Below, piece by piece: positions 1-64,000 of a stretch of DNA of 64,000 bases. The stretch's first letter is position 1, and each line of letters opens with the position of its first letter. This DNA comes from Closterium sp. NIES-65 (taxonomy: Eukaryota > Streptophyta > Zygnematophyceae > Desmidiales > Closteriaceae), in the NCBI GenBank assembly GCA_948144175.1, contig CANXME010002016.1, positions 77,501 to 141,500 on the forward strand, in the 5' to 3' direction. Below the pieces are notes generated by a model. The model had not been told where the DNA came from and did not search any database. It saw only the letters and a list, made by a program, of their open reading frames with translations. Both the position numbers and the translations under genes were made by a program.

Positions 1-383
1 TGGCGGACGGCAGCTTGCAGCGGTCGTTGAGTAAAAGGGCCGAGGAAGCTGCCAGGAAGGTGCGGGGGCTACAGGGTGCTGATCTGAAGGAAGGTGCGAG
101 GATGGTGCGGGAGCAAGTGGGAGGGGAGGTGGGGAGGAGGATCGAGGGAGTGAGGGAGGTAGGGGAGAGGATGGTGTCAATGGGGAGGGAGGAGGCAAGT
201 AGAATGGTGAGGGTGGGTAAAGGGGTGATGGACAGTGGGGTGAGGGAGATACGGGAGAAAGCAGGGTACAGGTGGGCTGCTGGGAGGGCTGCTGGGAAGG
301 CTGGCAGCAGGGGTTCTGTTGGTTCTGCTACTGCTGCTGCTGGTGCTGCTGGTGCTGCTGGTGGTGGTGTGAAGAAGCAGTGA
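1..383 (+). CDS. 3' end of an unknown gene, Ala/Gly-rich C-terminus (partial)
   Basis: The frame ending at the TGA at 381-383 is open to the left edge, so this is probably the last coding exon of a gene starting outside the window. It encodes about 127 residues: a charged, helix-prone part with many Arg, Glu, Val and Met, then a short Ala/Gly tract and a Val-Lys-Lys-Gln end. No domain is recognised. The main support for a real end is that this last segment is repeated three more times just downstream, the pattern seen at the 3' ends of better-supported genes here. It could instead be a chance frame in GC-rich DNA. Confidence 0.4.
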   Translation, partial: ADGSLQRSLSKRAEEAARKVRGLQGADLKEGARMVREQVGGEVGRRIEGVREVGERMVSMGREEASRMVRVGKGVMDSGVREIREKAGYRWAAGRAAGKAGSRGSVGSATAAAGAAGAAGGGVKKQ

Positions 384-768
384 TCGAGCATTAGGGATTG
401 AGCAGCCTATCCAAGCGGGGTACAGATGGGCTGCTGGGAGGGCTGGCAGCAAGGGTTCCGTTGGCTCTGCTGCTGCTGCTGCTGCTGGTGTGAAAAAGCA
501 GTGCGCAAACCTCAGGGCATGAGCAGCATATCGAAGTGGGGTACAGATGGGCTGCTGGGAAGGCGTTTGGTAGTGGTTCGATTGGCTTTGCTGTGACTGC
601 TGCTGCTGCTGGGAGTGTGAAGAGGCAGTGAGCAAGCATCAGGGCTTGAGCAGCCTATACCTAGCGAGAGACAGATGAGCTGCTGGGAGAGTGGGCAGCA
701 GAGGGTCCATAACCTTTGCTGTGGCTGCTGCTGCTGCTGCTGCTTCTGTGGAGAAGCAGTGACCAGAG
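267..768 (+). repeat. Four degenerate tandem copies of a gene's terminal coding segment
   Basis: Units start near 267, 421, 542 and 671 (spacings 154, 121 and 129 bp). Each begins with a TACAGATGGGCTGCTGGGA-like stretch, passes through GCT repeats, and ends in a GTGAAGAAGCAGTG-like stretch that would encode a Val-Lys-Lys-Gln end. The first unit is the frame ending at 383. The later units carry substitutions and indels. Confidence 0.75.
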
Positions 769-1393
769 TGTTTCCTTCTCACATTAACCTGTGTGGACTA
801 GGGTGGGCTCTAATGTGAAGCTCCCTGTGTTCCGGTGTAGGGTTACAGTGTGGTGGAAATGGGCACAGGTGGGCAGCTGGTAGCTGTAGACTCTCGACAC
901 ACCTGGCTTATAAAATACATGTTAACACTGAAATGTTTGACGCTTCATGTAAGGTACAGTACCAGCTGTCAGAGTAGCCTTAGTCTTAGGAACCCTAGGC
1001 TAGAGTGGAGAGAGAGATTAGCGAGAAAAGAGGGGTTCTCACTATAGCACAGGTACAAGACATAGCAAGCGCAGGTGGCTAAGGGAGGTACACCACCAAT
1101 AGAAACATTTCGACAGTGATATTACACTAACTATATTGTATGTAGTTGCGTATAATATACAATTCTTGACACCAACCTTTTCTTCAAAATGTATATTTTT
1201 AATTGCTGTAACGCTTATGTGTTTTGAAAGCGAATCTGCTTGTAATGTAGGAATGGGCAGCGTTGAACCGCGCTAATCGCGAGTTTTGGAGTACGAAACC
1301 CATTGAAATGAGACAATGCCAATTACTACATGCGAGAAAGCAAGCTTTCCTAAATATGCACGTAAGTCAGCCAAGTTTTTGGTGATGCACGTA
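769..1393. other. Intergenic, no gene seen
   Basis: Mixed-composition DNA that becomes AT-rich near 1120-1220. The only longer frame (850-1047) has no recognisable features. Nothing else is supported. Confidence 0.6.
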
Positions 1394-1398
1394 ATCGC
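1394..1398. repeat. Target site duplication ATCGC, left copy (copia element 1)
   Basis: ATCGC directly before the left LTR is repeated directly after the right LTR at 7505-7509. A 5-bp direct duplication is the normal footprint of copia integrase. Confidence 0.95.
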
Positions 1399-1828
1399 TG
1401 TTGGGCTGAGATAGCCCCTTAGGATCTTTGCAAGGGATAACTCTAGGTGAAGTAGTTGTAATAGCGGAAGCGTTTAGTGAAGAATTTGAACCGACCTTGC
1501 ACTGGTGTGTGAGAGCAAAGTTGATTGAATTAAACAAGCAAATACAAGGATTTATATAAGAGTACAGGGAATAGATAGATAACTGTATTGCTGTTGCGGT
1601 TCGATATAGCGCGACTCGGGCAACTGCTCTGTAACGAGTCAGTTGTGTGTCCTTAACTGTCGCGCTGTAATTGTCGAGTCAAAGGTCAGCGACCTTTGAC
1701 TTTCTCGTAACCTCCAGGCGGTTACCCTAACCTCCGAGGTTGACTCGATGCTTCGATTGGGACTGCTTCGCTTGGTACCTTGGATTTTGATACGACAGAA
1801 GCGCACTTAGGACTTATTGTTTCCAACA
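1399..1828 (-). repeat. 3' LTR of copia element 1
   Basis: 430 bp, TG...CA ends, no difference seen from 7075-7504. It contains a hairpin near 1678-1700 (GTCAAAGGTC, a 3-nt loop, GACCTTTGAC). The polyprotein stop at 1807-1809 falls inside this LTR. Confidence 0.96.
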
Positions 1829-1838
1829 CTCCCCTTCG
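1829..1838 (-). promoter_or_regulatory. Polypurine tract of copia element 1
   Basis: On the minus strand a GAAGGGGAG-type purine run abuts the 3' LTR, the expected plus-strand primer site. Confidence 0.8.
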
Positions 1839-4800
1839 CTTCTGGAGTGTTACTGCTGGTGACGTGGCCTTGTCCAGTCAGCATCATGCAGTATTCGAAC
1901 TTCTGCTTGCCGAGTTTCTTGGTCAAGTAATCGGCTGCCATCTCGGATGTTGGACAGTATGACAGATCGAGTTTCCCTTTTTCTATCTCGTCCTTCACGA
2001 AGAAATAGCGCAGGGCGATGTGTTTCGTCCTGTTTGCGAAGCCGTTTTTGTTGGCGATGCGAATTGCTGACTGGTTGTCGCAGAACACGGTGAAGCTGGG
2101 TAACTCGGCTAGCTTCGCTTCTTCCAGTAGTTCGCGAAGGTAAAGTCCCTCCTTGGTGGCTGAGCAGAGTGCAATATATTCTGCTTCTGCTGAAGATAGT
2201 GCGATTAACTCCTGCTTGCTCGACTGCCAGGAGATAGGACCGATAGGCTCAAGGCGGTAGACATAGCCGGTGCGTGAGCGCCTGTTGTCGGTGTCGCCGG
2301 CGTGATCGGCGTCGACGTAGCCGATTAGCTTAGTCGGTGTAGCTGCGCTCTTGTGGTAGGTTAGCCCGATCGTCGCGGTGCTGACGAAGTAGTGGAGAGC
2401 GCGATCAAGTTCCGCCAGGTGTTCAGCTTCAGGCTTCTTGAGATAGGTGGCGAGCTGACTTGCGGAGTAGGATAAGTCAGGACGGCAGGTGACGGCGGCG
2501 AATAGCAGGCATCCGAGCTTCTTCTGATAGTCGCGTATGCCGGCGGGCTTGAGTAGAGTAGTTCGTTCCTTCTCGGTTCCTGATGTGTAGCGGTAGGGCG
2601 TGGAGATGGCGCTTGGTGTGAGGCTGAAGCGTTTCGCGATGGTGTCGGCGTATTTCTCGGCGCTTAGATAGATGGCGTTTTCTTCTTCGCGGATGTTGAG
2701 CCCGAGGTACTGTGTAACGGTGGAGGAGACCGTGAGCGTGAGGTCTTTCTGGAGCTCTCCTTCGAACCACGTGGCGATGCCGTCGGTTGACCCAATGTAG
2801 AGGAGATCGTCCACGTAGACGATCAGGAGAACGTAGTCGCTTCCCTTAGTGAGGCGGTACATGCCTTGGTCGTGAGGTAGTTGACTAAAGCCGATGCGGA
2901 TGAGACGGGCGTGCAGGTACTGCTGCCACAGTCGCGGTGCCTGCTTGATCCCGTAGAGCGACTTAAGTAGTTGACAGATTCGGTTGGGTTCGCCGTGGGA
3001 ACCGTGCGGGAGCTCGACGTAGATTTCTGCATCCACAGGTGCGTAGAGGAAGGCATTCGCGACGTCGATCTGCCGTAACTTCTTCTTCTTCATGGCGGCA
3101 ATGGCGAGGAGAATTCGGAGTGACGTGTGGCGGCTGACTGGAGCAAAGGTCTCGGTGAAGTCTCGTCCTTGCTCTTGGTCGAATCCACGTACGACCCAGC
3201 GTGCTTTGAATTTTTCGATCGTGCCGTCTGCTTTCGTCTTGATGCGGAAGACCCATTTCCCGGTAAGGATGATTTTGTTCCGTGCCACGCTTACGGGAAC
3301 AACCTTCCAAGTGTTGCGTTCCTCTAATGCCTTCAGTTCTCTGTCCATGGCTTCACGCCATTTCTCCCTGTGTTCCCCCCCCAGAGCCTGCTGAACCGTT
3401 GCAGGCTCCTTAGGAAGCGAGCTGCGTGTGTTCCCGTGGACTGCGGTGACGAGGCCGAGGATTTGCAGCCCAGTCTGTGAGTATCGAGGGAGTTATGGAT
3501 CCTCGGGATAAGCTGCTTCGTCTCCCGTTTCTGGGTCGGGCATGAAATTTGGCCCTACCCTTTCTGCTTCGTTGGTGTTGACTGTCACAGGTGTTACGTA
3601 ACCATCGTCGGCGAAACGGTAGAAGATTTCGGAGTTGTTACTGTCGCGAGGATTATCCTCATCCATGGGCACGTCGACGGAGCAGTATGGGAGAGGTCCG
3701 GCTTCTTCTGAGGCGTTGTCGACGTTCTGTTCATCCCAGTCTGCTTCGTCCGCTGCTGACGCGAAGGCTCGGTCACCACGAAAACCACTGGTGAGGTCCC
3801 GATTCTCGTGCAAGTTGGCGAGGTACGTCTGAAGGGTGAGTCTTTCGTAGAAGATCACGTCACGTGCTGCTACTGTTTCCTTTGTGTGGACGTCGAAGAT
3901 TTTCCATGCGTTGTAATTTTTCTCGATGCCGAGGTGTAGTCCCCACTGTGCCCGTTGCGAAAATCTTCCCGCTCGTGCTTATGGGGGTCTGTACTGTACC
4001 ATGCACCCGAAAACTCGTAACATTTTCGTGCTGCCCTGCTTCCCTGTCCACAGCAGATGCGGTGATGCGTTGTTCGGGAGTGACGACGACGACAACAAGT
4101 TGTGTAGCATGACAGCGTGGTCCATTGCTGCTGGCCACTGGTGGTTGGGTAGCCGCATGCCACGTAATAGTTTGCGCATGCTGTTCTGCAGGGTCCTGTT
4201 CAGTCGTTCTGCAACACCTTGCTGCTGATGTGCGTAAGGAAGGGAGAGGAGTTGCTTGATCCCCCTTTCCGCCAAGAACTGCTTGAAGCGGTGAGAGGTG
4301 TACTCGCCACCTCCGTCTGACTGGAATTTTTTCAGTTGTGTTCCAGACTCTCTCTCTGCTATCGGTAGCCAGGCGGCGAATGCTGCGAGCGCCATGTCGC
4401 GGCTGGGTAGGTTGCGATGCCAGACGTATCGAGTGGCGGCGTCGATGAAGGTGATGGTGTAGTTGTAGTTGACTTGTCCTGGCTCGCGATTGTAGAGGAT
4501 GTCGCTGTAGACTTTTTCGAGTGGTGCGTACGCTGGAGCGCTCGGGTTGTGATGTGAAGCAAACGGTCGATGAGGTAAGTCAGCTTCGGGACATATAAGG
4601 CAAGTCCCTCGTGCCTTCTGGAGTTCTCTGCCATCGGGTAGAAGTAGAGAATCTTTGTCAAGGACTCCTGCTCTTATCGTGTTATTCAAAACCGTGTTGC
4701 TTGGATGTCCTGTTCGTGCGTGCCAGATCTCTTCAGAGGCACGGTGTCCAGGTGAACGCTGATATGCGTCGGAGTTGGAGTAAAAGCTGGCGACGAGGTT

Positions 4801-4891
4801 GGCGCTTCGGTGGACTTCACGTTGAGTCGGATTCAGCTGTTTCGCGGGTGTTGGTGGTGCTTCGTCGACTGTGACTGGTGTCGTTGTTCCT

Positions 4892-5046
4892 GCTGCTGCT
4901 GATGTTGTTGCTGCTGCCGATGTTGTTACTGCTGCTGATGTTGTTGCTGCTGCCGATGTTGTTACTGCTGCTGATGTTGTTGCTGCTGCCGATGTTGTTA
5001 CTGCTGCTGATGTTGTTGCTGCTGCCGATGTTGTTACTGCTGCCGA
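4892..5046 (-). repeat. 36-bp coding tandem repeat between protease and integrase
   Basis: About 4.3 copies of a 36-bp unit encode alternating SAAVTT and SAAATT blocks. It lies in the linker between protease and integrase zinc region, where length variation should be tolerated. Confidence 0.9.
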
Positions 5047-7059
5047 TTGTCGAATTGTTGCTAATGCTCGTGTTCGTTCTGCTTCAGGAATGGTGTGCGA
5101 GTACCAGAAGCCTCCTGGGCTGAAGTCGGGGTCGAGATCCGGAGGGTGTGTCCAGTCAGTGAAATTCACGATGGCGTCGCTGTCTGCAGGGCCCAGGTCA
5201 GGAACGAAGTCGAGGACGAAGACGTTGTTCTTCAGCACTGCTTTCCCGATGTAGAGACCGCCTCTCCCGTGGTAAAGTTTGAACTCCTGGGTCGTGCTGT
5301 CGGCTTCCAGATGAATTCCTTTCGCCATCAACTGGCTAACGCTCAGTAAGTTGTAGCCGAGTCCTTCAGCGATGAGTACCTTAGACATGTGCAGTATGAC
5401 ATTTGTTTCTCTTGACTGAAGCTGTACCACTCCTTGTCTTCGTGTGCGCAGGTTTTGGTTGTTGGCAACCGTGATGATCACTTCCCGTTGGAGTCGATGT
5501 TCGCGTTGTACGAAACGCCCGGACGAGCACATGTGTTGCCCGCAGCAACTGTCCAAGAACCAGGTGTCTTGGCCGGACGGTTCACTTTGAGCGATGGCGG
5601 CGTACGTTGGATTCGGCTGGAGTAGCTCACGGCGAGGCGTTTTGTTGTCAAGCTCTTCTTCCGGTGAGTAGTGTGGTGGTGATTCGGTTGTACATGAATC
5701 GGTTATCTTCGTCATGCAGTTGATTATATTTCTTGCTCCTTGTGCAGGTTGTCCGGGTGAAGTCGTTGAAGCTTGAATAGTGGTCGTCGCACTTGCTTGT
5801 GTTGAAGCCATTTGGGAGCTTGAAGGTCGAAGTTGTCGCTGTGGTGCCGTTGATTGCTGACGATTCGGGCAGTGTGTGCGCGGGTGCCCTGAAGTCTTGC
5901 AGATGTGGCAGAAGGGAGGTACTATCTTCGGTTGCTGCTGTCGGTTGTTATAATTGCTGTGTCGTCGTTGAGTGTGGAATGCGAACTCTGATACTGTCGT
6001 TTTCTTCCTGTGTCGTTCTTCCTGCAGGTCCATATCTTGCTGCTCGGCATGTATTTCGGCGCAGAGTGCAGCTTCAGAGATTCTTCCGTGGGCTCGAAGA
6101 ATGGCTTTGGTGGCGCGCCACTGAGGACCAAGCCCACCAATGATGACTGTCACGAAGGCGTCTTCAGAGATTGACCCTCCGCATCGAAGCAGCTTGTCGC
6201 GCAGTTCGCGACATCGGCTGATATACGCCAGTCCTTTTTCTCCTGGTTTCATTTCGATTGTTGTCAACTGCGCCATTAACCTGCTCTGGTTTACACTGTC
6301 TGTTGCTTGATACAGGTTCTTCAGATGGCTGTACGCGAGCTCCGCCGAGTTGCCGAAGGTCCGGTAAGAGCGAATGTTCTGCTGCTGAGTTGGTGTCACA
6401 TTCCTCAATAGGATTGTATACGCCATCATTGATTGATACGTATACTGCTGCTTTTCATATTGTGTCCCGTTGGCTGGATACTGCAGGGACCCGTCGAAGA
6501 AGCCGAGTATCTGCGCGCCCTCCATCATCAGCTCGAATTCAAAGGACCAGGTAAAGAAGTCTTTGCCGTCGAAGGGTCTTGACGTTTGCAGTTTTAAGAC
6601 GTGTGCAAACTGCGACTGAACTTGAAGTGCGTCCAGTGGTCTTTCTTGTCCAGGTGAAGGTTGCGGGTGGGGCACGAAGCTGATTGACCCGCGCTCGTAC
6701 GGAGCAAAGGTAGGTTGCTGCTGCTGGTTTCCTCGCGCATATGACGACCCATCAAGACTCATGGGTGTCGCTCCGTTGTTGCTGTTGTGTGTTTGTGCAG
6801 GTCCCGACTGCTGGTGTTGTTCGTAGAAGGACATGAAGGAGAAAAATTTCTCCATCATGTTCTGGTCAAAGTCCGAAGGGTGGTTCATGGGGGTCTCGGT
6901 TGACGTTCCTCTTGGTCTTGTTGCCGTGCCTTCTTCTGTCTGCAGGCCAGAGGCTGACGGTGGAGTAGGAGTAGTGCCCGAGGAGCCATTAGGGGAGCTC
7001 CTTTCCTTGTTTGTTGCCATGTCTTGTAATGATATTGAAAAAGAGTAGAATTTCCCTTG

Positions 7060-7074
7060 TCTGCTCTCATACCA
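7060..7074 (-). promoter_or_regulatory. Primer-binding site of copia element 1
   Basis: TGGTATGAGAGCAGA on the minus strand starts directly after the 5' LTR. It resembles the plant initiator-Met tRNA site TGGTATCAGAGC with one change. Confidence 0.88.
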
Positions 7075-7504
7075 TGTTGGGCTGAGATAGCCCCTTAGGA
7101 TCTTTGCAAGGGATAACTCTAGGTGAAGTAGTTGTAATAGCGGAAGCGTTTAGTGAAGAATTTGAACCGACCTTGCACTGGTGTGTGAGAGCAAAGTTGA
7201 TTGAATTAAACAAGCAAATACAAGGATTTATATAAGAGTACAGGGAATAGATAGATAACTGTATTGCTGTTGCGGTTCGATATAGCGCGACTCGGGCAAC
7301 TGCTCTGTAACGAGTCAGTTGTGTGTCCTTAACTGTCGCGCTGTAATTGTCGAGTCAAAGGTCAGCGACCTTTGACTTTCTCGTAACCTCCAGGCGGTTA
7401 CCCTAACCTCCGAGGTTGACTCGATGCTTCGATTGGGACTGCTTCGCTTGGTACCTTGGATTTTGATACGACAGAAGCGCACTTAGGACTTATTGTTTCC
7501 AACA
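7075..7504 (-). repeat. 5' LTR of copia element 1
   Basis: 430 bp, same as the other LTR as far as can be read. It should hold the element's promoter. Confidence 0.96.
7227..7236 (-). promoter_or_regulatory. TATA-like box in the 5' LTR of copia element 1
   Basis: TTATATAAAT on the minus strand, well placed to drive the genomic transcript. The same box is in the 3' LTR. Confidence 0.55.
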
Positions 7505-7509
7505 ATCGC
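7505..7509. repeat. Target site duplication ATCGC, right copy (copia element 1)
   Basis: Matches 1394-1398. Confidence 0.95.
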
Positions 7510-8325
7510 CACCAGTGACTCTCTTCTTTAGCATAGTTTTTGCAAGATATATTATTCTTACCATATAGTGCAATTACACATACATTGGAACCGTTAACGA
7601 TTTTCTATGATTGGATAAGCTACCGACATTTTGCTTGTGGTGCAAAGGATGTGACAAGGCAGCTACCATATCTAAATTTATTCGTTCTACCGAAAATTTG
7701 GTGATTAAACGATTTGGTTGTCATGTGTGATTGCGGTTTTCTTCGTAATGCGGTGATAATTCTGTGGTGGTACGCCACACCCTCGGTGAGACCATATATT
7801 TTAGGCAACAATCGAGTTTCCTTTTTCCAGCCCCGTGAATTCTAACCTGACCTACCATTACCTTGAATTCTAACCTCCCGTCGTAGACAGCCGCATTTCA
7901 CTAAGCGCGAGCCCATTAAAGCTAAGCGACATTGGATGCCTTGCTTTCAAAAGCTGTACTTAGCGTTACACCACCCGCTCCTGCCCCTAAATTATCAAAT
8001 ATCACATTCCCGTGCACCCCCTCACCTCGGTTATTCCTCCCGCCCTCCCACTCCCGCCTTTTTGCCCCTCCCCTCTCCCTCCTCCCTCGAGCTTGCCTCC
8101 TCTCTGCTGCTCTCCCTCGTCACCCGCTCACCACCGCACCCTCTCCTGTCTGCTCTGCTGCTCCCCTCGCGGCTGCTGCTGCTGCTCCTACTGCTCCATT
8201 TTCTTTCACTCTGCTCTACCTTTCTCCCCTTTCCTCCCTCGAGCTCCGCCTTGAGCTGTTTCTCTTACCTCAATCCCTAACTTGTCTTACCCGGTCTCCC
8301 GCGGATCCAGCTGCGGTCGGGCAAA
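7510..8325. other. Upstream region of RPS10, pyrimidine-rich toward the start
   Basis: 7510-7930 is AT-rich with no gene seen. 7970-8290 is strongly C/T-rich and probably holds the RPS10 promoter and 5' UTR. Frames here are simple Leu/Pro/Ser runs. A pyrimidine-rich leader is common for ribosomal protein genes. Confidence 0.5.
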
Positions 8326-11300
8326 ATGGTACGACTGGGATGGCTGTGCCGTTTTTATTCCGGTCTAATTTTTTGCGGATAGGTAGCGCTCCGTGACCTG
8401 GTTTTAGGGTGTAAGCGGTTTTTGCGGACCAAATTTAGGGTTAGATGTATCAGCTCTTTACGTAGTATCGACGACAAGCGCTTCGCTTCGTGCCGTTTTA
8501 AATCGAATTCCCCCATGGCGTGGGTTTGTCATGGCCTGGAATTCTTATCTGGAGCCCTGACATTTTGGTTTCCTTGGCCAAGTTAAGCTTAGTGGCTTGC
8601 CGTTTACCATGTAATTCGACGGACGTCTGAAACATTTCACCGAGTGCCTCTATGCCTCATGGCCGCGTCTATAGCTTGCTTCATGATCGGCGTTAAGAGG
8701 TCATCTCCAGGACTTTTTGCCGGCCGAGTGGACGGATAGTACAGTACACTGGTAGTGTCCCGAATAATATGCCGCTTTTACCGACGGTGTTACGCAGCAA
8801 CGATACTCCAGCTTCGTGCAGTTTAGCTAACCAGATGTCTGAGTCCGCTACGCGAAGCATACTGAAACTGATCGTTAACTAATTATTCCCCCGATTCTTT
8901 ATTTTCAACCTATACCGTTTTCCCTGTCTCTCCTTCCGTTCGTGCCTGCAGTTGGTCCCCAAAAAGAACCGTCTCTTGGTCTACAAGTACCTCTTCAGCG
9001 GTGAGTCATCCTGCTCGTTCCCCAGCTCCCCGCATCCCTCCCCGCTTCCCCCCTCCTCCTCCTCCCCCTCCCCCCTCCCCCCCACTCTTATTCCCCCCCT
9101 GTTCGTCCATCTCTTCAGTGCTGCGTCTTCCCCCCCCCTCCACCGTTCTCTGCTCCACACTTTCGTTCTCCCATTTGCCTCCAAATTACCCTGACCGATT
9201 CAGTTTTACAGATCCTTACGTGAAGAGAAACGGGATATTAGGGGGGAAGGGGGAAAAAGGGAGTGGAGTGGGGGAAGAGGTGGGTCAAGGAGTGTCAACG
9301 ATGGTTAGAGTTTTTTAAAGCTGTTCGAAACGGCAATGCTTGTGCGGCCAGAGGAAGGGAAGGGGTGTAACGCGATGGCTGGTTTCTTGCCATCGAACGG
9401 CCGTTACGGAGAGAGCAGATTCGGGCAGATGTTTCTTTCGGCGGAAAATTGTTTTTGAGATTAGTTTGACGGAGTTGATTGTTATGAGCCGGGGCTTTTT
9501 GCGTACGTCTGAAGACTCGAGATGCCCCGGGATCGGTGGTGGCAATGCGGCGAGAGATTAGAGAATTTGTGCCTGGAGTTACGTTAGTGGAGAGATCACA
9601 GAATTGGTTCAAAGAGTGACGTTAGTTGAGTGATAAAAGGATTGCGCAGAGAGTGACGTTAGCAGAGAGGTTCGACACTCGAGGCGCGAGTGGCAATTTT
9701 GTGGCCTGGCTTCAGCCCGTCCGTAACTGTTCGACTTGGGGACCCGATTCAGAAATCTTGTGTCGAGGCGCCTTAAAGAACTAAAAATCTTGGTGGGGCT
9801 TGTCGTCCCCGCGCACGTGTGTCCGCGCGCGTGAGTGTCCGCGCAGGGTCGACCAGTGGGCGCGTCGACCGGTCGATCGTAAGGGAAGCGCCGTAGCACG
9901 GATATCTCACTATTGATTTTGTCGAACAAGTAAACTCTGAGAGCTTCGAGGGTCACTAGCACAGTTGTTTAACCTGCCCCCACTACCCCTTCCTACCCTT
10001 CCGCCCCTCTTGGCCCCGCCCCCCCTTTCCCCCAAGCACCCAGAGCTCCCTCTTGTGTCATCTCACCCCGTTCATTCCTGCTTGCCCCTCTCGCCCCTTC
10101 CCTGCCCCCTCATTCCAACAGAGGGAGTCCTGTTCGCGGAGAAGGACTTCAACCTGCCCAAGCACCCCGAGCTCCCAGCCTCTTTTCTGTCTTCTCACCC
10201 TTTTCCTTTTCCTCTTCCCCTTTTTCTCCCCTTCCCTGGCCCCTCGTCCCAACAGAGGGAGTCCTGTTCGCGGAGAAGGACTTCAACCTGCCCAAGCACC
10301 CCGAGCTCGAGGTCCCCAACCTGCAAGTGAGTAGCCTTGGTCCGATCTCGAGACTCCTGGCGTGTATTAGCTGTCTGGGATAGCATTCTGGTATACCATT
10401 GTCCGTCCGCCGTCCTCCCTAAGTCCTTGTCTCGTATTACCCGAAACCCCCACACCCACCCTTCCCTCCTCATCTCCCCGCTCCCACCACTCCCTCCTTA
10501 TCCCTCCGCCCCCAACCCAATTCCCTCCCACCTCCCTTCCCTCCCACCTCTCCCCCCCGCAGGTGATCAAGCTGATGCAGAGCTTCAAGTCGAAGGGGTT
10601 TGTGCGCGAGACGTTCGCGTGGCGGCACTACTACTGGTACCTCACCAACGAGGGGATCGAGCACCTCCGCGACTACCTCAACCTCACCTCCCCCTCTTTC
10701 CCCTCCTTTCTTCCCCTTCCTCATCTGACGCTTTTCCTCTTCCCTTTTCACTTTCTACCTGGCTCTTCCCCGTTTCCCTCTCCGCCCGCGCCCCCCCCCC
10801 TCTCCGCCCCCCGCCGCCACCACCCCCCTCTCTCCCCCCCCCCCCCAGGTGATCAAGCTGATGCAGAGCTTCAAGTCGAAGGGGTTTGTGCGCGAGACTT
10901 TCGCGTGGCGGCACTACTACTGGTACCTCACCAACGAGGGCATCGAGCACCTCCGCGACTACCTCAACCTCCCCTCCGAGATCGTTCCCGCCACCCTGAA
11001 GAAGTCCTCCCGCCCGCCCGGCCGCCCCATGGGCGCTGGCGGCGACCGCCCCCCCCGGTAAGTCAACGCTGGTCAACGCCAGTCAGCGCAGGTCAAACGT
11101 GGGGTAAGGCTTCTCTGCGATCGTCCCCGCCACCCTCAAAAAGTACTCCCGCCCGCCCGGCCGCCCCATGGGCGCTGGCGGCGACCGCCCTCCCCAGTGA
11201 GTCAATGCTAGTCAACGCTAGTCAATGTCAGTCAACATGTTAACTCTGCCCCATGGGTGCTCTCTACCCCCACCCCCGTTTCCAAGGACTACAATAGGAA

Positions 11301-11849
11301 CTGTTTAAATTGGCCAGGCCAATAATTGATACTGTGGGCGAACTCGGTTGGCAAATCCTTATCATCTTCCCTCCCGTACCTCCCATGCTCCAGCCGTTTC
11401 GAGGGTGGACGGGGCTATGGGGACCGCGAGGGATACCGCGGGTACGGTGCCGGTGGTGATGACAAGGCCGGTGCTCCGGGCGCGTACAAGCCAGCCTTCA
11501 GGGAGGTGAGCCTTTCTACACTAACTTTTAGCTAAGAAATAATGTGACTGCAAGGAGCAGGTTTGGGCGTGGTGTGCTGCCTAACACTTGTTGCAATCCG
11601 TCTGCCCCTTGCGGTTCGACTGCACTGTCACTCCTGCAGCTTCTCAGATAGTCCAGATGGTCCAGATAGTCCAGATTTTGTTTCTGGGGTGTGGGCTGCG
11701 CAGCTCATAATGTATTGTGCGTGCAATTGTCCTGAACTGTGCCTCAGGGTGGCGGCCGCGGTGGCTTTGGCCGTGGAGCTGGGGGGTATGGTGGTGGCGA
11801 CTATGGCAGCGCTCCCGGTGCTCCTGGGGCTCCTCCTCCCGCTGTGTAA
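8326..11849 (+). CDS. RPS10: 40S ribosomal protein S10 (eS10), 6 exons
   Basis: Small-subunit ribosomal protein eS10, cytosolic. Proposed join: 8326-8328, 8952-9000, 10256-10326, 10849-11057, 11394-11505, 11748-11849, giving 181 residues, the usual plant length. All introns are GT-AG and phases agree. The protein has the family hallmarks: PKKNR and YKYLF near the start, [52 protein letters not shown], and a Gly/Arg-rich tail. The start is inferred: ATG at 8326 sits directly on a GT donor and joins to LVPKKNR, as in animal eS10 (MLMPKKNR); this is the least certain exon. Exons 3 and 4 have truncated copies in the flanking introns. The exon 4 copy at 10849 is chosen because only it continues into the conserved [12 protein letters not shown]. 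Confidence 0.93.
8329..8951 (+). other. Intron 1 of RPS10
   Basis: A 623-bp intron from GT at 8329 to AG at 8950-8951, no other gene seen. It is predicted from the start-codon-only first exon. Confidence 0.55.
9001..10255 (+). repeat. RPS10 intron 2 with two truncated copies of exon 3
   Basis: A 1.25-kb intron. From 10122 to about 10172 lies a copy of exon 3 with its own AG acceptor, keeping the exon start through KHPEL and then diverging with no donor. A shorter piece (AAGCACCCAGAGCTCCC) lies at 10033-10049. The intact exon follows at 10256. Confidence 0.88.
10564..10684 (+). repeat. Truncated upstream copy of RPS10 exon 4
   Basis: A nearly identical copy of the first 120 nt of exon 4, preceded by a good acceptor but turning into pyrimidine-rich intron after DYLNL, with no GT donor. 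It lies 286 bp before the intact exon. Confidence 0.92.
11118..11198 (+). repeat. Truncated downstream copy of the RPS10 exon 4 end
   Basis: Copy of the exon 4 tail (IVPATLKK...GAGGDRPP) with a donor-like GTGAGTC after it and no exon start. Slightly diverged. Confidence 0.9.
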
Positions 11850-12868
11850 ATGAGACATGGGCATGCGCTCTTGGGCCAAAATTATTGAAATCAGGCCTTC
11901 TCAAGGATTAGATGCCTGTGTACGGTACCCGCTCCTGCTCAGCTTTTGTGGGTGGGGCGAGTTTTACAAGCCCCTTCTGGTGCAGTAGGATGAGGATGGG
12001 CTCAAGTGTTGGCATTATGTTTCATGTGATGCTAATGTTTCTCATTTTGAAATGTGCAATGAAGCCCGAAACATGAGTCACAAAATTTATCACATGCCAT
12101 TCTCTGGCCCTGGACCTGTCTAGACTTCAATTACCTTGCCGAGCGGTGGGCTTCGCGTTATCGAGGTGGCCGTTATCGAACTTGCGTTGGACGCTGCTTG
12201 CAGTCGGACGAGACAAGACGCTTCGACCCCGCAGCGCTCCGACTTTGACCAGTGTGCTCAACTTCAGTCAGCAGCCAATCAAATTTGTTCCCGCGTGCAC
12301 TTAGTCACAACCTCCTCGTGCCAGTGACTGAAGGTGAAGGGAACCATACCTAAGCGACACAGAACCAAACTAATTCTGACTGCTCCGAGCCTGTCAAAAC
12401 AGGCTTTTCACGCCCCGGTAGGCTCGGATGGAGGTAAACCGTGTCGTAGCTTATGGATGCCAGGCACGTGTCCCCATCGTTGACGGCGGAGATGAGTTCT
12501 TCTCGTTTGTCTTGTGAACCTCGATATCATCCTTCACCACAAAACTCCAGCCTCGAGCTCACCTGATTCTCCCCCTCCCCAGCCTTCAGCGCATCTCTCC
12601 AGTGTGGGCATGGTGTTGGTTAGCTGTTTGTCTGGAAGACTGAAGTAGTGACGAAGTTTTCAGGGGCGTTGTGATTAGCCCTTTCTAGCGTCGATCTCAG
12701 CCATTACGAGTCGCTCCTAGAACAATTAAGTTGAGAAAAATCGTGCAAGTCTAATTAGACCCGACGCCTCCTGCTCTTGCATGCCCAGAATCATTCACAC
12801 ATAAGGTCCTTCGCTACCAGGTCGCAGGGATACGTAAGATCAGCTGTAGGATCGATCAGGTCCGAGCC
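11850..12868. other. RPS10 3' region and GT34 upstream region
   Basis: No coding region is supported. It should hold the RPS10 3' UTR and the promoter and 5' UTR of the GT34 gene, but no site could be assigned. Confidence 0.6.
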
Positions 12869-15800
12869 ATGGCGTCCACGTTATTCAATAGGATGGACCT
12901 TTTCACGTGCTTCGTCTTTCTCCTCGTGCTCGGCCTGAGCCAACGCTTTCACCTCCTGCCGTCCGTCCCGTCGCCGGAAGAGTTCATATCCGACACAATG
13001 ATCCACCAGTCGGGAGTATCAGTGGCCGATGAAAGCTCGAGAGGGCCGCGGAGGCGTCTTCTAGAGGCTCCATCACAGGTATCCCATCCAATGTTCGGTC
13101 CATGTCCTCCCGTCCGTCCCGTCGCCGGAAGAGTTCCTATCCGACACGATGATCCACCAGTCAGTGGCCGATGAAAGCTCGAGAGGGCCGCGGAGGCGTC
13201 TGTTAGAAGCTCCGTCACAGGTATCCCATGTTCCGATCCATGTCCTCCTTAGTCTGCTTCTATTACGACGCTCCAGTGCTGGTGGTATCTTGCTACTCGC
13301 TCGGAAGACTTTAATACACTTGCGTGACAGTGGCGGTAGCATAACGAGGCAGAATAAGGGGCATGGCTTCTGGTGATGTTGATGGGGGGACATGGTAGAC
13401 CAGAAGCGTGGTTCGCGCCGTCAGTTTCGTGCAGCCTCGCTGTCGCTGAAGTACCTATGCAGACATGCAGATTTATAGAGTACGAATTGATCAAGCCAGG
13501 CGAGCGCAATCGACTCAAACGATTCTCACACGGCTGTTTCTACCACTGTGTCGAGCCTGACGAGATCTTTGGAGTCGACTGAAAAAATACGCTGTTGACT
13601 CAGTGATACCCACCCGACAAGTACAGAAACGGGTGATCACATGATATCATACAAGGAGTTTAAAGAGAAAGACACGTCGATCACAATTCTACGCAACTCG
13701 GATAGAAACGCCCATCCTTGATAAGTCTGTCAATGCCCCCGTTCGTACTGGAGTTGCCTTTGTCCATTCCGAAAGCCACCTAAGTAGAAACGTCAATCCT
13801 GAATTGCTACATCCGTGAATAACCGCGTATTATTCTCTACGACCTCACAAAGCCACCCGTTTTCATCGCTCGGACATCCATGAACGTCGATCCTTGCTTG
13901 AGTCGTCCGTAAATGCTCCCGTCTTTATGGCAGGCGGAGGATCGCGAGGCACAGAGGCAGATGGTGCGCGCGGCGGTGGAGCGATGGCGGAAGGAGCAGC
14001 GGGCGCGCGACAAGCGGGAGATGAACGAATCCATGCCGAACACGCAGCCGCCCAAGGGGGAGCGGTTCCTGCTGGGCCCGAAGATAACTGGTGAGTGTCT
14101 CTTGAGTCGACGCAAAGGCTACCTCGAGGGATGGACGAATCCATGCCGGACACGCAGCCGCCAAAGGGGAGCGGATCCTGCTAGGCCCGAAGATTACTGG
14201 CGAGTCTGGCTCTGCACGTCAATATATGAGGAGGTGCCTCAAGTCGGACGTTTGAAGGGAATGTTTTCTTCTGGAGCTACCGCGAGTCCGCATAGGTTTT
14301 CCAGTGCGTGCCTGCCACCGCGAGTCCGCATAGGTTTTCCAGTGCGTGCCTGCCACCGCGAGTCGTCTGTTGAATTATCGCAGAAGTCAAAGGGGTGCGT
14401 TCCTGCTGCGCACGTATATGATAGATAATTGTTTGCCCCGCATTGGCGAAGCGACTTAAATCCCCGGTAGTTCTGAGTGCTGGTAGTTCTCTTCGGATCG
14501 ACACGACGATCAGTTTTGTCCATCTCCCAATTTCCCTTCTCCTGCTCGGCACTTCGTTTCTTCCCCCCTGCCCTTTCCCTCCCCTTCCCCACTCTCTCCC
14601 CCGCAGACTGGGACGAGCTGCGCACAGTCGACGTGCACAAGCACCCAGCGAGCAAATCAACAGTCTTCTCTTTCCGCCTCTCCCCGTCCAATTCCCCGTT
14701 TCTCTCCCCGCTCCCCTCGTTTTCCCCTCCAGTCCGTTGCCCTAACCTCCCCTTCCCCCCTCTCCCCTTCCCCCGCAGACTGGGACGAGCAGCGCGCGGA
14801 CTACGTGCGGAAGCACCCGGAGAGCAACGAGACGCGAATTGGCTTGACCGTCTCATCTTTCCCCCCCTCCCCTCTCTCCCCCCCTCCCCACTCTCCCCCC
14901 TCCCCACGCGCAGACTGGGACGAGCAGCGGGCGGACTACTTGACGCGGCAGGGCAAGGCGCGCGTGATGCTGGTGACACCAGTCTGGGGTCGCTTTGTGG
15001 ATTCAACCAAACGGTCTTCTCTTTCTGCTCTTACCCTCCATTTTCCTTCTGGTCCCCTCCCCTTCCCCCCCCTCCCTCCTTTCCCCTTCCGCGCAGACTG
15101 GGACGAGCAGCGCGCGGACTATGTGCGGAAACACCCCGGTTGCAACGAGACGCGGCAGGGCAAGGCGCGCGTGATGCTGGTGACGGGGTCGCAGCCGGGC
15201 GTGTGCGACAACGACGTGGGCGACTTCCTGCTGCTCAAGTCGCTCAAGAACAAGCTCGATTACTGCTCGCCGCGAGACATCCAGGTGGGGAGAGGGCATA
15301 CGGAGTGCGGATTACGGGGTTGTTGAACTGCTGTGTGTCTGAATCTCAACCGATTTGCTGCTCAAGTCGCTCAAGAACAAGCTCGACTACTGCTCGCCGC
15401 GGGACATTCAGGTGCGACGTGACTGTATCGAGCGCTGCTCGCCATGCGATATTGGCGTACTGGACTATTTCCCTCATGCCTCTCCTGGCAGATCTACTAC
15501 AGCACAGCCATCTTGGATCACTCTATAGACTCGTTCTGGGTGACTCTTGACCAACCCCTCCCCGCACTCCTTTTTTTCTACCTTGTTTCCCTCCCCCTTG
15601 CTTACTCTCCTATCAGATCTACTACAGCACGGCCATTCTGGATCGCTCTATGGACTCGTTCTGGGTGACCCTTCACCCACCACCCTCCAACCTCCCCTCT
15701 GCGTCATCCTGGGCCCCCCGGCACCATCCTTTCCCTCTCCTATCAGATCTACTACAGCACGGCCATTCTGGATCGCTCTATGGACTCGTTCTGGGTGACC

Positions 15801-18800
15801 CTTCACCCACCACCCTCCAACCTCCCCTCTGCGTCCCCCTGGGCCCCCCGGCACCATCCTTTCCCTCTCCTATCAGATCTACTACAGCACGGCCATTCTG
15901 GATCGCTCTATGGACTCGTTCTGGGTGAAGCTGCCGCTGCTGCGCAAGCTGATGCTGTCGCACGCCGAGGTGGAGTGGTTCTGGTGGATGGACTCCGATG
16001 CTGTTTTCACAGGTGAGGGAGTGGTGTGTAGTGCGGTGCAGCGCGGTGAAAGCCGGTTTGAAGAGGTGCTGGGAGGTGTGCATTGAGAGGTTCCAGAGGG
16101 CAAGAAGCTGATGCTGTCGCACGCCGAGGTGGAGTGGTTCTGGTGGATGGACTCCGATGCTGTTTTCACAGGTGAGAGTGGGTGTAGTGCGGTGCAGTGC
16201 GTTGCAGAGGGTGCTGGCTTACTGTAAGTGCTGTACAGGAGGGGAAGCTGATGCTGTCCCACGCCGAGGTGGAGTGGTTCTGTTGGATGGACTCCGGTGC
16301 TTTGTCCATGGTTCGGAGAAAGGGCTGATGTGAGAATGAGTGGTCTATTTGTGCTGGGAATGGGTGTACAGCGGTGAATTGCTGTGCCGTTTATCAGGTG
16401 CAAGGGCTGTTCATGCACCTCAATCGCAGATCAAACGCTCGACACGACACCCGTTCTCTTTCACATCTCTCGCCATCTCTGTCCAACTCTCCGCGTCTCT
16501 CGCCATCCCTCCTTCGTTTGTCCTACAGACATGACGTTTGATGTGCCGTTTGAGAAGTACGAACCACACGTCCACATGGTGATGCACGGATACTCATGCT
16601 GATGTTCCCCTGCCCCACTCCTCCCCGTTTCCCTGCGGCCCCGCCTCTCTCCCCCCCCCCCACTTAAACAGACATGACGTTTGATGTGCCGTTTGAGAAG
16701 TACGAGCCACACGTCCACATGGTGATGCACGGATATGACTCGCTGGTCTATGGCAAGAAGGACTGGTGAGCCCCTTGAAACCGTAGATGCTGTGTGTGTT
16801 GTGATTCTCATCACCCACGTTCACATGGTGATGCACGGATATGACTCGCTCGGCATGCCATACCCATGCCGTGCTGTGCTGCGCTGGGCCATGCCATGCC
16901 ACACCATGCCATGCAATGCCATGCCAGGCCATGCCATGCCATGCCACACCATGCCATGCAATGCCATGCCAGGCCATGCCATGCCATGCCACACCATGCC
17001 ATGCAATGCCATGCTGTGCTTATGAGGCGTATGAAGCTCCTGACTTCTCTCTCGTGTCATTCTGTGTCTTCCATGCCGTACCACCATGCCACACCATACC
17101 ACATCATACCATGCCATTCTCCACCACGCCATACCACATCATGCCGTACCGTGTGCATCACAGGGTGGGGCTCAACGCTGGCATCTACCTTATCCGAAAC
17201 TCGCAGGTCAGTCACATCGCCACAACCATTTCTGAGTCGATTGGAGAATCATGGGTTTAGGAGGATGTGTACCACATGGTATCACGACATGCTGTGTGCA
17301 TCACAGGGTGGGGCTCGACGCTGGCATCTACCTTATCCGGAACTCGCAGGTCAGTCACAGTCACAGCCACAGCCACCTCCACCATGATTACCCACCCTCC
17401 TCCCTCCCTGCTGATCGCTGGGTGTTCTTGGAAATCTTCACAAGTCACCACCAGCACCCTCCCCGCCTCCTGTTGAGCTCCATACCCGCGTCTCCACAAT
17501 GCCCTGTGGCCATCTCTTCGCTTACCAGTCTGTGAGTTTTGAGTCGACCCAAAACGAGGTGTCTTTTGAGTCGACTCCAATGTCACCAGCACCCTCCCCG
17601 CCTCCTGTTGAGCTCCATACCCGCGTCTCCAGAATGCCCTGTGGCCATCTCTTCGCTTACCAGTCTGTGACTTTTGAGTCGACTCAAATCGAGGTGTCTT
17701 TTGAGTCGACTCAAAACGAGGTGTCTTTTGAGTCGACTCCAATGTCACCAGCACCCTCCCCGCCTCCTGTTGAGCTCCATACCCGCGTCTCCAGAATGCC
17801 CTGTGGCCATCTCTTCGCTTACCAGTCTGTGACTTTTGAGTCGACTCAAATCGAGGTGTCTTTTGAGTCGACTCAAAACGAGGTGTCTTTTGAGTCGACT
17901 CCAATGTCACCAGCACCCTCCCCGCCTCCTGTTGAGCTCCATACCCGCGTATACACACGGCCCTGTGGCCATCTCTTCGCCTACAAGTCTGAGTCTTCTG
18001 TTGGCTCAGTCCGGAGTGAAGGGGGTGTGCCTTCGCTTGCTCCAATTCCTCCTCTCATGCCTTCCTCTCGCATCTCCTTGCTTCCCCCCTCTTCTCTCTC
18101 TCCCATTGTTAAGTCACTGGATTTCAGGGATGAATTGCAGGGAGTTTTTGAAAATTCTCATAAACTCCCTGCACTGTGAAGTTGTTGAATTTCAGGGAGG
18201 AATTGGCGTAGTTTGGCGTAAAGGAACCTGCCTTCCCTTGTTCTGATTCTTCCTCCACACCTCCATTTCGCATCCCCTTGCCCCCCCTCCCCTTGCTCTC
18301 TCCCGCAGTGGTCGCCTGACTTCATGGCGCAGTTCGGAGTGAAGGGGCTTGCCTATTCTTGCTCCTGATCCCAGGACCTCTGAATCCCTCTCACCCCCCA
18401 TTTCTCCCATTCCCCTCCTCTTCCTCCCCCGCAGTGGTCGCTTGGCTTCATGGAGGACTTGGCGCAGTTCGGAGTGAAGGTGCCTGCCTTCCCTTGCTCC
18501 GTACTGCAGTGCCTCTGAATACCTTTTTAAACCCCCTTCTTCTCTCGAACTCCCCCCTCATCCCCCAGTGGTCGCTTGACTGGACTTGGCGCAGTTCGGA
18601 GTGAAGGGGCTTGCCTATTCTTGCTCCTGATCCCAGGACCTCTGAATCCCTCTCACTCCCCATTTCTCCCATTCCCCTCTTCTTCCTCCCCCCCAGTGGT
18701 CGCTTGACTTCATGGAGGACTTGGCGCAGTTCGGAGTGAAGGGGCCGATGAGGGACGCAGCAGGCGTGAAGCTGTTCAAGGAGCTCTCTGTAAGACCCCT

Positions 18801-21081
18801 CTCCCTGCATATTCCAACCTCTCTCCCTCACTCTCACTCTCTGGTGCGACCTCGTGGTAAGCACTTACTGAAGGGGGCAATTAGGGATGCAGCAGGCGTG
18901 AAGCTGTTCAAAGAGCTCTCTGTAAGCCACCAACTGACCGGGTATGCACTCGTAGTTGCATTCTAAACAGCAGTTTGGGGTGAAGGGGGCGATGAGGGAC
19001 GCAGCAGGCGTGACGCAGTTCAAAGAGCTCTCTGTAAGCATTACATCAGCCGTCGATGCTGCCACTCCTTTTAAGTGATTTATTGAAGATCTCAGACGCT
19101 CAAACAGTAGTATGATGTGAGGCATCTCGTACCGCTGCATTCACCTCCTGCTCTCTGCTGCTCTCTGCTGCTCAGTCTCGTCCTCTCCCGCCTGCTCTTC
19201 TCCCTCTCTCCCCCCTGTCGCCCTCCTCTCCTATCCTTTCTCCGTCCCCCCCCCCCACCTGCAGACCCGCCCCATGTTTTAGGGAGACGATCAGAGCGCC
19301 ATAGTGTGGATGATGGCTTGCCACCCGGAGAAATACGCCAAGGGCATCTACCTGGAGAACACAGGAGTGCGATAGTGTGGATGATGGCTTACAGTCTCCT
19401 CCTCCCGCTCTCTGCTGCTCTTCCCCCTCTCCTTCCCCTGTCGCTCTCTCCTCTCTCCCACCACCCCGCCCCGCGTGCAGACCCGCCCCATGTTTGAGGG
19501 AGATGATCAGAGCGCCATAGTGTGGATGATGGCTTACCACCCGGAGAAGTACGCCAAGGGCATTCACCTGGAGAGCTCGTTCATGCTGCACTCCTTCTGG
19601 CCCACCATCACGCCACAGTGAGTCACAACAGTTGAAAACAGTTGAAAACAGTTGAAAACAGTTGAAACAAGAGTGTGCTGACACGAAGGGCTTGGAGTGT
19701 GTATGAGCATGTGCGCCAAGGGCATTCACCTGGATGCTCCTTCATGCTGCACTCCTTCTGCCCCACCATCGCCCCGCAGTGAGTCGCATGCTGCCGCACA
19801 TGTTCCCTTGCCTAGGTCCCACTATCACTTGGTGTGAGCCAAGCACATCTAATTGGAGAGCTCGAGCTCGAGCTCGAGCTCCTTCATGCTGTTCTCCGTC
19901 CGGCCCACCATCGCCCCTCAGTGAGCCCACCCCCACAACCCCCCTTATTACCACAGCTACGAGGAGCTGATGGACAAGCACCACCCGGGGTATGGTGACC
20001 ACCGGTGGCTGCTCATTACAATCTTACCCCCCACTGCTCACCGTGTGTCTTGCCCCCTGCTTCCCCTTGTACACGTTCTCCTCCCTCCACACCTGACAGT
20101 TACGAGGAGCTGATGGACAAGCACCACCCGGGGTACGGTGACCACCATTGGCCTCTGATATACCTTGCTCCCTCTCCCTCTGCCTCTTCCCCCCCTTCCA
20201 CCCTCCGTCCCCTTCCCCTTCACCTCATGTCCACAGCAACGAGGAGCTGATGGACAAGCACCACCCAGGGTATGGCGACCACCGGTGCCCTCTGGTGAAT
20301 GATATGCTCACCTTCTCTTGTTATTCCTACCTCGCCCACGCCAACCCCCCCCCAACCCGCTGACAGCTACGAGGAGCTGATGGACAAGTACCACCCGGGT
20401 TACGGAGACCACCGGTGGCCGCTGATTACCCACTTTGTGGGGTGCAAGCCGTGCGGCAAGATCGGGCAGATTGAGTACGAGGAGACACAGCGATGCGTGG
20501 AGAACATGGAGAGGTGGGTGCATGGATGGGTGAGAGCACTAGTGAGATGCTAGTTTTGCGGGGTACCAGTCGTGCAGCAAGACTGGCCAGATAGAGTATG
20601 AGACACAGCGATGTGTGGAGAACATGGAGAGGTGAGTGCATGGAGGAGGGTGCGAGCTAGGGGGTGGACATGGAGAGGTGGGTGATTGGAGAAGGGTCGC
20701 ACTGCAAGTTGTCAGGACACTTCAGGACTCTGGTTGATTCGAAGCTGAGTGGTAACTGTTGAGACTACAAGCCTGCAGCAATTTGGGTCAATCAGAGTAG
20801 CAGGAGAGAGCGGTGTGGTACAAAGATGGAGACAAAATGGCAAGGAAACAATAGGATATAACTTATATTGCAGATCCAGTGCTTGCTTGGTTGCCTTGAC
20901 CGTCTTTTCCTTGCCTGTGAATCACAGGGCGTTCAACTTTGCTGACAACCAAGTGTTACGCAAGTTTGGTTATGAGCACCTTCATTTGGATACATTCCAA
21001 GTTGTGAAGATCAACTTTACTACGTACAAGGCGTCGGAGTTCGACTCGCATCCGCAGAAGAATAGACAGTTGGATTTCTAA
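12869..21081 (+). CDS. GT34 glycosyltransferase (xyloglucan xylosyltransferase / galactomannan galactosyltransferase family), 10 exons
   Basis: Golgi type II membrane enzyme transferring xylose or galactose onto wall polysaccharide backbones. Proposed join: 12869-13078, 13934-14090, 15097-15284, 15877-16012, 16672-16765, 17164-17206, 18697-18789, 19481-19617, 20367-20513, 20928-21081; 452 residues, all phases consistent, GT-AG throughout. Residues 8-30 form a signal anchor, then a Glu/Arg-rich stem. The catalytic part shows [38 protein letters not shown] with the D-S-D nucleotide-sugar motif at 224-226, [45 protein letters not shown] and [10 protein letters not shown], all typical of GT34. 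Donor and acceptor cannot be told from sequence alone. Nine of ten exons have truncated copies in adjacent introns. The next two genes also act on the cell wall. Confidence 0.93.
13107..13220 (+). repeat. Downstream copy of the 3' part of GT34 exon 1
   Basis: Repeats 12956-13078 with small deletions and keeps the donor (CACAG then GTATCCCAT). It has no exon start. Confidence 0.9.
14130..14199 (+). repeat. Downstream copy of the GT34 exon 2 end
   Basis: Repeats the exon 2 tail ([14 protein letters not shown]...GPKIT) with an internal frameshift. The donor is GC rather than GT. Confidence 0.88.
14278..14363 (+). repeat. Two-copy 38-bp tandem repeat in GT34 intron 2
   Basis: A 38-bp unit starting GCGAGTCCGCATAGG occurs twice, plus a partial third start. 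Confidence 0.85.
14607..14979 (+). repeat. Three upstream 5' copies of GT34 exon 3
   Basis: Copies start at 14607, 14779 and 14914, each after an AG acceptor and pyrimidine tract, each beginning ACTGGGACGAGC and ending early without a donor. The third lacks an internal stretch present in the intact exon. The intact exon starts at 15097. Confidence 0.93.
15357..15411 (+). repeat. Downstream copy of the GT34 exon 3 end
   Basis: Repeats the last 55 nt of exon 3 ([18 protein letters not shown]) followed by a GTGCG donor. Confidence 0.9.
15492..15876 (+). repeat. Three upstream 5' copies of GT34 exon 4 in about 130-bp tandem units
   Basis: Copies start at 15492, 15617 and 15747, each after an AG, encoding [15 protein letters not shown] and then running into intron. 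From 15617 the unit, intron included, repeats almost exactly every 130 bp up to the intact exon at 15877. Confidence 0.94.
16105..16303 (+). repeat. Two downstream copies of the GT34 exon 4 end
   Basis: 16105-16171 repeats the exon end including the D-S-D motif and the GTGAG donor. 16245-16303 is a more worn copy without a clear donor. Confidence 0.9.
16529..16595 (+). repeat. Upstream 5' copy of GT34 exon 5
   Basis: Starts after a TACAG acceptor and encodes [22 protein letters not shown] before diverging. A second fragment from the middle of the same exon is at 16814-16850. Confidence 0.9.
16866..17016 (+). repeat. ATGCC satellite in GT34 intron 5
   Basis: Short ATGCC/ACACC words are arranged in a higher-order unit of about 40 bp, roughly three copies. 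Long His/Met/Pro/Cys frames through it on both strands are products of the repeat. Confidence 0.9.
17307..17349 (+). repeat. Second full-length copy of GT34 exon 6 with intact splice sites
   Basis: 43 nt matching 17164-17206 with the same flanking CACAG acceptor and GTCAGTC donor. It differs mainly in one codon (Asp for Asn in GLNAG). Because 43 is not a multiple of three, inclusion of both copies would shift the frame. Confidence 0.85.
17447..17990 (+). repeat. Four-copy tandem array with TTGAGTCGACTCAA palindromes in GT34 intron 6
   Basis: Units start near 17447, 17583, 17743 and 17907 (about 134, 162 and 162 bp). Each carries a CACCAGCACCCTCCCCGCC block and one to three palindromes with a GAGTCGACTC core. 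Confidence 0.9.
18137..18172. repeat. 36-bp palindrome in GT34 intron 6
   Basis: GCAGGGAGTTT and its exact complement AAACTCCCTGC flank a 14-nt centre. It closely resembles the palindrome of the satellite at 49549-49995. Confidence 0.85.
18309..18640 (+). repeat. Three upstream 5' copies of GT34 exon 7
   Basis: Copies start at 18309, 18435 and 18569, each after an AG and beginning TGGTCGC, with the intron between them also conserved. Spacings to the intact exon at 18697 are 126, 134 and 128 bp. The first and third have internal deletions. Confidence 0.93.
18868..19033 (+). repeat. Two downstream copies of the GT34 exon 7 end
   Basis: Copies ending at 18921 and 19033 repeat RDAAGVK.FKELS and keep the GTAAG donor. 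Confidence 0.9.
19265..19392 (+). repeat. Upstream 5' copies of GT34 exon 8
   Basis: 19265-19362 keeps the acceptor and exon start but has an in-frame TAG after TRPMF. A shorter fragment (GCGATAGTGTGGATGATGGC) follows near 19368. Confidence 0.9.
19628..19665 (+). repeat. TTGAAAACAG 10-bp repeat, four copies
   Basis: Short direct repeat just inside GT34 intron 8. Confidence 0.85.
19707..19920 (+). repeat. Two downstream copies of the GT34 exon 8 end
   Basis: Copies ending at 19778 and 19920 encode SFMLHSF/SFMLFSV..PTIAP and keep GTGAG donors. The second is preceded by a GAGCTC hexamer repeat. Confidence 0.9.
19957..20300 (+). repeat. Three upstream 5' copies of GT34 exon 9
   Basis: Copies start at 19957, 20100 and 20237, each after an AG acceptor and encoding [21 protein letters not shown] sequence, then diverge. 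Spacings to the intact exon at 20367 are 143, 137 and 130 bp. Confidence 0.93.
20558..20631 (+). repeat. Downstream copy of the GT34 exon 9 end
   Basis: Repeats [22 protein letters not shown] with changes and keeps a GTGAG donor. Confidence 0.9.
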
Positions 21082-22347
21082 AAATCCTTTCTAATGGTAG
21101 GGTGCAGTGCAATTGCATCTTAGGCAATAGTATCCTATCTAAGCAATAGGTACGACCTAGGACTGACGAGATATTTATTTCCCTTCATTCTTCCTCGTAT
21201 TCCTGATCATAACCGTTGCAAATAAACTTGAGGTTTCATTGTTTAGTGCTGATGAATTTCAGCTAGCTATTTGAAGGGTTTTCAATGGCCTACACGACCA
21301 CTGAATAAAAGTGTTTGGAATTGCGTCAGCTAAGCGGAGAACAGGTACGTTGGAGCCCCGTTTCGCCATCGTCGTTGAAAGGGCGGGAAACGCGGCGGCC
21401 GTCACGTTCCGTCATCAACCAGCGCCACGTATGCGCCCTATTTGCTGACTAAGCGGACCGTTCGGTTCCCCCGAAGAGTGGTGCAGGGGGGAGACGAAGC
21501 CTCCAGATTTCAAAATCCGCCCACTTTACGAGTCGCGGTGCCGACATTTTCAACATTACCCAAATTCGCCCCTGCCTCAAATGGGGGAAGATAGCAGTCC
21601 CAGTTAGCAGTATAAGCTAGAGGATTCCTCAAATCTCGTTTCTCGTTGGTTTTTCGACTTGCATTCATGGTGGCTTGTCAGAAGAAATAGGCGCGACGTG
21701 CACAGAGACAGGGGCGACGCCAGGTTCGTAAAAGCAGCTGTGACCATAAGCCTGGAGAGAAACTGGCGAGATTCGCGAATCTTGAAACGTGCGTCACGTC
21801 TGCCGCTGGCTGGCATAGGTTCAAGTTACCGAGGTGTCAGGAAACGCTTTGAAGCATCACAGGTGCATATTGAACCCATAATACGGTTGACAACTGGCTA
21901 CTGAGCCCTCAATTATGCCTGCTGGTTACTTACTGAATCGAAGTAGTTTTGTTCTTCGCTTCTCACAGTGCTCGTGCTCTGTCGTTATGCTGCAAGTTAG
22001 AACATGCTATGTACACAGGCGTGCGTCCCAATAGCCATAGTAGTAGTAGCATTAGAAGAACTCCTCGGTCCTATCGCTTCCCTAACAATCTACCACTCTC
22101 GTCCAGACTAAGGTGTTCGCAGGGCTATTGGAAATATATAGCAGCGAAGATTCTTGTTGATATGTTCGGTATAAGCTGACCTGTTAGGCGACTCAGAAAT
22201 CTTTGAACGCAGGACAGGAACGACTAGTTCCTTCTGGTGGTAACGCAACACTCGTGTGTCGCTCCTTCTCCGGAACGACGTAACAATTTTTTTTCCCCGC
22301 TGCGCGTATTAGAAATTTTCCAAGGTTTTTCTTCCTGCAACTCACGT
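21082..22347. other. Intergenic between GT34 and the expansin gene
   Basis: AT-rich just after the GT34 stop (3' UTR), then mixed sequence with no supported gene. It should include the expansin promoter. Confidence 0.6.
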
Positions 22348-23619
22348 ATGGCGGCGATCCGCTCTCGATCATATTCATCCCTTACTTACCAGAGCCGGGT
22401 TGATTTGAGGCTCTGGGCGCTTTACGCCGTCGCTGCGCTACTACTACTTATCGGGATCGAGCCGCGCCTATCTGCAGCAGCATCTGCGCATGAACTTATG
22501 GTTAAGGCAACTTCCGTGCCGCAAACGCCGCACGTGTCAGCAGCAGCAGCGGCAGCGACTGGGCATGAGATCGAGCCGCGTCTGCCAGCAGCAGCAGCGG
22601 CTGGGCATGGGGTCGTGCGAAACTCTCGCTCCGTCTCAGCCGCCCACAACAGCGGCATAGCTGTTACGAACCGCTCCGCTTCCGCGGCCAAGGAGCCTCG
22701 CGCAACGCTCGCAAGCACGCCGCTGTTCCCGTCGATTTTCTTTGCTCTAGCGCATTTTTCCTTTGAAAACTCTCGGATCTCTCCACTTCTCGGTTTGGTT
22801 AGCGACGTCGCGAAAACAGCAGAAATCGATACGCAAACGATCCCTCCGTGGGAGGTCGAGCAGCGGGAGTTGGTCGACAAGTCTGAAGCGTCGAGGGAAG
22901 CTTCTAACCATCCGCGAGTAAACTCACCACAGTCCCGTATTCGTGTCGCTAGAGAGTTACACGAGTCGGAAGCGGCAGCGGCGGTGACGGCGCCGGTATC
23001 ACTATCCCCCAGCAATCCCGCTCTCTTCCCCACCATAGAATCTCCGATCGTAATCCTCAGCGGCACGTCGCCATCCACAATCGCGACAGGTGGAATGATC
23101 GACGACTCACACGAGCCGTTGCCAAGGGCGGGGGTCCTACAGCGGCGCGGCGGCAAGTTGAGCGCGCTTCCGTACCTCGCCTTCCTCGCCACCACTGGTC
23201 TTTCTTCGCTCATCAAGCCACGCGGCTCGGCAATTTCTGCAACCTCCGCAACTCCCGCAGCTCCGGCTACAACCGCGGCATTTGAAGCGACTTTTGAGGC
23301 ACCTCAAAAGTCGGCTACAACCGCGGCATTTGAGGCGTCTCAAAGGGTATCCACAGGATCAGCAGGTTCCTCAAATTCGGCACCACCTGGTGCGCAAAAG
23401 CGCGCCGGCGGGACTCCGAGCGCTCCGCCTGCGCCTCCCGCTCCGCCAAAGCCCGCAGCTTCCGCGCCCCAATCGTCTGTGCCCGCCATTCCTTCCCCCG
23501 TCCCCGCTGGCACTGCTGTTGCAAAGGGGAGACCTAGCGGGGAGGCAACGGGGAAACAAGCAACAAGCGGGGAAACAGCGACCGGGGCAGCAGCGGGCGG
23601 GAGTGCAACGAGCAGCAGC

Positions 23620-23679
<60 letters not shown>

Positions 23680-25902
23680 GACAGTAAGAGAAGTGCCAGC
23701 AGCATCGCAAGTAGTAACAGCCAGAGCAGCAGAGACAGTAGAGCCAGCAACAACAGCCAAAGCAGCCAGAGCAGTCAGAGCAGTCAAAGCAGTCAAAGCA
23801 GTCAAGGCAGTCAAAGCAGCCAGACAAGCCAGTCTAGTCAGAACAGTCAGGGCAGTCAGAGCAGTCAAAGCAGTCAAGGCAGTCAAAGCAGCCAGACAAG
23901 CCAGTCTAGTCAGAACAGTCAGGGGAGTCAGAGCAGTCAAAGAAGTCAAAGAAGTCAAAGCAGTCAAAGCAGCGTGAGCATTCAAACGGGTAACAGCACG
24001 AAACCCACTGGTACCACCAGCAACACAGCAGGCTCAGCTGTCCCAGGCAACGAAAGTGCCAGCAGCAGTAGCGGCAGCAGTGGCAGCACCAGCAACCCCA
24101 AAAAGCCTGTCACCCCACCCACTGTCCCGAATGCCACTGTGTCCGGAGCCCTGTCACCCAGCCCTCCTCCTGTCACCAGCAAGACAGCAGGCTCAGCAAC
24201 TGGGCAGGGCAACGGAACAGCCAACAGCAGCAGCGGCAGCAGTAGCAACCCCAAAAAGCCTGCCATCAATCCCACTGCCCCAAATGCCACTGTGTCCGGA
24301 GCCCTACCGCCCACCCCTCCTCCTGTCATCAACAATGGTAGCAGCGGCAGTAGTAGCAGCAGCGGCAGCAGCGGCGGCGGCACCGGCAGCAGCGGCGGCG
24401 GTAGCGGCAGCAGCAGCAGTGGCAGCGGCGTTGGCGGTGGCGGTGGCGGTGGCAGTAACATCCCCGGAAAGCCTGTTATTGAATCCAGTGCCCCCAATGC
24501 CACTGTGTCTGGAACTCTATCACCCATCCCTCCTCCTGTAACCAGCAACAGCAGCAGCGGCAGCGAAGGCAGCGCCAGAGGCAACAGCAACAGCAGCATC
24601 AGCATCAGCGGCAGCGTGAGCATCAACAACAGCAGCGGGTTCGGTGTGGGACGTTGGGATTACAAAGCAGCAGCCACGTTCTATGGCGAACCTGACGCCA
24701 CAGGCACCATGGGCGGCGCATGCGGTTACGGTAACCTGTACAACACCGGTTACGGCACCATGACCGCTGCGGCATCTATTGGCATTTTCAACAATGGTTT
24801 GCTTTGCGGCGCGTGTTACGAAGTCGAGTGTCTTGGATCGCCGGCCGTGCCGCCCGGGTTTCGCGTCTGCTCTGGAAAGCGTGTGATTATAACAATTACC
24901 AATCTGTGCCCGCCAGGCGGTAACGGCGTGTGTAACGCTCCGCATCGGCACCTGGATATGAGTGAGCCTGCCTGGCAGGTGCTGTCCCCGATTCGAGGCG
25001 CGGGGATTCTCAAAACGCGGATGAGGCGCGTTCCCTGCAGAAAAAAGGGCGGAATAATCTTCCTAATGACCGGAAACCCTTATTATCTGCAAGTTTTGGT
25101 GTATAATGTGGCGGGGGTTGGAAGTATATCCGGGTTTGAAGTCAACGACGGAAGTGGGATGGGTTGGGAGCGGTTCAAACACAACTGGGGAGCGTATTAC
25201 TCCAAGAGCAAGAAATATGGCGGGAGGTCATTATCGTTCAGAGTGACAGCGAGCAACGGAGAGGTGCTGACGATTCTGAATGCTGTTCCTCCGGATTGGT
25301 CACTCGGAGTGGCGTATCAAAGCAGGCTCAATTTCAAGGCAAAGCCTAGAGTTAGACCACCACCACCACCACCACCACCACCACCACCACCACCACCACC
25401 ACCACCACCACCACCACCACCACCACCACCACCACCACCACCACCACCACCACCACCATCGCCTCTGCTAGTGTCACAACCAGTGCTGCCACCAGCAGCA
25501 CCAGGAGCACCAGTGGCAGTTGCTGCTGTTTCTGATGTGGAGCCTCTTCCTCCTGGGCAGCAGAAGGCAGCACCACCAGTATCACCTAGCCAAGGAATTG
25601 GATTCCTCTCTCCAAGTGCTGCAACCTTCGATCAGTCTAGAGGATCCGGTTCTGCTTCGGTTACTCCCTCTCCACCAACGCTCAGCTCTTTAGGATCAAC
25701 ACCTCCCATGGCTCCTCCTTCCTTGAAAAGTGTTGGTGCTATGGGTACACTCAGAGCATCAAATCGAGCGAGGTTACAAACGCTAATGTCGGCGGGAGTG
25801 GCGGACGCACCAGTTTTACACGGTAGACTGTCACGAGAAGAAAAACACCATGACCCACTGTTTGACGGATACATCGATGTTACTGCTGGACTGCATGTAT
25901 GA
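22348..25902 (+). CDS. EXPA: Alpha-expansin-like protein with Ser/Gln-rich and polyproline regions
   Basis: Secreted wall-loosening protein predicted from one uninterrupted exon, 1184 residues from ATG at 22348; the frame is open upstream but has no earlier ATG. Residues 20-50 hold a hydrophobic signal or anchor. Residues about 60-760 are low complexity: Ala-rich, a 23-residue polyserine (AGC) tract, SQ repeats, and three [25 protein letters not shown] repeats. Residues 765-895 match the expansin double-psi barrel: YGEPDATGTMGGACGYGNLY, NTGYGTMTAAAS, LCGACYEV; the usual HFD motif reads HLD near 868 and the alpha-insertion is short. RVPCRKKGG leads to the CBM63 part ending near 1000. Then come 34 prolines and a Ser/Pro tail. 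Alpha-expansins are normally about 250 residues, so this resembles an extensin-expansin fusion. A hidden intron in the low-complexity part cannot be excluded. Confidence 0.9.
23288..23313. repeat. Palindrome with TTTTGAG...CTCAAAA core in expansin coding sequence
   Basis: CGACTTTTGAGG, two bases, then its exact complement. The flanking GGCTACAACCGCGGCATTTG block is directly repeated on both sides. Confidence 0.85.
23611..23679 (+). repeat. AGC trinucleotide tract (polyserine)
   Basis: Twenty-three AGC/AGT codons in a row in the expansin frame; likely length-variable. Confidence 0.95.
23754..23970 (+). repeat. SQ-coding 9-bp repeats, with a 72-bp higher-order duplication
   Basis: Repeated AGCAGTCAA-type units encode SSQ blocks. 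The block containing TSQSSQNSQGSQ occurs twice. Confidence 0.9.
25357..25458 (+). repeat. CCA trinucleotide tract, 34 codons (polyproline)
   Basis: Perfect CCA run following the CBM63 region. It yields long His or Val runs in other frames, which are not genes. Confidence 0.97.
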
Positions 25903-26877
25903 GAAGGTGTGTTTGTACAATAACTAGATACCTGTACCTGTAATGCTTACATGTGTTTGTAAATAAGTGTAGACATTGTGCAATCGCACTCATTACGAAA
26001 TAGAGCATGTGCAGTATCCCAACGGAAAGTGAATCGGGATTCCCCAGCAACCCCTATTTGTTGACCCCCACAACTGGGGGAGGCGTTTGCCTTGGTCAAG
26101 CGGGGCAGCTACCCCTCCTAGAATTTGTTTGTTTTGCCCGAACCTTCCATACGTTCCCCTCCCGTGGAGGTACAGACGAAAGAAGGAACCATTTTCCCAG
26201 CCTTCTAGGTTGGATACTTGCTGGGTGCTTTGAGTTGACTTCCGAGTCGCGCTTCCAAACGAACGGGTGGTTGGTTGGTTACAACCTGGTCGCGCAATGC
26301 TGGAGCGCGGATGATATGCAAGCCAGGCCCGCCCTTCAAATGTCCCCCTCTATTTGCTTCGCGGCCCGTTCACGAGCCGTGAATTTGTAAATTTGGACGG
26401 ATTGCGGAGCCGCATGTGTCTTTGTCAGCGGACACTTGAATTACGGCAACGTCTACACGGGGAGGAGATTTGAAGCGGGTTTGTGAATTTCGTCGATGCC
26501 TCCCATTTCTAGCTCAAGCATTTCCATTTTGTGACTGATAAATTTTCCATTGGCGGTTGGCGCACACTCGAACCCGCTCGTTCACACGAGCGCTAGCACT
26601 TGAAGCTGTCGGGTGGTCATGGTTGGAAGCTTGACCTTTCTCGGAAACAAGCTATGAGCGCCCTTCCTCGAGGAACACTTAAATTCGTCCCGTTTGGTGC
26701 TTTCACCACAGTTTCTAAGGCCAACTCAAGGCCGTTCCCAGGTGGTTTGTTGAGCAGTCCATTTGCACCAGCATAGCCGCCGCATCGTTCTACGAACTCC
26801 TCCTTCCATTCCTACTAACCACGACTACATCGCACCGTCCGGCTCTCGTCTCTTCGGAAACATAGCACATAGCGAAC
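25903..26877. other. Intergenic between the expansin and GH16 genes
   Basis: A frame at 26007-26390 has no recognisable features and is not supported. Otherwise only probable UTR and promoter sequence. Confidence 0.55.
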
Positions 26878-29493
26878 ATGAGTCCTCGCACAGGCTCACT
26901 CGTATCTCAAACAATGTCGTTCGTCCCTCAAACAAACTCGCCCCGCCCTAGTAGCAGGCATGCTACCTTCCTGATAGTCCTCCCGCTCCTGGCAGTCTTC
27001 CTCGCGTCGCTCATCGTCGCGCCTTGCGACGCGCACGTGCAGGTCACTCCGCCCGACCAAGTTCCTGTCATGACGCAAAAGGACCTTCTTAAAGTCATCT
27101 CCAAAACCGAGAAGCAGCAAATCGAGGCGCAGATCCAATCCGCCCTCGCAAACTTCACCGCGGACGGCGGAAACTCGACGCGGAAAAAGGGGGGCCACAA
27201 GAGCAGAAACGGCAAGAAAAAGGGCCACCGAACCGGCACGAAAGGACGTCACCACCCTTTGCGAGGCTCGGGTGTCGTTCTCGATTCCGCCCAAGTCAAA
27301 GGTTACGATGGCGAAAACAACTCTGGTGACGGAATCGGCGAGATTGTCACGCTGCCCACTGGCCCCGGCAGCAACGGTCCCGTTAAAGGCATGGCGCGCG
27401 CCCAAAGCGTTCTCCTTCAGCTGTCTTATATGGAGGCGACTCTCGGTACAGCGTCGAGGCGCGCGGAGGAGACAAGTTCCTGCGGGAAGTTGCTGGTTCG
27501 GGCGCACTTTCAAATTCCCAAGGCGATTGAGTTGGCCGAGAAAGGCGCGCTGATTAAAGCGGGCTGGAAAGTCGCGTTTGCGCGGTCGCTTGTCGAGGAG
27601 TGCCTTAACGCGGATCCACACTCGTCGGTGGCAGAGCTCGCGGAGGCGGCGCGGACAGCAGCAAACCTGTTGATGCCGGACCTGAAGAAAAACGACAACG
27701 CCAACTGGCAGCGGATCCAATGGCTGAAAGATCGCCAGGTAGACCCGATCGACACCAAGGGCGAAGCAGAGCCGTTGGATCCTCTGGAGATCGACTACTG
27801 CGAGAAATTCTCGGAAGTCGACAGCAACAATGTGAAGATTCGGGTGGACACGTCAACCCCTTGCCGTGAGTCGCGGGTACTGTGTGGGGTCTGTGGTAAT
27901 ACCGTTGGCTATGATGACATGGCTTACGAGACGACGGGAATGAGGTGACTTACGAGTCGACTCGGCAATCGTCAAGGGCTCTGTGGGGCTAGCGTTGGGT
28001 ATGGTGAAGCGGTCAACTGGAAACAGGGGGGAATACAAAGGGGAATGTTCCGAAAAGGATTGTTGTGCTCGCTAGTCTTTATTCCAAGTGTCCACCTTCC
28101 ACCCCTCTTCCTCCGTCCCCCCAAGTTTCCCTACCTCCTCCCCATCCCCCTGGCCTTTTCCCCTACGCGTGTGCTCAGACGTGCAGTACCCGTCAGGCAG
28201 CTTGTCGTTTTTGCCGCCTCGAGTTCTGAGTTTCTTTGCCCCTCCGCCGCTCAGCCTCCCCTTTACCCCCCACCACTGGCGGAAGCCGCATGCGCTCGGA
28301 CGTGCAGTACCCCGTCGGGCTTTTTCAGCGCGCGGATCGCCACTTTTCAATCTGCGTTCCGCCTCTCACCCCCTCCCCCTTCCCCTGGCCTCCCCCTCCT
28401 TCTTCCCCGCAGGCGGAAGCCGCGTGCGCACAGACGTGCAGTACCCGTCGGGCATCTTCAGCGCGCGGATCAAGTGCCCCAAAGGGGACATCAGCGGCCT
28501 GGTGCAGTCCTATTATGTACGTTCTTTCTTTGGCTCTCCCGTTATACTCGTTATAAGGCGGTCTGCAGACTCGCAAGTGAGACTGCAATGCTGATTCCCC
28601 TCGATGCCCCTTCCAATCTTCTTTCCTTTTGGCGGTACGTTGACGCGTTTTCGAAGTTCTCAAGGTTCGCCATCCAACCCCCCCTGCTCCAATCCTTCCC
28701 CCCCCCCCCCCCCCCCCCCCCCCACCTCCCCCCGCTGACGTCACTCTCGCGCCTTGCAGTTATCCTCGTTAGAAGGCAGCCGGGATCAGGACGAGATCGA
28801 TTTCGAGTTCCTGGGAAAGGACAAGTGGCAGGTGCAGACAAACTACTACGTGGACGGCAAGGGCGGGCGGGAGGTTTTGATTCCGTTAGGGTTCGACTGC
28901 TCGTCGGACTTCCACGAATACGCCATGTTCTGGAACGAGAATCAAATCATGTAAGTGGACTTACGAGGTGAATCAAAAGCAACAGAACAAACGGATTCGT
29001 GAAAATAAAATTCTGAGGTAAACTTGGCCTGACTCTTTAATGCCTTCATCCGCTGCTTTCCATTCTCCCCGCACTCCAGATGGCAGATTGATGGAAAGGT
29101 GGTGCGCGTGGCGAAGCGCAAGGATGGAGAGCCGTACCCAGTGAAACCCATGTACACGTATGCATCCATCTGGGATGCGAGCTATGTGCTCGACGGGCGA
29201 TGGTCGGGCGACTGGCGTGGCTGGAACGAACCCTACATCGGGTGAGTAACACTAAGGATATACACAAAATGCGCTTTTGTTTACATTTATCATGACTCAC
29301 TGGTGTTAAAAACGCCATTCTCGTTCACATTTCTCGTGGCATCAGCATATGCGTAGTTCATGGGCTTCGCATTTCCATGGCATCTTATCTCAAACCACGT
29401 CTCTCTCCTCTACTCTAATGCTTTGCCGAATCTGCCCACAGCGAGTATGAGGACTTGAAGGTGGTCTCCCCCGCACCCGACGTCTCCTGGTAG
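26878..29493 (+). CDS. Secreted GH16 glycoside hydrolase, XTH/EG16-like, with extra N-terminal region, 5 exons
   Basis: Predicted wall enzyme that cuts or rejoins xyloglucan or mixed-linkage glucan. Proposed join: 26878-27865, 28413-28516, 28760-28950, 29080-29241, 29442-29493; 498 residues, phases consistent, GT-AG. Residues about 30-52 are a signal peptide (LIVLPLLAVFLASLIVAPCDA). Residues 55-300 form an unrecognised region with a basic Lys/Gly/His stretch and an Ala-rich helical part with two Cys. From about 304 the GH16 fold is clear: VKIRVDTS, GSRVRTDVQYPSGIFSARIK, SYYLSSLEG, the catalytic DEIDFEFLG with both glutamates, FHEYAMFWNENQI, WQIDGKVVR, YASIWDAS. The usual XTH glycosylation Asn after FLG is absent, as is the XET C-terminal domain, so it may be closer to EG16-type enzymes. 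Family XTHs are about 290 residues. Confidence 0.88.
28163..28345 (+). repeat. Two upstream copies of GH16 exon 2
   Basis: Worn copies near 28163-28206 and 28276-28345 repeat the CGGACGTGCAGTACCC region and, in the second, GCGCGCGGATCG. The intact exon begins at 28413. Confidence 0.88.
28694..28732 (+). repeat. C homopolymer tract in GH16 intron 2
   Basis: An almost pure C run of over 30 bases just upstream of the exon 3 acceptor. Length here is likely unreliable. Confidence 0.8.
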
Positions 29494-30149
29494 CAGACAA
29501 GGCATGGCAGTGACTTTCATAAGGGAGGGGGGGGAGGAAGGAAGGGGGACATGGCCAATCGGAACAGTACATGTGCTTTACCTCGTAGTACAGTACATAT
29601 GGGGAAACGTATGGGGAAACAAAAAGGGCAGCTGCAACCACTGGAATTTGAGACATCTCACAAGCTAGGGACGGTGGTGGAGCAGGGACACTGGAATCGG
29701 GGTTTCAGGCATCCTCTCCAAAAGCTAAGTGCTATACATTTGTGTGAAGGATATAGTACTTATACTACTGTAGAAAGGTAGTCTAGCTGTGTTTGAGGCG
29801 TACCGGTACCGGTATCGGTAGTCTAGCTGCTGCTAGAGCAGGCTATAGTGTAGGAGGACTCCGTTCCTGGTGCCAAAGATGCTACAGGTTATAGCATAAC
29901 CTGGTTGGTTGAGTCATGAGGCTGCTTAAAATGGTAGGAAGGGGGTGTGCTGATTTTAGCAAGTAACGTTGTGCACTTGTTTGCACCCACGCCCTCTCGT
30001 ATGCTGAATTGATGCTAAACTTCACAGCGAATGGCTTTATGTAACAGACGTCCACAGGCTCTTTGTGTTGTAAAGAAACAAGTCTTTGTTGACATAACAC
30101 TTGCAACTGACATAATGGTTGCAGAAGTCTTCAGAGACTGCTTTTCCCC
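29494..30149. other. Intergenic, no gene seen
   Basis: Holds the GH16 3' UTR. A small CGGTACCGGTAC-type repeat lies near 29800. The frame at 29882-30106 (minus) has no recognisable features. Confidence 0.6.
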
Positions 30150-30273
30150 TCCATATCACAGCAAAATAAGTCGTGCTGGCAAATGACCAATGTTGACACG
30201 CTGCTACGGACACCACCTAGGAGTTATTAGGAAAGCATTCCATTGCTGTTCTTGGCCCACATAATGCTCGGGC
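30150..30273 (+). repeat. Left copy of a 125-bp flanking duplication (copia element 2)
   Basis: Sequence from about 30150 to the LTR start matches 41825-41950 just beyond the right LTR, with roughly a dozen differences. It ends at GGGC in both copies. Confidence 0.85.
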
Positions 30274-30408
30274 TGTCAAACTATATATGATTTATAATTA
30301 GGTTTAGGCTTTAGTGGGGTAGCCAATGTAGGGTACAACTCCTTAGGGTTCTCATCCTTGTACCCAACTCCCTCGATAGTCAACTTCACCTACCTACCTA
30401 CTCTAACA
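30274..30408 (+). repeat. 5' LTR of copia element 2
   Basis: TGTCAAAC...CTCTAACA, 135 bp, followed directly by a primer-binding site. Confidence 0.88.
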
Positions 30409-30423
30409 TGGTATTAAGAGCAG
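30409..30423 (+). promoter_or_regulatory. Primer-binding site of copia element 2
   Basis: TGGTATTAAGAGCAG directly after the LTR, a one-change version of the initiator-Met tRNA site. Confidence 0.85.
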
Positions 30424-30744
30424 TTAGGTCTTAGGACCTAATTTCCTAGTGGGCCCACCGTCAAGTCTCGTATTTTGTAGCCTTACCCTGCCTATCGAGC
30501 TGCCCCACCCGTCGCGTCGCCCTGCTGGCCGCGCGACGCGCGTTTTTTTACTCGTCACGCCGCCCTAGGGCCCGGCCCCGCCCGTCACGTCGCCTTAGGG
30601 CCTTCGCGCCGCCCTCGGTAGCCAGTCGCGCTGCCCTGCTGGCAGCGCGCGACCCTGCCTGGCCCGTCGCGCACCTGTAGGGCCTGCGCGCCGCCTTTCC
30701 TTCCCTGCCGCGCCGCCCTTCTGGCAGCGCGCGGTTCGGCCCTC

Positions 30745-31140
30745 CTACTTGCTGCAGGTGCTACTATTTGCTACTACTTGCTGCAGTTGCTACTACATGC
30801 TGCAGCTGCTACTACTTACTGCAGCTGCTACTACTTGCTGCAACTGCAACTACTTGCTGCAGCTGCTACTACTTGCTGTAGCTGCTACTACTTGCTGCAG
30901 CTGCTACTACTTGCTGCAGCTGCTCCTCCTTACTGCTGCTGCTCCTCCTTGCAGCTGGTGCTCCTTACTGCGGCTGCTACTACTTGCTGCAGCTGCTCAT
31001 ACTTGCTGCAGCTGCTACTCCTTGCTGCAGCTGCTACTACTTGCTGCAGCTGCTCCTACTTGCTGCAGCTGCTCCTCCTTGCTGCTGGTGCTCCTACTTG
31101 CTGCAGCTGCTCCTCCTCGCTGCTGCTGCTACTGCTTGCC
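30745..31140 (+). repeat. Leader tandem repeat, CTGCAGCTGCTACTACTTG type
   Basis: About twenty 18-19-bp units between the GC-rich leader and gag. Leu/Ala/Cys-rich frames through it are repeat products. Confidence 0.9.
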
Positions 31141-31178
31141 TACAATCGCTCTGCCCTGCTAGTCCCGCGCCAGCAGCT

Positions 31179-32570
31179 ATGGCCACCCTCCGCGTTCTGT
31201 CGTTCGATGCCGAGGGTCGCCCGATTCAGTTCGAGGCCTGGCTCGATGACCTGCAGCTGTTCCTAATGAGCGATAGCAAGGACAATGTCTCGCTTTATCA
31301 CCACACGCCTGGTGCCTTAGTCGCTCCCGCTGCCACCCATGAGCTTAGTGCCCGTTCCCAATGGCAGACTCGTGACACTGCTGCTCGAGCTCACGCACTT
31401 TGGCGAGCACAAAACTGCTAAGACCCTATACGACGTTGTAGTTGCTCGATACACCTCTCCTGCCACAGCTGAGCTTAGCCGCCTCATGCTGCCCTACCTG
31501 TTTCCTGAGCTGTCCACCTTTGCCACAGTTGCCGATCTCATCACCCACCTTTGCACTAGCGACACTCGCCTTCGCGTCGCCCTCCCCACGGAGTTCAGTG
31601 CTAAGAGCCCGCCTCCGATGTACTGGACCCTACACTTTATCGTTACCCGCCTCCCTGACTCTCTGAGCTAGGTCAGGGACTATTTTCTCGCTCGCAGTCC
31701 CACCGACCTCACTGTAGACCTCCTAGAGGAGCGCCTCCTTGCAGCAGAGAAGATTATTGTTGCTGTAGGTGCTGCTCGCGGCGCTCCTCGCACCCCCATC
31801 TTTGAGGGGGGCTCTCCCTCTCCCCTCGCCCCCTCCTTCGCTACTGCTGCTGCTGCTGATTTCCTTGGTGCTGAGTCTGCTGGTGGTGCTTCAGCTCCTA
31901 GTGGGAGGCGCCGCAACGGCCGGGGCAGCGGAGGTGGCTCTGGGGGGGGTGGTGGTGGAGGAGGTGGAGGAGGAGGAGGTAGCGGAGGGGCTGGTGGTGG
32001 AAGTGCTGGCGGGAGTGGTAGCGTCAGTAGCGGTGGTGGAGGCGGTGGCGGCGGAGGGGGTGGCGGCGGGGGTGGCAGCGGCGGTGGCGGCGGCGGTGGC
32101 GGTCGGGGCGGTGGTGGCGGCGGCGGTGGCGGTCGGGGTGGAGGCACTGGCACTGGCCAGAGACAGCAGCAGCAGCAGCGTCCCCAAACGTCCCAGCAGC
32201 TTCGTGAGTGGCTTGCTCAGCGTGGGAAGTCTGGGGGTGGTGGTCGCTGCTCATATGTCATTCGCACAGGTGACCGCAAGGGTCAGACGTGCAACAGGTT
32301 CCACACCTAGCATTGCTGCTTCTCCCGCCTTGACAACGCCTGGCGTGAGGAGATGGGAGATGAGTATGAGCGCCCTCGGTGGCATGAGCTGTGGAAGGCT
32401 GGTGTAGATGTTTTGGCTCTTGACTTTGATGCTATTTTCTTTGCTATGTATGCATTGGAAGTTAGTGCTGATGGTGACTGTTACCTGTGTATGCCGCCTG
32501 ACCCAGGTATAGAGCCTGCTGTCTTTGGTGCTAGTGAGTCTGCTCTCTCAGGTACCGCGCCTGCTGAGGC
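31179..32570 (+). pseudogene. gag of copia element 2, broken
   Basis: Starts MATLRVLSFDAEGR at 31179 and matches the intact gag of the nested relative (start 39951). A frameshift lies near 31400-31420, a TAG at 31669-31671 replaces a codon after RLPDSLS, and a TAG near 32308 lies in the region after CSYVIRTGDRKGQTC. A long Gly-rich block (31920-32150) lies in the middle. Confidence 0.88.
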
Positions 32571-32669
32571 CTTGCACACCTTCACACCTGACTCATGTAT
32601 AGAGGCGGCTGCCTTAGGTGCAGACGAGTCTGCTTTCTCCAGTACTGAGCCTGCTGAGGCCTTGCACAC

Positions 32670-34400
32670 CTTCACGCTTGACTCAGGTGCTTCTCGCTGT
32701 TTCTTCCGTGACAGTACCGCACTCACACCGCTCCTTGCGCCTATCGCCGTCTCTCTTGCTGACCCCTTAGGGGGCCCAGTTCTTGCCCGGTCCACCACTG
32801 TGCTTCCGTGTCCGGCGGTTCCGTGCGCGCACTGCCCCGACTGCCCGGCGCATCACTCTGATTGGTCCACTGCATTGGATGCCTCATTTATTTTGCTAGT
32901 CCTCTTGATGAGACAATTTTGCACGCCCACAACAAGTGGATCCATTTCGTTCCATGCGGTTGGCAAGATTTGAGCGCCCGAACTCTGCATGGTACGCCCA
33001 TTATAGGTGCGCACACTGCTCCGACTGCCTAGCGCATCACTTTGATTGGTTTGCTGCATTGGATGCCTCATTTTTTTTCCTATTCCCCTTGTTGAGACCA
33101 TTTTGAACGCCCACAACAAGTGGCTCCATTTCGTTCCAGGCGGTTGGCAAGATTTGAGCGCCCGAACTTCTGGCTCACTGTCAGGTCTCTACCTCCCCTC
33201 GTTCTCGACGAACTTGGTGAGCAACGCTGCCCTTCAGGATGTGGGGGTTAATACCTTCACCCCTACATGGCAGCGTGTGGAGATCTGCACGTGTGCACAG
33301 ACTAGCCGTCACCTGGCCACGTTCACCCGTCGGCCAGGGTCGAGTCTTTACACACTGACGACTGTGTCTCCTCAGGTTGCTGCTGTCGGCCAGGTGTCTG
33401 CGTCAGGTCTGGTAGCCTCCCCTTGTGAGTGTCGCGCCCTGTCGCACCAGACTCTTCTCTGGCACCACCGTCTGGGTCACCCCTCCTTGCCACGTCTCTG
33501 TGGCATGCATCGTCACCTCCTTGTGTGTGGTCTTCCCAGGTCTCTCCCTCCCCTCCCTGCCTCGCCTGCGCCGCCTTTCCTCGAGGGGCGGCAGCGCGCC
33601 GCTCCTCACTCATCCTCGTTTCCCCCGACAGAGGCTCCTCTCCAAACCCTCCACCTGGACGTGTGGGGCCCAGCACGCGTTCGTGGACAGGGCGGTGAGC
33701 GGTACTTTCTGCTAGTTGTCGACGACTACTCACGTTACACCACGATCTTCCCCTTGTGCACCAAGGGTAAGGTCCCTGCTGTCCTGATCCCTTGGATACG
33801 AGCAGTTCGTCTCCGACTCCGCCGCAGGTTTTGCCAGGACCTGCCTGTCCTGCGTCTGCACTCAGACAGAGGTTGTGATTTCACCTCTGACCTCTTGCGG
33901 GCCTTCTGTCAGAGGGAGGGCATCGAGGAGTCGTTCACGCTTCCGGGCTCAACGCAGCAAAATGGGGTTGCTGAGTGCCGCATTGGCTTAGTCATGGAGG
34001 TTGATCGTACCTCCCTGATCCATGCGGCGGCTCCCCATTTTCTGTGGCCGTTTGCGGTCCGGTACGCCGCGCAGCAGCTCAACCTCTGGCCTCGTGTCTC
34101 CTTGTCGGAGACCTCGCCCACAGTGCGTTGGACGGGGGAGGTTGGCGATGCGTCGCGTTTCCGAGTCTAGGTTGCTCGTGCCCTTGTCCACGATACGTCC
34201 GCGGACAAGCTCTCCTCCCGCACCATTCCCTGTGTCTTCCTTGGTTTTGTCCCTGACGCGCCTGGCTGGCAGTTTTACCACCCCACATCGCGCCGTGTCT
34301 TCCCCTCTCAGGACGTCACCTTTGACGAGTCGGTTCCTTTCTACCGTCTCTTCCCCTACCGCACTGCCCCTCTCCCCCCCCCACCGCTATTCCTCGCTCT
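32670..34400 (+). pseudogene. Protease and integrase of copia element 2, broken
   Basis: Protease motif TLDSGASRCFF near 32675-32710. The frame is then interrupted by a double insert (32826-33170) and resumes at SGSLSGLYLPSF. Integrase shows HHRLGH, LHLDVWGP, VVDDYSRYTT, LHSDRGCDF and NGVAE, the DDE residues. A TAG at 34168-34170 follows, with in-frame homology continuing past it. Confidence 0.88.
32826..33172 (+). repeat. Two tandem 175-bp units inserted in copia element 2
   Basis: Units at about 32826-32998 and 33007-33167 share CGCATCACT, GCATTGGATGCCTCATTT and CAAGTGG.TCCATTTCGTTCC. Neither is present at the matching point of the nested relative, where PCPAAP continues directly into SGTLSGLY. 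Confidence 0.85.
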
Positions 34401-34749
34401 AGGTCCCCCTCCGGTAGACCCCCTCCCCCCTCAAGGTCCTGCTCATTCTGGTGTGTCTCAGCTAGACCCGCCCCTTCTGGCTGAGCCTGTAGAGGTCACT
34501 AGCGACTCAGGTGCTGCTGCGGGAGGTCCTGCTGGGGGTGCTGCTTCTGGGGGTGCTGAGCCTGCGCGTGAGGTGCAGGGGAGTGCGGAGCCTGAGGGTG
34601 CTGAGCCTGCGGGTACGGAGCCTGGGGGTGTTGAGTCTGCTGGCGTTCCTCTGGGTCCTGTTTCAGGACGCGAGCCTGTCTCACCACAGCAGGCACGAGA
34701 TCGGCTTGCGTCGCGTACCCGCCTGAGGAGTCGTGCTACTAGAGCTGCT

Positions 34750-35640
34750 TGCCGTGGAGGCGCTGGGAGTGCTGGTGTCTCTGGTCCTGGAGGTGCTCTT
34801 ACTGGAGGTACTGGAGCTGCCGGGACTGGTACTGCTCCTGGAGCTGGAGGTGTCGGCTCTGGGGGTGCTGCTGCTGGAGGTACTGGGGTTGGAGGCCCTG
34901 GAGCTGGTGCTGTCGACCTTGGCGTTGGAGACCCTAAACCTGGAGGTGCCGGTTCTGGGGGTGCTGCTGCTGGAGGTACTGGGGCTGGAGGCCCTGCAGC
35001 TGGTGCTGTTGACCCTGGCGTTGGAGACCCTGGAGCTGGAGGTGCCGGTTCTGGGGGTGCTGCTGCATGAGGTACTGGGGCTGGAGGCCCTGCAGCTAGT
35101 GCTGTCGACCCTGGCGTTGGAGACCCTAGAGCTGAGGTGCCAGTTCTGGGGGTTCTGGGGGTGCTGCTGCTGGAGGCCCTGGCGCTGGTCCTGTCGACCC
35201 TAGAGTTGGGGACCTTGAGGCTAGAGGTGCCGGTACTGGGGGTGCTACTACTGGTGGCGCTGGAGCTGGAGTTTCTGGAGCTGCTGGAGGCGTTGGAGCT
35301 GGAGGTCCTGCTGCTGGAGTCACTGGAGCTGGAGGTGCTGCTGCTGGAGGCGCTGGAGCTGGAGGTTCTGGAGCTGCTGGAGGCGCTAGAGCTGGAGGTG
35401 CTGCTGCTGGAGTCGCTCGAGCTGGAGGTTCTGGAGCTGCTGGAGGCGCCGGAGCTGGAGGTGCTGCTGCTGGAGGCGCTGGAGCTGGAGGTGCTGCTGC
35501 TAGAGTCGCTGGAGCTGGAGGTTCTGGAGCTGCTGGAGGCGCTAGAGCTGGAGGTGCTGCTGCTGGAGGCGCTGGAGTTGGAGGTTCTGGAGCTGCTAGA
35601 GGTGCTGGAGCTACTGGTGCTGGTGGCACTGCACAGCCGC
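34750..35640 (+). repeat. Gly/Ala-coding minisatellite between integrase and RT
   Basis: Imperfect GGAGCTGGAGGTGCTGCT-like units over about 0.9 kb. The pol frame meets a TGA at 35068-35070. Confidence 0.9.
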
Positions 35641-35690
35641 CACAGCTCTTCACTCCGCCATCGCCTTCGTCCCTGCCACCGCCTGACTTT

Positions 35691-37627
35691 ATGCTTCGCC
35701 AGGTTCTTAGCCTCCCGTCTTCTATTGGTCTTCCGTTACAGCCTGGCTCACTGCTGGCTGCTCCTTCTCCTTACACTGAGCGGACTGGACGTCTTACTGA
35801 GCAGCGTGAGCCTGCATCTCGTCCTGTCTTGCCTGTTTGCACTGTCCGCACTGGTCGTACTGGTCGTCGTGTTCCTCGTGAGCATCCGCCGGCTGTCCCC
35901 GGCACACACCTTATGGCACTGCGTCCTTCCTCTGCTCTGCAGCGTGTTCCCCTTCCGTCCCCTCCTGCGTCTTCTATGCCTGACGTTCCAGAGCCTGAGT
36001 CTGACCTGGTTTGTGCTGCTCACCCTACTGTCACGCGTCAGCTAGCCACTGTTGTCACTGGCCCGTCGTTTGAGTCTGCTGCTGCGTCTGCCTTAGTGTC
36101 TGAGCTTGTTGACTTTGCTGCTGTCTGTCGTCTTGACTTCACTGCTAGTCTGGTTGCTGAGTCTGAGTCTGTCTGTCCTCCGTCCGTCGGGGGTGAGTGT
36201 GCTCTTGGCAAGGACGTCCTTGAGGACAGGCAAGAAGACTTTGAGTGTCTTGCAGCCGCTGCGCCTCATCTCGTGGCCATGCTGCTTGCCCCTGAGGGAG
36301 ACCTGGATGCTTGAGACATCCCGACCCCGCGCTCTTACGCTGAGGCGATCGCGGGTGAGTACTCCTCTCAGTGGCAGACAGCCATGGACGCGGAGATGGC
36401 ATCCTGGAAGTCCACAGGCACTTACGTCGACGCAGTTCCCCCTCCTAGGGCGAACGTAGTCGATGGCATGTGGATTTTCAGGGTGAAGCGGCCGCCGGGT
36501 TCTCCGCCTGTCTTTAGAGCTCGTTACGTTGCACGAGGCTTCAGTCAGCGACAGGGAGTTAACTTTTTCCATACCTTCTCTCCCACTCCGAAGATGACCA
36601 CTCTTCGGGTACTGCTGCAAGACGCCGCTCAGCGTGACTACGAGCTTCACTCTCTTGACTTCAGCACAGCTCTCTTACAAAGCAGTCTGCACGAGGAGAT
36701 CTGGCTGCGCCGCCCACCTGGCTTCACTGGGTCGTTCCCTCCTGGTACCCAGTGGAGCCTCCGGCGGCCGGTTTACGGTCTCCGTCGGGCGCCTCGTGAA
36801 TGGTACGACACACTGAGGACGACACTTGCGGCTCTTGGGTTTGCTCCTTCCATTGCTGACCCGTTGCTGTTTCTGCGCACCGACACCTCGCTGCCGCCGT
36901 TCTACATCCTCGTGTACGTCGACGACTAGGTCTTTGCCACTGCTGACACTCAGGCTCTCGCCTTGTGAAGTTGGAGCTGCAGAAGAGACACACGTACACA
37001 GACCTGGGTGAGCTGCGCAGTTACCTTGGCTTGCAGATCACCCGGGACAGAGCACGCCGCACCATCATACTGACTCAGTTACACATGGTGCAGCAGGTCC
37101 TTCAGCGCTTCGGCTTCACCTGGTCCTTTCCACAGGCCACTCCTTTGGCTACAGGTCACTCGCTCTCAGCTCCACCTTCGGACGAGTCCATAGACCCGAG
37201 TGGTTCTTACCCAGAGCTAGAGGGCTGCCTCATGTACCTGATGATCTGCACACGTCCTGACCTTGCGTACCCTCTTGGCCTTCTGGCTCGCTCCGTGGCT
37301 CCTGGTAGGCACCGAAAGGTGCACGTGGATGCTGCTAAGAGAGTACTGCGCTAGTTGTGCAGTACATCGGGCATGGGGCTCGTGCTTGGAGGACGGGGCG
37401 ACGTTGTCCTCACTGGGCACTCGGACGCTTCTTGGGTTGACGACCTGGCTACGCAGCGGTCGTCACAGGGTTACACCTTCAGCCTTGGCTCTGGCTCTGT
37501 TTCTTGTCAGTCTACACGCTCGTCTTCTGTTCTCAGCTCCTGTTGTGAGGCTGAGATCTACGCCACAGCCATGGCTGCACAGGAGTTACGCTGGCTTACC
37601 TACCTGCTGACCGACTTGGGAGAGAGG
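35691..37627 (+). pseudogene. RT and first part of RNase H of copia element 2, broken
   Basis: Pre-RT spacer, then YAEAIAGEYSSQWQTAMDAEM, MDAEMASWKSTGTYVDAVPP, KVRARYVARGFSQ-like and YVDD, which is followed at once by TAG (36928 region). Another stop lies after AAKRVLR (37354). RNase H DASWVDD and CCEAEIYA follow. Coding ends at the junction with the nested element. Confidence 0.88.
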
Positions 37628-39951
37628 ACTGTGGTGTAACGCGAGTAGTCGTCAACCACCAACAGGAAGTAGCGCTCGTAACCCTGCCCACGGACGGGGG
37701 CTGGGCCCCACACATCCATGTGAAGCGTCTGCAGGGGAGCCTCTGTCGGGGGGAAGTGGGAGGAGTGAGGAGTAGCCCGGAGGCGACCCTCGACACAGGG
37801 GACACAGGAAGGTCCTGGCCCGGAGGGGAGAGGAGGGAGAGACTGGGGAAGACCAGAGACAAGGACACGGGAAGCCATGCTCCGAAGACGGGGCAAGGAG
37901 GGGTGGCCAAGACGGTGGTGCCACAGGAGAGTCTCGTGAGACAGGAGGCGACAAGAACAGGGGGCAGACTCAGGACCTGACCGGGACGCAGCAGCAAGTA
38001 CCTGACCCGACGCAGCCACCTGACCAGACGCAGGGACAGGAGGAGACTCAACGGTCAGGGTGTAGAGACTCGACCCCGGCCGACGTGAGAACGTGGCCAG
38101 GTGTCGGCCTGTGCGAGCCTCCGTGCAGTGGGTCACCCTCTGACGCGCAGGAGTGAACTGGTGAACACCCCCATCCTGCAGGTCCGCTCCACTCACCAAG
38201 TTCGTAGAGAACGAGGGAAGGTACAGACCCGACAGGGTGCCCGAAGGGGCAGCCGGACACGGGAGGACAGTGGAGAAGTGAGACAGGACAGGACCCCCAG
38301 AGGGGTCAGCAAGGGAGACCGCAACCGGCCTGGCGAGCGGCGAAAGGGTAGTGCGGTCTCGAAAGAAGGAGCGAGAAGCTCCGGAGTCAAGTGTGAAAGT
38401 GAGGGAGGACGAGGACGACTCAGTACCTGAGAGCGCAGTCTCACCAGTACCTGAGAGCGCAGACGCACTGGCACCTAGAGCAGCAGCCTCACAAGCACCT
38501 AGCGCAGCAGTACCAATGCCCGGGTCGGGCTGAAAACACCGGTAACCCTCATTCTCCTCACTATAATCCACAACATACATAGCAGTAAGGATAGCATCAA
38601 AATCAAGATCAAAGATCGCTACACCAGCCCTGAGAAGCTCATCCCAGCGAGGGATCTCACTAGCCCCAGGGAACTGCTGACGCCAAGCGTCCGTCAGGCG
38701 GCCAAAGCAGCGCTGGGTGGCGTGGGCACCCCCACACTGCTCACCCGCGCGGTCGCCGGAACGAAGAACGTAGGTGCAGGGACCAGTACCCCCACCCCTC
38801 TGACGCCCAGCGTACCACTCACGAAGCTGCTGAGGCGAAGGGATGTCCCGCGAGCGCTGCTGCTGCTGCCGGTGCGAGCGCTGGCCACCACCACCGCCGC
38901 TACGCTGCTGGGTACCACCCCGACCAGCTCCACCTCCTCCACCACTACTGCCTCCTCCGCTGCCGCCTCCACTGCCTCCACCTCCGCCGCCTCCACCTCC
39001 GCCGCTGCCTCCACCACCACCGCTGGCACCACCACCACCGTCTCCGCCGCTGCTGCCGCCACCACCACCACCACCCCCGCCACTAGCCCCGCCGCCACCC
39101 CCACTCCCTCCGCCGCCACCGCCGCCACCGCCACCGCCCCCTCCAGCTCCACCCGCGCCCTTGCCCCCCTTGCCCTTGCTGGAGCGACGTCTCCCACTAG
39201 GGGCAGACGCCGCGCCGACCGACTCAAGACCAAGCAGGTCGGCAGCAGCAGCAGAGGCAACAGAGGGCAGCAAGGGGGAAGGAGAGCACCCCTCAAAGAT
39301 GGGGGTGCGAGGGTCACCACGAGAAGCACCTACAGCGACTATGCTCTTCTCCGCTGCAAGGAGGGCCTTCTCGAGGAGGTCGACGGTGAGAGTGGTGGGA
39401 CAGACTGCGAGAAAGTGGTCCCTGACGACGCGAAGGGAGTCAGGGAGGCGTGCGACTACGTAGTAGAGAGCGATGTACATGGGGGGGGGGTTCTTAGCGC
39501 AGAACTCAGCAGGAAGGGCGGCGCGGTAGCGAGTGTCACTAGTGCGGAGGTGCGTAATGAGGTCAGCGACAGTGGGAAAGGCAGAGAGGTCAGGAAAGAG
39601 GTAGGGAAGCATGAGACGGCTCAGTGCAGCAGTGGCAGGGGAGGAGTAGCGCGCAACTACAGCGTCGTACAAGGTCTGAGCACTCTTGTACTGACTAAAG
39701 TGCGCACGCTCAGAGGTAGGGAGGTGGCGACGCACAGCAAGACGTGCAGCAGCATCGCGGGTGGCCCACTTAGAGCGGACAGCGGGATCAGCATCAGCAG
39801 CAGGGGCAGGAGAGGCGCCAGAGGTGAGGTCAAAGAGAGAAAGGTCGTCAGCCCTGTCGCACTGTAAGAACAGCTGCAGGTCGTCTAACCAGACCTCAAA
39901 ATCAATGGCGCGACCCTCAGCGTCAAAAGCTAAGACACTAGGGGTAGCCAT
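37628..39951 (-). CDS. gag-protease-integrase fragment of the nested copia relative
   Basis: Open from ATG at 39951 (MATPSVLAFDAEGRAIDFEV) to the junction, about 774 codons; nine more codons of antisense host sequence precede a stop. It has a UBN2-type gag (YDAVVARYSSPATAALSRLMLPYLF), a long Gly-rich tract instead of a clear zinc knuckle, protease TLDSGASRSFF, integrase zinc motif HHRLGH, and MDVWGPAP with the first catalytic Asp. The other catalytic residues are missing. No stop interrupts it, unlike the host element, so it is the younger copy. Gag could be made, integration proteins could not. Confidence 0.85.
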
Positions 39952-40039
39952 GGTGACGACAGCGACGCAGTGCAAGCAGTAGGGAAAGAGCTCGCAGTGT
40001 CAGTGGGACAGTGCTCACCAGGCAGGGCAGGTCGTGCAG

Positions 40040-40970
40040 TCAGCAGAAAGGCGGCGCAGCGACCGGGCGGCTCGGGTGCACAGCTGCTCGGCTCCCGGGC
40101 GGCTCGGCGGCTGGGCGGCTCGGGCGCAGGGCGGCTCGGCTCCCGGGCGGCTCGGCGGCTGGGCAGCTCGGGTGCAGGGCGGCTCGGCTCCCGGGCGGCT
40201 CGGCGGCTGGGCGGCTCGGGTGCAGGGCGGCTCGGCTCCCGGGCGGCTCGGCGGCAGGGCGGCTCGGGTCCCGGGCGGCTCGGCTGCTGGGGCGGCTCGG
40301 CCGGGAGATGCAGCGTCGGGCCGGCAGGTGCAGCGTCGGGCCGGCAGGTGCAGCGGCGGGCCGGCAGGTGCAAGTGGCGGGCCGTAAGAGGCGGCGGGCC
40401 GATGGGTGCAGCGGCGGGCCGGTAGTTGCAGCGGCGGGCCGGCAGGAGCAGCGGCGGGCCGGCAGGGTGCAGCGGCGGGCCGGCAGGAGCAGCGACGGGC
40501 CGGCAGGGTGCAGCGGCGGGCCGTAGAGTGCAGCGGCGGGGCCGTCGGCAGCAGAGGCGGGGCCGCGTCAGAGGAGGCGGCGTGGCCGCGTCAGGGGAGG
40601 CGGCGGGGCCGCGTCAATGGAGGCGGCGGGGCCGCGTCAGGGGAGGCGGCGGAGTCGCGTCAGGGGAGGCGGCGGGGCCTCGTCAGGGGAGGCGGCGGGG
40701 CCGCGTCAGGGGAGGCGGCGGGGCCGCGTCAAGGGAGGCGGCGGGGCCGCGTCAAGGGAGGCGGCAGGGCCGCGTCAGGGGAGGCGGCGGGGCCGCGTCA
40801 GGGGAGGCGGCGAGGCCGCGTCAAGGGAGGCGGCGGGGCCGCGTCAAGGGAGGCGGCGGGGCCGCGTTAAAAGAGGCGGCGGGGCCGCGTCAAGGGAGGC
40901 GGCTGGGCCGCGTCAGGGGAGGCGGCAAAGCCGCGTCAGAGGAGGCGGCGGGGCCGCGAGTGAAAAGGCG
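40040..40970 (-). repeat. Leader minisatellites of the nested element
   Basis: Three zones: about 57-bp GGGCGGCTCGG units (40040-40300), GCAGCGGCGGGCCGGCAGG units (40310-40530), and about eighteen 23-bp GGAGGCGGCGGGGCCGCGTC units (40550-40970). Same position as the leader repeat of the host element but different unit sequence. Confidence 0.92.
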
Positions 40971-41048
40971 ACCCGAGGGGTCGCTAAAAAAAAAGGGCGC
41001 GCCTCGGGGCGCGCGTCGGTGGGCCCAGACAACGGTCCTAAGGTAGGA

Positions 41049-41062
41049 CCCGCTCTATACCA
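41049..41062 (-). promoter_or_regulatory. Primer-binding site of the nested element
   Basis: TGGTATAGAGCGGG on the minus strand, directly after the LTR. Confidence 0.75.
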
Positions 41063-41199
41063 TGTGAAAATAGGAAAACAGGAATGAATGAACTATGAAT
41101 GAAAGCAGTACAAATATGAAACCCTAACTGGGTTGTACCCCCTATGGGATACCCCACTACAGCCTACACAGCAGTATAAGCTATAGATATGTTCTGACA
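41063..41199 (-). repeat. 5' LTR of the nested element
   Basis: 137 bp, TGTCAGAAC...TTTTCACA on the minus strand. It shares the GTAGTGGGGTA and GGTACAAC blocks with the LTR of element 2, so the two are related families. Confidence 0.85.
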
Positions 41200-41202
41200 G
41201 CC

Positions 41203-41407
41203 TCGTTCTCCTCCAGTTCTGTACGTCGACAACAAGGCTGCCATTGCCTTGTGTGAGGAGCATAGACTGGAGCACAAAACGAAGCACATCGCTCTGCGTT
41301 ACTTCCTTGCTCGAGAGTTGCAGCAGCGTGGTCAGCTTCGTGTCGCTCACGTGCCCACCCGGGCCAACACTGCTGATGTGTTCACCAAGGCTCTTTCTGG
41401 CTGGTGA
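41203..41407 (+). pseudogene. Second part of RNase H of copia element 2
   Basis: VLYVDNKAAIALCEEHRLEH, KTKHIALRYFLARELQQRG and ANTADVFTKAL, ending at TGA 41405-41407. It continues the frame that stops at 37627. Confidence 0.9.
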
Positions 41408-41689
41408 TCATCAGCGCTTCTGCACTGCACTAGGCCTGGTGCCTACGTTTCCTCACTTGCTGTAGACTCTAGTTGTACTGTGATCTATATATGTATACCT
41501 ACATGTTTACTTTTGCTAGGTAGTGATCACTGTACTGCTGTTGTTGCATGTATAACTTTGCATGTGAACTGGCCTTGTGGCCCCTTTGCTTGTGCTCGAG
41601 CGTGTGGTGACGTTGTGATCCACCCCGAGCTTGCTTTGCTTTGCTTTTCTTGACTGGTCTTGTGACCTCTTGTTCTCCCCCATTTCCCC

Positions 41690-41699
41690 TATGGGGGTG
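41690..41699 (+). promoter_or_regulatory. Purine-rich tract before the right LTR of copia element 2
   Basis: TATGGGGGTG abuts the LTR, a weak polypurine tract. Confidence 0.6.
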
Positions 41700-41824
41700 T
41701 GTCAAACTATATATGATTTATATTTAGGTTTAGGCTTTAGTGGGGTAGCCAATACAGGGTACAACTCCTTAGGGTTCTCATCCTTGTACCCAACTCCCTC
41801 GATAGTCAACTTCACCTACCTACC
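41700..41824 (+). repeat. 3' LTR of copia element 2 (right end uncertain)
   Basis: Begins TGTCAAAC and follows the left LTR closely to CACCTACCTACC. The last ten or so bases differ and merge with the flanking duplication. Confidence 0.82.
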
Positions 41825-41950
41825 CTCTATCACAACAAAAGAAGTCGTGCTGTGCAAATGACCAATGTTGATACGCTGCTACAGACACCACCTAGGAGTT
41901 ATTAGGAAAGCATTCAATTGTTGTTCTTGGCCCACATAATGCCCGGGCTT
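41825..41950 (+). repeat. Right copy of the 125-bp flanking duplication
   Basis: Matches 30150-30273, about 90 percent by eye. Confidence 0.85.
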
Positions 41951-42499
41951 ATCCGAGCGTCCCACGAGAACGGCGGCGAGCAGAAGCTGAAGCATCACCT
42001 CATACCAGTCCGACCCTGCATGAACCTCCCCAAGGTTTTCTTTATTTATGGAGCGTGCTCGTGGCACAGATTAAACTCCTCCTTTCGCGATTTCCATTCA
42101 GTAAAATTCGGAAGATTTGCTCCAGTATTTTGCAAGGCTTCATGCAAGCATTTGATATTCTTCTAGATCCTCCAATGCTAATTCTGTTTCTAACGATTCA
42201 TACACAAATGTGGATCCATGCCAATGCCAGGGCTGGAACCCAAACACTGGAATAGGAATAGGAATATATTATGATCTTAATCTTTTACAAACAAAGTTAC
42301 AGAATAACAGAGAATATGGCTAAACAAACCAGCGGCGGTATGGCGTACGTGGTGAACCCGAACACTGGAAAGCAGGAACTATTTGTTTCGCAAGCGATTT
42401 TTAACTACACTTTACTTGCAGGTGTCTGCCCAGAAACATCTCTAGACCGGACAACAGAACATTCAACAACACCCTTGGTTGTGGTCCAGCTCATGTACT
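41951..42499. other. Between retroelements, no supported gene
   Basis: A frame at 42271-42531 (MAKQTSGGMAYVV...) runs into the gypsy LTR and might be a small gene cut by that insertion. Its continuation after 48026 is short and unrecognised, so no gene is called. Confidence 0.4.
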
Positions 42500-42504
42500 G
42501 TACT
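42500..42504. repeat. Target site duplication GTACT, left copy (gypsy element)
   Basis: Repeated at 48022-48026. Confidence 0.95.
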
Positions 42505-42832
42505 TGTTACGGGTGCAATGAATCGAGGTAGCGAGAATTGCACTAAGGTGTCAAACGAGTACAAAATGTGAGCGAAGGCATGAGCGAGCATTTATACGCG
42601 AAACATGCAAAACGGTAACGCGGTGCGTGCGAACTTGCTAGTGCTACGCTGGAGCGAGGCTCGGGCTAGTCCCGAAGCGTAGGCCGATACGGCCATGCCA
42701 GCAGTGCGAGGTTTGGCAAAACAGTGCGCGCGAAGTCGGCGAAGTTCCGTTAGCAGTAACGGGCGAACAGTCGGCTGTTGCTGTACGCGATGTAGTCGGC
42801 TCCGTAAGGAATGCCTGAGAAAATTCCTTACA
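42505..42832 (-). repeat. 3' LTR of the gypsy element
   Basis: 328 bp, TGTTACGGG...CCTTACA, no difference seen from 47694-48021. Confidence 0.96.
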
Positions 42833-42848
42833 CTACCCCCCCCCTTAA
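42833..42848 (-). promoter_or_regulatory. Polypurine tract of the gypsy element
   Basis: AAGGGGGGGGGTAG on the minus strand abuts the 3' LTR. Confidence 0.85.
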
Positions 42849-42861
42849 GAAGCCCCCTCCG

Positions 42862-45800
42862 CTACGCGAGTGCGTGTATATCCCGGAATCCCCGGCTTCT
42901 CAAGTACACTTGCAGGGCAGGGTGATTTTCGATGTTGCTCAGGGGCACCCAGCTATCTTCAGTTGGCGTGCGGTCTTTCCAGCGAACGAGGAATTCAATC
43001 CTCCTGATTCCCGTGGGGTGGCGGATCCGATGGCTCAAAAATTTCTCGGGCTCGATGATCGGCTCTGATGCAGGGCGAGTCATTGATTGTGGCCGGTGAC
43101 GCGGCAGTTGACTCGTGGTCGGGATGTATGGGCGAAGTAGGCTGACGTGGAACGAAGGGCTGATGTACCAGTCAATTGGCAACAGTAGGTGCGCGGTGAC
43201 GGGTGTGATCATGTGACTGATTTGGAATGGTCCACAGTAGCGCGGTCGTAATTTTGGTACGTCGGGCAGTCGCAGATTTTGCGTGTCGAGTAGCACGTAA
43301 TCTCCAGATTGATACGTGACGGGGCGGCGGTGGCGATCAGCGTTGCGCTTAGCGATGACGTTGGCCTTTTTTATTGCTTCGGCGGCTCTGGCGCGGGCAG
43401 CTTGCAGGATTTCGGCGAATTGTTGTGCGCGTGGCGTGGGGTTGTCCGGACTCGGCGTCATGGGCACTGTGGGGTTCTGCCCATAGTTCAGGTAGAACGG
43501 GGACTGCTGCGTCGTGGTTGATGTGGCGTTGTTGTACGCGAACTCGATCAGCGGCAGCTGCTGCTCCCAGGTCGTGGGGTCGTCGCACGTGGCACGAATC
43601 AACTGCTCCATCGTCTGATTCGTCCGCTCCGTTTGGCCGTCGGTCTCGGGGTGGTACGACGAACTGAACTGTAGCCTGGTCCCGAACTGCTCCCAGAGGT
43701 TCTTCCAGAAGTTGCTGGTAAACTTCGTGTCCCTGTCGCTGATAATTGCTGCTGGTATCCCGTGCAGGCGAACAACGGCTGCGATGAACAGGCGAGCGGT
43801 CTCTTCGGCTGAGATCGACTTTTTGCACGCAGCGAAGTGTGCCATCTTCGTCAACCTATCCACGACGACCATCACCGCGTCGTTACCCCCAGGGTTCGAA
43901 GGTAACCCTGTGACGAAGTCCATGGTTACTTGCTGCCAGGCGCGTTCGGGCGGTGGGATCGGCTGCAATTGACCCGCCTTCCGCTTCCTTGAACTCTTCA
44001 TCACCTGACACGTCGGGCACGAGCCCACGTGCTGCTGTACGTCGGTCAACAGCTCCGGCCAGTAATAGTACCGCTGCAGTTGCTGTCGTGTTTTTTCTAC
44101 CCCGAAATGTCCCGAGGTAATCCCGTCGTGTGCCTCCTGCAGCAGCAGCTCCCTCAGTAGTGAGTACGCGGGTACCCAAATGCGGTTGGTGCCTGTTTTT
44201 ACGTAATAAACTCCTTTTGCTTCTGCCAGTTGCTGTGAATTTCCGGTCGTGAAAAATGGGTCGGTGCGGTATCCGTGGGTGAATAGGCCAGTTAAAAGCG
44301 GGTTGGTCTGGGCGAGTAGGATGGCGTGGAGTTGGGCGGTGGGGCGGGTGAGAGCGTCGGCGATGTTGGATGCTCCTTTTTTGTACGTGACGGTGTAGTG
44401 AAAATTGGACTCGAGATAGTCCAACCAGCGAATCTGTCGTGGGTTGAGATTCGGTTGGGCGCGAAGGTACTGTAGCGAGCGGTGGTCTGTCCGTACTGTC
44501 ACGTCGGCACCAGTCAGGTAACATCGCCAAACTTTGAACGCGTGCACGATCGCTAGCATCTCGCGGTCGTGTATCGGGTAGTTACGTTCGGGCGGGTGTA
44601 ACTTGCGGGACTCGTACGCGATTGGCTGGAGGCCATTCCCGAAATCCTGCAACAGTACTGCTCCCACAGCGATGTCACTTGCGTCGGTGACGAGCTCGAA
44701 CGGACGGTGGGGATCTGCAATGTGAAGGACGGGCGGGGAGCACAAAATATTTTTGAGGGCCGAGAAGGCAGCTTGCTCTTTCTCCCCCCACGTGTACTCA
44801 ACCCCCTTCCTCAGCAGGTCAGTCAACGGGGCAGTCAGTTTCGCCATGTCGGGGACGAACCGGCGCACGTAGTTGACGAACCCCAGGAAACTCTGCAACT
44901 CGGTCAAGTTGGTCGGCGCGTGCCAAGCCTGAATCGTCGCAATTTTCTTCGGGTCTATTTCCACTCCTGCAGCTGAAATAACATGTCCCAAAAACTCCAG
45001 GCGGTCCTGTAAAAACTCACACTTAGATGCTTTGGTCAGTAGGCGGTTCTCACTCAGGATTTTAAAAACTGCTTCGATGTCTTGTAAGTGCTGTGCTCTG
45101 TCAGGGCTGTAAATCAGTATGTCGTCCAGATAAACGATGACGCACTTATCTAAAAGCGGGCGGAATGCTTCGTTCATGGTCATTTGGAAAGTGGCGGGGG
45201 CGTTGGTCAGTCCGAATGGCATGACGGTGTATTCGAAGGATCCGTAGCGTGTTCGGAATGCGGTTTTAGGGCAGTCGGGTGGGTTGACGCGGATTTGGTG
45301 GTATCCTCCCCGGAGGTCGATTTTCGAGAAAACCCGGGCTGTGCGCAGTTGGTCGATCAGTTCGTCGGCTCGTGGGATGGGGTAACGGGATTTGATGGTA
45401 ACCCTGTTCAGTGCCCTGTAGTCGATGCACATGCGAAAACCCCCGTCCTTTTTCGGTGTGAACAGTATTGGTGCGGCGAAAGGCGACGAACTAGGGCGAA
45501 TGAATTCCTTTTCTAGCAGGTAATCGAGCTGCTTCCTTAGTTCGTCTAATTCGGGTTGGGTCAGTCGGAACTGTCGCTGTACTGTTGGCTGTGCCCCCGG
45601 TTCCAGTTCTATCCTGTGATCGTGCGGTCGCTGAGGTGGCAGTCCCGTCGGCAGGTCATCCGGGAAAATGTCACTGTACTGTTGTAACAGTGCCGCCAGG
45701 TCACTCGGTACGTCGGTCAGCAGTTTCTGTAAATCGCCTCCCTTGTCTGCTGCCTCGGCTTCCCGAATGTCAACCGCGTACACGTCGGCTCCGGCCGCAA

Positions 45801-46371
45801 CAGCGCGTTTCATCGTGATCGCGTTGACACGCACCGACGAAGACTCAGGCGAGCCCCAGCGAGGTAAGGCGATGTTGTTACCGTTCACTCGCACGGTGCA
45901 GTCACCCGTCGTCCAGTCAATTCGCGGGTTGTGTCGTCGCAGCCAATCACGCCCGAGTAAAATGTCGGTTCCGTCGAGGGTCGTTGCGAGCATTTCCTGA
46001 CTAAACGTGAAGTTACCCCCGCATCGAATCCGAACTCGGTCTACGCGTTCCCGTATTGCCAGCGGCGTGCCGTCTACCAGTCGTGCGTCGATCTCAGGTA
46101 AGCATCGGTCCAGTGGCAGTCGCAATTTTCGTGCTGTAGCAGTGTTAATGAGGCTGTGGCTGGCTCCCCCATCTACGAAGATTTTAACTAAGTCCGTCCC
46201 AATTTTCCCACTGAGCAGTATAGGGCTATCTACCGTGGTACCCTCCTTATTCGGCCGGGTGTGGTCGATTGCGTGAACCGGCACAATCACTCGGTGAGGG
46301 TCGGTTGGGTCGGGCGAGCGGCGTGACCTGTCAGTAGAGGGCCCGTCTGCTACTGACTTCCAGCGTTTCCC
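42862..46371 (-). CDS. gypsy pol: protease, RT, RNase H, integrase, chromodomain
   Basis: Read by -1 frameshift from gag at 46371-46365; the frame has no own ATG near its start. Order: protease FVDGGASHSLIN (D-G-G for the usual D-S-G); RT with FRMCIDYRALN, VMPFGLTNAPATFQ and YLDD; RNase H ELVTDASDIAVGAVL; integrase zinc domain (H-H then CPTCQ), MDFVTGLP, ISDRDTKFTS, HPETDGQTERTNQ for the DDE triad; and a C-terminal chromodomain near 42870-43070 (EPEKFLSHRIRH, EFLVRWKDRTPTEDSW, PLSNIENHPALQ). About 1170 codons to the TAG at 42862, no interruption. The chromodomain predicts targeting to a histone mark. Confidence 0.96.
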   Translation of the reverse strand, partial: GKRWKSVADGPSTDRSRRSPDPTDPHRVIVPVHAIDHTRPNKEGTTVDSPILLSGKIGTDLVKIFVDGGASHSLINTATARKLRLPLDRCLPEIDARLVDGTPLAIRERVDRVRIRCGGNFTFSQEMLATTLDGTDILLGRDWLRRHNPRIDWTTGDCTVRVNGNNIALPRWGSPESSSVRVNAITMKRAVAAGADVYAVDIREAEAADKGGDLQKLLTDVPSDLAALLQQYSDIFPDDLPTGLPPQRPHDHRIELEPGAQPTVQRQFRLTQPELDELRKQLDYLLEKEFIRPSSSPFAAPILFTPKKDGGFRMCIDYRALNRVTIKSRYPIPRADELIDQLRTARVFSKIDLRGGYHQIRVNPPDCPKTAFRTRYGSFEYTVMPFGLTNAPATFQMTMNEAFRPLLDKCVIVYLDDILIYSPDRAQHLQDIEAVFKILSENRLLTKASKCEFLQDRLEFLGHVISAAGVEIDPKKIATIQAWHAPTNLTELQSFLGFVNYVRRFVPDMAKLTAPLTDLLRKGVEYTWGEKEQAAFSALKNILCSPPVLHIADPHRPFELVTDASDIAVGAVLLQDFGNGLQPIAYESRKLHPPERNYPIHDREMLAIVHAFKVWRCYLTGADVTVRTDHRSLQYLRAQPNLNPRQIRWLDYLESNFHYTVTYKKGASNIADALTRPTAQLHAILLAQTNPLLTGLFTHGYRTDPFFTTGNSQQLAEAKGVYYVKTGTNRIWVPAYSLLRELLLQEAHDGITSGHFGVEKTRQQLQRYYYWPELLTDVQQHVGSCPTCQVMKSSRKRKAGQLQPIPPPERAWQQVTMDFVTGLPSNPGGNDAVMVVVDRLTKMAHFAACKKSISAEETARLFIAAVVRLHGIPAAIISDRDTKFTSNFWKNLWEQFGTRLQFSSSYHPETDGQTERTNQTMEQLIRATCDDPTTWEQQLPLIEFAYNNATSTTTQQSPFYLNYGQNPTVPMTPSPDNPTPRAQQFAEILQAARARAAEAIKKANVIAKRNADRHRRPVTYQSGDYVLLDTQNLRLPDVPKLRPRYCGPFQISHMITPVTAHLLLPIDWYISPSFHVSLLRPYIPTTSQLPRHRPQSMTRPASEPIIEPEKFLSHRIRHPTGIRRIEFLVRWKDRTPTEDSWVPLSNIENHPALQVYLRSRGFRDIHALA
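46330..46371 (-). promoter_or_regulatory. -1 programmed frameshift signal between gag and pol
   Basis: On the minus strand: slippery heptamer GGGAAAC (46371-46365), phased G GGA AAC in the gag frame; a 7-nt spacer GCTGGAA; then a perfect 8-bp stem GTCAGTAG/CTACTGAC (46357-46350 with 46337-46330) around a 12-nt loop. The gag stop TAG is the last part of the 5' arm. Slipping -1 enters the open pol frame directly. Confidence 0.9.
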
Positions 46372-47510
46372 TGCTGCTTGGTCTGTGTCTGCTGCTCAGC
46401 TTCCCCCTTTCCCTTAGCGTTTTCCGGGCATTCGCTCTTGCGATGTCCCGGCCGATTGCACGCAAAGCAGCGCCCTTTGAACGGTGCGGCAGCGGCATTT
46501 GCGGCGACGGCGCGTATCGTGGCGCTCTCGTTCGTCCCACGAGGCCGATGTCCCCAGGTGTTGTTTCCGTAGGACCCCGGTCTCGGTCGGCGAAAGAAGT
46601 CGAGCTTCTCCGCCATAGCGAGAATTTCCTGAAACTCAGTGACGCCGCGAAGCTGGATTTCCTGAGCGATGTCCTGCTTCAGGCCGCCGATGTAGCGGTC
46701 GATGCGTTCGCTCTCATGCATGTAGCCCACCTGCTCGCATAGCGCCAGAAATCCGCTCGTGTAATCCTGGACGGAACCGAGTTGGCGCCAAGTGCGGAGC
46801 TTCTGTCGCGCCGAGATCGAGGCCGCGATTGGCTCAAATCGAGCGCGCAGACCTGCGCACCACGCGTCCCACGTGCGATACTGGGGCACCTCCACGAAAT
46901 ACGACGGCGCCCAGGGTCCGGTTTGTCCTTCCCGTGTCGGTAGTGTCGCGTAGTCGGTCGGCTTCGTGACGATGACGCGCCACCAGTCCATGGCGGGTCC
47001 TCGCAGCAACGACACGGCGTATCGAATCTTCGCCGAGTCCTCCGAGACGTAGTTGGCGTCGAAGAAAACATTCATTGTGAATAACCACGCCTGAACGGTA
47101 GGACCACCCCGTTGACTCGGGTCAAAGCATGGCGGGCGCTGCGGTTTCAGCGGCATCGGTGACGGCAGTCCCGAATCGTGGGTTGGTGCCGAAATCGTGA
47201 CGCGAGGCTGACTTGGGGCCGCAGGCGTCGCTCTGGGGTGTGTCGTGCCATGGTCGTCGTCTCCGTCGGGGCGGACGACGCCATCACTGGCCGCGCTCGC
47301 GGGTTGCCCCACACTCCCGTGTTGTGATGTTGAGGGTGCAGGTTGAATCGGAGTGCCAGGTGCTTGGGATTGTGCTCTCATGAGGTCATTTTGCAGTGAT
47401 GAGCGTTCTGCCGTCAATGCCGCGATTTCCTCGGAGCTTTCGTGCAGTTGTCGCAGCAGATCGTTCAAACGCTCCTGCGTGAGAGTGGTGACGTCGATGT
47501 TTTCGGCCAT
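46350..47510 (-). CDS. gypsy gag, 386 residues
   Basis: Structural protein of the virus-like particle. ATG at 47510, stop TAG at 46350-46352. An N-terminal coiled-coil-like part (about residues 10-50) is followed by a Pro/Ser-rich stretch, the retrotransposon gag core (PTVQAWLFTMNVFFDANYV, LLRGPAMDWWR, YTSGFLALCEQVGY) and one CCHC knuckle CFACNRPGHRKSEC, ending in a Gln-rich tail. The frameshift signal lies in the last seven codons. Confidence 0.96.
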   Translation of the reverse strand: MAENIDVTTLTQERLNDLLRQLHESSEEIAALTAERSSLQNDLMRAQSQAPGTPIQPAPSTSQHGSVGQPASAASDGVVRPDGDDDHGTTHPRATPAAPSQPRVTISAPTHDSGLPSPMPLKPQRPPCFDPSQRGGPTVQAWLFTMNVFFDANYVSEDSAKIRYAVSLLRGPAMDWWRVIVTKPTDYATLPTREGQTGPWAPSYFVEVPQYRTWDAWCAGLRARFEPIAASISARQKLRTWRQLGSVQDYTSGFLALCEQVGYMHESERIDRYIGGLKQDIAQEIQLRGVTEFQEILAMAEKLDFFRRPRPGSYGNNTWGHRPRGTNESATIRAVAANAAAAPFKGRCFACNRPGHRKSECPENAKGKGEAEQQTQTKQQGNAGSQ

Positions 47511-47677
47511 GACGAAGGGCGTCGGCTCGTCTTAGTCTAGGCGCAGTCGTGGCTGCACGCGTTTACGAGAGAACGCGAGGACAGCGGCTCCTAGGGGCTA
47601 AGGTGCGTGAGTCCCTTCGAGTGAAAAATCAAAAGTTGATTTCCTGGTGTGCGGAGATGCGCGGTCCGAAAGAAAGG

Positions 47678-47692
47678 GGCTCTGATAACCAA
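47678..47692 (-). promoter_or_regulatory. Primer-binding site of the gypsy element
   Basis: TTGGTTATCAGAGCC on the minus strand, close to TGGTATCAGAGC with one extra T, one base from the 5' LTR. Confidence 0.8.
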
Positions 47693-47693
47693 G

Positions 47694-48021
47694 TGTTACG
47701 GGTGCAATGAATCGAGGTAGCGAGAATTGCACTAAGGTGTCAAACGAGTACAAAATGTGAGCGAAGGCATGAGCGAGCATTTATACGCGAAACATGCAAA
47801 ACGGTAACGCGGTGCGTGCGAACTTGCTAGTGCTACGCTGGAGCGAGGCTCGGGCTAGTCCCGAAGCGTAGGCCGATACGGCCATGCCAGCAGTGCGAGG
47901 TTTGGCAAAACAGTGCGCGCGAAGTCGGCGAAGTTCCGTTAGCAGTAACGGGCGAACAGTCGGCTGTTGCTGTACGCGATGTAGTCGGCTCCGTAAGGAA
48001 TGCCTGAGAAAATTCCTTACA
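47694..48021 (-). repeat. 5' LTR of the gypsy element
   Basis: 328 bp, matching the 3' LTR. A TATAAAT box on the minus strand lies at 47779-47785. Confidence 0.96.
47779..47785 (-). promoter_or_regulatory. TATA box in the gypsy 5' LTR
   Basis: TATAAAT on the minus strand, the likely core promoter. Confidence 0.6.
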
Positions 48022-48026
48022 GTACT
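48022..48026. repeat. Target site duplication GTACT, right copy (gypsy element)
   Basis: Matches 42500-42504. Confidence 0.95.
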
Positions 48027-49076
48027 TCACCACCACCCCAAACCTGCACCACTCAAATCATTGCGAGAATTCACTTCGAATCGAGTGGTTGACAATTCCC
48101 AAGGGAGGAAGCACATCACTGATGGAGAGGTTGGAGACGCAACAGAACCACGTACCGCAGTTCAACGTTCTGTAAACTTCAATACCTGTTCAGATAGCTC
48201 TATTTTGGAGTGCCCGTGCGTTTGATGAACGACAGTAACAGACCAGGGGATGGATTACAACAGAAATCACGAAGGCTGGCAGACATATTCGTCCCCCCAT
48301 TGCTGAAGTGTTAACGAAGCTCCACCTACCTCAGACAGCCTTAGTTTTTCCTTCATGATTCCTTGCTGGTCGTCTCAGCGTGGTCGTGAGTGTCAGCCTG
48401 TGTGAATGTGCTGCCTTGGGGGGGTATGTTATTTACCTTTCGCCACTGCCCTGACCTTCCCAACGTTTTTCTCGTCGTGTGCGACGGAGACTCGTCATTC
48501 GCGGGTAAAACCGTCTGTCAACGTTTTTAGCTGGCCACGCATGCAAAGCTGACGTAATCGTCGACTTTCAAACACATTCGGCCACGGTTTTTAAGCTCGT
48601 TTCTACTGCTTATTGCAAATTCATCTCAACAGTCTCTAACTGGCGGTACTCGGAACACGTTTCTGGCAAGTTGATAAGTGTGAGCACTAGGGGCGACGCG
48701 TCAATGATTTTCGCAACCGTATGGCTCAATAGTGACCCTTTTGTTTCAGTCAATACACTCGCGAGGCGCCTTTCGTTCCACAGATATACGCGCTTCATTC
48801 CGGGTTGCGTCTGCTGAGTCCTCCGATGTCGTGCGATGAACTGTTACGATTAAATCGTAGTCATCCGGCAGTTTCGGAAATAGTTTATCGCGTTCCGGCG
48901 GCGGCAGATTAGAGCGCCTATAATCCGAAGCTAATTCGTGTAATTTATAGTGCATATAATGGTGCAGCCTTAGGCAAACAACGATCAGATACTATAATCG
49001 TCTCTTCCGCCAGTCAAATACATATACCCGCTAGAAGAAGAGCGGATTTTGCGGATCCTAACGGGGAGTTGGCAGC
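48027..49076. other. Intergenic, possible worn gag relic on the minus strand
   Basis: Minus-strand frames at 48610-48955 contain LPDDYDLIVTV, which faintly resembles a copia UBN2 gag. Too weak to call. Otherwise nothing is seen. Confidence 0.35.
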
Positions 49077-52000
49077 ATGGCGAAGGTTGCGGATCTTATA
49101 ATGGGTCTCGGCATTTCCCACGGCACTGATTTGTTACTCGCCCACAGCCCGTTCAGCGAATTCGACGAACTCCTTCGCAAAACGCTGACGAAGGTCCCTC
49201 ACAACATGCAATGGTTCTCCTGGGTATGTCAGCTCGCTTTGTTTCTCGCCTTGTCGTTCGCCTTGTTTCTCTCCTTGTTTTCATGACGCACCGTCTGATT
49301 CCATTCGTTTCGAATTCTCATAGGCAGCTCCTGTAATTACCCTCTTCCCCACCTTCATCCTCGCGTTTCAACCCAGTCGGGCTGGTCCTTGCTTTTTGCT
49401 ACCCTCTTCTCAAAATGCATATCCCGTCCGCTGGTCCTTGATTTCTGTTGCCTGTTTAGTTTGCATTGAAGCGTTTATACGTCTCTATATTCCTCCTCTG
49501 TACACATAAGTTACTTCTTTTTTTTTGTCAGAGTTGTTTATGTACCACCTAATCATGCGTACCTTGATGCTGCAGGGTGTTTTTGAGAATTCTCAAAAAC
49601 ACCCTAATCATGCGTACCTTGATGCTGCAGGGTGTTTTTGAGAATTCTCAAAAACACCCTAATCATGCGTACCTTGATGCTGCAGGGCGTTTTTGAGAAT
49701 TCTCAAAAACACCCTAATCATGCGTACCTTGATGCTGCAGGGTGTTTTTGAGAATCTCAAAAACACCCTAATCATGCGTACCTTGATGCTGCAGGGTGTT
49801 TTTGAGAATTCTCAATAACACCCTAATCATGCGTACCTTAATGCTGCAGGGTGTTTTTGAGAATTCTCAAAAACACCCTAATCATGCGTACCTTGATGCT
49901 GCAGGGTGTTTTTGAGAATTCTCAAAAACACCCTAATCATGCGTACCTTGATGCTGCAGGTTGTTTTTGAGAATTCTCAATAACACCTTAATCATGCATA
50001 CCTTCCTGCTTATCTTGCGGAACCACACACGGCTACAGACTTGGGGATTATAAAAGTCCGCAATTCCGAACCCCTTCCCCTTTTCCCATTCCCTTCTCCC
50101 CAACCTCCACCCCTCTCCCCCTTTTCCCCCTTCCTCCCACCCCTCTCCGCCCGCCCTTCACCCCTCTCTCCCATTTCCCCGTTCCTCCCACCCGTCTTCC
50201 CCCCCTCTACCCCTGCTCCCCATTCCTCCCTTCCTACCGACCACCTTCCCTTCCATGTCTGCAGGGCTTTGATCAAGTGATGTTCCCATTCCACATCCAC
50301 CAAGGATGCATATTCTCCATAGCTGCACATGAGTGCAATATTCTTCCTAAAACTCTTTTGACACTTGCCCCCCGCACTCTTCCCCCCTCCCCCCTCCACT
50401 CCTCTCCCCCTCCCTCCTTCCCCCCAACCACTGTCCTCTCCATGACAGCAGGGCTTTGACCAAGTGGTGTTCCTCTTACACAAATACCAAGAATACATAT
50501 TCTCCAAAGCCCCATACGAGTTTGCTCGTTCTTTCTAAAACTCTTTCTGCACTTGACCCTTCCCCTCATCCCCCCTTCTCCTTCCCCACCCCCCCTACCC
50601 CCCTCCACTCCTCTTCCACCTTCCCTCCTTCCTCCCAAACACCTTCCTCTCCATGTCTGCAGGGCTTTGATCAAGTGATGTTCCTATTCCACGTCTACCA
50701 AGGGATACATATTCTCCATAGCAACGTACCAGTGCTTCACATTGCACTTGCCCCTGCAACCCCTCCCCCCCCCCCGTTTCCCTTTTTTTTTCTACGTCTG
50801 CAGGGCTTTGATCAAGTGATGTTCCTATTCCACATCTACCAAGGTTACATATTCTCCATAGCCGCATACGAGTGCTTCACTCGCAAAGAAGCGCGCAGCA
50901 AACTCACAGCCCTCCGAAACCTCTTCCTCTCCTCCGCCTCCACCCCCTCCCCCCCCACAAAACCTTCCGACCTGCCCGAAGCTGCCCGCGAAACCCTCGA
51001 AACGACCATGAAATCATGGGTGGTGAACTCCCGAGGGGTGGTCCCGGCTCGACTCATCCTGATCCTCCATCCAGGTGCCCCTAAGAAGTTTCTGACCAAG
51101 GAAGATCAGGCTCCGGATTTTGTAATGGCAGCCGAAGGCAGCGGCACAGCCCGGCTCAAAAGCGCTCTGGAGGAAATCGATGAAAACGACGACGATTTCG
51201 TGTTCACCATTCGCAAGCCGGGGTCTGGGAACAACGGGACGGGCGACGACGACGACGGGGAGGATTTCGTGTTCAACATCCCCAAGAAGATCGTTCAGGC
51301 AGTTGCTGCACCGATCATCTTCACCAGCCCGCATCCCAGGCAGACGCCTGGGTTCGGCCAGGGCCCGACTGGAGCTAGTGGGAACAGCGGGAGCAGCAAC
51401 CGGGTTCCCTCGGGACAACAGTCTGGACGAAAGAGCCCTGCCATGTCTGGTGCTAAGGTTTCCCCTGATGACGCAGCCGCAGCGGGAGGGGGAGAGGGAG
51501 GGGGAGGCGAGGGAAACCCGGCCCAGAGCGGACTGATAGCCCGAGCCAGAGCTGCTTGGTCTGTACAGGTGGGGCGTTCGGGAGGGAAGGACGGTGGGGG
51601 GACGTGGGAAGGGGAGAAGATCCGGGGACAGGTGGGGAATTTGGCCCCGTCTGGGCTGACTTGGGAGGAGGAGATTGCATCTCAGCTGGCGTCGGTAGGG
51701 GTGCTGGTGGGGCCGGCGAAGGCCCAGGCCATGGCTGCTGCTGCCGCTGCTGTGAAAGAAGGGAAGGGCGGCGGAGGGGATGGGTCTGGCGGCGGTGCTG
51801 CTGGTGGCGGTGCTGGTGGAGTAGGAGGAGGAGTTGGAGGGGCGGGGGCAGGGGGGGGGGCAGCAGGAGCAGGAGGAGGAGGGGGAGCTGCAGCAGGTGC
51901 CATGACTCCTAGGAGTAGGCTGAACCAGCCACCAATCGATCACGCTCGCTCGTTCTCCACTGCTGGGTCAGGGTCCGGGTTTGGCATGCAGGGGTCGCGG

Positions 52001-52198
52001 CTCATAGACCGTGTGTACGTGGGCATGCCGGCACAGGCGGCAGGCAGGTTGTTCACCCGCAACATGTCCATGCCCAATGGGGGAAGGCCAGCTGGCGGCG
52101 CGGTCGGAGCTGGGATTGGCGGGGGGCTTGGAAGGCTGGCTCGGGGGCTAAAAAAGACGTTTAACCTGCAGAGCAGTCATGATAAACTGATTGGGTGA
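49077..52198 (+). CDS. Conserved-looking protein of unknown function, two exons
   Basis: Family not recognised. Proposed join 49077-49223 and 50804-52198, 513 residues, phase 0 across a GT-AG intron of 1.6 kb. The first 200 residues look like a folded domain: MAKVADLIMGLGISHGTDLL, FDELLRKTLTKVPHNMQWFSW, then a hydrophobic GFDQVMFLFHIYQGYIFSIAAYE stretch and ARLILILHPGAPKKFL. An acidic part follows with two related blocks (DDDFVFTIRK and GEDFVFNIPKK). The rest is Gly/Ala-rich, ending MSMPNGGRPAGG...KKTFNLQSSHDKLIG. Repetition of the exon 2 start and gene end as truncated copies supports both boundaries, because such copies in this window track real exons. No function is proposed. Confidence 0.75.
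49549..49995 (+). repeat. Satellite of 55-bp units, each with a 30-bp palindrome
   Basis: About eight units of CTAATCATGCGTACCTTGAT, GCTGCA, then a perfect palindrome GGGTGTTTTTGAGAA plus its complement. A few units have one or two changes. It lies in the intron of the unknown gene. Confidence 0.95.
50265..50740 (+). repeat. Three upstream 5' copies of exon 2 of the unknown gene
   Basis: Copies start at 50265, 50452 and 50663 after CAG acceptors, each beginning GGCTTTGA.CAAGTG, encoding FDQV.F.FH.YQ, then diverging. The intact exon starts at 50804. Confidence 0.92.
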
Positions 52199-52242
52199 GG
52201 GTGATTTGATTTGATTTCTGAGGGGGGGCTAGAGGGTTGGGG

Positions 52243-52790
52243 TTTGGGGGTCGAGGGTTTTGGCATGCAGGGGTTGCGGTTGATGGACCGGGTATACGTG
52301 GGCATTCCGGCACAGGCGGCAGGAAGGTTGTTCACCCGCAACACGTCCATGCCCAATGGCGGGCGGCCAGCTGGCGGCGCGATCGGAGCTGGGCTGAGCG
52401 GGGGCCCTGGGGAGGCTGGCTAGGGGGCTGAAAAGGACGTTCAATTTGCAAAGCAGCCATGACAAGCTGATTGGTTGAGCTGTTGGGGGGATTGGGATCG
52501 CAGAAGTTGGAGAAGGGACATTTTTGCTGTGGGGGGTTCAATAGAGTGCTGGGGATGGGCTGAAAAAGGCATTCAAGCTGCAGAGCAGCCATGACAAGCT
52601 GATTTGGTGACTCCATTAGCTTCAAGAGACAGGTGGTGGGACGAGTAGGTTCTTGGTTTTTTTAGGCGGCTCGGAGAGTGCAGCAAGGGTTGGTCAAACG
52701 TAGGCTTGGAAGCTTGGGAGGCTGGTGATGGGGTTGTTTGCGACATTCGCTCTGCAAATTAACCATTATAAGGTGATTGGGTGGTTTGCA
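52243..52790 (+). repeat. Downstream copies of the 3' end of the unknown gene
   Basis: 52256-52479 repeats the last 75 codons with a frameshift near the end. 52545-52610 repeats only the last 20 codons. 52714-52785 is a worn third copy. Confidence 0.9.
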
Positions 52791-54300
52791 GAGGGTGGGG
52801 CGTCTCAGCAGCTAATGCAGAGTCTGGTATGGGGCTTGGTTATGGTGTTTGAGTTGTGTGTAGAGTCAAGGAGCCGCTACCTGCTGCTACCTGCTGCTGG
52901 GTTTGATTGTTTTTGCCTCAATTCGCCGATGCGGCACATGCCTAATGTGCTTGATCAGTAGAAACTGCTGCGATGTGATTGGCCAATTAAACAAGACGGG
53001 GAGAGGGGTGGGTGGAGGAGGGGAGGAGGTGTGGGAAGGAGGTTATTCGGGCTTGTGCTGGCTGGTAAATAGCTTTGACAGACATCCGTGTTCGTGGAGG
53101 CACCAGCTGGAGCAGCAACAGTGGCAGCTGCGGCACAACGATGAGCTGGTTGGTCTGGCAGTGTTTGGAAAAGAATGTGGGATGGTACTACCAGGTTGGA
53201 AATCAGCCAGCCACACATGGATTGGTGCATTTTGACTGTCACATGAACTGATTTTTACCTACACGAATAAAGCCTAAAGAGGTTTGATGATCTAGAATAC
53301 ATCTAGCAGGTAGACTGGACAAGAAACAGGCTGAACAGATTGGGGTGTTACGGTACCTTGGGGATGGTAGTGGGTGTTAATCAGTTGCTTTTGTTTTAGT
53401 TTTATGCTAACAATCTACACCAGACCCATATTCGTGAAACAGATAGTGACGTGGAACATCTACATGTCGGCTCGTCGACGTGGTGGCAGCCAGGGCTTGC
53501 GCGTCTCCGTTTCGCTTGATTCCCGTGCCTAAGCCAGGCTCCTCGAGAATTTCAGCCACACAAGACGCTCTCGGGAGAAGCAACTGCTGCCCGTGCGTAA
53601 TCCATGAAATTCGTCGACCAATCGGATGCCCACTAGCTTCACTTGCTGGCCTTCGCTGACCGCGGCGGTCATGCTGGGATATTCAAGTTGCCACGCGGCG
53701 TAGGCTGACAAGCGGTTCCGCAATTTTCCTAGGAGGACGGAGGGGACTGGTTGAGCTATGCCATGTCGACCTTCAGGAATTTGCTAGCGCAGGCATTTGG
53801 GCACCACTGATGCTTGATCAAAAGCCGCAACTGGGCAGCCCGAAGCGTGCTACTAGAGTGAGCGAAGGTATGTTTGAATCGAAACCTGCCCCAGAAAGTA
53901 ATCTCGAGGCCACGTCCTCCTCTGAGACTCGTCGCTTCCCCTTACCCCATCTGCTTCCCGTTTTTCCCATCACGCTTTCCTAAATATCGAAACCCATCCG
54001 TCACAATCCTTCTTTTCTAGTTTCCGTGCCTCGACTGTCGAGGTTTCTGCCAGTAACTCTTTCAGCTCAAGCTCCGTCCTTGTGCTCCGCATCCTCGGAG
54101 CTTACCTTACGCGGTATCAGTGAAAGAATTAGTTTGCAGAGAGGAGTTTCTGTGTGCTTCTAAACACCTGCCGGTGTTTACACACTCCGAAAGTTTGTCA
54201 ATCGGGCTTCGCAAAAGAGGCTGTGCTGAAACCTTCTAGTGAAAGGTTCACCGTGGCTTCACGCCAATATATTCTCCTCCACCGTCGCAGCCGCGCAGCG
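52791..54300. other. Intergenic upstream of RH3
   Basis: No supported gene. Frames are short and unlike proteins. The last few hundred bases should hold the RH3 promoter and 5' UTR. Confidence 0.6.
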
Positions 54301-57300
54301 ATGGCAGTCGCCTCATCCGCTGCGACTACGACGGCGATCGCTTCACGGGGAGCGTCCGTCGCATCACGGGGCCTTTCCCGCGCCGCCACCTCCATAGAAG
54401 CCACTCAGGCAGCCCTGCTGGCCGCAAACAACGCCGCTACTCACGGCGCGCACGCTTCGGGCTCTTTCACCTGCCTGCAATGGTCGTCGACTCTCAGAAG
54501 CCAATCGCAACGGGCAAGTCCCTTCTCTAGTTCATCTTTCTTCTCAGGCGGTCTTTCTCGGGACTCGTTGTTATCATCGCACCCAAGCGGAGCTGCGACG
54601 CGTCTCGCGTCTACCTTTTCCGCGCACGCGTCTTCTTCCGACTCCTCCGCGAGCGCAAGCCCTATCGGTTCCGCCTCTGCCCCCCGCTCCGCTGTCGCTG
54701 GCGCAACTCCCGCCGTCCGCCAGGGTGCAGTGCTGCCGACATCGGAGTACACTCTTGATGAGTCTTCTGAATCCTCGTCGTCCGATTCCGAATCCGACGG
54801 CTCTGGTTCACGCGCGCTTGAGGCGCTGTACCAGGCCCGCGCCAAGAGCGGATCATCTGCGGGTTCAGGGGTTGGGCGGGAGTTTCCTCGGGGTTTAACA
54901 TCCGATTCGGAAGCGGAGGTTTTTGATAGCGAGGATGAGGGGAGCAGCGACGAGGAGGGAGAGGTGGTGCTGGTTGACGTGTCCGATACTGACGTGGACA
55001 GGGATGAGCTAGCGATCGAGAGCCTCGGCCTCGCGACAATTCTTGAGCAGTCGCTGCTGAAGCGAGGAATCGCACGGCTCTTCCCCATTCAGGTATGACC
55101 TAAAGATCAGTCTGGGCATTCATCTTGATCCAGTTGGATCGTTTTCATTCGTAGTATGCCCGTTGTTTGTCCGCCTTTCATGCAATCGCGGCTGAGGGTT
55201 TGACGGGTTTTGAGTATGAGTTCCGTGCTCCGGTAATCGCATCACGTGGTGCTTGCGCCATCATTAGAGGGGCGCAACATCACTGCGCGTGTCCAGTTGA
55301 CTCTACCCTGTAACCTCTCTCATCCCTCCCACTCTTCCCGCTCTTCCACCTTACCTCGTCCCAAACCCTTCCCCTTATGCTCCGCCAATGGCAGCACGCG
55401 GTGCTGGCTCCGTCGATGGAGGGGCGCGACATCATCGCGCGCGCCAAGACGGGCACGGGGAAGACGTTGGCGTTCGGCATTCCCATCCTGGAGCGCATCA
55501 CGCGCGAGATCGAGGAGAACAACGGCAGGTGCGTGGCTTGAAAGTGTTAGCTGTTAGCTGTCTGAATGTGCGTTGTGAGTTTTTTTTTTGTTATGTTTTT
55601 TGTTTTTGTTTTTGTGTGTTTGTAACCTAGATTTGATTTTTTTCCTACTTGTTTTGGTTTCCTTTTCTGCCCTCTGTCCCAAGATGGCCGTCTCCGTCAT
55701 AAGGCGGCTCACTAGTGCAGTCAGTGGATGAAACAGCGTGTGTTTACGTACTTGATTGGTTAAGAACTTTAGAAAGACGAAGAAGTTCACGTTTCATGTC
55801 TATTCGTTACAAAGATTCAGATCGGTTTAGATCGAAACGAACGTGTTGCCGGCTGATGAAAAAAACACCTCAGTTATGCAGAGTCACCAAAGATTGAGTC
55901 AAAGATGACTATCATCCCCTCCTCTCCTCGCGCACTCCTTTTCCAGCCTATCACTAACCCATGCTCCCTTCTTACCCCTCTCCCTCCCCCCTCTCTCCCG
56001 CTTCCCCTTTCCCCCCCAACCCCCCTCATCCCGTTCCGCACCCACAGGCGCCCGTTCCGCGCGCCCCGCTGCCTGGTCCTCGCGCCGACGCGCGAGCTAG
56101 CCAAGCAGGTGGAGCGCGAGTTCTGCGAGTCCGCGCCGAACCTCTCCACGGCGTGCGTGTACGGCGGCGTCTCAATCGAAGCGCAGATGCGCCAGCTCAA
56201 GCGCGGCGTCGACGTGGTCGTGGGCACGCCCGGGCGCCTGATCGACCTGATCGAGCGCGGCACGCTGAGCCTGCAGGAGATCCAGTTCATGGTGCTGGAC
56301 GAGGCGGATCAGATGCTGGCCGTTGGATTCGAGGAGGATGTGGAGCGGATCATGGAGAACTTGCCGGAAGGCGGGCGCATTCAGATGAGCCTGTTCTCGG
56401 CGACCATGCCGTCTTGGGTCAAGAAGCTCAGCCGGAAGTACCTAACCAGCCCGCTTACAATCGACCTGGTGGGTTGAGCTGTGCAATTCCTGTGTTTGAG
56501 GGGGTTGAGGTCGGTTCCCTTGGTAGGGGTCGTGTAGGCGGGCGCATTCAGATTAGCCTGTTCTCGGCGACCATGCCTTCTTGGGTTAAGAAGCTCAGCC
56601 GCAAGTACCACACCAGCCCGCTCACCATCGATTTGGTGAGCTGTTCTGTGCGGTGGGAGGGGGTTATAGTCGGTGGAGGGGGTCGTGGGTCAAGAAACTC
56701 AGCCGGAAGTATCTCACCAGCCCGCTCACCATCGACCCGATGGGCCCCCTCTCCCTCCTTCTCCTCCTCTTCCGTAGCAGTGTGAGGGAGTGAGTGAGGC
56801 AGAGTGAGGGAGTGAGTGAGGGAGATTCAGTTTATGGTGCTGGACGAGGCGGATCAGATGCTGGCGGTGGGGTTCGAGGAGGATGAGGAGGATGAAGGGG
56901 ATGAGGGGGAGGATGAGGAGGAGAGGGTGAGGAGGGTGAGGAGGACGGGGAGGACGAGGAGAGGGCATTCGCCTGCTGTGCGTGTTCGCCCTCTTTGCGT
57001 TGGGGGCCACTGCTTACCCCGTTACTCACCCTCCCTTCTCCCCTAACCGACTCCCCTTCCCACATACCCACAGGTGGGCGAGCAGGAGGAGAAGCTCGCG
57101 GAGGGCATTCTCCTGCTGTGCGTGCGCAGGTCTACTGCTCGCCCCGCCCCTCACCGTCCATTCCCCCACCTTCCCCCTCTCTGTATGTGCCTCGCAGGTG
57201 GGCGAGCAGGAGGAGAAGCTCGCGGAGGGCATTCGCCTGCTGTGCGTGCGCGCGCCCAATGCATCCAAGCGCTCCATTCTCGTCGACCTCATCACGGTAC

Positions 57301-60300
57301 GTGTTCGTGAGGAGTGCAAAGCGGTTGGCTACGGTTTTGGGCACAGTCAAAGGGAGAGCCTTATGCCTGCTGTGCGTGCGCGCGCCCAACGCATCCAAGC
57401 GCTCCATTCTCGTTGACCGCATCACGGTATGCGGTAGTGAGGAGTGCAGAGCGGTTGGATATGGTGTTGGGCACAGCCAAAGGGGGAGTTAGTCGAAGGG
57501 GAAGTTTGTCAAAGAGAGAGTTCGTCTCAGTGCCTGACATAACGTTATCAAAGGTTATGTCTGCTGTGCGGGGATGCCTGACATAGCGCTCCATTCCATA
57601 TTTGCTTATCTACCCTCCTTAATTACTCCCTTTACCCAGGTCCATGCTCTGGGTGGCAAGACCATCGTCTTTACTCAGACCAAGAAGGACGCGGACGAGG
57701 TGGCCATGGCGCTGCTGGTGACACCCCCATATCCTCCCCTTCTCCCCCCTCCCCCACACACCGCCAGGTCCACGCTATGGGTGGCAAGACAATTGTCTTC
57801 ACGCAAACCAAGAAGGACGCGGACGAGGTCGCCATGGCGCTGGGTCGCTCGGTGGGCTGTGAGGCGCTGCACGGGGACATCCCCCAGCAGCAGAGGGAGC
57901 GCACGCTGCAGGCGTTCAGGGACGGACGATTCGTGGTGCTGGTGGCGACTGATGTGGCGGCGAGAGGGCTTGATATCCCCAACGTCGACCTGGTGAGTTG
58001 GAGAGGGAGGGGAATGGGGGGAAAGGGATGATGCCGTGGGTCGTTCGGTGGGCTGTGAGGCCCTTCACGGGGAGACATTTCCCAGCAGCAGAGGGAGCGC
58101 ACCCTGCAGGCGTTCAGGGACGGGCGATTCGTGGTGCTCGTGGCCACTGATGTGGCTGCCAGAGGGCCCGATGTCCCTACCGTTGACCTCGTGAGTTGAA
58201 AGGGGGTATGGGGGCACGGGAGAAAGGGGGGAACAGGGGGAATGCACTGGGTCGCTCGGTGGGCTGTGAGGTGCTGCACGGGGACATCCCCCAGCAGCAG
58301 AGGGAGTGCACGCTGCAGGCGTTCAGAGACGGCCTCATGCTCGTGGTGCTCGTGGCGACTGATGTGGCTGCCAGAGGGCCCGATGTCCCTACTGTTGACC
58401 TCGTGAGTGTGGGCGGTTTTCTGACCTGACAAAGGACAGTGCTTGCTTGTCTATGAACCGTAGAGGTTCCTAGAGGAAGAAACCATGGTTAGTGAGCTTC
58501 AAGGAAGGAGGTGATACTCTGGACAGAACTCCATTTATAAGGACAAAGCTCCATGTGGATATTAAGTGTCCAAGCCACCAAAAATAATATGTGGACAAAG
58601 CTCCATGTGGCTTGGAACTGTTTTCATTCTTGTTCTCCCGCTCCCTCCTCCCCCCTCCATACCTGTGTAGCCGCACATAAGTGTCTGCGGCTCGGAATTG
58701 TTGTCATTTGTGTTCTCCCGCTCCCTCGTCCCCCCTCCCTCGTCCCCCCTCCCTGCCTATGAGATTTCCAACGACCTTGAGACATCTGTGCATCAGTGAA
58801 CTTAGACTTCCACTCACTCCCCCCCACCCACGCTCCAACACCCGTTCATTCCCCCTGTGCTTTCTTCCCGGCCAGGTGATTCACTACGAGATCCCCAACG
58901 ACCCTGAGACGTTTGTGCATCGGTCGGGGCGAACGGGGCGAGCTGGCAAGACTGGATGCACCATCCTCATGTACACTGACTCGCAGGTGTGTGATGCTAA
59001 CCGATGTGACTATGGCGTGTGCTTGTAAAGTTGCACCATCCTCATGTATACGGACTCGCAGGTGAGGTTGATTGTGTGATTGTGAAAGGTGGGACTGTGT
59101 ATGTAAGGAGTTTAGTGGACTCATAAGCCTTGGTGCACCGAACGGGGCGAGCGGGCAAGACCGGGAGCACCATCCTCCTCATGTACACGGATGTGACTAC
59201 ATTAGATGTTATGCACCACACCTGTGGACATGCAAGTTTGGAGGTCGCAAGTTTGAGAAGGCCTCCCCGCCCCACCCGGACGACGTGCTCCAAGCCTCTG
59301 CCAACCAGTCCGCCGCACTCATCTTCCCATGCCCCTCTCTCCCTCCTCTTCCCCCTTCCTTCCCCCAACCAGCTCCGGTCCCTGCGCATGATAGAGCGGG
59401 ACATCGGCTGCAAGTTTGAGAAGGCCTCCCCGCCCCACCCCGACGATGTCCTTCAAGCCTCGGCCAACCAATCCGCTGCCCTCATCAACCGGGTCCACCC
59501 TGAACTCGCGGAGTCCTTCCTGGAAACTGCCGAGAAGCTTCTCGAGGAGCGCGGCCCGATAGCGCTAGCTGCCGCGATCGCCCACCTGAGCGGGTTCAGC
59601 CAGCCGCCCGCCGCCCGGTCGCTGCTGACGCACGAGGAGGGGTATGTGACTGTGCGCGTGATCCGCACGGCCAAGAGCCGCAACGGCCCGCTCATCTCCC
59701 CACGCGCGGTCATGGGGACTCTCGGGGAGATCTGCCGCCGCGCTGCTGATAATGTTGGGAAGATCAAGATCCTGGGCGAGCGAGATGTGAGTGGGCTGGT
59801 TTTGGCGGGACTGGGGGATGGGGATGGATGGGTCATGAGTGGGTGGGGAGGGAGTCATGTGTTGCCGGGCGGTGGACAATGTCGGGAAGATCAAGATCCT
59901 GGGCGAGCGAGATGTGAGTGCGTGGATTTAGAAGGACGGGGGATGGGGAGTGGTGTTTGACTTGCCAGACAATGCGGTCAAAGATCTGCCCAGTTTCAAG
60001 ATTTTTGTCGCAAGCTTGCTCTCTCTCCCCCTCGTTCCCTCTCTCTAATCCCCTCTTTCTCCCTCTCTGTCACGCCCTCCCTCCTTTCAGGTGGAGGGAG
60101 CCGTGTTTGACCTGCCAGAGGACGTGGCAAAGGAGTTGCTGAGCCTTAAGATTGACAACGGCGACGTCTTTGACATCCCGCGCCAGGTGGGTGCGCGGTT
60201 CTGCTTTGTCTTAAAGAGCATTTGTGTTGATAGCTTATGTTGATAATAAATATGTCTGATATCTTATATTAGAAAACAAGGTGTGTGCGTCCCCCCGTCA

Positions 60301-61521
60301 GCTGCCCATGCTGGTACATGTTGACGCTCGTGGTGGCAGTGACAGGGATGTATCACTAGAAAATGCCGAGGCTGATTTCCCCCCTTCCCTCTGCCTTCAT
60401 ATTTTCGCGCCCATCCCATGTGCCTCTCAGCTGCCCACGCTGGTGGGTGATGATGTGCGGGGCGGAGGCAGGGACAGGGACAACTACGGGCGGTTTGGAT
60501 AGAAGGGGACACCTGTACTCATGCTTTTACATCCCCATCTCCCATCCTATGTGCCCTCTGCTCCTCCTCTTCCCACATTGGTGGATGATGATGTTCACAG
60601 CGGCAGGGACAGGGACAACTACAGGTGGTCTGGGTAGAAGTGGACACCTGAACTCATGCTTCTGTTCCATTCTCCCCTGCGCGGTGCTGTCTGTTTGCCT
60701 TGCCCATCCCTCCCATGTGCCTCTCAGCTGCCCACGCTGGTGGATGATGATGTGCGAGGAGGCAGGGACAGGGACAATTACGGGCGGTTCGGAGCCAGGG
60801 GAGGGGACAGGGGGAGGGGCGGAGGCGACAGGTACTCTCGCGGAGGGGACAGGGACAGGGGAGGAAGAGGAGGCGACCGTGACAGGGGTTTCAGGCGCGA
60901 TGACGGCGGCAGGAGAGAGAGGTAAGTGGTGTGATTTTATGGTATGTTGAAGTATGCTATAAGGGAAGCGGTTGAAAGGGACAGCTTCTCGTGTGCTGGG
61001 GTCAGGGAGAAAGGGAGGCGGGGCGACCATGGCAGGGGGTGCCACAATATTGTGTTTGCCTGTTCCATTTCTCCTGCTTGCACCTCTTCATACTCCTCTC
61101 CATGTGCATTTGCCACCAAACCAAATTGATACCTCACGTGTCTCATATCCGCGTCCTTTTCCCTCTACTCTTTCTTCTCTCTCTCTCTCTCCTCCATATC
61201 AGGTCTGGCAGCTGGGGTGACGTGGGTGACAGGCGCAGTAGCGGCGGCAGCAGGTTCGGTGGAGATCGCGACCGATTCTCCTCCCGGGATCGCCGCCCGG
61301 CTGGCGGAGGGTTGGTCAACCGCCGCAATTTCACCTCTGATGCGTGGGAGAGTGAGGACAGTGATGGATACTACACCCCATCCCCCTTGGAGCGCACGCG
61401 CAGCGCACCCGGCGGGTCGTATGGTCGCGGGGGTGCGGGAGGAGGGTTTTCAGGGGTTTGCTTCTTGTGCAAGCAACCTGGGCACAGGGCGGCAGACTGT
61501 CCTGTGGTGGCTGGCCGGTAG
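54301..61521 (+). CDS. RH3: DEAD-box RNA helicase RH3-like, probably plastid, 10 exons
   Basis: ATP-dependent RNA helicase; in land plants RH3 acts in chloroplast group II intron splicing and 50S ribosome assembly. Proposed join: 54301-55092, 55395-55528, 56048-56468, 57198-57296, 57768-57992, 58876-58986, 59373-59786, 60091-60186, 60728-60921, 61203-61521; 934 residues, all phases agree, GT-AG. Residues 1-100 are Ala/Ser/Arg-rich like a transit peptide, then an acidic Ser-rich part. Motifs: FPIQ at the end of exon 1, AKTGTGKT (281-288), PTRELA, TPGR, DEAD (393-396), SAT (426-428), [31 protein letters not shown] (572-581). A GUCT domain spans about 640-740 ([20 protein letters not shown]), then an RGG-rich tail and a CCHC knuckle at 915-928 ([14 protein letters not shown]). 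[12 protein letters not shown] and the GUCT-knuckle order separate RH3 from mitochondrial RH9/53. ATG 54301 is the first in frame. Confidence 0.94.
56540..56895 (+). repeat. Three downstream copies of RH3 exon 3 parts
   Basis: 56540-56636 and 56681-56740 repeat the exon end ([24 protein letters not shown]), the first with a GTGAG donor. 56820-56890 repeats the middle, including DEAD. Confidence 0.92.
56950..57129 (+). repeat. Upstream copies of RH3 exon 4
   Basis: A fragment near 56960-56990 and a copy at 57074-57129 with a CCACAG acceptor encoding [18 protein letters not shown]. The intact exon is at 57198. Confidence 0.9.
57364..57426 (+). repeat. Downstream copy of the RH3 exon 4 end
   Basis: Repeats [19 protein letters not shown] and keeps a GTATG donor. 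Confidence 0.92.
57641..57716 (+). repeat. Upstream 5' copy of RH3 exon 5
   Basis: Acceptor CCCAG, then [20 protein letters not shown] and VAMAL, then divergence. The intact exon starts at 57768. Confidence 0.93.
58034..58405 (+). repeat. Two downstream copies of RH3 exon 5
   Basis: 58034-58192 and 58243-58405 repeat GRSVGCE.LHGD through the exon end and keep GTGAG donors. Both read PDVPTVDL for LDIPNVDL; the first has an internal frameshift. Confidence 0.92.
58755..58803 (+). repeat. Upstream fragment of RH3 exon 6
   Basis: Worn copy of [13 protein letters not shown]. The intact exon starts at 58876. Confidence 0.85.
59030..59200 (+). repeat. Two downstream fragments of RH3 exon 6
   Basis: 59030-59061 repeats [10 protein letters not shown] with a GTGAG donor. 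59130-59200 repeats [20 protein letters not shown]. Confidence 0.9.
59240..59328 (+). repeat. Upstream fragment of RH3 exon 7
   Basis: Repeats [20 protein letters not shown] and the codons following, before the intact exon at 59373. Confidence 0.92.
59866..60005 (+). repeat. Copy of the RH3 exon 7 end and worn copy of the exon 8 start
   Basis: 59866-59913 repeats [13 protein letters not shown] with its GTGAG donor. 59950-60005 is a diverged [16 protein letters not shown] fragment. Confidence 0.88.
60299..60640 (+). repeat. Three upstream 5' copies of RH3 exon 9
   Basis: Copies near 60301, 60430 and 60573 repeat [12 protein letters not shown] and RDRDNYGRF with changes, the first two after a CAG acceptor. 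The intact exon starts at 60728. Confidence 0.92.
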
Positions 61522-61782
61522 AGATGCTGGTGCCTTGGTTACTGAGTTTTAATTTACTGTTGGGCCTGGAAATTTGAACTGCTAGGTTGCACTGGGCAGA
61601 GGGTGGGAAGGGAAAATGGTTCTGTTGTGAGACTTAGTGCAATGGTTGAATAACTGACAAAGTACTGCCGCACACTTGGAAGTTTAGACTTGGAACATTT
61701 GATGTACGCATTAGCACAGGAACAGATGTGTGGACGTACCGTATACCGTATGTACCAGCACTAATACCAGCACGAGCATCAT
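61522..61782. other. RH3 3' region
   Basis: AT-richer sequence after the RH3 stop, probably 3' UTR. No gene seen. Confidence 0.6.
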
Positions 61783-62059
61783 TGTAATGCATACGAATTC
61801 ATTACTGTAGAGGCTGCTCCTAGCGAGGACGACTCCGAGCACTTCGCGTCAGTTTCAAGGTTCGGCCTACACTTCGGCCCGAACCACCCCCGAGTCGCCC
61901 CGTACCAATCGCGACACTTCCAAACCCATCCACGTCCCGAGGTCCTCGCCTACCACGGTTTCGACCCTATAAATGCATGCCTCTTTATCATTCTTGAGAT
62001 CCTGGATTCGAAATCCTTTTTATAAAGTCTTCCGCGCACTCTTAGTACATCTCATAACA
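61783..62059 (+). repeat. Probable 5' LTR of a third retroelement
   Basis: Candidate ends TGTAATG and CATAACA are inverted with one mismatch (277 bp). A TATAAAT box lies near 61968, and a primer-binding site follows two bases after the right end. The partner LTR is outside the window, so the left end is a proposal. Confidence 0.6.
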
Positions 62060-62061
62060 CC

Positions 62062-62074
62062 TGGTATCAGAGCC
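62062..62074 (+). promoter_or_regulatory. Primer-binding site of the third retroelement
   Basis: TGGTATCAGAGCC, an exact match to the plant initiator-Met tRNA site. Confidence 0.85.
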
Positions 62075-64000
62075 TAAGTTCCTAGGTTCCCCGTTGTTTA
62101 GAGTGTATTACCCCTCGGGGGGGGGACAGGGAAGGATGCCGTGGTGACAGGAGCAACGCAGTAGCCGGCCAGGAGAACGGATAGTTGCTCCTAACGGCCA
62201 TGTTTTTACGGGCGCTCCTGCTGCACCGACGGATCCTTGCCCTCGACGGTCGAGATGGACCGTGGCCTCCCTCCCCCCGGGTGGCGGACAGCTTTTGCTG
62301 TCGTCGCAGTTAATGCGTGAGTTAACAGTATTCGTTTCGGCATTTTCGGAGTTAATTTGTGTGGCAGCTGACGTCGACAGGATCTCCGTCAGTGCACGTC
62401 CGAAGATGTCGGAAGCAAGATCGTCGTGCGAGTTGCGTCGGCATGTGGTCGACAACTGCGCGCGACAATTTCGGAACGGATTGCATGCAGCACGTGGCGT
62501 CGAGCATCTTCGTCACATCGCGCATCAGTCCGTTGGAGGTCTTCGACAAGTGACGATCGTGGTCACTGTGCACGAAGATTTCGGGTAGCAGCACGTGGAA
62601 AACAACTGCTGTGCGAGCAGCCAGGCGCATGGTGATTTGCGTCAGAAAATGCAGCGGCGCGGAGTGACGGCGTGACAACTACCCGAAGAAAGCGGGGGTC
62701 TACCGTCGTTCCAGTCCGGGTGTGGCCGGTGTGGCTACAGGAGGGTGCGTCGTTGGCGTTTTCGGCAGGAGCGGCACAGTGTGGGACGGAAGTTATTTTC
62801 AAACCGCCGAAAAGTTCGGAAAAAGCCGCGTACGACTAGACTGTTTTCGTTAGGGTCACTTCTGCGCCTGCAACAAAGTCGGCCGAAATCTTCGGAGCAA
62901 CAGCAGCAGCCGACACTGTACTTCAGGCGGCACAGATTCCCCCTGATCAAGGGAAGTTGTGTCGCAGACGGGGCAGTACACCGACGAGGACAACGGTTTG
63001 CCGCAGCGACTAGACCCGCGAATTTCGCCAGGTCTACCGGCTACAATAAACGGAGTTGCGACAAATTCGGGTCTGGCGAGAGAAACGGATTCCGAGCTTC
63101 AGGAGGGGAGAAAACGACCTACTGCGACGACTTTTTGCTGAGGCCGAGATTTGCGGCTAAGCGGCGGTGGCAGAAGGAGCTCCCTACCGGCCAAAGTCTA
63201 CCAACGTTTCACATACCTCACGCCCAGAAGGCCTCGAAGGCAAGGTGTAAGTCCTATTGGCCACTGGATCCAAAGGTGGGGCCCTGTGTTTTAGCCCTGT
63301 GCTGGTTAGAAAGGCGCGGGTGACGCTGGTTCGACGGCAGGGCGTACAAGAAAATTTATGGGAGCGACACTGTCCCGGCCCCGACAAAACCGGACCATCG
63401 GCGGCAGTTACCCCGCCAAAAAAGTCGGAGCTGAAGCAGTTGGTGCAGCTGTCGGAGTTTCTCCTAATTCAACGGTCTACCCGACATGGTGTAGCGGCGA
63501 AGAAGGGGCTTTCCGAAGCTGTGGAGTTTTAAATGCGATAGACGCGGTGGGCAACGAAGCGGCCGGTCCGACTGTTTGATCCGATAAACATGACCCGGCT
63601 ACGATTGCATTCGCGCCTTCACCGAATGTCAGAAAAATTGCGGGCAACACGGAGATAAACCTCATCCGACAAAAGCGGACGCTGGGTGAACGGCGGCAAG
63701 CAAAATTGTCGGGGGGTGAAGCCAAAAACAAAAATGGAGGGAAATTTGTGGGTGCTCCAGCAGATCTCCAGAGTGAAAGGTTAAGCTCGTACACCAATCC
63801 ACCGCGAATTTCGGAGTCTATTCGGTAGACCCCCGAAAGGGTTTGATATTGTTACATGGAGGCGCGGCGAGCGGTGTATCGCCAAGGATACCTGGGATTC
63901 GCTAAGTAATTTCGACGGGTACAAAGACGGGTGAACGTCGGAGTACCAGGGTCAACGGCGGAAACGTCGGGGTTATGCGGCGGAAAATACTTCGGGACTG
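62075..64000 (+). mobile_element. Internal region of the third retroelement (partial, unrecognised)
   Basis: About 1.9 kb after the primer site. Frames such as 62745-63323 show no gag, protease or other known motif. It may be a long non-coding leader, a worn gag, or a non-autonomous element. No gene is called. Confidence 0.4.

Follow-up and report, generated by a model that had tools for sequence, protein, structure and literature searches.

The window analysed here is a stretch of 64,000 nucleotides from the alga Closterium sp. NIES-65 (contig CANXME010002016.1, positions 77,501 to 141,500), in which we modelled 30 exons in five genes: RPS10 (five exons), a GT34 gene (ten), a GH16 gene (four), an unknown gene represented by one exon at 50-52 kb, and an RH3-like gene (ten). 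When the intact exons are spliced alone, the reading frames of RPS10, GT34 and RH3 run collinearly with solved proteins, namely eS10, xyloglucan xylosyltransferase and DEAD-box proteins. RPS10 aligns collinearly over 1-167, the GT34 alignment to xyloglucan xylosyltransferase 2 (residues 108-434, E 6e-120) shows no internal repeats, and the helicase core of RH3 also aligns collinearly. Each modelled exon was aligned to its own flanking introns and a copy was called at a score of at least 24, which gave 56 matches. Dinucleotide-shuffled introns reached a maximum of 22.6 in 180 comparisons and, with the low-complexity 50-52 kb exon set apart, reverse-complement introns 17.7 in 60 comparisons. For that exon reverse-complement introns score up to 39.0, and its five matches are therefore less certain.

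All exons and copies described below lie on the + strand, with identities to the parent exon in brackets. Intact exon 2 of RPS10 (10256..10326) is preceded by a copy at 10122..10174 (100%), and exon 3 (10849..11057) lies between copies at 10563..10702 (94%) and 11113..11195 (92%). In the GT34 gene, exon A, which holds the start codon (12869..13078), is followed by a copy at 13088..13220 (83%), and exon B (13934..14090) by one at 14125..14199 (88%). Exon 1 (15097..15284) has upstream copies at 14779..14836 (90%) and, with internal deletions, at 14914..14993 (68%), and a downstream copy at 15356..15411 (95%). Exon 2 (15877..16012) is flanked by three upstream copies (15492..15543, 90%; 15617..15668 and 15747..15798, both 100%) and two downstream copies (16105..16171, 100%; 16245..16308, 91%). 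Around exon 3 (16672..16765) are an upstream copy at 16529..16601 (92%) and a downstream copy at 16816..16860 that reaches neither exon end. Exon 4 is present as two whole copies, at 17164..17206 and 17307..17349 (95%). Exon 5 (18697..18789) has upstream copies at 18309..18348, 18435..18484 (96%) and 18569..18610, and downstream copies at 18861..18921 and 18970..19033 (91%). Exon 6 (19481..19617) has an upstream copy with an in-frame stop (19265..19358), an upstream fragment with neither end (19365..19392) and downstream copies at 19705..19778 and 19876..19920. Exon 7 (20367..20513) has upstream copies at 19957..20019 (90%), 20101..20164 and 20239..20294, and one downstream at 20555..20631.

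In GH16 copies were found at only one of the four modelled exons, exon 2 (28413..28516), both upstream: 28166..28203 keeps neither end and 28279..28338 has lost its AG. The low-complexity exon of the unknown gene (50804..52194) is preceded by copies whose ends are probably over-extended (50265..50413, 73%; 50452..50644, 68%; 50663..50802, 75%) and followed by copies at 52248..52474, with the GT lost, and 52506..52604 (70%). In RH3, exon 2 (55395..55528) has one upstream copy without its AG (55243..55296). Exon 3 (56048..56468) has three downstream copies: 56495..56631, which lacks the last 4 nt of the exon and was counted as keeping neither end, 56682..56737 (89%), and an internal fragment with neither end (56813..56901). 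Exon 4 (57198..57296) lies between upstream copies at 56934..56998 and 57074..57138 (91%) and a downstream copy at 57353..57426 (91%), and exon 5 (57768..57992) between an upstream copy at 57640..57714 (89%) and two frameshifted downstream copies (58031..58189 and 58244..58401). Exon 6 (58876..58986) has copies with neither end at 58757..58797 (upstream) and 59139..59191 (downstream) and a further downstream copy at 59032..59061. Exon 7 (59373..59786) has an upstream fragment with neither end (59247..59323) and a downstream copy (59844..59913); exon 8 (60091..60186) has a single upstream copy with neither end (59946..60003). Exon 9 (60728..60921) has upstream copies at 60302..60348, 60431..60511 and 60569..60629, the last without its AG, and a weak downstream copy with neither end (60963..61038).

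In total, 21 of the 30 exons have at least one partial copy in an adjacent intron, and the 56 copies occupy 34 of 53 intron sides. This agrees with the initial annotation, which had reported partial copies of over twenty exons in adjacent introns and had placed them correctly. Its list of five affected genes holds in that every one has copies, with the reservation that GH16 is affected at a single exon. Nine of the 30 exons have no copy in their own flanking introns, and none of the eight tested sides facing outside a gene carries one. The stretches between the outermost copy and its exon make up 45% of internal intron length in the RPS10, GT34, GH16 and RH3 models.

The copies are strictly local. 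They belong to the same gene and strand as the parent exon and adjoin it: at the same score threshold 34 of 53 adjacent introns match their own exon; of non-adjacent introns in the same gene 1 of 165 does, and of those in other genes 2 of 622. Introner-type elements, which would place the same sequence in unrelated introns, were rejected on this last count, both matches involving the low-complexity exon. In all 11 introns that hold both kinds, the copies of the upstream exon precede those of the downstream exon.

The polarity of the copies had been described as strict, with upstream copies keeping the exon start and downstream copies the exon end, and this is what we find. The start is kept in 26 of 31 upstream copies and the end in 19 of 25 downstream copies. 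In total the predicted end is present in 45 copies, the opposite end alone in none and neither end in ten, and the remaining copy is a whole exon. Tandem duplication with a retained exon gives strict polarity by itself, which is hence not independent evidence for selection. The sole whole-exon copy is that of the 43-nt GT34 exon 4. Mutually exclusive exons would be expected as whole exons with both splice sites, and such alternative exons were rejected by this criterion (1 of 56). The AG is retained in 23 of 26 copies and the GT in 15 of 19, where neutral decay would leave about 77%; splice dinucleotides persist at about the neutral-decay frequency.

We consider it probable that frequent tandem duplications of short segments (about 100-300 bp) spanning splice junctions left the copies behind. 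One breakpoint would lie in the exon and the other in the adjacent intron. A duplication across the acceptor would leave a cut upstream copy and a downstream copy holding the whole exon; across the donor, the downstream copy would be cut and the upstream one whole. The intact exon would retain its splice sites while the cut copy turns into intron, which would make the event nearly invisible to the protein and able to drift to fixation. The number of units in an array would later rise and fall, probably through unequal exchange, as the cut copies decay neutrally. Disregard of the cut copies by the spliceosome through exon definition, fixation by drift, and the cause of DNA breakage at exon-intron junctions are steps that we infer.

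Of the 44 window units tested, 16 have a homologous intron part (p<=0.05), as do 15 of 23 units from other loci, together 31 of 67. The other 28 and 8 units show no such homology, despite exon parts that often reach 80-100% identity, and we count this against duplication. Exon pieces could instead have entered the introns without intron flank, by templated insertion or by cDNA-mediated repair with spliced mRNA as the source. In favour of this, many units are recognisable in their exon part alone, with a drop in similarity at the splice site. The 31 units with homologous intron, the position of the copies beside their own exon, and an unsystematic look in which no copy was noticed that spans a junction of two spliced exons make this route very unlikely. 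Introns may also be born when an exon segment with AGGT is duplicated in tandem, a known mechanism that likewise leaves exon-derived sequence in introns (PMC4974935, in the part available to us). By our reasoning it should place the copy of the downstream exon beside the upstream donor, whereas all 11 introns with both kinds show the opposite order, and we regard it as extremely improbable.

All 23 acceptor-side units counted retain 53 nt of intron or more, while the shortest intron part among donor-side units is 9 nt (n 21, p 5e-4). This comparison omits the 38-nt acceptor-side unit of the 50-52 kb exon on account of its over-extended exon part, retains the two donor-side units of that exon, and includes GT34 exon A (9 nt) as a manual addition. 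The minimum before acceptors fits selection for a working branch point and pyrimidine tract. Intron-only duplications are rare, and together with the empty outer sides of genes this is not predicted by purely random placement. Both this and the ten copies keeping neither exon end count against duplication.

A second copy of the window genes lies on a contig of 5.5 Mb (C2188), with gene stretches 98-99% identical. It carries the same exon copies in RPS10, GT34 and RH3, which makes a local assembly error unlikely, and has four units upstream of GT34 exon 7 where the window has three. The initial annotation had argued against assembly duplication from the divergence of the copies, a weak argument alone, but the second contig settles most of the question. 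Stitching of divergent haplotypes or homeologs could still make allelic exon pieces appear in tandem, and the inferred species complex of the alga is hybrid and copy-number variable (PMC10407611, in the part available to us). The differences between copy and parent are enriched at codon position 3 (130/115/268), as in a comparison of functional alleles; several copies differ from their parent only silently (in RH3 exon 7 upstream, eight of eight differences are at position 3); and the RPS10 exon 2 copy is identical right up to its cut end. Against this, 21 of the 56 copies have frameshifts or in-frame stops (35 do not), arrays of three to four units occur, copy order is never interleaved in 11 introns, the copy ends of RH3 exons 5 and 7 have mismatches near the cut, and the second contig shares the copies. 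Between the two loci, moreover, changes by codon position are 2/3/21 in exons and 6/7/7 in copies (Fisher p 0.0024). An assembly artefact is very unlikely.

The even spread of changes indicates that the copies now evolve neutrally, at a rate (0.0050) near that of introns (0.0063). This also weighs against the proposal that the cut copies have a function, as decoys or poison exons in splicing regulation or under selection of another kind. In its favour one can cite the occupancy of 34 of 53 intron sides, the retained AG and GT dinucleotides, the unusually good preservation of some exon parts, and chaperonin pairs in which copies changed less, at 6 of 3,181 positions, than the other flank, at 309 of 32,068, where a single pair with 187 inflates the second figure. 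Splice-site retention is close to the neutral value, however, and unit number varies between loci; we judge functional copies quite unlikely.

Some observations fit tandem duplication with neutral decay poorly. The position-3 excess between copy and parent, and the mild one between copies (88/89/131), exceed a rough neutral expectation. The RPS10 exon 2 copy has 0 differences in 53 exon positions and an intron part only 77-83% identical, and the RPS10 exon 2 and 3 copies appear too well preserved for simple neutral ageing, a hint of exon-biased gene conversion.

The pattern recurs outside the window. Among chaperonin and proteasome exons, which were not picked for having copies, 21 of 30 exon loci have them (11 of 16 and 10 of 14, respectively), with 59 copies of which 45 show the expected polarity, none the opposite and 14 neither. 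Partial exon copies around most examined exons are confirmed as real and as extending past the window. The initial annotation had attributed them to repeated short tandem duplications with a breakpoint inside the exon and one exon kept, and the homologous intron parts of many units, the consistent order in 11 introns and the neutral copies support this. A wider claim is possible but somewhat doubtful: that in this lineage duplication is directed to exon-intron junctions throughout the genome, with the C/T-rich tracts that precede acceptors and the G-rich tracts that follow donors as possible seeds. Such a process would be a main engine of intron growth. The alga could survive it only through the recognition of whole exons in splicing, and each intron would collect cut exon ends as a fossil record.

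If the pattern holds genome-wide, the introns of a streptophyte-line alga grew largely via the copying of exon ends. Exon definition could then be tested on natural material, most putative decoy acceptors and donors being without a partner, and the copies would provide a rate clock for short tandem duplications. Gene-prediction errors would also be likely in such genomes, given that cut copies are coding-like and often have splice sites.

Internal gene duplications are reportedly common across eukaryotes, according to Gao and Lynch in 2009; our observations differ from such surveys in density and in the focus on junctions. To our knowledge, single cases were known already and the density of copies is new. 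The comparisons that follow refer to those parts of the cited papers that were available to us. In a potato RdRp gene, a tandem duplication across an intron-exon boundary was read as intron gain (PMC4974935). As here, the duplicated segment crosses the boundary, part of the upstream exon piece becomes intron and the downstream copy supplies the acceptor, but that is one event in one gene, compared with dozens of events, in arrays, on both acceptor and donor sides and in many genes. Pseudogenic (decaying) exons of mammals, defined by disablements and found in 0.4-1.0% of genes (PMC2718932), resemble our copies in that exon duplicates decay beside their own gene with the codon patterns of decaying sequence; here, however, the copies are cut, have a fixed polarity and affect 21 of 30 window exons. 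The tool Exonize would class such matches as partial, inter-boundary or intronic, and in the available part of its paper we found nothing on the lineage of this alga (PMC12343006). Tandem exon duplications and mutually exclusive exons share with our case exon homology in neighbouring introns, and exonic bases with a copy at >=80% identity amount to about 2% in human, 0.08% in fly and 0.06% in worm (PMC9013439). In the window the share is 34.1% of 6,607 exonic bases, by a different method and in a different sample, and the copies are cut rather than whole. That copies are far commoner here than in human, fly and worm suggests that the introns of this alga grow by copying exon ends.

At a score cut of 24, which exceeds all 180 shuffled-intron controls, the five window genes carry 56 partial copies of their own exons in adjacent introns, on 21 of the 30 modelled exons and 34 of 53 intron sides. 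This agrees with the initial annotation, which had put the number of affected exons above twenty. Matches at the cut occur in 34 of 53 adjacent introns, 1 of 165 non-adjacent introns of the same gene and 2 of 622 introns of other genes. The five copies of the exon at 50–52 kb are less secure, given that this exon is of low complexity and scores 39 by chance on the reverse strand; three copies upstream of it begin at exon position 1 and are preceded by AG. Of the 6,607 exonic bases in the window models, 34.1% have a copy of at least 80% identity, and excerpts of a published survey using another method give about 2% for human, 0.08% for fly and 0.06% for worm (PMC9013439). Within internal introns, 6,408 of 14,197 bp (45%) belong to duplication units, each the exon part and intron part of one duplication. 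Local duplication of whatever kind affects 44.3% of bases in genes, 15.9% of those in intergenic sequence (minisatellites included) and none of the two LTR elements, a comparison of genes with intergenic sequence that is biased because old duplications are easier to spot in exons.

Judged from family matches, the window genes are of streptophyte type. The GT34 gene matches xyloglucan 6-xylosyltransferases (E 6e-120), the best eS10 chains matching RPS10 are what we take to be land-plant entries, and an expansin gene and a GH16 gene are also present; a scan of viral contigs with RPS10 found no relative. The expansin-like protein (22228–25902) is encoded by a single long open frame containing repeat tracts, 34 ACC units among them. 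Exon borders were set through splice sites and reading frame. Intact exons alone give a single open frame in GT34 (10 exons, 452 aa and stop), in the RH3-like gene (10 exons, 934 aa and stop) and in RPS10 (5 exons, 180 aa and stop, in a model that has no start codon). The GT34 product aligns with its homologue over residues 108–434, where an internal repeat is absent, the RPS10 product over 1–167 and the RH3 product over the helicase core. Frames built from intact exons are thus collinear with homologues, and the copies are neither needed in these three proteins nor fit them. GH16 is modelled in part, and the gene at 50–52 kb, of unknown family, has one modelled exon. Directly upstream of the latter lies a satellite (49548–50004) in which a 55-bp unit with the palindromic core TTTTTGAGAATTCTCAAAAA is repeated about 8.3 times; a similar palindrome is found near 18135–18175, in a GT34 intron.

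The polarity of the copies had been described as strict where readable, and the counts are as claimed: the exon start is retained by 26 of 31 upstream copies, the exon end by 19 of 25 downstream ones, none of the 56 retains only the opposite end, ten retain neither end and one is a whole exon. Any tandem duplication that breaks once inside the exon and leaves one full exon must produce such polarity, which hence speaks for a tandem origin but not, in itself, for selection. Each of the 11 introns with both kinds of copy has those of the upstream exon first and those of the downstream exon after (1 in 3.1 million under random order).

The initial annotation had also proposed repeated short tandem duplications with one breakpoint inside the exon, which is supported. 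Besides polarity, it has in its favour that homology of the intron part exceeds chance (p ≤ 0.05) in 16 of the 44 window units and, for other genes, in 15 of the 23 nearest units, but the rest of the units lack such homology at this level. Flank identity alone has little power, because even unrelated exons have flanks that align at about 72%; in an anchored 50-bp flank test, 16 of 47 lay above every null flank. When exons and copies are masked, matches at the correct offset persist in five intron stretches beside copies, against one intron-only array (17449–18000). This array lies in the GT34 intron after exon 4 and has units of 135/162 bp with TTTTGAGTCGACTC motifs and no recognised exon sequence. 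The sharp drop in similarity at splice sites was not accepted as proof of copying at the RNA level, because many units have homologous intron parts and flank identity has little power. A junction at the unit centre was rejected, since the lengths of exon part and intron part are uncorrelated (Spearman 0.15, p 0.62, 13 units).

Acceptor-side units, which precede the exon, retain at least 53 nt of intron in all 23 counted, whereas the intron part of donor-side units, which follow it, can be as short as 9 nt (21 counted; p 5e-4 for the two sides, with one acceptor-side unit of the 50–52 kb exon omitted and GT34 eA added). We read the acceptor-side minimum as selection preserving the branch point and pyrimidine tract of the intact exon. 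Some exon parts, foremost those of RPS10, are nearly unchanged while their intron parts are barely recognisable; our guess is that exon-biased gene conversion lies behind these well-preserved exon parts, above all in RPS10.

No copy at the cut was found within 1,000 bases on any of eight outer sides (six sides of terminal exons and both sides of the intronless expansin frame), compared with 34 of 53 intron sides (p 0.00075). That outer sides are empty and intron-only units scarce suggests that the duplications may be aimed at junctions. The C/T fraction before acceptors is 0.78 with copies and 0.61 without (p 0.016), the G fraction after donors is 0.36 on sides with copies and 0.24 on those without (p 0.005), and introns are longer on sides with copies (p 0.002 and 0.04). 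The composition of sides with copies is thus strand-asymmetric. Tract composition agrees with aiming at junctions but is confounded by intron length, and we do not accept it as the cause, given that these data do not separate cause from effect.

The NIES-65 (Closterium peracerosum-strigosum-littorale) genome is given, in excerpts of its report, as 876 Mb, with Canu used to assemble PacBio reads (PMC10407611). In the assembly searched (874,075,685 bases, 2,400 contigs), where the window is C1718:77501–141500, the window genes recur in unchanged order on a second contig, C2188 (5.53 Mb). Gene-bearing stretches are 98.0–99.3% identical between the two loci, except for an array stretch (19926–20424) at 82.6%; some intergenic stretches are at 82–94%, and the retrotransposon insertions are not the same. 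Two young LTR retrotransposons with minus-strand frames occupy 1399–7510 and 42505–48025 (LTR pairs 99.5% and 99.7% identical); the second is missing from the homologous C2188 site, and a relative of the first lies elsewhere on C2188. The window also holds a diverged inverted pair (31068–33750 and 37624–40060, 66–72%), flanked by direct segments at 30147–30408 and 41700–41949 with 92–96% identity and swapped order. Many matches of the three families searched come as two or three near-identical versions on separate contigs, as would fit a genome that is duplicated or resolved into haplotypes.

Recounting RPS10, GT34 and RH3 on C2188, we found no exon side with fewer copies than in the window, and one copy more at each of three GT34 sides: downstream of exon B, upstream of exon 1 and upstream of exon 7. 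At exons B and 1, the window counterparts may lie just below the cut (scores 18 and 23). Upstream of exon 7, C2188 has four units (spacing 139–144 bp) against three in the window, in an intron longer by 204 bp; the additional unit resembles those beside it at about 87%, so that the window may have lost an old unit rather than C2188 gained a new one.

The two loci were aligned in six segments, excluding 17441–18009, 19881–20019 and everything beyond 61150. Substitutions at codon positions 1, 2 and 3 number 2, 3 and 21 in exons and 6, 7 and 7 in copies (Fisher 0.0024). The rate is lowest in exons, at 0.0042 over 6,238 sites, against 0.0050 in copies (4,213 sites) and 0.0063 in the remaining intron (10,858 sites). 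A frameshift or stop is present in 21 of 56 copies, and splice dinucleotides are intact in 23 of 26 (AG) and 15 of 19 (GT), close to the neutral expectation of 77%. With even change across codon positions, frameshifts and stops, and AG/GT retention at the neutral level, the window copies look like noncoding sequence with no visible constraint. Differences between copy and parent favour codon position 3 beyond expectation, most strongly, when stratified by base, where the parent has A or T there. Selection on the copies was rejected as the source of this excess because they change evenly in the between-locus test; by our reasoning, the excess would stem in part, though not wholly, from silent turnover in the parent. 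In twelve chaperonin locus pairs, the codon-position counts (exons 1, 0 and 3; copies 1, 2 and 3) are too few to weigh. Copies changed less than other flank in these pairs (6 of 3,181 positions versus 309 of 32,068), although a single pair with 187 differences inflates the flank figure.

Outside the window, we picked chaperonin (PF00118) and proteasome (PF00227) exons for conservation and not for copies, as a two-family sample rather than a genome-wide scan; the profile match was taken as the exon, so that its limits define start and end. For the chaperonins (93 matches, 30 loci cut, one exon locus tested per near-identical pair, score cut 26), 11 of 16 exon loci have copies, 29 in all, with 19 of the expected polarity, none opposite and ten with neither end. 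A first pass on 17 unoriented loci at a cut of 24 gave 13 with copies, and 1 of 102 shuffles reached 25. Ten of the 14 proteasome loci examined, out of 44 matches, have copies (30: 26 expected, none opposite, four neither), where loci L057 and L058 are copies of one exon. Exons reached the cut against flanks of other loci in 30 of 1,740 comparisons, and many of the best 12 of these 30 involve same-family or overlapping loci.

In animals, tandem exon duplications have been studied in depth (PMC9013439), decaying exons lie beside 0.4–1.0% of mammalian genes (PMC2718932) and a tandem duplication across an intron–exon boundary is known from potato (PMC4974935), all according to excerpts of these papers. 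Among the papers listed in our literature search, with most subscription papers outside it, there was no account of such copies in Closterium or Zygnematophyceae. As far as these searches go, the new features are how dense the copies are, that they are cut and polar at both exon ends and that they occur across unrelated genes. The potato case, in the excerpts, is a single event, whereas here there are many copies, at both exon ends and in unrelated genes.
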